This document shows positions 1 through 64,000 of a stretch of 64,000 nt of DNA, piece after piece (the first letter of the stretch is position 1; each line of letters begins with the position of its first letter). Below the pieces are notes generated by a model. That model was given only the letters and a program-made list of their open reading frames with translations, searched no databases and was not told where the DNA came from. The translations under genes and the position numbers were made by a program. The stretch lies in NCBI GenBank assembly GCA_023014365.1, contig JAEBUN010000034.1, forward strand, positions 124,001 to 188,000, given 5' to 3'. Origin of the DNA: Lepiota brunneoincarnata (taxonomy: Eukaryota > Basidiomycota > Agaricomycetes > Agaricales > Agaricaceae).

Positions 1-2295
1 AAATGGATCCCGGAAAACTCAAGGGAATAGAAGACTGGCCAATACCAAAAACAGTCTGACATGTTTGGAAATTCATCGGATTTTGTAACTTCTACCGGAA
101 GTTCATCCGCAACTACTCCCACCACACCAAACCCCTGAACCAACTCCTTTCCAAATCAAACAAATTTGAATGGAAAGAAGAACAACAGAAAGCATTTGAA
201 ACGCTCAAGAATGAATTCCTAAAGGAACCGGTACTCCTCATGCCCGACTCCACAAAACCCTTCGAAATAGAAGCCGATGCTTCTAAATTTGCATCAGGAG
301 CTGTCCTGTATCAACACGACATCAACGGAATATGGAAACCCGTATCATTCTATTCAAAGACGTTTGGACCAGCGGAACGCAACTACAACATCTATGACAG
401 GGAACTCCTCGCTATTATCCAAGCCCTTGAAGAATGGCGCCACTACCTCCTTGGCAGTCCCCATACAGTCCGTATCAGAACAGATCATCAAAACCTAACA
501 TACTGGCAAAAACCCCAGAAAATCAACTGCAGACAAGCACGATGGGTCCAGACCCTCGCTGACTACAACTTCAAATTAGAACATGTCCCAGGATCAAAGA
601 TCCCTGCACCAGACGCCCTATCAAGACAGCCAGACCACATCCCTGATGAGGACAATGACAATGAAGACGTCACCATGCTTCCAAACAACCTCTTTGTTGC
701 CACCGCTGACATAGAAGATCAAAACCTGATCACAGTACTCCCAGAACACCTCTTTATCGCCACTGTCAATATGGAACTCCAAGAAAGAATCACGGAATCA
801 CCCAAATATGATGCTAGAACCACCGAAGCGTTCAAACTCCTAAAAGAAACCCATCCAAACGCTGCCGATAAAGACTTCGGAACAGTTCCGACCTCAAATG
901 GTCCACTCCTCACGTTCCAAGAACACGTCATTATTCCAGAAGACCTCCAACTCAGACGCGATGTCATCGCAAGATACCATGACCACCCCACACGTGGCCA
1001 CCCTGGAGAACAGGAAACATACCACCTTGCCAAAAGAGAAGTATACTGGCCAGGAATGTCGACATTCATAAAGAACTATGTCAAAGGCTGTCCAGAGTGT
1101 CAGCAACACAAAATCATACGCAGACCAGATCGCACACCAACTCAACCGATCCCACCATCATCTTCCAAACGCCCATTTGCACAGATCTCATGGGATCTTA
1201 TCACCGGTCTACCGCCTAGTGCCGGCCACAATGCGATATTGTCCGTGGTGGACCACGGCCTTACGAAGGGGGTAATTTTCATCCCAACCTCAGATCGATC
1301 AAATGCCGATGACATCGGATGACTATTAATAGAAAAAGTCTTCACCAGATTCGGATTACCCGATAAAATCATATGTATCAGATCGAGACCCCAGATTTGC
1401 CACCAACTCCCTCAGACAACTAGCCAAACGTCTAAACATCCAACAGGCATTCTCAACCGCATACCACCCCCAGACAGATGGTTCCACAGAACGATACAAT
1501 CAAGAAATCGAAACCTAGCTTGCCATATATTGCACCAGAAACCCTCTCGACTGGTCAGAAACCCTCCCTATTGCCGAGTTCACACACAACTCCAAAATAC
1601 ATGCCTCAAGGCAGAAATCCCCATTTGAACTAATCATGGGATACAACCCTCCGCCAATACCCACGGTAATGGAAGCATCAAACTTTCCATCAGTAGATGA
1701 ACACATTAGACTCCTTGATGATGCCAGAAAAGAAGCACACGTGGCACATCAACTCTCCGCCGACATTATGAAACAAAGAACCAGAAGAACTGTCAAACCC
1801 CTTGAAACACGCCAAAAAGTATGGCTAGAAGCCAAGAATCTCAAACTCCCCTTCACCTCCAACAAAATATCCCCAAAACGACTAGGACCCTTCCTTATCT
1901 CAGAAGTCTTATCGCCACTCACCTACAAGCTAAAACTTCCGATCAAATGGAAAATACACCCGATATTCCACAGAAACCTTCTAACCCCATATACCAAAAC
2001 AGAAGCATACGGATCTCATCCGACTCCACCACCACCAGACATCATCAACAAAGAAGAAGAATACGAAATAGAAGCCATTCTAAATCACTGCCAACACCGC
2101 GGAAAACTCCAATACTATGTCAAATGGAAAGGATACTCCCACATGGAGAACGAATGGATCACCGATGAAACACTTCATACAAATGCCAAAGAATACTTAA
2201 CCGAGTATAAAGAAGCTCATGGAATTCTCCAGAAAGAACAGGAACCCACCAGAACCAACCAAAGACAACTTTGCTCCCACACCAAACATACTTAA
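1..2295 (+). pseudogene. pol: G1a pol: RT end, RNase H, integrase, chromodomain (broken)
   Basis: C-terminal part of a Ty3 polyprotein. RNase H signatures (EADASKFASGAVLY, DRELLAII, RTDHQN) lie at about 270-500. The integrase zinc-binding region runs to CPECQQHK near 1090-1115, and the first catalytic Asp is in ISWDLITGLPP near 1185. A chromodomain (EYEIEAIL, YVKWKGYSHMENEWI) lies at about 2058-2165. Compared with the copy at 51371-54153, the frame is broken by TGA at about 57, TGA at about 1319 (CGA in the other copy), a 4-base insertion near 1370 and TAG near 1516. Unlike the other copy it keeps the roughly 180 bp linker between integrase core and chromodomain, including the GPFLISEVLSP region. 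Function is not expected. Confidence 0.9.
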
Positions 2296-3422
2296 AGATG
2301 CCCATGAACCTTGACCTCACTCGCCCCCAAACTACTCCCCCTTTTTCAACAACACCTTCACCAACCTCCTCATCATCCTCCATCATCATTATAAACAATG
2401 CAAGCGTCGAACATACTACACTTCAAACAACTCCCATTCCGGCCCCGTCTCCCTACACCCCCTCTCACACCTTTGCCGCAACATACGCCTCCCTCAGGGA
2501 CGAGACCCCCAACCCCAACGACACCCCAGAACCAACAGCCGCCCCAGCCGCCTCCCTTAGATACCATACAGCTGGAGTACAATCATATGGACCAGATCAC
2601 CCTTCTGACGGAGATCTGCGCAAGGCTGCCACCGACGGAGCCTTTACGACTAAATTGGAACACACTTCAATTTCAGAATACGACCGACAACTCTGGTACA
2701 ACTATACCCACCACGTACGACAGACTAAGGCTCTCGCTACTGCGTACAATATGCAACGCACCTGGGCAGAATCACTTGAGCGACTTCTCCGCTCAAGATC
2801 AGGCCTCATGTCCAAGGTGTCGAAGAACCTACCCAAACGAAATGAGGTACATACCTCGCAGCCCCCCACCACAACCATCCCCACCACTACCATGACGACC
2901 ACTGCCGCTATCATCACCACCGTCCCCAACAAGGGAAGAAAGCCCACCAGTATCAGAAATCCCTTCAGACTTCTCACCCCCACCAAGGACACCACCCACA
3001 CCGTCACCAATAACAACATCCCAATTTGGAACTCCCCCAACCCCATTCACTCACAAACCAACCCCTGAACCACTGACAGATCAGTCTGCATCCAATGCAG
3101 ACACACAGGACACTGGGCCATGGATTGCCCTCAATTTGCCTGCCTCGGATGCAAGCAATATGCCCCAGGGCATTACTCATATGACTGCATCAAGTACAGA
3201 TGCCCCCACTGCGCTGTCTTCCAACCACGCCATAAACGGACCAAATGCCCAAGTCGAAAGACTCAACATGCCCCCTACTCCAGAAATCCTACAACCCATC
3301 CCTCGACCACTCCCACAACTCACCATCGGTACATCGACCTCACCCATGACGACTACTACGAGGAATGCTATGACGATGTGGCTGAATCAAACATTACAGG
3401 AGAACCATGCGGTTCCTTCTGA
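2271..3422 (+). pseudogene. G1a 3' ORF A: tandem zinc-knuckle protein
   Basis: ORF after pol, overlapping the pol stop, in its own frame; interrupted once by TGA at about 3066 where the other copy has CGA. The N-terminal half is rich in Thr and Pro. Near the C-terminus are a CX2CX4HX4C knuckle (CIQCRHTGHWAMDC) and a CX2CX6HX4C knuckle (CKQYAPGHYSYDC region), followed by more Cys/His and an acidic tail (HDDYYEECYDD). Knuckles of this kind bind single-stranded nucleic acid in Gag proteins, but this family has a separate gag knuckle, so this is an additional protein. Its role is unknown. Element X has a homologous ORF at the same place. Confidence 0.75.
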
Positions 3423-3666
3423 AGTAAACCCAATCACCCCACCAGAAGAAAGGATTGAAAGTCCCCATTTCAGACGCCTTCTATACGACATCTTTTACCC
3501 AGGACAGCCCCCATCCCCAGAAACTGCCACCATACTCGATCTTCACAGAACTCCCACTCCCACCTTCTCCCCTGTCATTCCCCCCAGACCAGATTCCACC
3601 GACCAACCACAGATTGATTACTACGAACCAAATTACCTAGCCAAGTACCCGGAAGAAGGAAACTAA
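2398..3666 (+). pseudogene. G1a 3' ORF B: Pro-rich ORF overlapping ORF A
   Basis: A second long frame over the same DNA as ORF A, running about 240 nt past its end. Open except for TGA at about 2893; the other copy is open there but has TGA at about 55162. Thus each copy has one stop, at a different place, and an ancestral frame of about 420 codons is implied. The C-terminal part that lies outside ORF A (SPHFRRLLYDIFYPGQPPSPE) is kept in both copies. The region is very C-rich, which suppresses stop codons, so coding status is uncertain. Confidence 0.45.
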
Positions 3667-3703
3667 CGAGTTGTATGGAAAACAACTCTAGAAACGGACC
3701 TAA

Positions 3704-4090
3704 TGTTATCAGAAGCCATATCAGAAGGATGGTTACTTTTAGTTTACATTCCCATGTCACTATGAAACCATCAGTAGTGTACATCAGAAGGACTATTCTT
3801 AGTATACACCTCATGTTTCCTTATCTCTGACTCATAGTTACCCCGGTCCAAACTATTATAGTAGGAGTACAGCCACACTTAGAAGTATATAAGGATACAG
3901 TACAGTACCTTGTATCCTTATCTTAGTGTTATACAGTTCTTGCCTCCTATACCTCTTTGCCCTTAAAACCAGCTGGACTATAGTGCTCCGTCGTCTCTAA
4001 GTCACGCCTAGTAGGACAAGACCAAGTCTGTATAGACATCTTGCCACAAATGCCGTGCTACTCAAGAGCGAACCCCTAACCCGGGTAACA
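3704..4090 (+). repeat. G1a 3' LTR
   Basis: Begins TGTTATC and ends GGGTAACA. The same sequence is found at 55562-55949, with diverged versions at 25036-25451, 39540-39956 and, reversed, 16806-17189. It contains a TATATAAGG box near 3887, followed about 33 nt later by TATCTTAGTGTT, the presumed RNA 5' end. Confidence 0.9.
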
Positions 4091-4371
4091 GCATGTGCTT
4101 CTTTTTGGGCATTGTCTAGAAGTCTGATGCAATCATCTATTGATGGAAAGTTCAATGTTTCCATGATAGTGGGGATTGCCAGTGGGTTGTATCCCATGAT
4201 GAGTTTGAAAGGGGATTTTTGGTTTTTGGCATGTGTTTTGGAGTTGTGGGAGAATTTGAGGATTGGGAGTGTTTCTGACCATTTGTGAGGGTTTCTGGTG
4301 CAGTATATGGATAGGTAGGTTTCTATCTCTTGGTTGTATCATTTGGTCATTCCATCTGTTTGTGGATGGTA
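4091..4371 (-). pseudogene. pol: G1c integrase fragment
   Basis: Minus-strand translation matches the C-terminal part of the G1 integrase: ETLPI-like and MGYNPLAIPTIME segments, then LLDNAQKEAHA, cut by the G1a LTR. The frame is interrupted (TGA after a Lys codon just before the YNQEIE segment) and the catalytic core upstream is missing. Confidence 0.8.
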
Positions 4372-5081
4372 TGTTATGATCCGTGCTCCTTCTGTATCCG
4401 AGGATAACTGGAGATGGCCTTCAATCACTCTACAAGGTGTCTGAGATGGTTGGCCTTGCAGAGCTTAGTGGATTGCGCTCAATGAGATAATGAGGGAACA
4501 TGCCAAGTTAAGGCAGAGAGGGTTAACAACTGCTGTTAACAAGATTAAAGCTTGAGGCTTTAATCTCTACTTGTACAGGCCTTATATACCTATGAGATAC
4601 TATATACTCATTATAGGTTATTGGGCTGTTCTACTTGTCCTGCGCAGTCTTGACCATGATGCACATCCTAGTTGATGGCATCCTACTGTTATTTATATAT
4701 TACAATGAGTCAGTATCCTCATTCTCCATTCCACTGCTGTGTGATGTTCCATTGCTTTCCTCTGACTCATAATTCTCTTCTCCTGATTCTATCTCCATGG
4801 GTTCTCTTCCATTCTCGCTCTCCATTCTCTCGGTGCTTCCATCTGTATTGGAGGTTGGATTGGTTGATCCATGGCTATCTTCTTCATCCTCAGGGTATTC
4901 CAGAATATCCTCCAGAGTTATCTCCATTCCTGCTTCTCTTGCCAGGTCCTGCATGGTGTTGTAGTATTCCCCTTCTTCATCTTCATATTGCTGCGCTTGC
5001 AACTGGTCTGTGGTTTCCTGTACCCATCTTGTAAAGTCAAATAGTTGTTCTTGTTCCTCTTGGTCTGGACTGTTCATAACA
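4372..5081 (-). mobile_element. LTR-like insert of an unidentified family, inside G1c
   Basis: A 710 bp block foreign to G1, with inverted ends TGTTATGA / TCATAACA of the TG...CA type seen in LTRs. Read on the minus strand it holds an ORF at its start and a TATATAAGG-type box near 4585. The flanking G1 sequence is RT/RNase H on one side and integrase on the other, so about 1.27 kb of G1 is missing and there is no target duplication (TGGTA versus CATTT). This fits recombination between two insertions of the same LTR. Noncoding DNA at 4372-4699 is the rest of this LTR-like block. Confidence 0.6.
4700..5077 (-). CDS. Acidic ORF inside the LTR-like insert
   Basis: 125 codons, starting at an ATG four bases inside the block (TGTTATGAAC) and ending just upstream of its TATA region. 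The product is strongly acidic (runs such as EDEEGEYY, EYPEDEEDSHGS, SGEENYESEESNG), with no membrane segment and no Cys motif. I do not recognise it. It could be a real accessory protein in U3, or the C-terminal tail of a pol ORF reading into the LTR. It is intact over its whole length, unlike neighbouring retroelement frames. Confidence 0.5.
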   Translation of the reverse strand: MNSPDQEEQEQLFDFTRWVQETTDQLQAQQYEDEEGEYYNTMQDLAREAGMEITLEDILEYPEDEEDSHGSTNPTSNTDGSTERMESENGREPMEIESGEENYESEESNGTSHSSGMENEDTDSL

Positions 5082-6855
5082 CATTTCGAATGCTTTTTGT
5101 TGTTCTTCTTTCCATTCAAATTTGTTTGATTTGGATAGGAGTTGATTGAGGGGTTTGATGTGGTGGGAGTAGCTGTGGATGAACTTCCAGTAGAAGTTAC
5201 AAAATCCGATGAATTTCCAAATATGTTGGACTGTTTTTGGCACTGGCCAGTCTTCTATTCCCTTGAGTTTTCCAGGGTCCATTTTTATTTCGTCTGGTGT
5301 GATGATCATGCCAAGGTATTTGAGTTGTTGTTTGTTGAACTTGCATTTCTCCATTTTGAGGTAGAGGTCATTTTCCTGCAGGATTTGCAGTACTTTTTCT
5401 GTAAGTTGGTCAGTTTCTTCCTGGGTTTTACCATAGATTAGGATATCATCCATATAGATGATGATTCCTCCTTTCTCCATTATCTTGGAGAACAACATGT
5501 CCATCATGTATTGGAATGTTGTGGGACTGTTGCAAAGTCTGAAAAACATTACAGTTGGTTTGAAAAGACCCATAAAAGTCTTGAATGCTGCTTTCCATTG
5601 GTTGCCATCTTTGATTCTGACATTATTGTATCCTAGGTGGACATCGAGCTTAGTGAAGTACTTAGCTCCTTTGAGTTTATCCATGATAGCAGAAATCATG
5701 GGGATTGGATAGGCATTTTTGATGGTGTGATCATTCAGATATTGATAGTCTTGGCAGGGTCAGAGGTCTCCTCCTTTCTTGGCAATGAAGAAGAAAGGTG
5801 ATGCCATAGGGGATTTTGAGGGGCAGATGTATCCTTTTTGGAGGTTTTTGTCTATGAATTCCTTTAGTGTTTTTTTCTTCAGCAGGTGCCACTTGATAGG
5901 GTTTCATTGATTTTGCTTCGAATGTCAGTTTTAGTTTGATTTTGTGATCAAACATTCTTGATGGTGGGAATCATTCGGAGGCTTTCTTGTTGAATATTTT
6001 AGCCCATCAGGTGAATCTCTGAGAGATCTCAGGTGGTTCCTTATTTGATTCTGGTTGTTTTCCTTTTTGGTTTGCTGATTTTGTCAGATTGTGTTGCTCA
6101 TTGTGGAGCATCATGGCATGTGTAGCTTTGGCATTTACTTCTAATGGGGTTAGAAGCATCGGGTTCATTTCTCTTTCTAAAGAGAAGGTGTTGAGGTCAA
6201 TGTTTGAAAGGTTGATGTATTCTTCTGGGTTGTCCTCGGGTTGAGAGATTTTTCCAGCCATTATGTCCATGGCAATGGAGTTGAGTTCAACAGGTTGTTG
6301 TAGGGTTCTGAGGAGTTTTGAGAAGTCCTTGTGGTCAATTTGGGGTTTCCAAGAGAATGTCTTGGTTTTCCAGTTCATATCGGGATTGTATTGTTCCAAC
6401 CAGGGAAATCCAATGATGAGATCTTTCTCACTGGTGTTTGTGACATATGTTTCTAGCGTGCAATCTCTTCCATCAATGATGGTTCTGATTTTGATGTATT
6501 CATGGATTTTGCCATGTTGATTGTCAGTTCTGTCAACATTGCTGAGAGGAATTGGTTGGTCCAGCCATTTGGTTTGATAACCATGTTGTTCAATGACTTT
6601 GTGGGAGATAAAGTTCCCTTGAGCTCCTGAGTCTATCAGGGTGGTGATGGCCATAGGTCTTGATGTCTGTTCACTCCAAATCTTGATGGGTAGGAAAAGG
6701 GATCGTTTATTTGGGGAAAGTCATAATTGTACAGAGTTTATTGAGAAAATGTCCTTCTGGGAGTGAGAGTAAGAAATGTCCTTCTGAGTTCTGGAACATG
6801 CAGGGGCACAATGATCGACAACATTCCTTTTTAAAAATCCTGGAATGGACACATC
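5082..6855 (-). pseudogene. pol: G1c gag end, protease and reverse transcriptase (broken)
   Basis: Minus-strand Ty3 polyprotein. Protease at about 6650-6590 with LIDSGAQGNF; RT at about 5950-5100 with KLDVHLGYNNVRI, FFRLCNSPTTFQ and the catalytic box YMDDILIYG. Breaks include a TGA before WAKIF near 6013, shared with the other copy, a TGA near 5973 (CGA in the other copy), and loss of frame near 5715 and 5880. YMDD in place of the common YLDD is shared with G1b. Confidence 0.85.
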
Positions 6856-7516
6856 TGTCATATCCATGCCAACTCAGAGTCTAATCACTTAAACTTCGGC
6901 TTCTCGATTCCATGTGTGCTCCACACAACAACCCTCTGCCCTCCGACTCGGCCCCGACTTGCTCCGACCGCAACCCACTGCCCCGATCACGCGACCACCT
7001 CCACACGTGCCGTGGTCACCTGACCCTCGGTGTCTCTAGTTCCAGTCTCCATTTCCCGTCCGTAGTCACGATACGTTATCGGTCTCCATACCTGTACCGG
7101 TTTCCATTCCATTCGTAATCTGTTCGTAATCCATTGTAACTATATCGGCCTCCGCTTCGCTCCGCACGTAATCAGTACGAGTCATAGTTCGTAAGGCCAG
7201 TAGTATATATACTGTAGGTACTTGGCTTGTACTCCTCAGTCTGATAATCGATTCGAGCAGCGGACCAGCTCCCTGTTCTCTATCCTCTCCTCTCTTCTGC
7301 CTCGCTCCGCTTTCGGCCCCGACTTCCTGAAATACGGACTAGGACAGTAGGAGGGCACAGCACATACGCTGAGGCCGCAAGTCCAACCCCCCGCCCGACG
7401 TACTCCGCCTCGGTCCCGAAGTCTACATACTGACTTCGCCCTGTCCCCCGGTTACCTTATATCAAGGTTACCACCCCGACCCTCCGCCTCGGTCCCGACC
7501 CGCACCGGCTCTAACA
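6856..7516 (+). repeat. G2 5' LTR
   Basis: Starts TGTCATATCC and ends GGCTCTAACA. A TATATATAC box lies at about 7203-7212, and AGTCTGATAAT at 7238-7248 is the presumed start of the RNA. No ORF is supported in the LTR. Confidence 0.95.
7203..7248 (+). promoter_or_regulatory. G2 LTR promoter: TATA box and presumed RNA start
   Basis: TATATATAC is followed about 30 nt later by AGTCTGATAAT, whose reverse complement occurs just after the LTR. In Tf1-type elements the first 11 nt of the RNA pair with such a site, so the match itself locates the likely transcription start. Confidence 0.6.
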
Positions 7517-7518
7517 GT

Positions 7519-7529
7519 ATTATCAGACT
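7519..7529 (+). other. G2 self-primer binding site
   Basis: ATTATCAGACT begins two bases after the 5' LTR and is a perfect 11-nt complement of 7238-7248. No TGG-starting tRNA-type site follows the LTR. This is the arrangement known from Tf1 and sushi-type elements. Confidence 0.7.
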
Positions 7530-7570
7530 CACACTCCTCCTGTCCATCACATTTCTGATCCCTTCTAACC

Positions 7571-8900
7571 ATGGTCTCTCGAACAGTCACCCGTACCCGC
7601 ACTCTCGTGTCCCCGGCTGTTCGCCGTAGTAGACGTGTCGCTCGGCAACCCCTTTCCGAAGAACTGCAACCCAACTCCCCGAGGGCTCCTCGCTCTCGTC
7701 TACAATCGGTCGCACCATCGACTCCCGACCGCTTCTCTGAAGATATCCAACCTTCGTTATTTCGGACTCCTGACGGTCCCGACGAGGGCCCCTGACCCCA
7801 ATCCTGATCCCAGTGACCCTGGTGATCCCGACGACAATCCTGACAATGGGGACAGGCCCCCGGACGACGACGAACCATCAGACAACGGCGACAACAACAA
7901 CAACGTTCCACCTGGCAACACCCGAGACGACCATGACAGACTCCTACTCCGAGTCTTCCAACGCATAGCCGATCAAATGGACGGCCGTGGGAACTCTCAA
8001 GCCCCACAGCCCCCTCGATCTCCCCGTACCAAAGCTCGCGAACCTGACATCTTTACAGGTTCTGACCCCGCCAAACTCAAACCCTTCCTCTTCCAATGTC
8101 GGCTCTATTTCCGTACTAACCCGGCCCAGTTCGCTATCCCCGCCACCAAGGTCAACTTCGCAGTTGACATACCTCACAGGCGTGGCACAGCAGCACTTCG
8201 AAATCGGCCTCGACGAGGCCGACAACCACGGAATAATACACGACTGGATCGAGGACTGGGACCAGTTCACCCTGGAATTACAGACCAATTTCGGTCCTGC
8301 GGATCCGACCGGAGAAGCTGCTGAGCAGCTTGACTCCCTCCGAATGCGCTACGACGAGAAAATCGCCGTCTACAACATCGACTTTCTCCGCCTGGCTGGC
8401 CAACTCTGTTGGGGCAACGAAGTATTTTGTCACTGCTACTACAAAGGCCTCCCCGACCGCATCCAGGACATCCTGTCCAATCGGCCCGACGGCAAACCTG
8501 ACACCTTCATCGAAATGCGGGCAGCAGCGATGAAGATCAACGCCCGCTATTGGGAGCACCAACATGAGAAGGCCCGCGCCAAAGCTGCTTCGGACCCGAC
8601 CGCCTCTAGGAAACCTGGAGGCAATCCATCCCCATCCACCTCGTCCAACACCCAACCTGCCGCCAAGCCTGCCAACAGTAACAACAAAGGCAGCACCCCC
8701 AACAACAACAACTTCAAGGGTAATCCGCCCAACCCGTCCACCGGTCAAAAATCGGCCCCGCCCAAATCCGACCTTGCTAGTAAACTTGGTAAGGACTGGT
8801 AAATTAACCCCCGAGGAACGTCAACGACGTTTCGACAATAACCTCTGCCTTGTCTGCGCAGATCCCAATCACAGGGCTGCTAACTGTGACAAGAAAAAAT
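7571..8900 (+). pseudogene. gag: G2 gag region (frameshifted)
   Basis: Starts at ATG 7571 (MVSRTVTRTRTLVSP), then an acidic and Asn-rich stretch, then a capsid-like core (EPDIFTGSDPAKLKPFLFQC; QTNFGPADPTGEAAEQLDSL) and a CX2CX4HX4C knuckle ([14 protein letters not shown]) at about 8846-8890. The reading frame changes near 7790, 8160 and 8785, so at least three small indels separate it from an intact gag. The last shift joins the capsid to the knuckle in the pol frame, implying a single ancestral gag-pol ORF as in Tf1. Confidence 0.85.
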
Positions 8901-11900
8901 TCCCTGACGCCAAGGCTAAAGGCCGACAGGCTCAGCTTCCCGAGACAGACGCGCCGGCTCTCCCGAAGCTCGGAAAAATAGTCGGCGGTCCTCAGGCCTC
9001 TGCACAGACTGAGGATCGCATTGAACTCTGCTGTGCTCCAGAGAGTTTCCGTCTCAATGCGTCCGCTCTTTCCGACCCGAACTCTTTTCATATTACATTA
9101 ACTTCTCCTTTAGTTACTTCCTTATCTTCTGTTTCCGCTTCCGTACTCTCCGCTTCGGACCCGCTTTCTACAACGGACAATGTAGTTAGTTCTGATTTCT
9201 CTTCTCTTTCTCCTTTCAAGGCTCTTGTTGATAGTGGTTCTACTCACTGTTTTGTGGACTCATCTTTTGTTCATTCTCATAGTTTTCCAACCTCGTCCAT
9301 CCCGGCTATTGAACTTCGGTTATTTGACGGAACCTCAAATGCCTACATTACAGAGCTTGTGCAACTGCCTGTATCTTTCCCCTCCGGTGAATCTATCATT
9401 TTGGACACTTATGTCACCCGGCTCGACTCTTCCTGTTCTGTGGTCTTAGGACACAACTGGCTCACCCGCTACAATCCGTTGATTGACTGGGCTTTGGGCA
9501 GTATCACTTTCCGGCCATCCCTACTCGAGAATCCTGCTTCCGTCTCTACCTGCGTCGCACCCGCATCGGCCCCGCTTATGGCCGCCCCTGACACTCCTGA
9601 CCTAGGCTCACCACCCCTGTCCGGGACCTCGTCCCAATCTGCCCCCATTGCGAAACCGCATGTCTCCCTGATAAACGCTCCTGCCTTTGTCCACGCTGCC
9701 AAGCTCCCTGGCTCCCAACAATTCCGAATCAACCTCTCCGCCGCCTCCGCATTGGCCGCGTCTTCTTCCGTCTCCGAAGACCCGACTAACCTCTCGTCCA
9801 TCCCCGAGGAATACCATGAGTTCGCAGATGTTTTCAGTAAATCGCGTGCTGACACACTCGCTCCACACCGCCCTTACGACCTCCAGATTAACCTAGAGGA
9901 CGGCGGTCAGCCTCCGGTCGGTACCATCTATTCCCTTTCACAATCAGAGCTTGGAGCTCTACGTGATTTTATTGACGAACATTTGTCCATTGGGTTCATT
10001 CGCCCTTCCACTTCTCCTCATGGAGCCCCGGTCCTCTTCGTCAAGAAAAAGGACGGCTCCCTACGCTTATGTGTTGATTTTAGAGGTCTCAACCGTATTA
10101 CCAAGAAGGACCGCTACCCCCTTCCGCTCATCTCCGACCTCTTAGACTCTCCTCGCAAAGCCCGCGTATATACCAAAATCGACCTCCGTCACGCTTACCA
10201 TCTTGTCCGCAGTTGCTGATGGCGATGAATGGAAGACTGCCTTTCGGACCCGCTACGGCTCCTTCGAATGGATGGTTATGCCTTTCGGCCTCACCAACGC
10301 CCCTGCCACTTTCCAGCGGTTCATGAACGATATATTCAAGGACATGCTCGACGTCTGCGTCACCATCTATCTTGACGATATCCTGATATACTCCGACAAT
10401 CATAGTATCCATCGTGACCAAGTCAAGGAGGTCCTCAAGCGGCTCCGACAACACGGTCTATACGCCCGCCCCGACAAATGCCAGTTCCACTCTGACACAG
10501 TGGAATATCTCGGCTACATTCTTTCCCCCGACGGTCTCCGAATGGACCAATCTAAGGTCAAGACCATCCAGGAGTGGCCTGAACCCAAGAAAGTCAAGGA
10601 CATCCAGTCCTTCTTAGGTTTCGCCAATTTCTATCGTCGCTTCATTCACGGTTACTCTGACATCGTCGTTCCGCTCACTCGCCTCACCCGCAAAGACGTG
10701 AAATGGAATTTCACTAACTGAATGTCGCGAAGCCTTCAGTTCCCTGAAAGAAGCATTCATATCCGCCCCCGTCCTCACTCCTTGGACCCCTGACGCTCAG
10801 ATCATTGTTGAGACCGACGCCTCCGACTACGCCCTTGCGGCCATCCTCTCTATCATCGCCGATGATGGTGAGGTTCACCCCGTTGCATTCCATTCCCGCA
10901 CCTTTAACACGGCCGAACTTAATTATGACACCCACGACAAGGAACTCCTGGCGATATTCGAGGCTTTCCGTATCTGGCGGCACTATCTTGAGGGTGCCCC
11001 TCTTACTATTGATGTAGTCACCGACCACAAAAACCTCGAGTACTTCTGCACCACCAAGATCCTTACTCGCCGCCAAGCTCGTTGGTCCGAGTTCCTATCC
11101 CAATTCCACCTCGTCATCCGGTTCCGACCCGGCCGCCTCGGCACCAAGCCTGACGCCCTAACTAGACGATGGGACGTCTACCCTAAAGGGGGGAATAGCG
11201 ACTATGCATCAGTCAACCCGCACAATTTCCGGCCCGTATTCACCCACGAGCAGCTCGCGGCCTCCGTCCGCGCCACCACTCTTTACGCCCCTTCCCTTCG
11301 CGCCGCTGTAGTCATGGATCTCGACCAGCTACACCGCGATATCCTCGCCGCCCTACCAGCGGATCCGACCGCCTCCGCCCATCTTGCTAGCCCAGAAGGC
11401 CGTTGGTCAGTTAATGATAAAGGTTTCCTCCTCTTAGACGACAGAATCTACGTCCCTGACGCCGACAATCTCCGACTTCGGGTCCTCCAGTACAAGCACG
11501 ATCATGTCCTAGCCGGCCACTTCGGTCAGAATAAAACGCTGGAACTCATCCGGCGTGAATACACCTGGCCTAGTGTCCGCACCTTCGTCAAAGATTTCTG
11601 TAAGTCTTGTGTCACCTGTATGAGGTCTAAACCCCAGCGCCACCGCCCCTATGGTCTCCTCAAGCAACTCCCCATCCCTGAACGCCCGTGGAATTCAATC
11701 TCCATGGACTTCATCGAAAAACTCCCTGCCTCCTCCGGCTACGATGCCATCCTAGTAATAGTCGACAGACTCACCAAGCAATCCTTATTCATCCCCACCT
11801 ACGATACCGTCACTTCCTCCGACCTCGCCCGCCTATTCGTCCTCCACGTCTTCTCCAAGCACGGCGTACCCGAACATGTTACCTCCGACCGCGGCTCCGA

Positions 11901-12784
11901 ATTCGTCTCCCACTTCTTCCGCTCCCTAGGACAAGCCCTCGACATGAAACTACACTTCACTTCGGGCTATCATCCAGAAGGCGACGGACAGACGGAACGC
12001 ACCAACCAGACCCTGGAACAATATCTCCGGGTCTATTGTAACTACCAACAGGACAATTGGTCCGAATTACTACCACTAGCTGAGTTTGCATACAATAACG
12101 CCCCTAGTGCCACTACCAGGTATCTCCCCGTTCTTCGCTAACAAAGGATACCATCCGAATATCACAGTTCACCCTGAACGCGACCTCGCCTCCGCCCGGG
12201 CCCGCCATTTTGCTGTTGATCTCGACGACCTACACACCACCTTGAAGTCTGAAATAGCGTTAGCCCAGCAACGCTATCAGGCCTCCGCCGACGCCCGCCG
12301 ACTCCCCGCCCCGGACTTCAAGGTTGGACAAAAGGTATTCGTGAAAGCCCAATTCTTCCGCACCACCCGTCCTTCCAAAAAACTCTCCGAAAAGTTCCTT
12401 GGGCCTTATGAGATCATTGCACAAGCAGGTACCCATTCCTTTACACTCCGACTTCCTGATTCCATGCGTGGGGTACACCCCGTCTTCCATGTTTCCATGC
12501 TCGAACCGGCTACGCCTAACACCATACCCGCCCGATCGGACCCGCCACCTGCGCCAGTTTCTATTGACGGTGAACCAGAATACGAGATTGCCCGCATCGT
12601 CGATTCGAAGATTGATCGGCGCCGCGCATGCAAGCTCCTCTATAAAGTCATCTGGTTAGGTTATGAAGATACTGAAGAAGAATCCTCGTGGTTACCGGCA
12701 ACCGAGCTTGAACACGCTACCGATCTAGTAGAGGCTTTCCACTCCTCTTACCCCTCTAAGCCTGGTCCCCTCCATTCACTCTGA
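8901..12784 (+). pseudogene. pol: G2 pol: protease, RT, RNase H, integrase, chromodomain
   Basis: Protease at about 9220 ([11 protein letters not shown]); RT from about 9970 with [18 protein letters not shown] and [10 protein letters not shown] at about 10370; RNase H at about 10805-11150; integrase from about 11480 with a zinc-binding HX..H/CX2C region ending CKSCVTC, then catalytic residues in SMDFIEKLP, TSDRGSEF and GDGQTERTNQ; chromodomain EYEIARIVDSKIDRR at about 12580. Frames shift near 10205, and near 10720, where a TGA also appears, and again near 12120. The core is well preserved but not translatable as one protein. Confidence 0.9.
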
Positions 12785-12843
12785 ATCTTCCGCTGACCAC
12801 CCACCACACCAAGAAACAAAAAATATTATTGGACATGTACAAA

Positions 12844-13949
12844 CTACTTGTCCGTATCGTTCCCAGAGGTACGGGGCGGCGCCGCCGCGTCCTCCATCAT
12901 ACCTCGCACCTCCTCCTCCGAAATGCCCCCGATGCTCTCCGACTCCGACTCCTCCATCTCCGTAATACCCCTACTCGGCCAATCACCATCCACCTGCGCT
13001 TCCCAACGCCGCAGCTGTTCGTAGCGGCCAGCCATCAATTCGAACTTATCCACCCTCTCCCCCAACCGAGCAATGGCCCGTTCGAGCCGCACCTCCATGA
13101 TATTCACCCGCTTGAGGGTCTTCTGGTGCCCCTCCTCGATGAGTCGCTTCAGCTCTACGTGATCTTTTGGTCAGCAAACCTCGCAGCCAGAAACCCCTAC
13201 TCACCTTCAAATTGGTGGTCCGGCATACCTCCGGCCCCGCTCGGCTCCGTCTCTTCTTGACCCCCGCATCGTTTCTTCATTTTGCTACACCGTCGGCAAC
13301 TCCTAGTGTTGCTGGGACCTTTGTCAGCATTTATCATCGTTGGAATTCTTGTAGTTACTTACCCGCCAGCAATCTCACACCGGACCTCATCCCGCTGGCA
13401 TCTCCAGCATGGGTTATCGCCCCCGAATACGTGTTTGTTGCCCCACCGCGGGGCCGCCCTTGCCTTCCCCTTCCCCTTTCCCCTTCCCTTCGCATCCGAG
13501 TCTTCGGACTCCTCCTCCTCCTCCTCTTCGTCCCTCGCCGCGTCTTCGCCCGTGTAATTCGGGTCGGACTCTTCCTGGTCGATTTCCATGGGCTGCTCGG
13601 GCAGGTGGCTGGACGAAGCCGTCGTGGTCATCACAACGAGTCGGGCCCAGATCGCCCGACGTTCGTCCTCAGCAGCTTCCTCTTGCTGCCGCCTGATCTC
13701 TTCCGCCCGTCGCTCCCTAGCCCGCTCCTCCGCTTGCCGCTGACGCAGTTCGATCATACGTCGCCGGTCTTCCTCTTGACGCTCTGCCGCCAACCGCCGT
13801 TCCTCCTCTCGTCATCCCTCCTCTCGCCGTTCCTCCTCTTCCAACCTCTCGATCTCCTTCCGCATCCGCTCCTCCTGCTCCGCCTTTTCCCTCAGCAACT
13901 GCGCCTTGCGCTCCGCCACGGTTGGTTGTCGAGACGATTGACTGCTCAT
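12844..13949 (-). CDS. Antisense Zn(II)2Cys6 protein gene carried by G2
   Basis: Three exons: 13949-13363, 13311-13205 and 13163-12844; the two introns (51 and 41 nt, GTAAGT...CAG and GTGAGT...AAG) restore one frame of 337 codons plus stop. The N-terminal 110 residues are a Glu/Arg coiled coil; then come an acidic run, a basic KGRGKGKGKARAA patch (possible nuclear localisation), the sequence GGDNPC and a canonical CX2CX6CX9CX2CX6C binuclear zinc cluster spanning the first intron (CWRCQRDEVRC ... CRRCSKMKKRC), and a second coiled coil near the C-terminus. Codon 46 is TGA (13814-13812), probably a former CGA, so this copy may be a very recent pseudogene. It lies between chromodomain and 3' LTR, opposite to the element. 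Such clusters bind CGG-type DNA sites; a DNA-binding regulator is the likely role. Confidence 0.8.
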
Positions 13950-13997
13950 GGTGGTAGGAAGTCAAGTTGTGTATTTTCGGACCGAGCCAGTTCACCG

Positions 13998-14007
13998 TTT
14001 TTTATAC
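13998..14007 (-). promoter_or_regulatory. TATA box of the G2 antisense gene
   Basis: GGTATAAAAAAC on the minus strand lies about 50 nt upstream of the ATG at 13949, between the gene and the polypurine tract. It suggests the cargo gene has its own promoter rather than depending on the LTR. Confidence 0.5.
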
Positions 14008-14067
14008 CCTGCCGGAATCTTCCGATGGGCCCCGGCCGAGGCCGCCTTGGGCCTCGAGGCTCGGCCC

Positions 14068-14081
14068 TAAAGGGGGGGCAC
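14068..14081 (+). other. G2 polypurine tract
   Basis: TAAAGGGGGGGCAC immediately before the 3' LTR, the usual place of the plus-strand primer. Confidence 0.7.
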
Positions 14082-14741
14082 TGTCATATCCATGCCAACT
14101 CAGAGTCTAATCACTTAAACTTTGGCTTCTCGATTCCACGTGTGCTCCACACAACAACCCTCTGCCCTCCAACTCGGCCCCGACTTGCTCCGACTGCAAC
14201 CCACTGCCCCAATCACGCGACCACCTCCACATGTGCCGTGGTCACCTGACCCTCGGTGTCTCTAGTTCCAGTCTCCATTTCCCGTCCGTAGTCACGATAC
14301 GTTATCGGTCTCCATACCTGTACCGGTTTCCATTCCATTCGTAATCTGTTCGTAATCCGTTGTAACTATATCGGCCTCCGCTTCGCTCCGCACGTAATCA
14401 GTACGAGTCATAGTTCGTAAGGCCAGTAGTATATATACTGTAGGTACTTGGCTTGTACTCCTCAGTCTGATAATCGATTCGAGCAGCGGACCAGCTCCCT
14501 GTTCTCTATCCTCTCCTCTCTTCTGCCTCGCTCCGCTTTGGCCCCGACTTCCTGAAATACGGACTAGGACAGTAAGAGGGCACAGCACATACGCTGAGGC
14601 CGCAAGTCCAACCCCCCGCCCGACGTACTCCGCCTCGGTCCCGAAGTCTACATACTGACTTCGCCCTGTCCCCCGGTTACCTTATATCAAGGTTACCACC
14701 CCGACCCTCCGCCTCGGTCCCGACCCGCACCGGCTCTAACA
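14082..14741 (+). repeat. G2 3' LTR
   Basis: Same sequence as 6856-7516 apart from eight substitutions and one deleted base. It is followed by the target duplication ACATC at 14742-14746. Confidence 0.95.
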
Positions 14742-14746
14742 ACATC

Positions 14747-16436
14747 TCTGGATCCTTGGCTAGTGCAGAGTGGAGTTCTTGCTGTAATTCAGGATCAAGT
14801 TCATTGACCATTTGGCACATCTGAGATGCGACTTCTGCAACAGCAAGGGAGTACTTGTGTTGTTGAGGTTTAAAGCCAGGGTTTTGCTTATTTCCTTGGA
14901 AGGGAGGACAGTTTGGATTTCTGGCTGGTTGTGGGGGATTGGTATGCATTCCTGGGAAGCATCTAGCAGGTGGCGGATGTGGGCATTTACTAACCCAATG
15001 ATTATTTGCTCCACATCAGAAGCATTCTTGTTTTTGATAAGCTTTCATTTGTTGTTCCATGACAACTGCATCTATTTCTAACGGTTCTTGAATGGAGTTT
15101 TCTTTGGCATATTCCAGTTGTGGGATTTCAGGATAAGGATCTTCATATCCTTCTTCTACTATGGCATGGTCTATCTCCATGGTGTGTGGGTCTCATGGTG
15201 TAAAATGTGGAGCATTGCTCCTTGGTAAAATTGTGCATATGGCACATTGCTGTTGGGACAATTTGGTCCTCAATTTGGTTGGTATTGGTTCCTCTGAGGG
15301 AATGTATTTCTGGGTGTGCTGTATAAAGCATTAATGCAGCGGAAGTTATCATCAAGTTTGTTTGCTCAGATATATTAAGCAGTGATAGTTGTTGGAGGGT
15401 TTTCTGATTTGTCGATTTTCATTGCAATTCAGCCATCGATTGCTTTTCGGTATAGATCAATTAGGGCATGATCTTCAGTGAGTCCGGATTGGTGGATGAG
15501 TTCTTTGAACTGAGCATTGAACTCAGTCATCGGTTTTCCTGCTTGGTGCAGGGTTTGGAGTTTGGTATGTGTGTACGCATGTTTGTCTGCCAGGGTGAAG
15601 TCGGCTCTGAGTCTGGCTGTGAAGTTGTCCCATGTTTCCATGGCTATTGGTTGCCCTGCTTGGGTTTGGGCATTCCTCTCATGGAGGTATTGTCTGGCCC
15701 ATGCTCAGGCATCTCCTGATTGCATTGTTGAGAGGACAAATAGGGTCCTGGTGAGGTCATTGTTGTAAGTGGTTGCATTAGCAAGTACATAAACTTCACA
15801 TTGGAAGATCCAATCTTCAAAGAGTCTTCTGGTTCCATCAAAGGCAATGGGTTTGAGGAGTCCTAACTCTTTTGGGTTTTGTGCAGCAGCCATTTGTAGT
15901 TGTCCAGGTGGTGGTGATGGTGGCAGTGGTGTGGGGGGTGCCCATAGGGCTAAGGGTTGTTTTTCGGGTTCTGATTTGTTGTCATCTGTGATGTAGATGT
16001 CTGAGTCATCATCTACTGGGATTTTTCCTAGGTTGAGTTCAACAAAGGCTTTGTGTCTTGTGAGGAGGTTTTCTTTGGAACCTGTGAGTTCTCCTGGTTG
16101 TTGTATGGCTCGTTGGAGTCATTTAAGTTCTTGTTCAGTGAGTTGGTTTGCAATGATATCGCATTTTTCTTGTTCTTTGCATTGCCTTTGTCTTTTAGCT
16201 AGTGCGGTGGATACACTTGATGATGTAGGGTTTCTTGTGACAATTTGGGTTGAGGTTGATGCATGTGGAGTAGGTGAATCAAATGGAGAAGGGGGGTAGA
16301 ATGGTGATAGAGTTTGTGTGGGTGTGGGATTTCTTCTTGGATCAGGGTTTTGGATTCCTGGTCCTGAGATTCTGGTTCTTGATTTGGGAGGAGGGGGTGA
16401 TGGAGTTTCTCAGGCTGAGAACTTCTTTGGAGGCAT
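14747..16436 (-). pseudogene. gag: G1c gag (broken; 3' part beyond G2)
   Basis: Starts at ATG 16436 (MPPKKFSA). Pro-rich N-terminus, then a capsid-like domain (LLKPIAFDGTRRLFEDWIF, MSGDA-type break, METWDNFTARLRADF, LTEDHALIDLYRKAIDG) and a CX2CX4HX4C knuckle (CFxCGANNHWVSKC, with TGA for its third residue) near 15020. The C-terminal segment LQQELHSALAKDPEM leads to the G2 insertion. Several in-frame TGA and small shifts make it non-functional. The capsid is homologous to that of X, which shares LTEDHALI. Confidence 0.85.
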
Positions 16437-16448
16437 GGTGGCAGTTGT

Positions 16449-16733
16449 CTAGCAATCAATTATTGCTAGAAGGATGAAAAATTGGGTGGCGACAATGGAT
16501 ATTCCTGAATACAGGTTCCACAATCTGATGACACAACAGTGGCAGGGACATGTGATGCATTCAAGTTCTAGGGTGATGATTCAGCAGGTGATGAGGGTCA
16601 TGGTGGAGGTGAAGACAAAAATGAGTAGGTAAGCCAGGTCTTCTGATGGGGAGAGGTTGAGGGACATAGCAATGGCTATACAGAGGGGCAGTTTTCTTTT
16701 GCACATCATTTTTGAACCAGAGTATTTTGACAT
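16449..16733 (-). pseudogene. G1c leader ORF: small Cys-rich membrane protein, one TGA
   Basis: 94 codons between the LTR and gag, ending 12 nt before the gag ATG. One internal TGA stands where the other copy has CGA (Arg). The second half is nearly identical to the copy at 25531-25791: YLLIFVFT, IITLEL, CITCPCHCC, WNLYSGISI, TQFFILLAIID. Two hydrophobic segments flank the Cys cluster. The first 35 codons diverge strongly between copies. Function unknown. Confidence 0.6.
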
Positions 16734-16805
16734 GTTCAGTACATCAGCAGAGCAGAGTAGAGCAGAGGGTGAGCAAGAGATAAGCAGCAGAGTATCTTAG
16801 TGTTT

Positions 16806-17189
16806 TGTTACCCAGATTAGGGGTTTGCTCTTGAGTAGCATGAGGTTTGACACAGGATGTCTATACAGACTTGGTCCTGTCCTACTAGGTGTGACTTGGA
16901 GACAATGGAGCACGATAGTCCAGCCAGTTTAAGGGCAAAGAGGTATATGAGGCAAGAACTGTATAACACTAAGATAAGGATACATATGGATGTACTGTAT
17001 CCTTATATATCTCTACATGTGGCTATGCTCCTACTATAATAGATCAGACCCAGGTAACTGTGAGTCAGAGATAAGGGACATGAGTTGTAACTAAGAATAG
17101 TCCTTCTGATGTACACTACTGATTGTTTTATAGTGACATGGGAGTTTGTACTAAATATAACTGTCCTTCTGATGGAATTTCTGATAACA
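16806..17189 (-). repeat. G1c 5' LTR
   Basis: Minus-strand G1 LTR, running from TGTTATC at 17189 to GTAACA at 16806. The primer site AACACTAAGATA (plus-strand positions 16793-16804, one base beyond the LTR) is a perfect 12-nt complement of 16965-16976 in the LTR. The stretch 16734-16792 is leader. Confidence 0.85.
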
Positions 17190-18203
17190 ATTCTGGCTGG
17201 TTCAGCAGCAAATTTAAGGCCTGAATATCCAGTATTGATGGTAGAGTTTTATGCCATTTAAAAACTGAGGGAAGGCTAAAGTAGGTTCGGTCCACTGTCC
17301 ACTGATACATTACTGTTTGTTGAGGCTATTTTCACCCTCTCTGGGGAACAAAGTGTTGTTGAGGAATATCTCAAGGTGCATGCACATTTGAGAGGTCCAC
17401 ATGGCCCCTTGAATTACAATAGCACTACGTCTGTACAACTATTTTACTGATGAGCCCACTGCCAAGTCGCTTGATCTCAGTGAGAATGGTATTGTGGTTG
17501 AGCGATACCAGGTCCTTGTCTTTACCCTTGATATTTTCCTGTGTTGGGTTGGTAGGTATATTGGAGCAAGAAATCATGGAGTCCACTTACATTTGGGAGT
17601 GATTTGCTCAAGAACCCACCCAAAACTCTAAATGACCATGGATGTTTCACACTGGGGTCCCAAACAGCTCCAAAATGGTCTCCACTGCAGGGATCATAGA
17701 ATATTTTGAAGGTGTCTGCATAAATCTGCTGAGAAGGGAATGAGCCTCATTCTCTGTGCTTTTAACCAAAGGTGTTCTTACCTGCAAGTCGTTGAAAAGC
17801 AGACATACAGGATCAAAGCCAGGTCGGACAACCATGTCCTGGTCTTCAAGCTTGTTGTTTGCATATTTTTCATGTTTTGACAGCACATTAGTGTTCACAG
17901 CTATATTCTGCACATAGTGGGGTAACATGGCGGGATTGAGCTGAATAGCAAAATTGTAATTGTCAGCTGGGTGAATAAACAGGGCCTGGAAACCACCATC
18001 AGAAATGATGTGCACAAAGTGACAGAAACAAAAAACTGATCCAACCTGCACATTCAGTCCCCTAGCCAAAATCATCCCTGTATCCTCTAATAATCACTGC
18101 TCACATCTAATGTCTCCCCCACCAGGTCCTTCTTATATATGGTGGCAAATTTAACATCCATGGGATGGGGTGCATGACAGGGCTGTTTGTTATATGGTTC
18201 AAG
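17190..18203. other. Unrecognised remnant region outside G1c and hAT-2
   Basis: About 1 kb between the G1c LTR and the end of hAT-2. On the plus strand, 17310-17580 contains readable but interrupted coding-like sequence (EAIFTLSGEQSVVEEYLKVH; DEPTAKSLDLSENGIVVERY). On the minus strand there is a longer open stretch at 17647-18075. I recognise neither; the region may be a remnant of an older mobile element or of a host gene. Confidence 0.4.
17647..18075 (-). CDS. Unrecognised ORF, probably part of an intron-containing gene
   Basis: 143 codons from ATG 18075. Sequence such as FCFCHFVHIISDGGFQAL and MLPHYVQNIAVNTNVLSKHE, then DPVCLLFNDLQ, is followed by GTAAGAAC...TTAAAAG, which could be a 24-nt in-frame intron or simply coding. 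The ORF ends FGTPV. No motif is recognised. It is not similar to the retroelement ORFs nearby, and lies just outside hAT-2. Confidence 0.35.
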   Translation of the reverse strand: MILARGLNVQVGSVFCFCHFVHIISDGGFQALFIHPADNYNFAIQLNPAMLPHYVQNIAVNTNVLSKHEKYANNKLEDQDMVVRPGFDPVCLLFNDLQVRTPLVKSTENEAHSLLSRFMQTPSKYSMIPAVETILELFGTPV

Positions 18204-18239
18204 TAGGGGTGCCAAAGTTCAGTTCAGTTTGGTTCAGCA
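18204..18239 (-). mobile_element. hAT-2, terminal inverted repeat end, cut by X
   Basis: TAGGGGTGCCAAAGTTCAG and the following TTCAG-type repeats match the ends of hAT-1 at 49822 and 58484. The sequence is cut at 18239 by element X and resumes at 60788, where minus-strand hAT transposase remains follow. The duplication CAGCA (18235-18239 and 60783-60787) proves that X inserted 36 bp inside hAT-2. Confidence 0.8.
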
Positions 18240-18615
18240 TGTTACATATGCTGGTTAGGCGTCTGCAAGGACCAATGTGATCTACAACAAGTAGAACATT
18301 GGCTAATGCAAGCAAGTCTAAGGTGATGCCAAAGAGCAGGAACAAATACAGTGTATAATAAGACAAAGCTAGGGATTACAAGTAATACCTAAGTCTATAT
18401 ATACTGCTAGGGTGACTGGCATGTGATAAAGGAAAGAATCACATGTGAATGAGCGAGAATCACAAGCTAAAAGGAAAGCTAACTATAGATGGGCGGTGAC
18501 ATGTGATAGCTAGGGTGGCATGTGATAACTAAATATAACCAGGCACTGACTATGGGTGGTGACATGTGATAAGTAAAAATAGGGTGGGTAGACATGTGAA
18601 AGAAAAATGGTAACA
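18240..18615 (-). repeat. X 3' LTR
   Basis: 376 bp, TGTTACC...GTAACA on the minus strand. It contains repeated TCACATGT motifs on both strands, a TATATATAG box and AGCTTTGTCTT downstream. The polypurine tract TTAAAAGGGGGTAA (minus strand) lies directly next to it at 18616-18629. Confidence 0.9.
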
Positions 18616-18703
18616 TTACCCCCTTTTAATCTTCAAACTCTGTTTCAAAGTCAATAATCAGCAAGGTATGGGTGTAGGATGTGGGTTGTAAAAGTAGTTA
18701 GTT

Positions 18704-19792
18704 CTAGTTGTAGCTGTAACCATCATAGGTATAGTCATAGTCATTGTATTGGCCATTGCCAATGATATCATACGTTTGTCCAAAGGTGTTGGGATAGCAT
18801 TGTGCTGTTCTTTCAAATGTGGCATTACATTGGTTCTGGTGGTAGATGGGGCAGGTTCGCATATAATGTCCTGGTGTGGAGTGGTTGCAGTGATGACAGG
18901 TGTATCGGGGGCAGCTGTGTGCCCAATGGCCAATTTGATGGCACTCAAAGCAGTGATTTCTTCCAACATCGTATGAACGGGCTGTTGCGGCTTGGGGTGT
19001 GACAGTGGAGGTGGTATGATGTCAAGGAGGTCTTTGGGGTAAGGGGTAGGTTTCCTGCTGTTGACAGGCTTCCATTCATTGGGTAAATTGGTCTACTGTT
19101 TGTCATCGAGTTTGGGGTGGTGGTGTGGAGGTGGGGGGTACGACAACAGGTGGGGTAACAGGGCTTGGAGGTTGTTTGGGTTGAACTCGTCGGTGGATGG
19201 AATGCACTGGTACCCATCAGGATGATCAGTTGGGCGGCGTAGGTTGAATCGGACTAGGGATTGTGGGCACAATCCATATACAGGTTGTGGAGCTGCAATG
19301 TTTGGTGAAGATTTGGCGGAAGGTGGGGTTGGACCACAAGCGGTTGAATGTATTTTGATTTGCTTCTTTAACCCTTTCGACACTTTCTTCAAGACCACAT
19401 AGGCAAAGGAGGTTTTCCTGGAGTTGGAAGAAGCTATCACGAACTTCTGTTGATACTGCTGGTGTTGGCATGATAAGAAGTGAAAAGACAAGGGTAGAGG
19501 CACTATCAACTTTGTTAATATAGTCGCTAACGGTAGCAACAAGCGGGGGAGTGGGGAGGGCAGTTGGCATTTCAGTGATGGGTGGAATGGGGCTGGGGGG
19601 AGTGGTCTGTCATGGTACGTGGCGTGGGGGTGGTGTGTCTTTAGTGGTGTTAAGGGCGCTCTTGACAAGGAATTGGTAGAGGATGTGGTTGGAGTCGGGT
19701 TGTGCAGACAAGGACCTGGTAGTTCTATCTAGTGTAGGCAGGGTAGAAATAAGAGTGGATTCGGATGGGAGTGAATGGATGGAGGAAGACAT
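18704..19792 (-). pseudogene. X 3' ORF: tandem zinc-knuckle protein (internal TGA codons)
   Basis: A frame of 362 codons after pol, interrupted by six TGA codons, several of them plausible former CGA. The Ser/Thr/Pro-rich N-terminus is followed by a helical-looking segment (EVRDSFFQLQENLLCLCGLEE), then CFECHQIGHWAHSC (CX2CX4HX4C) and CHHCNHSTPGHYMRTC (CX2CX6HX4C), then an Asp/Tyr tail. Order and spacing of the two knuckles match ORF A of G1 exactly, including GHWA and PGHY, so the ORFs are homologous. X also has its own gag knuckle at about 58650. Confidence 0.7.
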
Positions 19793-19825
19793 TGTACTGT
19801 TAAATGAGGCAGTGTGGTTTATTTT

Positions 19826-20708
19826 CAGTAGGGGTGGCAACGAGAACAATGTGGTTTCTCTGTGGCTTTAAGGGAATGAATAACAGGCATGTTTTTGTTG
19901 TCTTGGTTAAGTCCTTTGAGCCATTTGTACTCCATTAGGAATGCTATTGCGTCTCCTTCATTGTGCATTTTGGGGATGACTTTTCTGTCCACAGTTTTGG
20001 GTCTGATTTCATCAGGTATTGATTTGAAGTGGGACTCGGGTTCCCAGGTATTTTCAGATTTGGGCCATCCAAGCCATTTGACTAGGTATTTGAGGCAATT
20101 TCATCATTTTCAATGATTTAGTATAGCTTCTATCTTGTATACTTCTTCGCCTTTGACAATTTGAGGCAGGGGTCGAATGTAGTTGGGTCCATATGTTTCA
20201 GTTTCAGTATACAGCATGAGGAGTTGGGTGTGGAAAACGGGGTGGATCTTCCAACATTTGGGGAGTTCAAGTCAATATGAAACAGGGGATAAAATGTCAA
20301 GGATGCAGAATGGTCTGAGGCGTTTGGGGGCCATTTTGCACATGACATATGGGGTATTTAAGTTCTGGGCATCGAGCCAAACCATTTGATTCTTGTGGAA
20401 TGGGGTAAACTTTGATTGATGTTGGTTTTCCATATGTTTCATGGCAGTCTTGTGTGTGGTTTTAGCATTTCAGTGATATAAATCAATTAGTTCTATACAG
20501 TTGTTGATGGTGGGAGATTCAGTCTCAAGGAGGACGGTGGGAAGTGCCTTTGGTTGTATTCCCATAATAATTTCAAACAGTGTTTGTTTTTGTAGAGCAT
20601 GTGGTTGAGTGTTGTATGCAAATTCAAGGAGAGGGAGAGCCTGTGACCAATTTTTGGGGTGATGTGAGCAGAAAATAGAAAGATACACTTGGGTTTCCTG
20701 ATGGGCAT
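19826..20708 (-). pseudogene. pol: X integrase C-terminus and chromodomain
   Basis: Minus strand: integrase end (YLSIFCSHHPKNWSQALPLL, FEIIMGIQPKALPT), a linker with KMAPKRLRPFCIL, and a chromodomain (VYKIEAILNH, YLVKWLGWPKSENTWEP) at about 20160-20030. Interrupted by TGA codons at several places and cut at about 20708 by element U. The pol frame ends near 19826, just before the 3' ORF. Confidence 0.8.
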
Positions 20709-21184
20709 GATGAATTTGCTGCCACCGCTACCACACTACTGCACATGTGTGTCACAGTAGTGTCACAGTAATTTGGTGGTAATGTGCGGTAATATGTGGT
20801 AATGTGCAGTAGTGTGCAATCATGTGCAGTAATGTGGCAAAAATTGAGCCTGGGCCCAAGCTGGCCAGGGCCTGCCCTAAAAGACTTTGATTTCTGGTAA
20901 GGTGCCAAGTGACACATCAAATTTGAGGTTGCCCAATCCCTAGTCAACATAGTTTACTGTTAAGACAACAATGGTAACTGATTATTTTCGATCCCCTAAC
21001 CTTCATTCTTAATTAATGAAAAGATCATTGGCAAATGCTTTCACAATAGTCAGTCTTGAGTCAATCCAAGAATTTCACCTCTAGTGACTCAATACCACAT
21101 CCCCCAACTATTCCATTAATCATAAGAGGAGCATCAATGACTAGGTTCAGGACATGCCAGTCTTCCCCCAGCTATCTATCAAGA

Positions 21185-22090
21185 AGTATACTAGACAGGG
21201 TCACATATGGTCCCAGCATTCAACCTCCCTAATTCCCAAAATGATGGTACTCACTTACTTGACCAGCCAGTACACTTGGCCTGACTGCCTGTTAATGCTT
21301 CCCCTTCATAGAGTAGGAAAGCTGACTTGCTTGGTCCCGTTATATCAAATTGGATGCAAGGTGTGAAAGCTGGTGTCCACCAATTGACATCCCCCCTAGG
21401 GAAGGGTGTACTCTCAGTCCACCTGTAGTGACAATGGGGTGGAACTCTAATAAATGGCAGTGGCTCAACCATTGGGAGGCATATTAGACAGGGTCACAAA
21501 CAGTCCCAGCTTTCAACCTTCCTAATTCCCAAAATGAAGGTACTTGCCTACTTGACCAGTCAGTGCACTTGGACTGGCTACCCATTCATGTCCCCCCTTC
21601 ATATAGTAGCAATGCTGGCTTATCCCAAGACAGTGAGTCCCTCAGCCATCAGGGGGCATACTAGACAGGGTCACAAATGGTCCCAGCTTTCAACCTCCCT
21701 AATTCCCAAAATGAAGGTACTTGCCTACTTGACCAGTCAGTATGCTTGGACTGGCTGCCCGTTCATGTCCCCCCTTCATATAGCAGCAATGCTGGCTTAT
21801 CCCAAGACAGTGAGTCCCTCAGCCATCAGGGGGCATACTAGACAGGGTCACAAATGGTCCCAGCTTTCAACCTCCCTAATTCCCAAAATGAAGGTACTTG
21901 CCTACTTGACCAGTCAGTGCACTTGGCCTGACCACCCATTCATGCTTCCCCTTCATATAGTAGGAAAACTGACTTGCTTGGTCCCATTATATCAAATTGG
22001 ACACAAGGCGTGAAAGTTGGTGTCCACCAATTGACATTCCCTAGGGAAGGGTGTACAACAACTGGGCAGCACTCTGGTAAGTGGCAGTGG
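21185..22090 (+). repeat. Tandem repeat, about 178 bp unit, four copies
   Basis: Units begin near 21185, 21482, 21660 and 21838 with ACTAGACAGGGTCACA and share CAGCTTTCAACCTCCCTAAT. The two middle units are 178 bp and nearly identical; the first and last carry a longer 3' part (AAATTGGAYRCAAGG region) shared with each other. No conserved ORF is evident. Confidence 0.85.
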
Positions 22091-22439
22091 TTCAACCAGA
22101 GACATAGATAAACTAAAGAAATTACTACAAAATTCAAGAGCCCCAACCAATGCACAAAAATAAAGGTGGTGGCTCGATCAGTAGCACAGGAAAACTAGAA
22201 AAAAAGGCTACAAAATCTAACAGGCTCTAACTAACTTGGGTCTATTTGTGAAGTCATGCAGTGGCTTAATTGAATGAATAGTAGTTGAATAGTCACGAAA
22301 GGTCAGTGGCAGCTCAACCAGGCAAACGGTGGCTGCAACAGTGGAGAATTCAAGTATACATATGCTACTATTCAGACGACTTGAATTTCCTGACCATTCC
22401 AGCTGCTGCTGACCTTTCATGACTATTCAGCTGCCATTC

Positions 22440-23045
22440 GGTCAGTCAAGCAGCTGGATGGCTTGACACATGCATGTATAGATATATTCTGCTAGTCAGA
22501 TGACATGAATTTCCTGGGTGTTCTAGCCATCATTCACCCAGTTGAGCCACCACAGACCTTTCTTGGCTATTTAGCTGTCGTTCAGTCAGTCAAGTAGCTA
22601 GACGACTTCAGACATGCACATATAGATATATTCTACTAGTCTAATGACTTGAATCCCTTGAGTGTTCCAGCTGCTGTTCACCTGGTTGAGCCGCTGCAGA
22701 CCTTTCTTGACTATTCAGCTGTCATTCAGTCAGTCAAGTAGCTAGACAGCTCCAGACATGCACCTATAGATATATTCTACTAGTCTAATGACTTGAATCT
22801 CTTGAGTGCTCCAGCCGCTGTTCACCCAGTTGAGCCACTGCTGACCTTTCTTGACTATTCTAGCTAGGTGACTTCAGACATGCATGTATAGATATATTCT
22901 ACTAGTCTAATGACTTGAATCTTTTGAGTGTTCCAGCTGCCATTCACCCAGTTGAGCTGCCACTGATCTTTTGTGACTATTCAGCTGCCGTTCAGTCAGT
23001 CAAGCAGCTGGATGACTTCACAGATCCATGTATAGATATATTCTG
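22440..23045 (+). repeat. Tandem repeat, about 145 bp unit, five degenerate copies
   Basis: Each unit has GTCAGTCAAG near its start, then TATAGATATATTCT and GACTTGAAT, then TTCACCCAGTTGAGC. Copies differ by about 10-15 percent and one is shortened near 22865. 22090-22440 holds related degenerate sequence. Confidence 0.8.
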
Positions 23046-23187
23046 AAGAGAATACTTGCAAGTCAATTGCTTGACTCTCTTGATATACCTTTATGACTTT
23101 CATATTCACTTATTTCTTTAGCTACTGATTGCTTACTTCACACAGTTGACTTCCAAAAGAATGGGCCAACCAAGACCATAGGTGATA

Positions 23188-24002
23188 TTACAATTCAGTA
23201 CCAAATAAAACTTCATGGAGCCTCTGGTCACTCAAGCAGTACTCTTCAAGAGCCATCTGATACCTGAAATACTCCTCAGATAGCTCAATCCTTTCAGAGT
23301 CATTGTCCAGGACAGCATCTGCAGACCTTTGTATTAGATTTTTTGGTAATATGTGACCTGAGATTTTGACTCACTAGCCTCTTGAGTTAGCTTACCCCCA
23401 AGTTCATAATCGTTCACCCTGTAACTTAGAACACCCTCCATTGCTCCTGCAATACCAAGTTCTGATTTGGTAATGGGGGTGGAAGCTTCTGCAGAAGCCA
23501 AAAGTGAGGGCTTTGGCCAGTACTGAGGGACCCAATTGAGAACAGCCTCAGCTGTTCAATCTTCTGACCTGAAGTCCATTGTGGATTCACACTTCCTTTT
23601 TGCTTGTACACATGAAATGCACCTTGTCATGCCATGCCCTGTAAACTTGTAAGCCACACAATCCGTCCAGAGCGCATATACCCACTGTCAGTTGGGTGGC
23701 ATGGCTGCTTCAGTTTAAGACACCGAACACAAGGGTTGTCCCCCCCCCATTTTCCTTCTCTGCTCCCATTCCTCCCTGCCTTGCTGCCCTGCCCTATCCA
23801 CCACACCCACTGCATCCACCTCATTATTATCCTCATCTTGTGACCTCCCTATGTTTTGCTTTGAAGGGCCAGGCAAGATTACGGTGGGCAACTGCACCTG
23901 GTCTTGCTACTTGAGTTTGGTCACCAAGTGCCAAACCTGATCAGCTAACTCAGGGTGCATCTCAAAAATGCTATTGAGCTCGAGATCAAGAGGGGAGGAC
24001 AT
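23188..24002 (-). pseudogene. Zn(II)2Cys6 protein gene in element U (decayed)
   Basis: Starts at ATG 24002 (MSSPLDLELNSIFEMHPELA). A TAG near 23917 and one base of slippage before GGDNPC break it. The cluster CVRCLKLKQPC, then a 47-nt intron (23685-23639, GTGGGT...TACAG), then CISCVQAKRKC gives CX2CX6CX10CX2CX6C. The C-terminal exon, after a probable intron near 23350, ends YCLSDQRLHEVLFGTEL. The motif GGDNPCxRC and the intron between Cys3 and Cys4 match the antisense gene of G2, so the two genes are related. Probably a former DNA-binding regulator. Confidence 0.6.
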
Positions 24003-24524
24003 AGTGGATGTGGGCTTGTGAAGATTCAAGTTGGCAATTCTGTTCCTTATATGATTTCCTGCCTGTGGCACCCTGGGATTCAAGTGGATCAACCACCCCA
24101 AATATTATCAGTTAGGCTCAGACTCAAGTTCTCTTCCGCAAATCCATTTTATAACTACAGCAGACACAGTAGGGGTACAGTAATGTCACAGTAGCGATGG
24201 CGGTAGGTGTTAGGGGAAGTAAGAGCACTGGAACCAATTTGATATTTGGGTGGCAAATACAATCGACACCCACACTACTTATATACATAGTGGTCTGCGC
24301 ACAGACTGGGTAGCCAAGCACTACATAGCTACTAGAATATAACATATGCAGACAATACACAAACAATGTCAGTTGTATGCGGATCAGACTCAGGGATGGG
24401 AGTGGCCAAAGGCCGAGGCTGGGCTTAGGCATCAGGCGTTGGCTAGAGAGGCCAAGCCCAGACACCCAACTGCAGACCCCTAGACATACCTTGCGTAAGG
24501 GGGTGCACAATGCTAGTCCCCTTA

Positions 24525-24790
24525 CAGTAGGGTGCAGTATGTCACAGTAGTGATGGTGGTAGGGTGCAGTACATCACAGTAGTGATGGTGGTAGGGTGCG
24601 GTATGTCACAGTAGTGATGGCGGTAGGGTGCAGTATGTCACAGTAGTGATGGCGGTAGGGTGTGGTATGTCATAGTAGTGATGGCAATAGGGTATGGTAT
24701 GTCACAGCAGTGATGGCGGTGGGGTGCAGTAGTGTCACAGCATGCATGTCAGTAGGGTGCGGTAATGCCACAGCAGGCACAGGCACAGTA
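24525..24790 (+). repeat. Tandem repeat, about 37 bp unit, seven copies
   Basis: Unit GGTGCAGTATGTCACAGTAG followed by TGATGGCGGTAG, degenerating rightward. Similar motifs at 20729-20830 on the other side of U suggest subterminal repeats of one element. Confidence 0.8.
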
Positions 24791-24799
24791 GTGTACGAT

Positions 24800-25035
24800 A
24801 TGCTACCATGCCAAGCATATTATGTATGGATCATCGATTTCCTGGGATATCATGGCTGCAAAGACAGATCAAATGGGAAAAGTGAGAGGGTTTCCAAAAG
24901 TAGAAGTATTAAATTTAGCCACCAGCAATGTCATCTAATATAGTGAAGGAAGTGAAGCAAGAAGGCACATTTTGCAAAAGAGAGCCTATAAGCTCAAACT
25001 CAACCAGTACATAGCGATCAAATACATAGCAACAA
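24800..25035. other. Unassigned spacer between U and G1d
   Basis: About 235 bp with no recognised feature. It may be the outer part of U or remaining X sequence. Confidence 0.3.
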
Positions 25036-25451
25036 TGTTATCAGAAGTCCCCTTAAAGTCCCCTTATCAGAAGCCTCACCGGAAGGAACTCTTATCAGAA
25101 GCACCCAGAGATATAAATAGATAGAAGACCTGTCATCCTGAAACAATCAGAAGTACCATCAGAACAATCTATACTTAGGTAGATAAGGATATGACTCACT
25201 TACCTGGGTCCAGATATATATAGTAGGAGCATAGCCACACATAGTAGTATATAAGGATACCATACCATACCCTTGTATCCTTATCTTAGTGTTATAAAGT
25301 TCTTGCCTCCTATACCTCTTTTCCATAACTGGCTGGACTTATAGTGCTCTGTTGTCTCTAAGTCATGCTTAGTAGGACAGGACCAAGTCTGTATAGACAT
25401 CCTGTGTTGAACCCCATGCTACTCAAGAGCAAACCCCTAACCCAGGTAACA
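25036..25451 (+). repeat. G1d 5' LTR
   Basis: TGTTATC...GGTAACA, 416 bp, about 30 bp longer in U3 than the LTRs of G1a and G1b and closest to the solo LTR at 39540. TATATAAG at 25248-25255; TATCTTAGTGTT at 25282-25293. Confidence 0.9.
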
Positions 25452-25452
25452 A

Positions 25453-25464
25453 AACACTAAGATA
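25453..25464 (+). other. G1d self-primer binding site
   Basis: AACACTAAGATA starts one base after the LTR and is a perfect 12-nt complement of 25282-25293, which lies 34 nt after the start of the TATA box. Confidence 0.7.
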
Positions 25465-25530
25465 CTTTGCTGCTTATCCTCTTGCTCACCCTCTGCCTTG
25501 CCGATGTACTGAACATGTTGAGGTACTCTG

Positions 25531-25791
25531 TTGTCGCCAATTGTGACGTTCTCTGTAGCCATTGCTACGTTCTTACTCTCCATCCTGTCCCTGCCAGCAA
25601 ACCTGGCTTACCTCCTCATATTCGTCTTCACGACAACTGCCACCCTCCTCACCTATCGAATAATCACCCTAGAACTCAAATGCATCACGTGCCCCTACCA
25701 CTGTTGTGTCGTCAGATCATGGAACCTGTATTCAGGAATATCCATAATCGCCACCCAATTCTTCATACTTCTAGCAATAATTGATCACTAG
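25531..25791 (+). CDS. G1 leader ORF: small Cys-rich membrane protein
   Basis: 86 codons between the primer site and gag, intact here, ending 12 nt before the gag ATG. A hydrophobic N-terminal half (two likely membrane segments, about residues 7-25 and 27-42), then a cluster CITCPYHCC, then a hydrophobic C-terminal segment (TQFFILLAIID). No known env, protease or channel motif was recognised. The same ORF with one TGA is found in G1c (16449-16733). Conservation at protein level of the second half suggests it was translated; an alternative is that nucleotide constraint in the leader explains it. Confidence 0.55.
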   Translation: MSPIVTFSVAIATFLLSILSLPANLAYLLIFVFTTTATLLTYRIITLELKCITCPYHCCVVRSWNLYSGISIIATQFFILLAIIDH

Positions 25792-25803
25792 ACAAATATC
25801 ACC

Positions 25804-26613
25804 ATGCCTCCAAAGAAATTCTCAGCCCAAGAATCCCCATCACCCCCTCCTCCCAAATCAAGAAACAGAATCTCAGGACCAGGTATACAAAACCCAGATC
25901 CCAGAAGAAATCCTACACTGCGACCCACTCAAACACCATCGCCATTTTATCCTCCATCCCCATTTGACTCACCTGCTCTAAGTGCATCAATACTCACATG
26001 CACTCAAACAAGTTTTGCTGAAGAACTAGCAGAACAACAAAGAATACAACACAAAAAAGAATTAGAAGAACACTACAAACAAGAAGAAGAGAAATGCAAA
26101 TGAGCCAAAGAATATCATGCTAAAGCAAACCCACTAAATGATTTTGAACTTCAAAAGCTCAAATACACTCTCAAACAGCCGAGAGAACTTTCCCAATCAG
26201 AAGAAAACCTACTTACACATCACAAATATGCAGTAGATCAAGGAAAACCTCAAGAAGACAACAACTCCGACATCTATATAACAGATGACAACCAATCAGA
26301 TCCTGATCCACAACCACCTGCACTACCTGTGCCAACAATACCCTTAGCCCTACTGGCTCCTCCCCTATGACCAACACAACCACCAACTCCACCACTGCTG
26401 CCACCACCTGGACAACTACAAATAATGGCCGCCGCACAAAACCCAAAGGAGTTAGGACTCCTCAAACCCATCACCTTTGATGGAACCAGAAGACTATTTG
26501 AAGATTGGATCTTCCAATGTGAAGTATACATGCTCGCTAATGCGACCACCTACAACAATGACCTTGCCAAAACCTTATTTGTCCTCTCGACAATGCAATC
26601 AGGAGATGCCCAA
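25804..26613 (+). pseudogene. gag: G1d gag, N-terminal part
   Basis: From ATG 25804 (MPPKKFSAQESPSPPPPKS) through a Glu/Lys-rich coiled segment and an acidic linker to the start of the capsid (AAAQNPKELGLLKPITFDGT, LSTMQSGDA). TGA codons at 26101 and 26368 stand where an Arg codon is plausible. The ORF is cut by the G3 LTR at 26614. Confidence 0.8.
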
Positions 26614-27752
26614 TGAAAAGGAGGAAACTTTCGTGTGTTTTAATATAGATAAATGGCTTGTTCTCACTAAGCTTAGTCGAAATTTGATAAGCTTAAGTTA
26701 ATACAAGTAGTATTAGATAGATAATGAACAGTTTCATCTTTTAGGGTGTTCTGGGGGTGCGTTCTGACAGCGAAATTCAAGAGAATAGTGTTTTTAGAGG
26801 TTAACAAACAGCCATTGAAGTTATCTTAGCCATACAGTGCAACAATGAAAGGACAATCCCTGTCAATTCAAAGCACGGGGTCTCTAGTCTCTGGTCTCTG
26901 GTCTCTGAACTCTGTTCTCTGTCTCTGTCTCTGTCTCTAGCACTCTGGAACTCTAAACTCTGGACTCTGTTCTCTGTCTCTGTCTCTGGGTTGGTCGACG
27001 ACCGAAGAAATCACACTTAATGATGCACACTAAATAGTCCTCTGAAACCGTTCTTGATCATGGCTTGCAGACTTGTGTGTGGAAGCGGGGGTGAGACCTC
27101 TTGCTTCTCCATGAACAAGCACGACCGTATTTATATTGTTTAGATACATGCGAGAGATAGTAAATATGAAATAGAAAACAATAAGCTTAATTGTTACAGG
27201 TACTGCAGAATATTTTGGAAGGTTTGGCAGCATTTCTACCTTGCCCTGGGTTATGGGTTTTTCTCTGATTGACGAATGGCAATCCAGCCAGACATGTTCC
27301 GTGCTCATCTGCATTATTCTGCGTCCACATGAGCATGTTAAACCTCCAGATCAATTATGATCAGAATGTATGGTGTATGTACAATCCCTTGATCCATTGT
27401 AATTAATTTCAGTCAGGCAGTATGCCAAGGTGCTGGGACCCACAAAGCACTTGTTAATTATGAGTCTTTGATATGTCTAGGGTTTTGGGCATTGGGTGTC
27501 GCCTCCTGAATGTTGGACATTCTGTTCCGTGGTCCAGTCATCATTATTGGGCTTGCTATGGGCATAATACCCCTGCAACAGCTGCTATGTACATTCTTTA
27601 GGTTCCAACAAATCCGAGTTCATCAGAAAACTGCTCGTAAGGTCCCTTGATGCGACTGGAGTATACTTGATAGGCTATGTAAAGTCCAGAATCCCTCCGG
27701 AGAGTGTTCTGATAGCTTGGTTCACTAAGCTTAGTGATAATGAGCTGGTTTG

Positions 27753-28183
27753 TGTAAGGGGACACTCCAAACACCCCAGTAGTACCTCCACCAACCCTAT
27801 CAACACCCCTGGCCCCCCCAATGCATTATATATCCCTCCTTTCAAACGCTTACACTCCTCACTATCCAGATAAAACCCTCCCTCATTCCCTCTCATTTCT
27901 ACAGACCCTAGACTGTCATGTCCACTCCCCACATTCGTTTCAACTACTCTGGATCTTGTGTGACGCCCAGACATCATGGCTAAGCCTGGTCCAATTTATA
28001 TTGATTATATAAGTTAGGTATATACCTAGTTTTCGCCTGCAGGGGTTTCCTCATCCTATTCTCTTAGGATTTCCCTGCAGGTATGTGTCCTGTACATAAC
28101 TCATAGTCTAATATCACTTAGGATTTCCCTGCAGTGTCGCTTCGGCTCCCTGAGTTGCCCAAGCCCCACAGGTCACCCTAACA
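27753..28183 (+). repeat. G4 5' LTR
   Basis: TGTAAGGGG...CCTAACA. TATATAAG at 28006-28013 and a second TATATACC at about 28020. ATCCTATTCT at 28053-28062 pairs with AGAATAGGAT at 28186-28195, two bases after the LTR (10 nt). Confidence 0.95.
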
Positions 28184-28185
28184 GA

Positions 28186-28195
28186 AGAATAGGAT
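28186..28195 (+). other. G4 candidate self-primer binding site
   Basis: AGAATAGGAT is a perfect 10-nt complement of 28053-28062 within the LTR, at the same offset from the LTR end as in G2. Slightly weaker than the 11-12 nt matches of the other families. Confidence 0.55.
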
Positions 28196-28213
28196 CTCCC
28201 AGAGAGACCAGCC

Positions 28214-29521
28214 TTGTGTCCACAGGTCCTACACCATCGAAAAAACACGTTTTCCAATCCCGTAGCAACCTATCACTCAATACTCCTCTCTCCCCCTGTC
28301 CAAGCTTGTCCTCCACTCATGTCACAGCAAAATGCATCAGACAATGGGCCTTCAGACCCTCTGGCTATGATTGCTCAGCTCCAGCAGGACGTGGCAGCTA
28401 TGATGACTAGGCAGGCAGACTCTGAGCTGGCCCTCACTGAGGTGATCCAGTCGATTCAAAACACCCTCCAAGACCTTTCCCAGCACCCAAAAACCCCAAG
28501 CCAACCCGACACGACTCCGCACGTCCCTGACACACCCCCCCCCACTACCCAACACTCTCATTCCTCTAAAGTTAAACCAGCAACTCCACCAGACTTCTCG
28601 GGTGACCGAACACGTGGAAGGGCCTTCCTGAACTCATGCAACACCTACCTGCGACTTTGCCCCACTCATTTCGCTTCAGACCAGCAGAAGATACTCTGGA
28701 CAATGTCGTTCATGAAGGAGGGACGTGCAGCCAAGTGGACGGACCAGATATTTCGGTGGGAGGAGAAAAATCAAGGAGCAGAGAGGTTCTTAGATTGGAA
28801 AGACTTCCAGGGCGAGTTTCATAAGCACTTCTTCCCTGTGGACTCTGAAGCAGCCGCTGTCAATCGCTTGGAGGGTACAGAATACTTCCAGCAGAATAGG
28901 GGTGTCGAGGATTACCTAGACGAATTTCTGGAGCTTATTTCGGATTCCGGGTACCAAGACGACAAAACTATAGTCATCAAATTCCGTCGAGGGCTTCGAC
29001 CGGCAATACAGACTGCTGTAGCCATGATGACAGCCAACCGACCCCCGGACAATGCTCCAGAGGCTTGGTATAAAGCGGTGCAACTCATAGACCAAAACCG
29101 AGCTGCAAACGAAGTCTTTCAAGCCTTAGGGCGGGCGCAAGTGCCTTTGACAAAACCCCCTGTCAACTCCTATCGCCTCCCGTCTTCCCTTGCCACCACT
29201 CCTATCACATCAATGTCAACCCCCCTCCCCCCAATCTGCTCCTTTGCCCACGTCACACCTACTCTGACCAAACCTGTCCCAATGGACATTGACACGACCA
29301 GAAGGACGTTAACGACGCCAGTAGTGTGTTATAGGTGCCACCAACCAGGCCACGTCAAGTCCGAATGCCCCCAGCGTTTTGACGTTCGCTTCTTAGATCT
29401 AGAGGAGAAAGAGGCTCTAATTCAGAAACTGCTGGCGGAGAAGGACACCGTGGAAGCTCAGGTGTCGTCGGAGTACCCGGATAGCAAAGGAGAGGCGGAT
29501 TTTGCCCCAAGCGGTCGGTGA
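28214..29521 (+). CDS. gag: G4 Gag
   Basis: 435 codons as an uninterrupted frame; the first Met with a typical Gag start is probably at about 28319 (MSQQNASDNGPSDPL). It has a predicted N-terminal coiled region, a capsid domain of the retrotransposon-gag type (SGDRTRGRAFLNSCNTYL, YLDEFLELISDSGYQDD) and a CX2CX4HX4C nucleocapsid knuckle (CYRCHQPGHVKSEC) near residue 375. It forms the particle that packages element RNA in the cytoplasm. Intact, unlike the other gag genes here. Confidence 0.85.
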   Translation: MCPQVLHHRKNTFSNPVATYHSILLSPPVQACPPLMSQQNASDNGPSDPLAMIAQLQQDVAAMMTRQADSELALTEVIQSIQNTLQDLSQHPKTPSQPDTTPHVPDTPPPTTQHSHSSKVKPATPPDFSGDRTRGRAFLNSCNTYLRLCPTHFASDQQKILWTMSFMKEGRAAKWTDQIFRWEEKNQGAERFLDWKDFQGEFHKHFFPVDSEAAAVNRLEGTEYFQQNRGVEDYLDEFLELISDSGYQDDKTIVIKFRRGLRPAIQTAVAMMTANRPPDNAPEAWYKAVQLIDQNRAANEVFQALGRAQVPLTKPPVNSYRLPSSLATTPITSMSTPLPPICSFAHVTPTLTKPVPMDIDTTRRTLTTPVVCYRCHQPGHVKSECPQRFDVRFLDLEEKEALIQKLLAEKDTVEAQVSSEYPDSKGEADFAPSGR

Positions 29522-32500
29522 ACAGTATGCCCCGGCTGCCTACAGGGAGTAGGTACAGTGTATTATCCATAGACCCAATAAACGACACTGTCCTTGCCCA
29601 AAACTCCATCCCTGTACCAGACATACCCTCTCCAAACCCCTCACTACCTAAACAACCGAGACGGCCGAAATGGGAGCGACGTCTACCCTCTGTATTCAAA
29701 ATATCCTCTACGGAGTCTCGGCGATCGCTTCATCTGACTGTGGAGCTAGAAACAACGGATACGGCAGAGAGGAAGGTAACTCAGGCCCTCTTAGACAGTG
29801 GGGCAACCGGCTGCTTCGTTGATCGTGATTTCGTACAGAGGAATCGCCTCAATACTCGCCCTCTCTCCCAGCCCATTCCGGTTTTCAACGTCGATGGCAC
29901 CAAGAATGAAGCAGGCTCGATTACCGAGGTTTTAGACATTACTCTCCGTTATAAGTCCCACTCGGAACGCACCACCCTTGCCGTCATGTCACTCGGGAAG
30001 CAAGACTTACTGTTGGGTTTTTCATGGCTGAAAGAGCATAACCCGGAGGTGAACTGGCAGACGGGCGAAGTCCGGATGACTCGTTGCCCGGACAGGTGTT
30101 GCACACTGTGTAAGGAACAACGGAGAACTGGGCAGAAAGTCCGGAAAGCCGAAATCCGAGCGATCTCCGCCTGCTCAGAAGGCTCCCACCCACTTTGGAG
30201 CGAAGACTGGGAGGATATCCAAGAGATTCCGGGCCTCCAACTGAAATCCGAACAAGGGACGGTAGACGGCGAACGCATCTGGGCCACCGTTCTCCGTCCG
30301 GACCCTCAGCTCATCCGAGCGACCGGTACTACCTCTCAGAGGCTTGCGGAGGCCTTCCATCACAACTCACAACCATCCCGGACGTCCCTTAAAACCTCCA
30401 GTCCCCACGGTCTCATCCCCAAACATCTCCGAGACTTCTCCTCCGTCTTCGAGAAAGAGTCCTTCGACTCCCTTCTGGAACAAAGGGCTTGGGACCACGC
30501 CATTGAACTCACCCCCAGAGCGACGCCTGTGGGCTGTAAAGTATACCCCCTAGCCCCCTCCAAGCAGTCTGAACTTGATTCCTTCATTCAGGAGAACTTA
30601 GCCACCAGAAGGATTCGCGCATCGAAATCCCCCATGGCTTCTCCAGTGTTCTTTATCAAGAAGAAAGACGGTTCGCTCCGGCTAGTCCAAGACTACCGCG
30701 CCCTTAATGCGATCACAGTGAAGAATAAATACCCACTTCCGCTCATTTCGGAACTTGTTAATCAGCTCCAGGGTGCCAGATACTTCACCAAACTGGACAT
30801 TTGCTGGGGTTTCAACAACGTACGGATTAAACCCAGAGATGAGTGGAAGGCAGCCTTCCGTACTAACCGGGGCCTTTTCGAGCCTCTAGTAATGTTCTTC
30901 GGACTTACCAACAGCCCCGCCACCTTCCAAATGATGATGAACGACATTTTCCGAGATCTTATCGCCGAAGGGGTCGTCGTGGTGTACCTAGATGACATTC
31001 TTGTCTTTACAAAGACTGTAGAGGAACATAGAGAGGTCACCCGCCGAGTTTTGGAAATACTCCATCACCATAAGCTTTACCTCCGGCCGGAGAAATGCGA
31101 GTTTGAGAAGACTAAAGTGGAGTACCTAGGGCTTGTCATCTTGGAGGATAAGGTGGAAATGGACCCAGTGAAAGTCGCCAGAGTGCAGGAGTGGCCAGAG
31201 CCTACCAACAAACGAGAAGTCCAGGCATTCCTGGGCTTCGTAAACTTCTATAGACGATTTGTCCCGGACTTTTCACACCATGCTCGCCCCCTGTTCAACC
31301 TCACTAAGTCAGATGCTCCTTGGCAGTGGGGAGAGCCAGAACGTGATGCCTTCATTACCCTCAAGGAATTAATCACATCGGCACCCGTTCTCGCTTCGCC
31401 GGACACCTCCTTACCCTTCTGGGTTGAGGCGGATAGTTCTGATTTCGCCACCAGAGCGGTGCTCTCCCAGCAGTCGAAGGAAGGCAAATGGCACCCGGTG
31501 GCCTTCTACTCTAAGTCTCTGGACCCGGCGCAACGAAACTACAAAATCCATGACAAAGAGATGCTGGCTATCATTCGAGCACTTGAGGAGTGGCGACATT
31601 TCTTAGAAGGAGCTCCTCATACTGTGGAAATCTGGTCAGATCACCGCAATCTAGAGTACTTCATGACGGCTAAGAAGCTCAATCGTCGCCAAGCCCACTG
31701 GTCCCTTATTCTAGCTCGTTTCGACTTCGGACTCCACCACAGACCGGGTAAATCAATGGGGAAGGCCGACGCGTTATCTCGGCGTGCAGACCATGGCTCC
31801 GGAGCCAGTGATAATGAAGACATTGTCCTTTTGACCAGAGAGAAGTTCGCCATCCGTGCTCTGGAGGGGATTCAAGTTACAGGGGAAGAACAAACCCTCT
31901 TACGAGACATACAAGCAGGAAACCGCGCTGGAATTGCAGAAGAAGCAGTCGCAAAATCGGCTCGTGAGCTTAAAGAGTCCTCCTCCAAGATGGTACGCTC
32001 CTCCGAGTGGTCGAAGATGGATGGGTTGCTCCTGTTCCAAGGTAAGATCTACGTCCTGGACAGCGATGACCTCCGGCGCTGTATTGTAGCCCTCTACCAT
32101 GACTCCCCAATCGGGGGACACGCGGGTCGCTGGAAAACACTTGAATTAGTCTCTTGTAACTATTGGTGGCCACAGATGTCTCGTTTCATCGGCCAATACG
32201 TCGCCACATGCGACCTGTGTCTCAGAACAAAGCCTCATCGCCACCTCCCCACCAGGGAACTCCACCCCCTACCCATTCCTGAATCCCGGTGGGATACTAT
32301 AAGTGTTGACTTCATCGTAGAGCTCCCTCCTTCTGCCGGGTACGACGCCGTAATGACTGTGGTCGACTCAGCCTCCAAGCAAGCCCACTTCATCCCCACA
32401 TACACCACCGTGACAGCAGAAGGAGCCGCCCGACTGTTCCTACACAACGTATGGAAACTACACGGACTCCCCAAACAGGTAGTATCGGACAGAGGGCCTC

Positions 32501-33429
32501 AGTTTGTTGCAGAGTTCACTAAGGAACTCTACCGGAAATTGGGAATCAAAGTAGCGAGCACAACCGTGTGGCACCCCCAGGCAGATGGTCAAACTGAGAG
32601 GGTTAATCAAGAGTTAGACCAATACCTTCGGATCTTCATCAACGAGAGGCAAGACGACTGGCTAGACCTCCTCCCACTAGCCGAGTTTCAGCACAATAAT
32701 CATATCCACTCCTCGACTCAACACTCCCCCTTCCTTCTCGACACTGGCAGACATCCCCGGATGGGTTTCGAACCCCATCAATGACCCTCTTGCTTGGAAA
32801 CAGTCAATGAGTTCACTGATCGGATGAAAGCAACAATGGAGGAGGCTAAAGCGGCGTTGGTACGGTCCAAAGACAAAATGGCGAGGTACTACAACCAGCG
32901 CCGCACCCCAGCACCTGTCTTTAAACCGGGAGATTGAGTTTACTTAGACGCGAGCGATATTCATACCACTTGACCATCCAAGAAATTATCCCACCTCAGA
33001 CTCGGCCCCTATGCAGTAGAACGACGAGTGGGTGCTAGTGCCTATCGCCTGAAACTCCCCCAGTCTATGCAACGCCTCCACCCAGTATTCAACATTGTGA
33101 AGCTCTCCCCCGTGCCAGAGGACCCATTTCCAACCCAGCAGCCACCCCCACCACCAGATCCCGTAGTTATTGACAATGAAAAGGAATGGGAGGTAGAAGA
33201 GATCCTAGACAGCCAATTTGTATGACGAAAGCTCAAATTTTTGGTCAAGTGGAAAGGCTTTGGTCGTGAACACAATTCTTGGGAAAACTCGGCCAACGTA
33301 CACGCTCCCAGACTCGTTAAGAAATTCTACGAACAACACCCTGGGGCCCCACGCTTCATACGAGCCCTCCAGTTCGGTTCCATCCCATTCCAACCATTCC
33401 CAACCATCACGTCGAGTCGCCATGATCCT
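29518..33429 (+). pseudogene. pol: G4 Pol: protease, RT, RNase H, integrase, chromodomain
   Basis: Open from about 29518 to a TGA at 32782, in the -1 frame relative to gag. Protease ALLDSGATGCF near 29790; RT with [17 protein letters not shown] and YLDDILVF near 30985; RNase H (VEADSSDFATRAVLS, DKEMLAIIRALEE, WSDHRNLEYF); integrase zinc region ending CDLC near 32215, catalytic SVDFIVELP, VSDRGPQF, DGQTERVNQE. After 32782 the frame continues with four TGA codons (former CGA or TGG) to a chromodomain (EWEVEEILDSQFV, LVKWKGFGREHNSWE). Enzymatic core intact, C-terminus broken. Confidence 0.9.
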
Positions 33430-33443
33430 GAAGGGGGGGTGGA

Positions 33444-33873
33444 TGTAAGGGGACACTCCAAACACCCCAGTAGTACCTCCACCAACCCTATCGACACCCC
33501 TGGCCCCCCCAATGCATTATATATCCCTCCTTTCAAACGCTTACACTCCTCACTATCCAGATAAAACCCTCCCTCATTCCCTCTCATTTCTACAGACCCT
33601 AGACTGTCATGTCCACTCCCCACATTCGTTTCAACTACTCTGGATCTTGTGTGACACCCAGACATCATGCTAAGCCTGGTCCAATTTATATTGATTATAT
33701 AAGTTAGGTATATACCTAGTTTTCGCCTGCAGGGGTTTCCTCATCCTATTCTCTTAGGATTTCCCTGCAGGTATGTGTCCTGTACATAACTCATAGTCTA
33801 ATATCACTTAGGATTTCCCTGCAGTGTCGCTTCGGCTCCCTGAGTTGCCCGAGCCCCACAGGTCACCCTAACA
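33444..33873 (+). repeat. G4 3' LTR
   Basis: Matches 27753-28183 with three CpG transitions and one missing base. A polypurine tract AAGGGGGGGTGGA precedes it at 33431-33443. Confidence 0.95.
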
Positions 33874-34039
33874 GTTTGAACACTTCTGAGGCTCAAATAT
33901 CCTCAGTTCGGTCGAACTGGCTACTACAGGACATAGTACCAATCCTCTATAGGGTTCTTTAATGATATAGCCAATGATTCTATGTAGAGAATCGTTCTGG
34001 AGTATGGAATTCATGTATAGGCGTGAAATTGGCATATCA

Positions 34040-34052
34040 TCTCCCCCTAACC
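34040..34052 (-). other. G3 polypurine tract
   Basis: GGTTAGGGGGAGA on the minus strand, directly before the 3' LTR start TGATATGCC. This fixes the 3' boundary of G3 and places the two plus-strand genes inside it. The stretch 34053-34367 is upstream sequence of gene A with no ORF; it has one TAAGCTTA at 34165. Confidence 0.65.
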
Positions 34053-34367
34053 AATTGCTGACTGTCCTCAGTCATTATCTCCTTCAAATTTGCAGTATCT
34101 GAGTCTCTCTGATATGCTCTATGTTCTAGAACGTTCACCAGCTTCGAGAGTAGCATACTTTTGCTAAGCTTATTCCAAGATGATGTCATGTCACCAAGTT
34201 TAAATGTATAGATCAACTTCTTGTTGCTATAGCCTAAATTTTTATCTTGTTATTGGGTCTTTTTAAAAGTCCCAAGGTCTCATTTCCTCTCTTTTGTTCT
34301 CCTTCTCACTTCTCACTCATCTATTTTCATCTCAACTTCCAGTCTTCTATGCCTGCCCACAGCAACA

Positions 34368-36401
34368 ATGGACAGAAACATGCACAGCAACAAGAGAGCT
34401 TGTCATGATGAAGATTCAGATTTTTCCTCTAGTAAGCAATGTTCACTTTACTGTTGTCCTTGTCTTGCTAACACTGTCTTCAGACTATACTGAGCCAAGG
34501 AGCGCCCTTATGGCTCCAGGAAACGCATCTTCTCCTTCAATCGCACAACATAAGTCGCATTTTTCCCCCGTTCTTGTTGTCATCACTCATGTTTTTCTCT
34601 GCTTTTAGGTCTCACTATTCACCTACCAGCATGTCGCAACCTCCTGCCTCAATGGGAACCACCAGCACTGCGTACTAGGAGGGCTAGAGGAGGGCGAGGA
34701 GCTCAAGGAGCTTGCAGAAATTGTCAGGTAGGTGTGGCAAGGACTCCTCCTCCACCATACTCTCTGCCCCGCAAACCAACTCCTCCGCCGGCCTCTCCCT
34801 TGGCCGCTCCAGTGCCAAGACATGTGATTTCCATCACGTCATTGTGCAATCCAACCGACGAGCACTCTGCTGGATTTTCCACAGAACCCTCATCAGGTAT
34901 CCCCGTTGGTGGGCCCTCTGGTGGATTATCCACAGAGGCTTCGTCCAGTTCAATGTTGCTGCCCCCTCTTGCTGTCTCTCTGCACACCCTGGACGAGGAA
35001 GACTCGCTGGTGCTCCCTCCCCTGGGTATTGCATCAGGTTCGGAGGTGCCAGGCCCTTCAACAAACCGGCCTTCTTCCCCTGTACTCTCTTCTGCTACTT
35101 CAATGCATAAGCTTAGTTGTTTTTCATGATATATTTGTTCTTTCCACTGACTTCTGCTTTAAGCGCGTATACCAGCTGCCTTTAAAGGCAAACAGAGGGC
35201 AAAATCATCGATGCCACCCCCTCTCCCCTTATTCCTGGCAGGTTCTAACTTGTCATCATGTTCTCTGGTCCCTGAGGTCTCTCAAGCCAACCTCTTTAAA
35301 ATCTTTAGTTGGTCCTCTTCTCTGGATGGGCAACATGTGCTGGCTTTGCCTAGGTGCCCAACACCATCACCACCTCACTTAGCTGGCGCTCCAGTCGAGT
35401 CTCCCACAAGCGCCATGGAGATTTCTCCTTCTCCAGATTTGGAGCTCCTTCTGGAGCCTTTGCCTGCCCCTCAAGAACTGACTTTTGTTTTTCAAGACGT
35501 GTTCTTAGCTTCTCCGACCCCCGTCCTTTCTCGTTTGCCTAGCCCGGTGGTTCCGGAGATCCCTCAAGAGTCCCCTCATGCTGGCCCGTCGCATCAACAA
35601 TGTGTCCTTTTGACCAAGAAGAGTTCCAACACACAGATGAAGAAATACGTTCCCCGAGTTCACGTTCAATGCTCTGAGGCCACCATTATTTGGGACCATG
35701 GATACCGCCACCCAGTCCCACTCTTTTGTGAGGACTTTCCTAGGCTGCTGGCAGCTAGCCAGCTTTCAGTACATTCTCCAAGTTTTTTTTGTGTTTCCTT
35801 ACTGAAGGTTTTGACATCCACCCCAGTACGTGCCACCTCAGTCTCGGTGTCCTTCCTGCGCTGCTTGTAAGTTGGAGTGCAAGCTTGTGGGCAAGGGTAA
35901 GAAGTATCACAGCTGCAACCTCTATAATTACCCCTGCACCTTCACAGACCATCCGCGAGTCTTGGCTGGCGTTGTGAACGCCCTAGTCATGTCTTCACTG
36001 ACCAGTGAATACCATAAGTTTCTTTGTTCACTATTTTTCTCCTTTCTTATTCTCTTTATTTTCTAGATCTGGCCACTTTTGCATGTGTTGTGTCCTCCAG
36101 CTTGGTCAGCCTGGAGGCAAACCACGTCGCTTACGAGGCTTCGGCGTTTCACCACCATTGGGTGGTTTATCAGTTTGGCCAGGAAATGCAAGCTACCCGG
36201 ACAGCCTTGGAAGGTAACAACGTGGCGTTTGTTGAGATGGGGATGGCCAACTCCATTAAAGACGTCGAGGCGTTCTTTGAGTTCGCCAACAACTTTCTGG
36301 GAGTCCTGACATACAAAGAATTCGAGGAGCTCAAATCACTTCTCTTCCTCGCTTTCCTGATGACTCAGGATCCGGAGTCTATCTTGGAGGACTTAAACTA
36401 G
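34368..36401 (+). CDS. G3 cargo gene A, antisense, multi-exon, Cys-cluster protein
   Basis: Likely start ATG 34368 (MDRNMHSNKRACHDEDSDFSS), then a 52-nt intron (34432-34483, GTAAGC...TTCAG) and a 55-nt intron (34554-34608). After a basic segment (RTRRARGGRGAQGACRNCQ) comes a long Pro/Ser-rich region (to about 35110), an intron ending near 35162, another Pro-rich exon (to about 35780), a cluster of six cysteines (RCPSCAACKLECKLVGKGKK, then HSC and NYPC) and a C-terminal helical exon (ALEGNNVAFVEMGMANSIKD ... ESILEDLN). One base appears out of frame near 34676. The cluster resembles, but does not fit, the Zn(II)2Cys6 consensus. Exon borders are my reading and partly uncertain. It lies tail-to-head before gene B and opposite to G3 gag-pol. 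A nucleic-acid-binding role is plausible; function unknown. Confidence 0.5.
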
Positions 36402-37050
36402 CCGCTCCCCTTTTATACCTTTATCTCTTGAATGTAACATCCTATTTTGTCCTGTAGATACATTCATAATTAAAGATTCTTGTCTCTTGGTATCCTTCTG
36501 AGTTAAGCTTGAGGCCTTTCTGAAGACCCTGAGCTAAGCTAAGGCTTCCAGCCACTTATACGCTCATTAGATATTTCTCTGACACTTCTGCGATGCCTAT
36601 TGCCCCTCAACATGCCGTGATCCGCAACATGTAGCGACCCAGCTCATCTGCTCCGGTTTACTTACAAGCCCGAACCAGCCTGTCCATGATGTTCGAAAAA
36701 GCTCTTCACAAAAAAGCTCACGTCAAACTGTCAAACTGAAGCGCCCCTTGGGACCCATCTCCCCCTAGCCAAATTGAAATCAGTGCCCTCACCGTTCCAT
36801 CAGAATCCCTGTGCACACTGATAACTGTGAGACCCTGGTGACATGTTACCTAATAAGGCAACTGTGGTTCAGCAAGTCTGTCGAAGGCTGGCTACTCAAG
36901 ATTACAGGTTTCCTAGGCCTCTCAGGTCATAAGCTTAGGGTGGAGGGTGCTCTTCATCCACTCGTTATGATTCGTCATCACTGCCTATAGCCTTTTCTTA
37001 TAAAAGTGAGGGAGTGATGCCTCATTCTAGCAGACACCCTTCACAAGAAA
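36402..37050 (+). promoter_or_regulatory. Intergenic region A-B with TATA box of gene B
   Basis: About 650 bp without a supported ORF. TATAAAAG at 36999-37006 lies 45 nt before the ATG of gene B. Contains one TAAGCTTA at 36930. Confidence 0.5.
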
Positions 37051-40000
37051 ATGGCTTCTTCTATCCCCCATCTCCAGGTCGAGCTCGATGATCTCATCAG
37101 CAATGCCAAAGGTTGTCTTCAGTGCCTGCAAAATGGCCAAGTCGCTTGTCCCCTTGTCAAGAAGGCTCTCCTTGCGTTCGATGCCCCTGGGGTATGTCTA
37201 CTCTTTCCATGCTTCTCTTGCCGTTTCTAAATCATTTCTAGTCTGCTTATATTGAAGTGTTATCAGAGGATAATGAGGCTATCAAGCTTCATGTCAACCA
37301 GGACTACGTCTTACGTATCCACAAGCTCTACGAAATTTACCAAAACAACTACCATTCGTCTTATGAGATGCCTGCGATCTATAAGGTGCTCTCTGAATGC
37401 TGTAGCCACATTAATCACGTTCGTTCTGAAGAATCCCACAAATCCAGGACCAAAGAGGCTCAGAACCCATCGTCCACAACTGGCTCTACTTCCTCCAACG
37501 TTGCCAAAGGCTCTGCTGTCCCCAAATGCGTAAGCTTAGCATTCATTTGGCTCCAATTGTCTCCTCATGTATAAGCTTAGCCTTGCAAAGGTCACAAGGC
37601 CCCTGTCTCTGCTGCTGTTGTGGTAGACACCGATACCAAGCTTGCTGAGAGTATGACCAGTGCTTCCAACTCCCGAGCAACCGGTGCTGACACAGTAATA
37701 TAGCTGCTTCTCAACCTATTACATTGGCTGAGATAATTGCTCACCTTCAGGACATGATGGTTGATGAGGAGGTCTCTCAAGCTATCGTCAAAGAGGTTTG
37801 TGTAGTCTCGCCTTATCGTAAGCGTCGTTTGTCTACCTCCGATGAAAAGGTAGAAACTTTCATAGGTTTTAATATAGATAGTGGGCTTGTTTTCACTAAG
37901 CTTAGCCGCAATTCGATAAGCTTAAGCTAATACAAGTGGAATGAGATAGATAATGAACAGTTTCATCTTTTAGGGTGTTCTGGGGGTGCGTTCTGACAGC
38001 AAAATTCAAGAGAGTAGTGTTTTTAGAGGTTAATGGACAGCCGTTGAAGTTATCTTAGCTGTACGGTGCAACAATGAAAGGACAATCCCTGTCAATTCAA
38101 AGTGCTGGGTCTCTGGTCTCTGGTCTCTGGTCTCTGAACTCTGGTCTCTGTCTCTGTCTCTGTCTCTAGCACTCTGGAACTCTAAACTCTGAACTCTGGT
38201 CTCTGTCTCTGTCTCTGGGTTGGTCGACGACTGAAGAAATCACACTTAACGATGCACACTAAATAGCCCTCTGAAACCGTTCTTGATCATGGCTCACAGA
38301 CTTGTGTGTGGAAGCGGGGGTGAGACCTCTTGCTTCTCCATGAACAAGCACGACCGTATTTATATTGTTTAGATACATGCGAGAGATAGTAAATATGAAA
38401 TAGAAAACAATAAGCTTAATTGTTACAGGTACTGCAGAATATTTTGGAAGGTTTGGCAGCATTTCTACCTTGCCCTGGGTTATGGGTTTTTCTCTGATTG
38501 ACGAATGGCAATCCAGCCAGACATGTTCCGTGCTCATCTGCATTATTCTGCGTCCACATGAGCGTGTTAAACCTCCAGATCAATTATGATCAGAATGTAT
38601 GGTGTATGTACAATCCCTTGATCCATTGTAATTAATTTCAGTCAGGCAGTATGCCAAGGTGCTGGGACCCACAAAGCACTTGTTAATTATGAGTCTTTGA
38701 TATGTCTAGGGTTTTGGGCATTGGGTGTCGCCTCCTGAATGTTGGACATTCTGTTCCGTGGTCCAGTCATCATTATTGGGCTTGCTATGGGCATAATACC
38801 CCTGCAACAGCTGCTATGTACATTCTTTAGGTTCCAACAAATCCGAGTTCATCAGAAAACTGCTTGTAAGGTCCCTTGATGCGACCGGAGTATACTTGAT
38901 AGGCTATGTAAAGTCCAGAATCCCTCCGGAGAGTGTTCTGATAGCTTGGTTCACTAAGCTTAGTGATAATGAGCTGGTTTGAACACTTCCGAGGCTTGAA
39001 TATCCTCAGTTCGGTCGAACTGGCTACTATGGGATATAGTACCAATCCTCTATAGAGTTCTTTAATGATATAGCCAATGATTCTATGTAGAGAATCGTTC
39101 CGGAGTACGGAATTCATGTATAGGCGTGAAATCGGTGTATCACTGATGTGGTGCGCCAGCTCAACTCCCCCTAACCACTGATTCTGACTTCATCCTTTGC
39201 TAGGAGGCCATCAAAAAGTCCTCCTCATCTAAAGGCACCATCCATCTTCTTCCCTATTGTCAAGTTCCCAATATGAACACTAAACACTGCTGTTATGCCC
39301 GGGCTGAACAGGTTCTAGCCAAAACCAATGCCAATACTGCCAAGCGTGCCCGTACTGAGTTTACTTCCGATGAGCGCACCTTTGCAGGCTTATCTGGTGG
39401 GCAATTTCTTACTTCTATTTGCTAAGCTTAATGGTTCTGACACCTCTCCCAGGCAGCTTGTTTGCTCCAGGAACTCCAAAACCTCCTGTCTCACTCTTGT
39501 GACGAGTACAAATCCAAATCTCATGGTAACGACGCTTGGTGTTATCAGAAGTCCCCTTAAACTCCCCTTATCAGAAGCCTCACTGGAAGGAACTCTTATC
39601 AGAAGCATCCAAGTATATAAATAGACAGAAGACCTGTCATCCTGAAACAATCAGAAGTACCATCAGAACAATCTATACTTAGATAGATAAGGATATGACT
39701 CACTTACCTGGGTCCAGATATATATAGTAGGAGCATAGCCACACATAGTAGTATATAAGGATACTGTACCATACCCTTGTATCCTTATCTTAGTGTTATA
39801 CAGTTCTTGCCTCCTATACCTCTTTGCCCTTAAACCGGCTGGACTATAGTGCTCCGTTGTCTCCAAGTCACGCTTAGTAGGACAGGACCAAGTCTGTATA
39901 GACATCCTGTGTCGAACCCCGTGCTACTCAAGAGTGAACCCCTAACCTGGGTAACACTTGGTCAGTCAAATGCAACCTCAATTCGCTCAGCTGGGACTTT

Positions 40001-40123
40001 ATTGATGCTATTCCCTTGCTCGAAGCCAACTTAAAGAGGTTCCAATTCCTCATTCAAGAGCGCATCCATCTCAAAAGCCTTTTGCACAACCTTTCCAACT
40101 TGGACAAGTCCTTCCCTGCTTAA
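37051..40123 (+). CDS. G3 cargo gene B, antisense, multi-exon, split by two solo LTRs
   Basis: Exon 1 37051-37191 (MASSIPHLQVELDDLISNAK, CLQCLQNGQVAC), intron 50 nt, exon 2 37242-37529 (96 codons), intron 37530-37580 (51 nt), then exons interrupted by a G3-family solo LTR (37843-39142) and a G1-type solo LTR (39540-39956). Removing each LTR with one copy of its duplication restores reading: DAW|SVKCNLNSLSWDF across the second. The last exon ends KSFPA with TAA at 40121, inside a TAAGCTTA motif and about 80 nt from the end of G3 pol on the other strand. A slipped frame near 37700 and uncertain borders near 39190 and 39480 remain. N-terminal CX2CX7C and a basic patch (RKRR, AKRARTEF) suggest a nuclear protein; I recognise no family. 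Confidence 0.6.
37843..39142 (-). repeat. Solo LTR of the G3 family in gene B
   Basis: 1300 bp, TGAAAAGGTAG...GTGTATCA, flanked by CCGA on the left and CTGA on the right (a 4 bp duplication with one CpG transition). Carries four TAAGCTTA. Confidence 0.85.
39540..39956 (+). repeat. Solo LTR of the G1 family in gene B
   Basis: 417 bp, TGTTATC...GGTAACA, flanked by the perfect 5 bp duplication CTTGG (39535-39539, 39957-39961). Closest to the LTR at 25036. Confidence 0.9.
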
Positions 40124-40199
40124 GCTTAACGCTTTTACAGTCCCCAGGATAGTTTTCCTTCAATAAATAGATAGTTCTGTCCACAATATCAGGTTTTTT

Positions 40200-41684
40200 C
40201 TATCCCTCCAACTTTTCTGGCTCCCATCTGTCACTAGGCTCATCCTCAGTAGTCTCCTCCAGGGTCTTCAGTCCCTCTGGCGACAGATCTAACAACTCTT
40301 GTAACTCCAGCGGCAACGGCATATGTTTTCTGGCTAAGTAGGGAATTACTCTGAACACCGCCACTTTATTCTGCCATACAGAGCCATCCAACTCTGCCAG
40401 GATATATGATCCTCCCTTTGATCTAGATATGACCACCATGGGTCCTAGATACCTGGGTTTCATCTTCCTGTCTGCTGAGCTCTCTATAGCTGTGTTTTTC
40501 ACTAATACTAAATCTCCTGGGCCGAAGCGATAATCTTTTATCTTATGCGCTGCTTGTCATTCCATCTCCCAAGCCTTGCTAAGCTTAGTGTCTGAAACAT
40601 GCTGACGCACCTCCTCAACATGCCGAACATGTTTTGCCAAAGCCTGAGCTCGGTATCCTATCAACTTGGCCGTGGTTAAGTACTTATTTGGTAGTTGTAC
40701 TAGCCAAGTGGCCTCTTTGACATCCAGAGGTAGCATCAGGTGTGCTCCGGTTACCAGAAAGTACGGGGAACACCCCATTCCTTTTCTAATGGTTATCCGA
40801 TCTGCCCACATAACATGCGGTAGGTGCCAATACCACTTTTTGACATCTCCATCTGTAGCTTTGTACAACATTTGCCACACATCCCAGTGGGCTCTTTCAA
40901 TAATCCCATTCACTTTGGAATTGTAAGGAGATATCATTACTCCTTTTATCCCATATTTTTCTTCCAGCCATCAAACAGCTTTCTTAAATGGAGAACTGTT
41001 GTCCGTGACAATCTTCACTATACAGCCCCATTGGCAAATGATATCTTCAAATAACCACTGCGCAATTGAACTAGCATTCTCTTTTCTCAAAGCTTTTGCC
41101 TCCATCCAGGATGACAGTCCACACCTTCCATGCACAATGTAGCTACACCCATTAGAACTTGGTGTTATATGTAGCATGTCCACATGTAGCACTTGGAATA
41201 TCGATGGCGTGGGCGTTACTATTGGCAGCATCTCAATGATTGCCTTTTGCCGTTGCTGGCATAGATGGCATGATTGCACATACCAAGCTACATCTCCTTC
41301 AACTTCCAGCCACCAGAACCTCTGCATTATAAGCTTAGTGGTTGTGTATGTTCCTCTGTGTCCTAGGAAGTTGTGGCTGGCTTGCAACATATACATATGC
41401 TGCTCCTTATCCACTACTAGCTGATGTTGACCGCTAGGACTCGTCCTATACAGTCTCCCCTCTTCATCCAAGAAGAAATGCTCCACCATATACTTAAGCT
41501 TACACAGATCCAGCTCATCCAAGCCTTCAGCTGCACTACTGCCCCCTGTTTTCAGGAATTCCCTGACTTTGGGTATTCTTCTGTCTTGTATTTGCACTGT
41601 ATCTGTCCTACGCGATTCATCATATGCTTCCTCTATCTCGGTCAACTTTTCCTCTTCGAAATCTGGCACTAGCCTGACATCCGT
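40200..41684 (-). pseudogene. pol: G3 integrase
   Basis: Zinc-binding part HNFLGHRGTYTTTKLIMQ ... CHLCQQRQK at about 41370-41240; catalytic residues in LHVDMLHITP, IVTDNSSPF and NSKVNGIIERAH (DDE); C-terminal GPY/F-like domain ([20 protein letters not shown]) ending at 40200. No chromodomain is seen, unlike G1, G2, G4 and X. Frame interruptions near 40960 (TGA) and 40540 (TGA). A solo LTR separates it from RNase H. Confidence 0.85.
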
Positions 41685-42985
41685 TGAAAAGGTAGAAACT
41701 TTTGTAGGCTTTAATATAGATAGTGGGCTTGTTTTCACTAAGCTTAGCCGCAATTCGATAAGCTTAAGCTAATACAAGTGGAATGAGATAGATAATGAAC
41801 AGTTTTGTCTTTTAGGGTGTTCTCGGGGTGCGTTCTGACAGCAAAATTCAAGAGAATAGTGTTTTTAGAGGTTAACGAACAGCTGTTGAAGTTATCTTAG
41901 CCGTATGGTGCAACAATGAAAGGACAATCCCTGTCAATTCAAAGCACAGGGTCTCTGGTCTCTGGTCTCTGGTCTCTGAACTCTGGTCTCTGTCTCTGTC
42001 TCTGTCTCTAGCACTCTGGAACTCTAAACTCTGAACTCTGGTCTCTGTCTCTGTCTCTGGGTTGGTTGACGACCGAAGAAATCACACTTAACGATGCACA
42101 CTAAATAGCCCTCTGAAACCGTTCTTGATCACGGCTTGCAGACTTGCGTGTGGAAGTGGGGGTGAGACCCCTTGCTTCTCCACAAACAAGTGCGACCGTA
42201 TTTATATTGTTTAGATACATATGAGAGATAGTAAATATGAAATAGAAAACAATAAGCTTAATTGTTATAGGCACTGTAGAACATTTTGGAAGGTTTGGCA
42301 GCATTTCTACCTCACCCTGGGTTATGGGCTTTTCTCTGATTAATGAATGGCAATCCAGCCAGATGTGTTCCATGCTCATCTGCATTATTCTGTGTCCACA
42401 CGAGCGTGTTAAGTTTCCAGATCAATTATGATCAGAATGTATAGCAGATGGACAATCCCTTGATCCGTTGTAATTAATCTCAGTTAAGCAGTATGCCAAA
42501 GTGCCGGGACCCACAAAGCACTCATTAATTAGGAGTCTTTGATATTTCTAGGGTTTTGGGCATCGGGTATTGCCTCCCGAACATTGGATGTTCCGTTCCA
42601 TGGTCCAGTCATCATTATTGAACTTGCTATAGATGTAATATGCCTGCAACAGCCGCTAGGTACATTCTTTTATGTTCAAACGCATTCGGGTTCATCAGAA
42701 AACTGCTCGTAAGGTCCCTTGATGCGACTGGGGTATACTTGATAGGCTATGTAGAGTCCTGAATCCCTCCGGAGAGCATTCTGATAGCTTGGTTCACTAA
42801 GCTTAGTGATAATAAACTGGTTTGAACATGTCCAAGGCTCGAGTATCCTCAATTCAGTCAAACTGGCTACTATGGGATATAGTACCAATCCTCTATAGAG
42901 TTCTTTAATGATATAGCCAATGATTCTATGTAGAGAATCATTCCGGAGTACGGAATTCATGTATAGGCGTGAAATCGGCATATCA
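41685..42985 (-). repeat. Solo LTR of the G3 family inside G3 pol
   Basis: TGAAAAGGTAG...CATATCA flanked by the perfect 4 bp duplication CCGT (41681-41684, 42986-42989). A case of self-insertion. Four TAAGCTTA octamers. Confidence 0.9.
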
Positions 42986-45120
42986 CCGTCATTAAGCTTA
43001 GTACTTGTCAGTGGTTTTCTGGGCATGCTGGGTCTTCTATAGCCCTAAGCTTAGCCTGTTGTTCATCCAAGTACTCTTCCCAAGCTTGATCCAGCTCATA
43101 CTCGAAATCATACACATCACACGCCAGACTCTGGCTGAAGCCAGAGCGACTGTCAATCTCATCACAGAAGGCTTCCAAGGGTAATGGATCTGCAGCCCCC
43201 AGATCTTCTTTGATCAACTTGAACTCCTCTCCCTCGTCCTCGGATCCATCATCGAACCGACGGGCTGTCTCATCACCAGGATAGTAATGTCATCTGGACA
43301 GTCCATCCGGCCCAAATGTCTTCCCTTCTTTGTGTACTAGTGTGAAGTGGAACAATCTAATGAAGTCCACCCAACGGTTTACAGTAGCGTTCAGGAGTTT
43401 TCCTGGGTTGTTTAACATCCCAAAGAGAAACTTCGTGTCTGTTTCCACTACTAGATTTCTCGATCCCCACAATAAATATTTCTCCTGTTCCAGCACCATT
43501 CTTAAGCCACATAGCTCTTGCTTGGGCTGAGAATACCTCTGCTGTCTCTTGTCCAATAATATTGACCCAAACTTCGCATAATGTATAAGCTTAGCATCTT
43601 CAACATCTCTCTGATATATATAGTATCCCACCACCCTCCATGAGGTATCCACAGCTACTACTATGGGTTGTTTACTCAGGAATTCGGGGTTCCTGGTCAG
43701 GAAACAGCTCTGAATTGCATCTTTCAGCTCCTACTGCGCTTTCCATTTGTTTTCTCCCCATTCAAACTCTTGTCCCTTCTTAAGCTTTTTGTATAGAGGT
43801 GCAGCAATGGCTATGAACTTTGGGATATGATTCCTGCAGCGCATAGCTGTTCCTAGAAAACCCCTTAGCTCTGAGACATTCTCACAATCCCCCTATCTTA
43901 AAATTTTTCCAATGGTGTCTGTGGCGGGCAACCATCCCTCATAGGAGCATTCAAAACCCACTATGGTGATTTCATCAGCGCAGATAGTCATTTTGGGCCC
44001 AGAGAAGGTTCCCCCCATGTATTTCATCCTCTGTAGAATCCTATTGACCGTCTGCATGTGTTCCCATACAAATCGTCGGATCCCTAAGTTCTTTTTCAAC
44101 GTTTCTTCAGTGCCATCTAGCAACTCATATCTGGTTTTCGGTCCCCTGATAGGTACATCATCTATGTACGGCATCATGTATTCTGGTATCTCACTGGCTA
44201 GGATCACTGTTACATCCTCATGAAATATAGGCACTGAATTGGTCCATCCCATAGGTAGCGTCACTAAGCGTAGCGCTCCAAAAGGCATCTGGAATGTTGT
44301 TAAGTCCCAAGATGACTCAGCTAACAATCGCTCATCATATCCAACATACAGATCCAGGATGCCTCCACAAGCCCTGCCTGCAAAGTGCATTGCCAAATCT
44401 TCTGTTGCTGGCGGCAGCCCTGAATGCACTATTGTTACTCTGTTCAGCGGTTCCAAGCTGTGTACCAGTCTCAAACTTTTTCCATCTTTCTTTACCACAC
44501 AGAACCATCTGGATCTATAGGATGAGTTTGACGGCTTGTATACACCAGCACTAATCTTTCTTTTTATAATGGCACAGACTTCATCATAGATTGCTGGTGG
44601 AATCGGAATGGGCTTTTCAACCCACAGAGTATGTTCTACCATCGGTATCTCAATTGGTGGGAAGAAATCTTCCCTAAAACATCCCTTTTCCTCATCTGTC
44701 CAGGCAAATGCCTTTTCTTGAAGCATCATGATGTGGTGCATCAGCTTTCTTTCCTCTGGCCACAAGAAATCCCCTGCATGGGCTTTGTCCAGCTTAAGCT
44801 TACGCTCCTCAGTATATCTCCCTGTTGGGACAAACTCTGGAGGATGCATGCTAAGCTCAGGCATTTCTGCCAGCAGGTCCCCTTTTATTTCTCGTTTTAT
44901 CCTGAATCTCTCCAGTAGATCACCCAACACTGGCCTCACTTTTAAGGCTACTGGTTTATATTTCTTCCCAGCCAGGCATTGTACTGTATCTTCACCATCT
45001 TCTTCTGTTTTGAAGACAGTTATTCCCTGGTCCTCTGTGCCCTGCGCATTGGCTATGCGTCCTAGGCACAATAACACTGTCGCTTTATCTTCTTGTGGAC
45101 AGTCCTCATCGCGTATGACT
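42986..45120 (-). pseudogene. pol: G3 reverse transcriptase and RNase H
   Basis: Divergent Ty3 RT: KKDGKSLRLVHSLEPLNRV, GGILDLYVGYDERLL, LPMGWTNSVPIFHEDV and catalytic YIDDVPI near 44160 in place of YLDD. RNase H follows at about 43650-43290 (QPKQELCGL, VVETDTKFLFGML, GPDGLSR), then an acidic linker (DEIDSRSGFSQSL, ELDQAWEEYLDEQ). Breaks: TGA near 45118, stops near 43890 and 43730, TGA at about 43290. It belongs to a Ty3 lineage distinct from the other four families here. Confidence 0.85.
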
Positions 45121-46015
45121 CAGTCAATGAACATTAGCTGTAGCTCAGCCTCTGAGAAGCTTCCTTTCACTAAGCTTAGTGTTTGTGCGACGACAGGGCC
45201 CTTCTCATCATCATAGTCTATTATACAAGCCACCTCTCCTTGTCCCTTAGTCAACTCATCAAGGTTTCTTAAAAATTTTGACTGTTTTCTCTAAGCTTAA
45301 GAGGATTACACTCTCCTCGAGCATAAGTTGGCAACACAGCCCTTTCTCTGGTATTTGGGTCCGTAATAACCAAGGTTTGCTTGCCACTGGCGCTATTCCT
45401 GACTTTGCTAGCAGTCATTACATCAAACGGTCATCCCAGCAGTACTCGATACGCGGGGTTGCAAACTATGTGAACTTGCAAATAGATTGTGACTCCCCTG
45501 CAGGTAAAGCCTACATTCTTTGCCAACCCACAAGTCTTTTCAACCTGCCCATTTGCACTCTGCAAATTAATTGTAGTGTCTGGGTCCCAAGAAACTTGAC
45601 ATGCAATCGCCGCTTCCTGACTCATAGATATGATCTGTGACCCACTATCTAGCAAGGCTTCTTCCTGCCGAATCCCATTTATCAGAGTCAGAACTACTCT
45701 CAACGGTTCGCATTCTTTAGCAATAAACACTTGCCGTCCCCTGTCTCTTCTGGGAAGTGACTCCAAGTACTGCATGATTGGATCCTGAGCTACCCAGGCT
45801 TGCGTTGCTGAGCCTTCTCAGAGCACTGTATCATACTTCCGAGAGCCGTCTGCCAACTCTGTTATCATAACCTGTACCAGCCCACTATTAATTTCCATAT
45901 CTTCTGTATCATCTTCCAAGGACCCAACTCCTGCTATTAAGCTTTGATTTGTGGGTACCCATTTTCTCATAATTCGCTCTCTATAAGTGTTCCTGTATAA
46001 AGGTGACAATGCCAA
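45121..46015 (-). pseudogene. pol: G3 protease region
   Basis: EEALLDSGSQIISMSQEAA at about 45670-45610 is the aspartic protease active site (DSG). Upstream are gag-pol linker pieces (MALSPLYRNTYRERIMRKW). Interrupted by TGA codons near 45817 and 45435. Confidence 0.75.
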
Positions 46016-46042
46016 GAGTTCTCCATGTGATACTGAGGCTTC

Positions 46043-47952
46043 TCACTTCAATACCCTGCTGAGTACTTCCTCAACATTGACATTCCTCTCTATAGGGGCC
46101 TGGTGCTTATACGCAGGCTCCTTCTTGGATGATTCCATCCTTCTGACAGGCAGCGGTGGTACCTCAACGACTGGGTGCAGTGGTTTCACATTCCTATATG
46201 GTAATTCCCCTGCTACTGCATGCGGTGGTTTCTCCGTTGTCTGCCCTATTTCCTCATTTTCTGATTCTTCTGATCGCTCGGAATCTGACACGTCCTCAGG
46301 AGTCTGTCCTCTGGCAAAGGCGACCTTCTTCTTCAGAGCTGGCTCCTTCCTTGAACCCTTTAGAAACCTGACTCCAAGTTCCAAGTCTTCACGCCACTCC
46401 TGGTGTCCAAATACTGGCTTGCTGAGGGCGTACCATCCGTCAAACCACTAAGCTTAGCCTGTATCTGGGCTAATTGCTTGGCCAAAGACTGTATCTTGAC
46501 ATTATCATCCTTTCTGGTCATAAGCTTAACCTTTGGGGCACTCCCAGCATGGATGGCAGCTGTTTCCAACATCTCCATGCACTGCTTCAGATGGCGGATT
46601 TCTTCTTCCGCTGGCAACCTTTGGTTTTCTGACCTTGGGAACGCTTTCTGTGTAAACACTGCTGCCGCTGGCACTTGCGGTAACTCAGGCTCAACCTCTG
46701 GCAGTTCTGGTACCTGAATGAAGAGTTGTCCCTTTGTCGCATAGTACTTCACTACTTTCTCTTTAATTGGCCCTTCCCCTCGAGGGATACTCGAGCTGTC
46801 TCCCATATATATTTTGTTCCCTTCGACTCTAATTTGGCCAGCTTGTTTATCCACCTCCATGTCTGGGCAGAATAACCAACTATGCCCCAATAACCAACAG
46901 TAGAAACACTTGCGATCGGAAAGTGACCCTGCTGGCCCACTTCCGGTATTCCTCTGAGCGTGATTATAGCCAGCATGATTATGTCTGTCCTTCGCCAAAC
47001 TCTCTAAGTATGATTTTAAAGTATGCCCCTGGATATTCATGAGGTCCTTAAGCTCAGCGAGATGGCCTGCCATTTGTGAGACTTCATCCTGAAACTTCTG
47101 CTTTAAGCTTTGCAGCTTTCGCTTTACTACAGGGTCATAAGTCCCTGTTCCGGACGTTGCAGGTGGATGGCTCATCGATGCCAAGTTCACCGGCCTTGAA
47201 TCCTGATGAAGGGATTGCATAAGTGTTTTGCCAATCGAAATTTCGACGGCTTTATCCACAACGATCCTCCAATCATAGGGGTCCTCTTCGCGTAAATCCT
47301 TCGCAGTTAGTGCCAACCCATTGCTCGCGGTTCTACACACCCCAGTGATTGCTAATCTTGCATTGAGTACATCCTGGAACACGGAGTCCAGTGCGCTCAT
47401 AAATAACTCGACTAGCTCTCAGTTCGAGACTACCGCCAGCGACTTCAGGCACTTTTCTGCTTCTAGAATGAATCACCTTTTGAAGTCCACGACTCTATGC
47501 TCCTCATTCATTGCAATGCCTCTACTCTCTGTGCAGAGTTCCCTCAATTGTTGCACTGAGCCCTGCTCAGCTGCCACAGTCTCGGGATACTCTTTCTTCA
47601 ATCTCTCTACAAAGCCTGTCCAGCTTCCTGCTGGGAACTCCGCAAAACTCATCCACTCTTCACGGATATCCTGGTCCACAGATGACACTGCCCAATTTAT
47701 TCTTTCTGCATCGTCCGTCGTCTTTGTTATTGTGAAGAGCCATTCAAGCATCCAGAGATAATTTCTCAATGTCTGTGGTTTTGATGCATCCCATCTGGGA
47801 GCATTATTGCTAAAGGGAATTGGCATTTGCTTGTGTCCCATTTTACTAGCTGTAGTCATTGTAGATGGCGTAGTTTGGTTTGTCTGTACAGTCAGAGTTG
47901 ACTGTGATATCTGTGGTACCATAGAGGCACCAGGAGGGTTCGTATGAAACAA
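46043..47952 (-). pseudogene. gag: G3 gag
   Basis: Starts at about 47952 (MFHTNPPGASMVPQISQSTL). Capsid-like segment RWDASKPQTLRNYLWMLEWL ... QDIREEWMSFAEFPAGSW; TGA near 47473; second part with coiled region (LKQKFQDEVSQMAGHLAELK) and knuckle CFYCWLLGHSWLFC (CX2CX4HX4C) near 46900; C-terminal Glu-rich part. Five TAAGCTTA-type or AAGCTT sites fall within the coding sequence, several encoding the dipeptide Lys-Leu (for example QAKLSGL). Confidence 0.8.
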
Positions 47953-48385
47953 GTTTTGGTTTGTAAATGCTAAGCTTAGCGTAGGAACGGTCTGACCGTC
48001 CTGGCTTTCAGTGTGCAGAATATGTGCTATGTTGCCAGCTGAGGCTGGAAGCCTTATAGTAATTCTGGGAGCAGTAGAGATTGGTGGTGCGACTTCTCTT
48101 GATACTGCAACTGCTAAACCGCTTGCTGTGCTCGCAGTTATAGAACTAGTAGGATCTTTTCACTTTTGAGAGGTACTAGCGGTGATGAGGCCTTCAGAAC
48201 CTTCTGGACGATTGGAATTCCAAGTAGTTCTCTGTTTTGGGGGGTCAACCTTCCTGAGACTGCTCTCGAAGGACGTTTTGGGTGACTTTACGGTCTTTGC
48301 TTGAACCTTTTTCTGCTTTGCAGGTGAAAGGCAGGCCAGTGTCCAAGTCTTTTGGTGTTTGTCTCGTGAAAATTCAACTGAAAAC
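47953..48385 (-). other. G3 leader between primer site and gag
   Basis: About 430 bp without a supported long ORF. Contains TAAGCTTA at 47971. Confidence 0.5.
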
Positions 48386-48405
48386 CCCCCTCGTGGTGGG
48401 CTCCA
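48386..48405 (-). other. G3 tRNA-type primer binding site
   Basis: Minus strand: two bases after the LTR, TGGAGCCCACCACGAGGG, the form expected for pairing with a tRNA 3' end ...GTGGGCTCCA. The 3' end of fungal tRNA-Lys (GGGCTCCA) is the closest I know. No complement to it is seen in the LTR. Confidence 0.55.
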
Positions 48406-48407
48406 GA

Positions 48408-49652
48408 TGAAAAGGAGGAAACTTTCGTGTGTTTTAATATAGATAAATGGCTTGTTCTCACTAAGCTTAGTCGAAATTTGATAAGCTTAAGTTAATACAA
48501 GTAGTATTAGATAGATAATGAACAGTTACGTCTTTTAGGGTGTTCTGGGGGTGCGTTCTGACAGCAAAATTCAAGAGAATAGTGTTTTTAGAGGTTAATG
48601 AACAGCCGTTGAAGTTATCTTAGCTGTACGGTGCAACAATGAAAGGACAATCCCTGTCAATTCAAAGCGCGGGGTCTCTAGTCTCTGGTCTCTGGTCTCT
48701 GAACTCTGTTCTCTGTCTCTGTCTCTGGGTTGGTCGACGACTGAAGAAATCACACTTAACGACACACACTAAATAGTCCTCTGAAACCATTCTTGATCAT
48801 GGCTCGCAGACTTGTGTGTGGAAGCAGGGGTGAGACCTCTTGCTTCTCCATGAACAAGCACGACCGTATTTATATTGTTTAGATACATGCGAGAGATAGT
48901 AAATATGAAATAGAAAACAATAAGCTTAATTGTTACAGGTACTGCAGAATATTTTGGAAGGTTTGGCAGCATTTCTACCTTGCCCTGGGTTATGGGTTTT
49001 TCTCTGATTGACGAATGGCAATCCAGCCAGACATGTTCTGTGCTCATCTGCATTATTCTGCGTCCACATGAGCATGTTAAACCTCCAGATCAATTATGAT
49101 CAGAATGTATGGCATATGTACAATCCCTTGATCCATTGTAATTAATCTCAGTCAGGCAGTATGCCAAGGTGCCGGGACCCACAAAGCACTTGTTAATTAT
49201 GAGTCTTTGATATTTCTAGGGTTTTGGGCATCGGGTGTCGCCTCCCAAATGTTGGACGTTCCGTTCCGTGGTCCGGTCATCATTATTGGGCTTGCTATGG
49301 GCGTAATACCCCTGCAACAGCCACTATGTACATTCTTTAGGTTCCAACAAATCCGAGTTCATCAGAAAACTGCTCGTAAGGTCCCTTGATGTGACTGGAG
49401 TATACTTGATAGGCTATGGAAAGTCTGGAATCCCTCCAGAGAGTGTTCTGATAGCTTGGTTCACTAAGCTTAGTGATAATGAGCTGGTTTGAACACTTCC
49501 AAGGCTCAAATATCCTCAGTTTGGTCAAACTGGCTACTATGGAACATAGTACCAATCCTCTATAGGGTTCTTTAATGATATAGCCAATGATTCTATGTAG
49601 AGAATTGTTCCAGAGTATGGAATTCATGTATAGGCATGAAATTGGCATATCA
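48408..49652 (-). repeat. G3 5' LTR
   Basis: 1245 bp, TGATATGCC...CCTTTTCA on the minus strand; TATAAATA near 48865. It lacks about 55 bp of the CTCTGGT microsatellite present in the 3' LTR. Four TAAGCTTA octamers. Confidence 0.85.
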
Positions 49653-49821
49653 GCAGGATGTCTTTCTGTTCTCTCAGGCTTTGCACCTTTAAAGGAAGAT
49701 ATATGGATTTATTGTTTGAGGTAGATGCAAGAGTTACAACATTACAAGAGAGAGGGGAGCTGGGAGGGGCTGGCATTGAACAGAACCTCCAAATCAAAAA
49801 TTTGCAAACAGCTGCATAGTC
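49653..49821 (-). pseudogene. pol: X fragment before protease
   Basis: Minus-strand reading VVTLASTSNNKSIYLPLKVQ aligns in position and pattern with the G1 segment just upstream of the protease (VQLRLSPNKRSLFLPIEI). Bounded by the G3 LTR and hAT-1. Confidence 0.55.
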
Positions 49822-50119
49822 TAGGGGTGCCAAAGTTCAGTTCAGAACTTCGGTTTGAACCTGAACCCCCTGAACTGAACCCAAAGGTTCAGTCCAGTTC
49901 AGGTTCAGGTTCAGGCATAGGCCTGTCGACTCAGTTCAAGGTTTGGCCTTGTGGCTAGCCTACCTGAACGCATGAGTTGAGGGCCATTGGTGGTGAGGGC
50001 TGCAGTGGCAGTGGCAGTGCTTGCCAAACATCAACAAAATTCTGACTTCGTTGATTTTTCACTTGCTCTTTCCCCCACGCTATCAACACTGCCAAATCCC
50101 ACGTGTCCTGTGCTTATCA

Positions 50120-50420
50120 TGTCCAAAGACAACTGTGCACTAAATCTGGACGGTTTGCTCAAGGAGGCCTCTGAGATTGATTGGAATTACTCACCAAGTG
50201 CTGAAACAACGCCCCTCTCTCCTGCAAGTGACACCCTTGAGCCAACCCATGAATCTCAAGGACTCAAGGGTAAACAGCCAGCATGGCATGTCGCTAGTCA
50301 ACGTCTCCCCAGTCAATGCACCTCCAAACCAACATGGAAGGCTCAAGGGGATCCAGACCCAGGTCTGGTCACTCTCACCGCTTTTTTTCCACCTCAAAAA
50401 GGTCTGGCCCCTGTCCTCCA
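50120..50420 (+). pseudogene. hAT-1 transposase, N-terminal exon
   Basis: ATG 50120 (MSKDNCALNLDGLLKEASEI) followed by a Ser/Pro-rich stretch and LVTLTAFFPPQKG. The expected BED zinc finger is missing; the sequence passes into G1 gag (LQQ/NKNSTL region) at about 50420, so the finger was deleted with the 5' part of G1b. Confidence 0.65.
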
Positions 50421-50473
50421 TGTTTTAAACTCCAACAAGAACTCCACTCTGCGCTAGCCAAGGACCCAGAGAT

Positions 50474-53400
50474 GTGTCCATTCCAGGATTTTTAAAAAGG
50501 AAAGCTGTCAACCAATGTGCCCCTGCATGTTCCAGAACTCAGAAGGACATTTCGTACTCTCACTCCCAGAAGGACATATTCTCGATAAATTCTGTACAAT
50601 TACGACTATCCCCGAATAAACGATCCCTTTTCTTACCCATCGAGATTTGGAGTGAACAGACATCAAAACCCATGGCCATCACTGCCCTGATAGACTCAGG
50701 AGCCCAAGGGAATTTCATCTCCCACAAAGTTGTTGAACGACATGGTTATCAAACCAAACGGCTGGACTGACCAATTCCACTCAGTAACGTTGACGGAACT
50801 GACAATCAACATGGCAAGATCCATGAATACATCAAAATCAGAACCATCATTGATGGAAGAGATTGCACGCTAGAAGCATACGTCACAAACACTGGTGAGA
50901 AAGACCTCATCATCGGATTTCCCTGGTTGGAACAATACAATCCCGACATCAACTGGAAGACCAAGACGTTTTCTTGGAAACCACAAATCGATCACCAGGA
51001 CTTTTCCAAACTCCTCAGAACCCTACAACGACCTGTCAAACTCAACTCCATTGCCATGGACATAATGGCTGGAAAGACCTCCCAACCCGAGGAAAACCCC
51101 GAAGAATACGTCAACCTATCAAACATTGACCTTGACACCTTCTCTTTGGAAAGAGAAATGAACCCGATGCTTCTAACCCCATTAGAAGTAAACGCCAAAG
51201 CGACGCACGCTACAACACTCCACAATGAGCAACATAACCCGACAAGATCAACAAAACAAAAAGGAAAACAACCAGAATCAAACAAGGAACTACCCGAGAT
51301 CCCTCGGAGATTTGCCTGATGGGCTAGAATATTCAACAAAAAAGCCTCCGAACGATTCCCACCATCAAGAATGTTTGATCACAAAATCGAACTAAAACCG
51401 ACATTCGAAGCAAAATCAATGAAACCTTATCAAGTGGCACCTGCCAAAGAAAAAGCACCAAAAGAATTCATAGATGAGAACCTCCAAAAAGGGTACATCC
51501 AACCCTCAAAATCTCCTATGGCATCGCCCTTCTTCTTTGTTACCAAGAAAGGAGGAGACCTCCAACCATGCCAAGACTATTGTTATCTAAACGATCACAC
51601 TGTCAAAAATGCTTACCCAATCCCCATGATTTCCTCTATCATGGACAAACTCAAAGGAGCTAAGTATTTCACTAAGCTCGACGTCCACCTAGGATACAAT
51701 AACGTCAGAATCAAAGATGGCGATCAATGGAAAGCAGCGTTCAAGACTCCCATGGGTCTTTTTGAACCAACTGTTATGTTTTTTGGACTCTGCAACAGTC
51801 CCGCGACGTTCCAACATATGATGGACATGTTATTCTCCAAAATAATGGAGAAAGGAGGAATCATCATCTACATGGATGATATCCTAATCTATGGTAAAAC
51901 CCAAGAAGAAACCAACCAACTTACAGAAAAGGTACTGCAAATCCTGCAGGAAAACGACCTTTACCTCAAAACAGAGAAATGCAAGTTCAACAAACAACGA
52001 CTCGAATACCTAGGCATGATCATCACGCCAGATGAGATCAAAATGGATCCTGGAAAACTCAAGGGAATAGAAGACTGGCCAGTACCAAAAACAGTCCAAC
52101 ACATTCAGAAATTCATCGGATTCTGTAACTTCTACCGGAAGTTCATCTGCAACTACTTCCACCACACCAAACCCCTGAACCAACTCCTTTCCAAATCAAA
52201 CAAATTCGAATGGAAAGAAGAACAACAGAAAGCGTTCGAAACACTCAAAAATGAATTCCTAAAGGAACTGGTACTCCTCATGCCCGACTCCACAAAACCC
52301 TTCGAAATAGAAGCCGATGCTTCCAAATTTGCATCAGGAGCTGTCCTGTATCAACACAACATCAATGGAATACGGAAACCCGTATCATTCTATTCAAAGA
52401 CATTCGGACCAGCGGAACGCAACTACGATATCTACGACAGGGAACTTCTCGCAATTATCCGAGCCCTCAAAGAATGGCGCCATTACCTCTTTGGCAGCCC
52501 CCATACCGTCTGCATCAGAACGGATCACCAAAACCTAACATATTGGTGCAAACCCCAGAAAATCAACTGCAGACAAGCACGATGGGTTCAAACCCTTGCT
52601 GACTACAACTTCAAATTAGAACACGTCCCAGGATCAAAGATTCCTGCACCAGATGCTCTATCAAGATGTCCAGACCACATCCCTGATGAGGATAATGATA
52701 ACGAAGATGTCACCATGCTTCCAAACAACCTCTTTGTCACCACCGCTGACATAGAAGATCAAAACCTGACCACAGTACTCCCAGAACACCTCTTTATCGC
52801 CACCGTTGATATGGAACTCCAAGAAAGAATCACAGAATCACCCAAATACGACACTAGAACCACCGAAGCGTTCAAACTCCTAAAAGAAACCCATCCTAAT
52901 GCCGCCAATAAAGACTTCGGAACAGTTCCGACCTCAAATGGTCCACTCCTCACATTTCAAGAATGTGTCATTATTCCAGAAGACCTCCAACTCAGACACA
53001 ATGTCATCACAAGATACCACAACCACCCTACACATGGCCACCCTGGAGAACAGGAAACATATCGCCTCGCCAAGAAAGAAGTATACTGGCCAGGAATGTC
53101 GACGTTCATAAAGAACTACATCAAAGGCTGTCCAGAGTGTCAGCAACACAAAATCATATGCAGACCGGATCATGCACCAACTCAGCCAATCCCACCATCA
53201 TCTTCCAAATGCCCATTTGCACAGATCTCATGGGATCTTATCACCAGTCTACTGCCTAGCACCGGCCACAATGCGATATTGTCCATGGTGGACTACGGCC
53301 TTACGAAGGGGGTAATTTTCATCCCAACATCAGATCGATCAAATGCCGATGATATCAGACGATTATTAATAGAAAAGGTCTTCACCAGATTTGGACTACC

Positions 53401-54153
53401 CGACAAAATCATATCAGATCGAGACCCCAGATTCGCAGCCAACTCCCTCCAACAACTAGCCAAACAACTAAACATCCAACAGGCATTCTCAACTGCATAC
53501 CATCCCCAGACAGATGGTTCTACCGAATGATACAATCAGGAAATCGAAACCTATCTTGCCATATACTGCACCAGAAACCCTCTTGACTGGTCAGAAACCC
53601 TCCCTATCACCGAATTTGCACACAACTCCAAAATACATGCCTCAAGGCAGAAATCCCCATTTGAACTAATCATGGGATACAACCCTCTGCCGATACCCAC
53701 AGTAATGGAAACATCAAACTTTCCATCAGTAGATGAATGCATCAGACTCCTTGATGATGCCAGAAAAGAAGCACACGCAGCACATCAACTCTCCGCCGAT
53801 ATTATGAAACAAAGAACCAGAAGAACTGTCAAACCCCTTGAAACACATCAAAAAGTATGGCTAGAAGCCAAGAACCTCAAACTCCCCTTCATTTCCACAT
53901 CATCAACGAAGAAGAAGAATACGAAATAGAAGCCATTCTAAATCACCGCCAACACCATGGAAAACTCCAATACTACGTCAAATGGAAAGGATACTCCCAC
54001 ACGGAGAACAAATGGATCACCAATGAAACACTTCATACCAACGCCAAAGAATACTTAACTGAGTATAAAGAAGCCCATGGAATTCTCCAGAAAGAACAGG
54101 AACCCACCAGAACCAACCAAAGACAACTTCACTCCCACACCAAATGTACTTAA
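50474..54153 (+). pseudogene. pol: G1b Pol: protease, RT, RNase H, integrase, chromodomain
   Basis: Protease ALIDSGAQGNF at about 50690; TGA codons at 50768 and 51317; then an open frame of 719 codons (51371-53530) with RT (KLDVHLGYNNVRI, FFGLCNSPATFQ, YMDDILIYG at residue 167), RNase H (EADASKFASGAVLY, DRELLAII, RTDHQN) and integrase (zinc region ending CPECQQHK; ISWDLIT, ISDRDPRF, TDGSTE). TGA at 53528 replaces CGA of G1a. The end is shortened by the 180 bp deletion and finishes with a chromodomain (EYEIEAILNHRQHHG). The TGA at 51317 recurs in G1c. Frame is -1 to gag. Confidence 0.9.
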
Positions 54154-55280
54154 AGATGCCCATGAACCTCGACCTCACTTGCCCCCAAACTACTCCCCCT
54201 TTTTCAACAACACCTTCACCAACCTCCTCATCATCCTCCATCGTCATCATAAACAATGCAAGCGTCGAACATACTACACTTCAGACAACTCCCATTCCAG
54301 CCCCATCTCCCTACACCCCCTCTCACACCTTTGCCGCAACATACACCTCCCTCAGGGATGAGACCCCCGACCCCAACAACACCCCAGAACCAACAGCCGC
54401 CCCAGCCGCCTCCCTTAGATACCATACAGCTGGAGTACAATCATATGGACCAGATCACCCTTCTGACAGAGATCTGCGCGAGGCTGCCACCGACGGAGCC
54501 TTTACGACTAAATTGGAACACACTTCAATTTCAGAATACAACCAACAACTCTGGTACGACTATACCCACCACGTACGACAGACTAAGGCTCTTGCTACTG
54601 CGTACAATATGCAACGCGCCTGGGCAGAATCACTCGAGCGACTTCTCCGCTCAAGATCGGGCCTCATGTCCAAGGTGTCGAAGAACCTACCCAAACAAAA
54701 TGAGGTACATACCTCACAGCCCTCCACCGCAACCATCCCCACCACTACCACAACGACCACTGCCGCTATCATCACCACTGTCCCCAACAAGGGAAGAAAG
54801 CCCACCAGTATCAGAAATCCCTTCAGACTTCTCACCCCCACCAAGGACACCACCCACACCGTCACCAATAACAACGTCCCAATTCGGAACTCCCCCAACC
54901 CCATTCACTCACAAACCAACCCCCGAACCACCAACAGATCAGTCTGCATCCAATGCAGGCACACAGGACACTGGGCCATGGATTGCCCCCAATTTGCCTG
55001 CCTCAGATGCAAGCAATATGCCCCAGGGCACTACTCATATGACTGCATCAAATATAGATGCCCCCACTGCACTGTCTTCCAACCGCGCCATAAATGGACT
55101 GAATGCCCAAGTCGAAAGACTCGACACGCCCCCTACTCCAGAAATCCTACAACCCGTCCCTTGACCACTCCCACAACTCACCATCGATACATCGACCTCA
55201 CCCATGATGATTACTACGAGGAATGCTACGACAACGTGGCCGAATCAAACATTACAGGAGAACCATGTGGTTCCTTCTGA
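54144..55280 (+). CDS. G1b 3' ORF A: tandem zinc-knuckle protein, intact
   Basis: 378 codons. Its ATG overlaps the pol stop (ATGTACTTAA: pol ends ..ACT TAA). Thr/Pro-rich N-terminal half; a helical segment (SISEYNQQLWYDYTHHVRQT, AWAESLERLLRSRSGLMSK); then CIQCRHTGHWAMDC (CX2CX4HX4C), CLRCKQYAPGHYSYDC (CX2CX6HX4C), a CPHC pair and an acidic tail. Fully open, whereas the G1a copy has one TGA. Homologous to the ORF at 18704-19792 in X. A second nucleic-acid-binding protein besides Gag is the simplest reading; no experiment known to me defines it. Confidence 0.7.
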   Translation: MYLKMPMNLDLTCPQTTPPFSTTPSPTSSSSSIVIINNASVEHTTLQTTPIPAPSPYTPSHTFAATYTSLRDETPDPNNTPEPTAAPAASLRYHTAGVQSYGPDHPSDRDLREAATDGAFTTKLEHTSISEYNQQLWYDYTHHVRQTKALATAYNMQRAWAESLERLLRSRSGLMSKVSKNLPKQNEVHTSQPSTATIPTTTTTTTAAIITTVPNKGRKPTSIRNPFRLLTPTKDTTHTVTNNNVPIRNSPNPIHSQTNPRTTNRSVCIQCRHTGHWAMDCPQFACLRCKQYAPGHYSYDCIKYRCPHCTVFQPRHKWTECPSRKTRHAPYSRNPTTRPLTTPTTHHRYIDLTHDDYYEECYDNVAESNITGEPCGSF

Positions 55281-55524
55281 AGAGAACCCAATCACCCCAC
55301 CAGAAGAAAGGATTGAAAGTCCCCATTTCAGACGCCTTCTATACGACATATTTTACCCAGGACAACCCCCATCCCCAGAAACCACCACCATACTCGATCT
55401 TCACCGAACTCCCACTCCCACCTTCTCCCCTGTCATTCCCCCCAGACCAGACTCTACCGACCAACCACAGATCGATTACTACAAACCAGATTACCTAGCC
55501 AAGTACCCGGAAGGAGGAAATTAG
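54256..55524 (+). pseudogene. G1b 3' ORF B, overlapping ORF A
   Basis: Open from ATG 54256 to TGA at 55162 (CGA in G1a), then open again to 55522. Pro-rich; the part beyond ORF A (PITPPEERIESPHFRRLLYD) is shared with G1a. Over the shared 165 codons before 2895, G1a and G1b differ at about 10 residues in this frame and about 12 in ORF A, so neither frame is clearly favoured. Confidence 0.4.
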
Positions 55525-55561
55525 CAAGTTGTATGGAAAACAACTCTAGAAACGGACCTAA

Positions 55562-55949
55562 TGTTATCAGAAGCCACATCAGAAGGACGGTTACTTTTAG
55601 TTCACATTTCCCATGTCACTATGAAACCATCAGTAGTGTACATCAGAAGGACTATTCTTAGTATACGCCTCATGTTCCCTTATCTCTGACTCATAGTTAC
55701 CCCGGTCTGAACTATTATAGTAGGAGTACAGCCACACTTCGAAGTATATAAGGATACAGTACAATACCTTGTATCCTTATCTTAGTGTTATACAGTTCTT
55801 GCCTCCTATACCTCTTTGCCCTTAAAACTGGCTGGACTATAGTGCTCCGTCATCTCCAAGTCACGCCTAGTAGGACGGGACTAAGTCTGTATAGACATCC
55901 TGTGTCGAACCCCGTGCTACTCAGGAGTGAACCCCTAACCCGGGTAACA
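55562..55949 (+). repeat. G1b 3' LTR
   Basis: 388 bp, TGTTATC...GGGTAACA, close to 3704-4090. Followed directly by hAT-1 sequence. Confidence 0.9.
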
Positions 55950-58304
55950 AGGAGAGTGTGACTGCCCAGAAAACACTTGATACATTCATAGTGCCAACTG
56001 TGAAGTGGACAAAGGAAGGGCTTATTGAGCATTTAACTCATTGGCTAGTTGAGGATGATCAGGTAAGGTTCCATATTCATTCTTGATGATTTGGAGCTAA
56101 TTATTTCTCCAGCCTTTCACAGTTGTAGATCAGCCATCATTCTGCAAGCTTCTTATTTATCAGCGACCATCAACAAGGGAAAGTGATATTCCTCACTGTA
56201 CCAAGATGTCAGAAGAGGTGAAACACAAAGCAAAGATTGTGGTCCACCGTCTTTCAAAAGTCCTTCAGGTATATTTTTTTGACATATCTTCTAGTATTGG
56301 TACTGACTATATCTCAGAATCAACCAGGACAAATATCTTCCACATTTGATGGGTGGACTACAGAAGATATGAAACCTTTTCTTGCCATTACTGTTCAATA
56401 CATTGCTTCTCCTCCTGATCAACCACATATCTGGAGGCTGAAGTCACACCTTACAGGTTTTCCTGAGATTGAAGGCAACCATGGTGGTGAGAATTTGGCA
56501 GCAGTTGTTCTTGGTGTTTTCAATGAGTACAATATTCAATCCAAAGTATTGATTTATGATTTTTAAATGACTTTAACTAATTGATGATTTATAGATTGGT
56601 TGGATTACTACTGATAATGCTTCAGCAAATGACAAAGCTCTCAAGGTGCTTCAACGTACACTTGACACACCTTCAAACAGGTGGATTGCTCGTAAGCAGC
56701 ATATTAGGTGAGTGATTTTTGATTTGGTTTATATTTTATTCTGATATGTTTTAAATTGAAGATGCATTGAGCATACTATTCATCTTGGTGCTAAGGCTTT
56801 TATTGAAGCTATCTGCCCTACTCGTTTTACAGCTAAAGCAGTCTCATCTGATGAGGATGAAATTGACTGGGATTAATTGGGTGAAGTTGAGGATGATGAA
56901 GATGTAGATAATGCTGTTTCATTTGATGCAGGAGATGTTCTTGGAAAGGTCTTAGCATTTATTACTCAGGTATTTCTCTTTCCCAAAGCAATACCAAATA
57001 TTAACTTATAAATTATATATCTTTTAAGGTCTGCTTATCACCTCAGGCAAAGAAGTACTTTTCTATTTGCTGTGCTGAGGAATCAGTACCTGAACTTGAG
57101 CTTGTCAAATGGGTTCATACTCGCTGGAGTTCAATGTATAATCTCCTTGAACGATTACTCCTATTGAAGAAGGTATGTTTTTTTTAATATTTAAATTGAG
57201 TGTATTCTGAATCCTGGAACAGGGAGTTCGTAAATTTATCAAAAATGCAGATGACTCTGGATCTGTTCCTAAGTTAAAAGGCAAGATGTATTTGGATTAT
57301 TACTTGGTTGAGGAGGAGTGGAAGCTTCTTGAGCTCATGCGAGATACTTTGGCAGTAAGTAATATTTATTTTACTCATACAAAGTTTTCTCATTTCTATT
57401 AGGTTCCTGCCAGTGTTCAGTCATCATTTTCATCTGCTACTTGTTCATCCATCACTCATGCTCTCCCTGAGCTTGAATATGTGATTGAAAAATGGGAGCA
57501 TTTGATATTTCATCCAAGGTTTGCACAGGTTAAGGATGGTATTCAAGCAGGGATAGATAAGCTCAAAAAATGGCATACAACAATTGCTGATACTGATGCT
57601 TATTTTATTTCTCTTGGTATGATTTTATTCCTATTCTTGACCTTCTGCTAATAATTATACTAGTGCTTGATCCAAGCTGCAAAATGGAGCATTTTGAAGA
57701 AAAGTGGGCTCCAGCTAATTGTCAAAAAGCAAAAGATCAATTCCGAGAAGTGGTGTGTAATATTTGTTGATTTATCTTGATTTTTCTAATGGCATGATTC
57801 AGTTTAAGGCATATTATAAGGAACCCAAGCCACAGTTCTAACACTCATCAAATATTTTTTCAGAAGTGGGAACTTCTGCACAAGCTCGAGCAATGCAACA
57901 ACAATTATCCCAGGCATCCTCATTTACTCATGATATGTTTCATGAGTTGGATGAGTATTTAGGTGCTGGTATTGAGCCAGTAGAAGATATTATAGCATGG
58001 TGGGGAGTGAGTTATATCTATTTTTTGGCATTAAATATTTTTCTGATTTCTTACCTAGATCAACCATACAAAGTATCCAACCTTGGGTACTATGGCTAGA
58101 GACTATCTAGCCATTCCTGGCTCTTCAGTGTCATCTGAACGGGCTTTCTCTAGTAGCAAACATACTGATACCCTTCCCTGAAATTCACTTGAAGGTCCCA
58201 CCTTTACAGCTTTACAAATTACAAAAGATGGGTATAAAACTGGACTTTTAGATGGGGGAGTAGAAGCAAAGGAATGGGAGCTCAAGGAATGGAACTTTGA
58301 TTAG
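55950..58304 (+). pseudogene. hAT-1 transposase, catalytic and hATC part (11 exons)
   Basis: Exons separated by about ten 45-55 nt GT-AG introns (first at 56063-56113). FDGWTTEDMKPFLAITVQY contains the first catalytic Asp, TTDNASANDKAL the second, then CIEHTIHLGAKAF and HTRWSSMYNLLER, and in the hATC dimerisation region AIPGSSVSSERAFSSSK the catalytic Glu. It ends KEWELKEWNFD. Stops in exons: TAA after EIDWD (about 56875), TAA after KPQF (about 57839) and TGA after DTLP (about 58180). A dead but recent hAT transposase. Confidence 0.85.
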
Positions 58305-58489
58305 TTGATTGCCAATATAAACATTTTTATGACATAGTACCAAAAGGTTCAAGTTCAAACCTGTTCAAACCCTGAACTGAACCTCCTGAACCAAGTTCGG
58401 GGGGTTCAGTTCAGGTTCAGGTTCAGGTTCAGGTTCAGGCTGAGAGGGTGCTGAACTGAACTGAACTGAACTTTGGTACCCCTATAGTC

Positions 58490-59603
58490 AGGTCTTTGGA
58501 CCAAGTCTCGTAGACTTCAACAGCTTCAGTTTTGGGAATAGATTCAATAATAGAATGGATTTTAAGGGACATGTTTCATATATTGGTCACTTTATCAATC
58601 TTTGGTTGCAGTCTGGCAATGTTGGGGCACATGTGGGAGATGTGGCCAGGTTTAAAACAGCAGAAACACAAGCCTTTCTTGTAGGCGTGTTTTTCTTCAG
58701 GGTGTAAAGATGGCATTGATATTGATGTTGTCATTGTAGGGGGAATTGATCTGGTTGGTCTTCTTCAACTTCTTCATGATTGGGGTGCAGATCACCAGGG
58801 ATATTAAAAGAAGGGTAATATTTGGGACCTTCATTAAGGTATGTGTTATCAATCTCCATAGCGTTTGGATCACATGATGGGTGGAATTGGTAGTGGCAGG
58901 TTTGGTCCAGTGTAGGATGATTGTTGTTGCAGTTGGCGATACGGTTGTTGCATGCAACAGTAGTTATTGGTGGGAGCGGGGCATGGATGGAATCCTGGAT
59001 GTGGTCCAAGGATTGTGGAAGTGGTGTGCCCAGTTGTGATTGATCTGGATAGCGCAGCAGTACCATTTGTTTATGGTATTAGATGGGTTCAGATCGGTGA
59101 GGATTTTATATGCAAGGTTCTGGTTGATAACATTTTGAAATTTTTCTATGAGGGCGTGATCTTCTGTGAGTTCCTGAGCAGTGGATGAGAGTTTTGAACT
59201 CTGCGATGACATCTTCAACGTTACAGGATCCCTGACAAAGGGTGTTAAGATCATGGAATGCTTGGGAAGGGACGTCAACAGGCAAGAATGCTTTGGTGAA
59301 CTCTTCAACAAGTTCTTCATATGATCCAGGGGTAAACACTCCCCATGTTTGTTTTGACTGAAAGCACTGGTTCTTCCAGTTGCTGGCTTCTCTGGTTTTA
59401 AGCAGGGACAAGAAAAATACAATTTTCTTGTCATTGGTATTATAGATGTTGGCATTACCATAAAGGTAGAGTGCTATGGAATTGATGAACTCTTGGAAGT
59501 TCTTGCAGTTGCCATCAAATGGTGTCAGTTTCTTGAATGATAGCTCTTTATAGCTGTTATGCTGCTGTGGTGGTGATGATGTTGATTGATCTTGTGGAGG
59601 CAA
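58490..59603 (-). pseudogene. gag: X gag
   Basis: From ATG 59603 (MPPQDQSTSSPPQQ): capsid domain (KKLTPFDGNCKNFQEFINSI, SYEELVEEFTKAFLP, LTEDHALIEKFQNVINQ), one frameshift near 59170, then a knuckle CFCCFKPGHISHMC (CX2CX4HX4C) near 58650; TGA near 58577; truncated by hAT-1. Homologous to G1 gag. Confidence 0.8.
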
Positions 59604-60393
59604 GAGGCTTCCAGTTGGTCTAGGCAGTCCTAGCAGGACCTCCAGGTGGTCCTCCAGGTGGTCCTGAAGGTGGCTGGTTAGCTGGCAGGGTCTCCCATAG
59701 TTTCAAACATCAGTTCAGAGGGAGGTGAGGGTGGTGGAAAGGGTTGTAGAGTGCAGGGAAGTTGGTAGTGTCCAGGTTCAATCTGATGGATAGGAAAATG
59801 TAAGGGTCCTCCTGTACTTGTGGTCGCCTTCAAGCAGACCAAAAGGGAGTTGAGGCTGGTTCTACGGGTGATGGTTTGGTAATCTGGGTGGCTATGTGAA
59901 TGGTGGTATCCACTGGTTCAGGCAGGGTTGCAGATATGGGTTGGTCAGACTTAGGAGAAGACAAAGAAATGCAAAAAGAAGGAGTAGGGTGAGGAGTAGA
60001 TGGGGCAGCATGTGGGGTAATAGATGGTTGAGAGGGTCCTGGAGATCCAGAACCAGTTTGGGAAATATGAGGGTTAGGATGGTCTGTCCTGGCTTTGAAA
60101 TAACTACCTGTGTTGGGCAACAATGTCTTTTCCAGTAAAGAGGAACCAATGAGAATTTAAGATCTGCTAAGACTGTTTGACAAGACAAACAAGGAATCTG
60201 AGAACCTATAGAGACACTGGGGTGCGAAGGTTCTGAAGAACAACAGCCAGAGTTCTTCAGGGTGAAGACCTGTGTCAGATGCTTGAATAGACAAGCAATG
60301 ATCCTCAACAGATTACAGTTCTGTCTAGACCTCACAAGTTAACTGGTACTGTGCAAACCAAAGAGGATAAGAAGAGAGAAGAGAGGCAACAAG
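59604..60393 (-). other. X leader region
   Basis: About 790 bp between primer site and gag ATG. Two overlapping minus-strand open stretches exist (60335-59892 with a leucine-rich hydrophobic run, and 60123-59830, Pro/Ser-rich). The hydrophobic one could be analogous to the G1 leader ORF, but I see no convincing similarity. 59630-59670 has a short GGTCCTCCAGGT repeat. Confidence 0.35.
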
Positions 60394-60405
60394 TAGCTTT
60401 GTCTT
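60394..60405 (-). other. X self-primer binding site
   Basis: One base outside the 5' LTR, the 12-mer TAGCTTTGTCTT (plus strand) is the perfect complement of 60524-60535 within the LTR, which lies roughly 35 nt downstream of a TATATATAG box in the minus orientation. Confidence 0.7.
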
Positions 60406-60406
60406 T

Positions 60407-60782
60407 TGTTACACTAGGTTAGGCGTCTGCAAGGACCAATGTGATCTACAACAAGTAGAATGTTGGCTAATGCAAGCAAGTCTAAGGCGATGCCAAAGAG
60501 CAGGAACAAATACAGTGTATAATAAGACAAAGCTAGGGATTACAAGTAATACCTAAGTCTATATATACTGCTAGGGTGACTAGCATGTGATAAAGGAAAG
60601 AATCACATGTGAACTGAGCTGAGAATCACAAGCTAAAAGGAAAGCTAACTATAGATGGGTGGTGACATGTGATAGCTAAGGTGACATGTGATAACTAAAT
60701 ATAACCAGGTGCTGACTACAGGCAGTGACATGTGATAAGTAAAAATAGGGCAGGTAGACACAGTGAAAGAAAAATGGTAACA
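60407..60782 (-). repeat. X 5' LTR
   Basis: 376 bp; same sequence as 18240-18615 with scattered changes. Followed by the target duplication CAGCA at 60783-60787. Confidence 0.9.
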
Positions 60783-61475
60783 CAGCACCCCTTTGGTCTG
60801 AACCTGAACCTGAACCTGAACTGAACCCCCTGAACCTGGTTCAGCAAGTTTAGTTCAGGGTTTGAACCAGTTCAAACCCTGAACTTTTTTAAAAAATGGC
60901 CAAATCAAAGTTTATTTTATAATTAAACTATTCAAAGATCTATTCTTTAGGTTCCCATTCTTTAATTCCACTCCATCACCTAGAATTCCAGTCCTATATC
61001 CATCTTTTGCAATTTGTAAAGCGGTAAAGATATTAGCTCTGAGAAAGTTGCAAGTAAGTATACTCTCTTAGAGACTACTGAGGATCCTGCCAAATAGTCT
61101 CTTGCCATACACCCAAGAGCTGGAAACCTGACATGGCTGAGCTAAATAATAAATCAGTAAAACAATGAGGCTCTCCAATGAAAAGAACTTACTTGCTCAC
61201 TGTACTATAACATCTTCAACTGGTTCAATATCAGCACTTAAATACTCATCTGACTCTTGGAACATATCATGAGAGGAAAGAAATGAGAACAGAATGAAAA
61301 TCAACAATGGCCCACCAGGGTCAATATTGGATAATCAAGCAGCACATAATCAAGTAGCACTGCCACTGCAGTGCCAATGTGTATTTGGGTGGCTACAGGG
61401 TGAGTTAATTTACATCAGTCAGAATCATCTGAACAGCAAATGGATTGTACAATGCAAAAGAACTACTGTGATATA
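60783..61475 (-). pseudogene. hAT-2 remnant: C-terminal transposase and subterminal repeats
   Basis: 60788-60890 holds GAACCTGAAC-type subterminal repeats like those of hAT-1. Minus strand 61275-60940 reads as the end of a hAT transposase (DEYLSADIEPVEDV aligned with DEYLGAGIEPVEDI of hAT-1; MARDYLAGSSVVSK) with stops and shifts. 61276-61475 has no recognised coding. Orientation is opposite to hAT-1. Confidence 0.7.
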
Positions 61476-61715
61476 CAGTGACCCACAAAACCGTTCCAAT
61501 GTTTTGTACTTTTGACTTAAAGTAGTAATAGCTCAGTAAATAAAATAGCCATATTTGTGAATATATTTATAAACATAGCCAAATATGTCATATCTGACTC
61601 TGCAAAGTTGCGTCATGTAATACTTCCAAATTAGGCAATTATGAATTTTGTAATCATTTTAAGTCATTGGAACGGTTTTGTCAATGACATATTATACTAG
61701 GCTATCCTATTATTT

Positions 61716-63396
61716 CTAGTACTTAGAGTAGCCCCCCCTGGCTTTGAGTACAGCTGCTACTCTTCTAGGCATACTTTCAATTAACTTCTGACACTCAGAA
61801 GCTGGAATAGCATCCCACTCCTTTTCTACCCTCTGCCACAGCTCCTCTATACCCTTGGGAGGAGATTCATACTCTCCCAACTTTCTCTTCACATATTCCC
61901 ATAAGTGTTCAATGGGATTGAGGTCAGGTGACTGTGCTGGCCAGGTTAGGAGCCTAAAATGATTTTTTGAAACCATTCTTTGGCCAGTGTACTCTTGTGT
62001 TTGGGGTCATTATCTTGCTGGAAGATAATATCTCAGGGTTTAAGCTTGTACCACCGGAGACTCTTCTTCAAATCTTCCTCCAAAATTTGCACAAACAACT
62101 CTGCATCCATCCTTCCATCAATCCTTACTGCATAGCCTGGGCCATCCCACAGCATACAGCCCCAAACCATCACTGATCCTCCTCCATACTTCAGAGTTCC
62201 CTTGACCAATCTTTCACTAAGCCCCTCTCCCTTCTTTTTCCATCCCCACTTCCTCCCATCTGACCCCAAATGATTAATTTTGGTCTCATCAGATCATACA
62301 ACCAGCTGCCAGTCCTCCACAGTCCAATGCTGGTGTGTCAGAGCAAAATCCAGCCTAGCCCTCCTATGCTTATGTCATATCCATGCCAACCCAGAGTCTA
62401 ATCACTTAAACTTCGGCTTCTCGATTCCACGTGTGCTCCACACAACAACCCTCTGCCCTCCGACTCGGCCCCGACTTGCTCCGACCGCAACTCACTGCCC
62501 TGATCACGAGACCACCTCCACACGTGCCATGGTCACCTGACCCTCGGTGTCTCTAGTTCCAGTCTCCATTTCCCGTCCGTAGTCATGATACGTTATCGGT
62601 CTCCATACCTGTACCGGTTTCCATTCCATTTGTAATCTGTTCGTAATCCGTTGTAACTATATCGGCCTCCGCTTCGCTCCGCACGTAATCAGTACGAGTC
62701 ATAGTTCGTAAGGCCAGTAGTATATATACTGTAGGTACTTGGCTTGTACTCCTCAGTCTGATAATCGAATCGAGCAGCGGACCAGCTCCCTGTTCTCTAT
62801 CCTCTCCTCTCTTCTGCCTCGCTCCGCTTCGGCCCCGACTTCTCGAAATACGGACTAGGACAGTAGGAGGGCACAGCACATACGCTGAGGCCGCAAGTCC
62901 AACCCCCTGCCCAACGTACTCCGCCTCGGTCCCAAAGTCTACGTACTGACTTTGCCCTGTCCCCCGGTTACCTCATATCAAGGTTACCACCCCGACCCTC
63001 CGCCTCGGTCCCGACCCGCACCGGCTCTAACAGCTTGTCAGAGAGTAAAGGCTTTTTTTGCTTGACTACAGCCTTCATTCCTGCCTGTTTGAGATGCCTT
63101 GCTACAGTCTGTGAAGAGACTGATGTCCCAATGATGGGAGCAAGAGATTTGGCTATATCTACAGCAGTTTCAGCCTTGCCAGCAGAGATAAGATGGATAG
63201 CATGCCGAATATTAGTGGTAGAGAGTTTTGAAGGACGTCCTCCAAGTGATTTAGTAAGGCTGGAACAATTTTTAGAGGCTAGCCTGGATATGGTACTGCG
63301 CCCAACACCAGTAATTGCCTCAATTTTAGTATAGGAATGATGAGAATTTAGCAAAGAGAGGATGGTTTGCTTTAGAGTAGAAGATAATGGCTTCAT
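61716..63396 (-). pseudogene. Tc1-type transposase (DD34E), interrupted
   Basis: Starts at 63396 (MKPLSSTLKQTILSLL) with helix-turn-helix region (ITGVGRSTISRLASK) and second HTH (SSQTVARHLKQAG). Interrupted by a solo LTR at 62374-63032. Catalytic parts: VVWSDETKIN, QQDNDPKHKS and SPDLNPIEHLWEY. A TGA near 62036 and a frameshift near 61975 break the downstream part. Ends GGYSKY at 61716. Confidence 0.85.
62374..63032 (+). repeat. Solo LTR of the G2 family
   Basis: 659 bp, TGTCATATCC...GGCTCTAACA. Flanking 5-mers GCTTA and GCTTG differ by one base, consistent with an aged target duplication. Shows that G2-type elements have been lost by LTR recombination. Confidence 0.9.
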
Positions 63397-63745
63397 GGTA
63401 GGTAGGGGGGTTGAGAATGATGGGACATGGCTGTCAGCACATCTATTTATATGTCAAAGACACGTGGTCACATGATCTTGTTGATTCACCATCAATGGAG
63501 TCATGTGATTGCTTGGATTAGTATTAAAAATTACCATTAACAAAACTGTTCCAATGACTTAAAATGCTTACAAAATTCATAATTGCCTCATTTAGAAGTA
63601 TTACATAACGCGACTTTGCAGGGTCAGATATGACATATTTGGCTATGTTTATAAATATATTCACAAATTTAGCTATTTTATTTACTGAGCTATTACTACT
63701 TTAAGTCAAAAGTACAAAACATTGGAACAGTTTTGTGGGTCACTG

Positions 63746-64000
63746 TATGTGACAGCCAAAGAGTAAATAGGGTATCTAGGTAAATAAGGACCAGCAAGGG
63801 AGAAGAGGTGATGGGAGTGACAAAGATCCTTAAATTGCAAGGCAACTGCCAAGCACAGCCAGACATGAGTGAGCTCATTGGAAAGATGTGGCAGAGCCCT
63901 TCCAGATGTGGGCTGGCATGTCCCAAGGTGTTAAGAAATGGCCCCAGAATAGAGACATCTGTGTGGAAGTGGTGATGTACACCAAAATGCATTTTTCTCC
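63746..64000. other. Unassigned flank right of the Tc1 element
   Basis: No ORF or repeat recognised. It may be further hAT-2 sequence or older host DNA. Confidence 0.3.

Follow-up and report, generated by a model that had tools for sequence, protein, structure and literature searches.

The window, by which we mean the whole 64,000-base stretch of DNA analysed here, contains the long terminal repeat (LTR) retrotransposon G3 together with a nested Ty3 element and a further Ty3 element, E2 (Table 1). G3 is itself of the Ty3 type: its LTRs run TG...CA, gag is followed by protease, reverse transcriptase (RT), RNase H and integrase (IN), and both RT and IN have relatives. The four G3 LTRs are most simply the ends of one element (a and d, of which a is interrupted by the nested Ty3 element) and two solo LTRs lying inside it (b and c); no target duplication was seen around the a/d pair. 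Gene B is broken up by solo LTR b and by a repeat at 39540-39956, and its first three exons are readable in another copy, L016, where the spliced reading of gene A gives 584 aa. The pol region that is broken in the window is spanned in copy L040 by an open frame of 1126 aa, and the integrase of that copy has 756 relatives, Cyclocybe, Armillaria and Mycena being among the agarics represented; an IMG/VR scan for the RT gave no match. About 660 b separate the pol stop of the nested element from its 3′ LTR, and the longest frame there is 94 aa. E2 has an LTR pair (6856-7516 and 14082-14741, 98.6% identical), a target duplication (ACATC on both sides), gag, protease, RT, RNase H, IN and a chromodomain.

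Table 1. Features of E2, G3 and the nested element, with their motif sites, in window coordinates.
Feature	Position	Strand	Remarks
E2, second Ty3 element	6856-14741	+	25 dispersed CGGNNCCG in 7.9 kb
E2 antisense gene	12844-13949	-	cluster CWRCQRDEVRCEIAGGNTRSCRRCSKMKKRC
LTR a, G3 3′ LTR, first part	26614-27752	-	4 TAAGCTTA
Nested Ty3 element without cargo genes	27753-33874	+	no TAAGCTTA or CGGNNCCG; internal control
LTR a, remainder past nested element	33875-34039	-	repeat/LTR alignment
Cargo gene A	34368-36401	+	six exons; antisense to gag-pol
Putative Zn2Cys6-type cluster of A	35848-35937	+	sequence; models
Cargo gene B	37051-40123	+	antisense to gag-pol
Solo G3 LTR b	37843-39142		4 TAAGCTTA
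G3 integrase, H2C2 zinc-binding domain (Pfam PF17921)	40200-41684	-	TAAGCTTA at 41495, 41330, 40580
Solo G3 LTR c	41685-42985		4 TAAGCTTA; CCGT flanks both sides
TAAGCTTA site	42993		just outside protease-RT-RNase H region; adjoins solo LTR c
G3 protease-RT-RNase H region	43008-46447	-	frame broken in window copy; 1145 RT relatives
TAAGCTTA sites of protease-RT-RNase H region	45292, 45171, 44795, 43586, 43046
G3 gag region	46360-48159	-	TAAGCTTA at 47971, 46521, 46449; ORFs
LTR d, G3 5′ LTR	48408-49652	-	4 TAAGCTTA; repeat and LTR alignment

Exact counts bear out the claim of an earlier note on this DNA that the octamer TAAGCTTA is confined to G3. All 35 occurrences in the 64,000 b lie in that element, 19 in its interior (11,767 b) and 16 in the four LTR copies (four each), with none in the nested Ty3 element (6,122 b) or in the remaining 40,961 b of the window; the earlier figure of 29 AAGCTT in the interior was likewise reproduced (54 across the window), and CTAAGCTTAG occurs 13 times in the window. 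Under an order-1 model the octamer would be expected about 0.2 times per 10 kb (loci L038 and L039). The sites are dispersed over the element: gag-pol holds 12 of the 19 interior ones and the cargo region seven, of which one lies upstream of A (34165), one marks the 5′ splice site in an intron of A (35108), one falls in the A-B intergenic DNA (36930), two stand at the ends of a B intron (37531 and 37572), one is in a putative further B intron (39423) and one spans the B stop codon (40121). The previously suggested interval of about 600 bp holds as an average only, because the sites are spaced no more evenly than random ones (CV 0.86, P 0.33). Across the whole genome TAAGCTTA is found 5370 times against 842 for the reversed pattern, and CTAAGCTTAG 2011 times against 39.

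The abundance of TAAGCTTA in G3 is not due to chance. Gag-pol shows 11 sites where 5000 synonymous-codon shuffles gave a mean of 0.18 and a maximum of 3; the shuffle used twelve segments, and 45120-45430, which holds two of the 11 sites, has a disturbed frame. The earlier idea was to fall if other copies of G3 lacked the enrichment, and in the copies fetched it held. The sites are also conserved: with twelve reference sites taken from copy L016, 26 G3 copies keep 287 of 291 site copies intact; for 153 strict controls, octamers of L016 free of CG, CA and TG, the figure is 3031 of 3751 (0.81), and none of 20,000 drawn sets of 12 controls attained the motif mean. A more diverged cargo region (L039, 80%) has kept all five cargo sites and bears one more, and the gag-pol of L040 (91%) retains 11 of the 12 window positions; at two gag-pol positions 57 bp apart, the motif is at one in the window and at the other in L040. 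Retention carries a cost in protein sequence. The RT site codes for Leu, where 120 listed relatives include Glu in 69, Asp in 27 and Leu in 1, and several of the IN residues coded by the motif are rare among relatives. In a sister family whose pol is open, Glu (ERKE) is retained at the RT position, and TAAGCTTA is nearly absent from that family (one in 7.5 kb). These observations support TAAGCTTA being a selected, element-wide cis motif of the G3 family.

The earlier note had looked to the product of A or B for a protein that reads the motif. A emerges as a candidate through a Zn2Cys6-type signature; for B, a Pfam scan of its first three exons gave no recognised DNA-binding domain. The Zn2Cys6 consensus is C-x2-C-x6-C-x5-12-C-x2-C-x6-8-C. 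In other copies the A cluster reads C-x2-C-x6-C-x8-C-x2-C-x6-C, while CWRCQRDEVRCEIAGGNTRSCRRCSKMKKRC of E2 reads C-x2-C-x6-C-x9-C-x2-C-x6-C once spliced, and both spacings fit the consensus. In the window copy of A the fourth Cys is replaced by Tyr; all six are present in 32 of 34 A clusters found with a pattern requiring at least four Cys, and the cluster is retained in a 47%-identical A paralogue at loci without an evident pol ORF. Scores of 10-12 bits for A and 8-12 bits for the E2 gene miss the gathering score of 21 for Pfam PF00172, so both are called Zn2Cys6-type here rather than filed as members. A sequence search of solved structures with an A exon gave two matches, both GAL4 (E 0.97 and 2.2), and a model of the isolated domain gave weak fold matches, the four listed all being Zn2Cys6 proteins (PPR1, GAL4, HAP1 and Pho7). 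Foldseek with a 195-residue A model returned three matches (E 7 or worse), none of them a zinc cluster; A1 and A2, used as queries in profile searches against solved structures, matched no zinc cluster, and no protein relative of A was found among 4054 candidates. Cysteine spacing and low-confidence models show A to carry what is probably a Zn2Cys6-type cluster. An A exon has 146 genome matches and an E2 exon 150, with orientation relative to pol checked in the fetched loci only; the E2 matches include E2-type subfamilies of 54-75% identity.

E2 offers a parallel. Past its cluster the predicted protein has, by eye, a charged, coiled-coil-like stretch, and the gene has a TGA close to its 5′ end in the window copy. 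The E2 palindrome CGGNNCCG has inverted CGG half-sites, the arrangement typical of Zn2Cys6 sites. The nested Ty3 element, which has no cargo, has neither a zinc-cluster-type gene nor either palindrome. E2, like G3, pairs an antisense Zn2Cys6-type gene with a dispersed palindrome of its own, and this parallel supports the view that the product of A may read TAAGCTTA. Locus L045 proved too similar to serve as a conservation test of the E2 sites (pol 93% identical, five of six sites common). The sister family of G3 (L042/L044) has A-like and B-like genes; no private motif was found in it, GTTACCTA (five occurrences) and TTANNTAA (11) failing correction for the words tested, and this combination counts against an antisense protein that reads its own element's motif. 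Further sister-family copies lie at C17:777415, C74:29791, C26:528886, C9:1071811 and C33:173743. Two other candidates were set aside: L043, considered as a source of sister cargo, is another Ty3 family broken by a G3 LTR, and AATATT in L035 (11 in 10 kb) arises partly from internal repeats.

Our preferred reading, to which we give an even chance (about 0.5), is that TAAGCTTA is a self-tag of G3, most likely read by the product of gene A, which would keep copies accessible or active. We infer that A, as a Zn2Cys6 (GAL4-type) protein, would form a dimer that binds the palindrome in trans in every G3 copy, whether in LTRs, introns or coding DNA. Binding may then keep those copies accessible or active, through activation and/or a presumed anti-silencing effect; because the sites run through the whole body of the element, an effect along the entire copy is favoured over one on a single promoter. 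A CGG triplet is usual in zinc-cluster sites, and TAAGCTTA, which has none, is not a classical site of this kind; this counts against A as the reader. More tentatively, and at somewhat short of even odds, fungal Ty3 families may each encode a GAL4-type protein antisense to pol and carry their own palindrome in LTRs, in introns and within coding sequence, a single protein then recognising and protecting all copies of the family. G3 with TAAGCTTA and E2 with CGGNNCCG would be two such pairs, gene and motif co-evolving while families diverge, and this would explain what at least some aORF-3R genes do.

A different reader is conceivable. The element could have gathered sites for a host DNA-binding factor that recognises TAAGCTTA, using them as enhancers or chromatin openers, and the four copies in each LTR, the lack of a CGG triplet and the sister family's A-like gene without the motif would all fit. 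We nevertheless consider this unlikely, since a promoter has no need of sites throughout gag-pol and the cargo bodies, and in both of two unrelated elements a private palindrome accompanies an antisense zinc-cluster-type gene, whereas the cargo-free nested element lacks the gene and the palindromes alike. It is more doubtful still that B, or A and B jointly, is the binder and that the A cluster has another task: B is also antisense cargo, the sister family has a relative of it, it has a basic patch (PYRKRRLS), and the observations would be as compatible with binding by B as with binding by A, but its first three exons, those scanned, lack a recognised DNA-binding domain, and in E2 it is a zinc-cluster-type gene that accompanies the motif, no B-like gene having been noticed there.

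Roles outside protein recognition on DNA fare worse. We see little prospect that the palindrome serves genome dimerisation, packaging or self-integration as a landmark. As a palindrome it has the same sequence on either RNA strand; inside G3 there are two solo LTRs of its own, and c ends (42985) 7 bases before the TAAGCTTA at 42993; however, LTR b does not lie near a site (the nearest being 37572), and the LTRs in L003 and L004 adjoin non-G3 repeats. An origin in mutation bias or splicing, for instance by RIP-like decay of CAAGCTTG to TAAGCTTA or through a need for GTAAG/TTAG, is very improbable and is already contradicted by the observations. Three sites do sit at splice borders (35108, 37531 and 37572), and the motif lacks CG, CA and TG and would therefore decay slowly, but controls equally free of these dinucleotides are intact at just 0.81. 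Moreover, the G+C-richest copies (L015-L024, 0.494-0.501) have 12 sites each and the AT-richer ones (L006-L014) 7 to 12, 12 of the 19 interior sites lie in gag-pol with 16 more in LTRs, and the nested element has no copy of the motif and the sister locus one.

The self-tag reading, with A as the likeliest reader, has its closest counterpart in the VANDALs, which are plant DNA transposons. In Arabidopsis VANDAL elements, an anti-silencing VANC protein recognises a short motif that recurs across the copies of its own element, and related elements have different motifs; that of VANC21, YAGTATTAY, is not palindromic, the targets often form tandem repeats, and binding is stronger in non-coding regions (PMC5735166). 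G3 would resemble this system in having an element-encoded protein that may read its own dispersed motif. It differs in being a fungal LTR retrotransposon with antisense zinc-cluster-type genes, whose dispersed palindromes also occupy coding DNA (12 of 19 in gag-pol), and neither A nor the first three exons of B matched a VANC family in Pfam, so that G3 is not placed among VANDAL/VANC hosts. Fungal DNA transposons encoding TET/JBP dioxygenases (PMC12730594) are likewise fungal mobile elements with a gene able in principle to undo host silencing; unlike G3, they use an enzyme acting on methylcytosine, are DNA transposons and, in the part of that account consulted, have no dispersed recognition motif described. 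The element brtn is treated in another source (PMC8365987), and a term search gave no match in the searched text of PMC3411680. Titles and abstract openings among the matches listed describe no such system, and literature searches found neither TAAGCTTA as a word nor an LTR retrotransposon with an antisense ORF in a basidiomycete.

A and the E2 protein resemble the fungal GAL4/PPR1-type transcription factors in how their cysteines are spaced, and E2 does so also in the inverted CGG half-sites of its motif; the two genes differ from these factors in lying antisense within retrotransposons and under the Pfam cut-off, and G3 in a motif without CGG. In their position between pol and the 3′ LTR, their antisense orientation and their many copies, A, B and the E2 gene are aORF-3R genes, a group known from retrotransposons of plants and fungi, among them Grande, RIRE2, Retand, PvRetro13 and the Botrytis element Boty (PMC7264820). 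That 2020 review gives their function as not known and reports no clear database similarity, naming an SMC domain in PvRetro13 (PMC7264820); unlike the genes described there, A and its E2 counterpart have cysteines in the Zn2Cys6 pattern and accompany a dispersed motif. Two genes of aORF-3R type here have a recognisable DNA-binding signature, in elements with private dispersed palindromes. If the self-tag reading is correct, LTR retrotransposons would have reached a VANC-like self-recognition independently, under selection strong enough to alter an RT residue at a position where most of the listed relatives carry an acidic one.

The earlier note held that the palindromic octamer TAAGCTTA is dispersed over the Ty3-type retrotransposon G3 and confined to it within the window, and this is borne out. 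All 35 of 35 occurrences lie in G3, 19 of them in 11,767 b of interior and 16 in its four LTR copies, with none in the nested cargo-less Ty3 element or in the 40,961 b of remaining window DNA. Across the whole genome (55.6 Mb) there are 5370 copies of TAAGCTTA but 842 of the same word reversed; for CTAAGCTTAG the corresponding counts are 2011 and 39. One site supplies the stop codon of cargo gene B (at 40121), and the motif stands at both the start and the end of a B intron of about 50 bases (37530-37580). G3 also contains two solo G3 LTRs (b and c). The window copy is decayed; long open frames survive in other copies, such as the 1126-aa pol of locus L040. Named relatives among the integrase matches listed are agarics, including Cyclocybe, Armillaria, Candolleomyces, Mycena and Moniliophthora, which makes an agaric host probable. 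Cargo copies of the window-like group (L006-L014) have a G+C of 0.448-0.465 versus 0.494-0.501 in L015-L024, which looks like C-to-T decay.

Features of the G3 region and repeats in the window
Feature	Position	Strand	Remark
G3 5' LTR	49652-48408	-	then gag, PR-RT-RNase H, integrase
G3 integrase	end at about 40200	-	
Cargo gene B	37051-40123	+	downstream of integrase, opposite to gag-pol
Cargo gene A	34368-36401	+	next toward 3' LTR after B
G3 3' LTR, two pieces	34039-33875 and 27752-26614	-	
Nested Ty3 element	27753-33874		inside G3
Dispersed repeat	39540-39956 and 25036-25451		first inside B; pieces 92-96% identical
Tandem array	24495-24750		32-base unit, copies decaying
Longer tandem-like repeats	21178-23044		two sets, steps mostly 177 and 144

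The G3 motif is, with very little room for doubt, under selection. When synonymous codons of the window gag-pol were shuffled (twelve segments, one of them out of frame and containing 2 of the 11 sites), TAAGCTTA appeared on average 0.18 times and at most 3 times in 5000 shuffles, against 11 present. Across 26 copies (L005-L030, the reference included; the partial or diverged L031-L034 omitted), each of the twelve L016 sites was assessed wherever its flanks aligned, and 287/291 were intact, compared with 3031/3751 over 153 control octamers, that is, L016 octamers without any base in CG, CA or TG (18 of 171 discarded with fewer than 19 copies aligned); none of 20,000 random draws of 12 controls reached the motif's mean intactness. 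The encoded residues can be unusual: at the RT site, the sequence ERKLKLD owes a Leu to the motif, and at that position Glu stands in 69 of the 120 listed relatives (out of 1145), Asp in 27, Ala in 10, Gln and Lys in 4 each, Leu in 1 and other residues in the rest. The three sites in integrase encode twelve residues, of which five are matched by at most 8% of listed relatives (0.08, 0.05, 0.02, 0.02, 0.01), the other seven agreeing at 0.27 to 0.98, with a domain-wide mean of 0.54. L040, 91% identical to the window copy, retains 11/12 window gag-pol positions and the site across the B stop; it reads CAAGCTTA at the RT site and carries the motif 57 bp away, at a position where the window copy lacks it. 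The L039 cargo, 80% identical, retains 5/5 cargo sites and has a sixth.

Enrichment of TAAGCTTA belongs to the G3 family. A search with a 69%-identical RT (P0020) retrieved a sister family with an open pol of 1260 aa (63% identical to L040 over 606 aa, 74% over 511 aa), Glu at the RT site and a B-like antisense gene downstream of integrase. Its copy L042 (C1:685000-692500) has in 7.5 kb two AAGCTT and one TAAGCTTA, the latter within a 16-base palindrome, CTGCTAAGCTTAGCAG; A-like and B-like stretches also occur in a further copy, L044 (C17:783400-786000), whose 2.6 kb contain no TAAGCTTA. No significant replacement palindrome was found in 10.1 kb of sister DNA. Since the sister family has these genes without motif enrichment, the antisense cargo either predates TAAGCTTA or arose independently of it. 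An A-like zinc-cluster gene also lies within about 2.4 kb common to loci L035 (4635-6999) and L037 (4170-6534), 98.7% identical, among repeated ORFs that look hydrophobic by eye and with no evident pol ORF; it is possibly the source or a descendant of cargo A.

A second gene-motif pair is found beside G3 in E2, a chromodomain Ty3 element (6856-14741) with LTRs 98.6% identical and ACATC flanking both ends, which has CGGNNCCG scattered along it and, in antisense, a Zn2Cys6-type gene. A palindromic-dyad scan brought CGGN2CCG to notice in the window's first 24 kb: 25 of the window's 29 sites are inside E2, three lie near 62.5-63.0 kb with flanks the same or nearly the same as E2 LTR sites, one is at 2440, and none is in G3 or the nested element. 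TAAGCTTA is absent from E2 and CGGNNCCG from G3. The excess is spacing-specific (25 for N2, at most 8 for each other spacing from N0 to N15). Shuffling dinucleotides yields 3.27 sites on average and never more than 11 in 300 shuffles, and against the 13 sites in E2 gag-pol synonymous shuffles give a mean of 1.66 and a maximum of 8 in 3000. The antisense gene sits after integrase and ahead of the 3' LTR; its product contains CWRCQRDEVRCEIAGGNTRSCRRCSKMKKRC, another exact Zn2Cys6 spacing as read after splicing inferred here, followed by a charged, helical-looking stretch. The protein scores 8-12 bits against Pfam PF00172; a sequence search of solved structures returned zinc-cluster 6e33, Pho7 6o19 and PPR1 1pyi (E 0.4-1) and also two DNA glycosylases (E 0.65 and 1.5). 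One exon of the gene matches the genome 150 times at 53-100% identity (of 192 candidates, 150 were scored), and the composite CCGNNTCGGNCCCG occurs 603 + 510 times genome-wide versus 15 + 17 for its reverse. A half-cluster search of the window gave five hits: A, both E2 halves, 47851 (+) and 53129 (+), the last two with no partner half in the printed context.

The mechanism we consider most likely is that antisense zinc-cluster proteins bind their own family's palindrome. Such proteins would re-enter the nucleus and bind it in every copy; the sites are found in bodies and introns as well as in LTRs, which points to an effect over the entire element, for example resistance to heterochromatin, more than to promoter activation alone. 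The chief problem for this reading lies in two facts: TAAGCTTA is no CGG-type site, and the sister family carries the genes with no motif visible there. We put the probability that an element-encoded protein, A or B, recognises the motif at roughly 0.6; anti-silencing as the outcome is a more tentative proposal, somewhat less probable than its opposite.

Our literature searches, to the extent of those searches, found no description of a dispersed self-motif paired with an antisense zinc-cluster gene. The analogue named in the earlier note is VANC, the anti-silencing proteins of Arabidopsis VANDAL elements, which recognise a short motif over the whole element (PMC5735166). VANDALs differ from G3 and E2 in being DNA transposons. 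Their motifs often lie in non-coding tandem repeats (PMC5735166).
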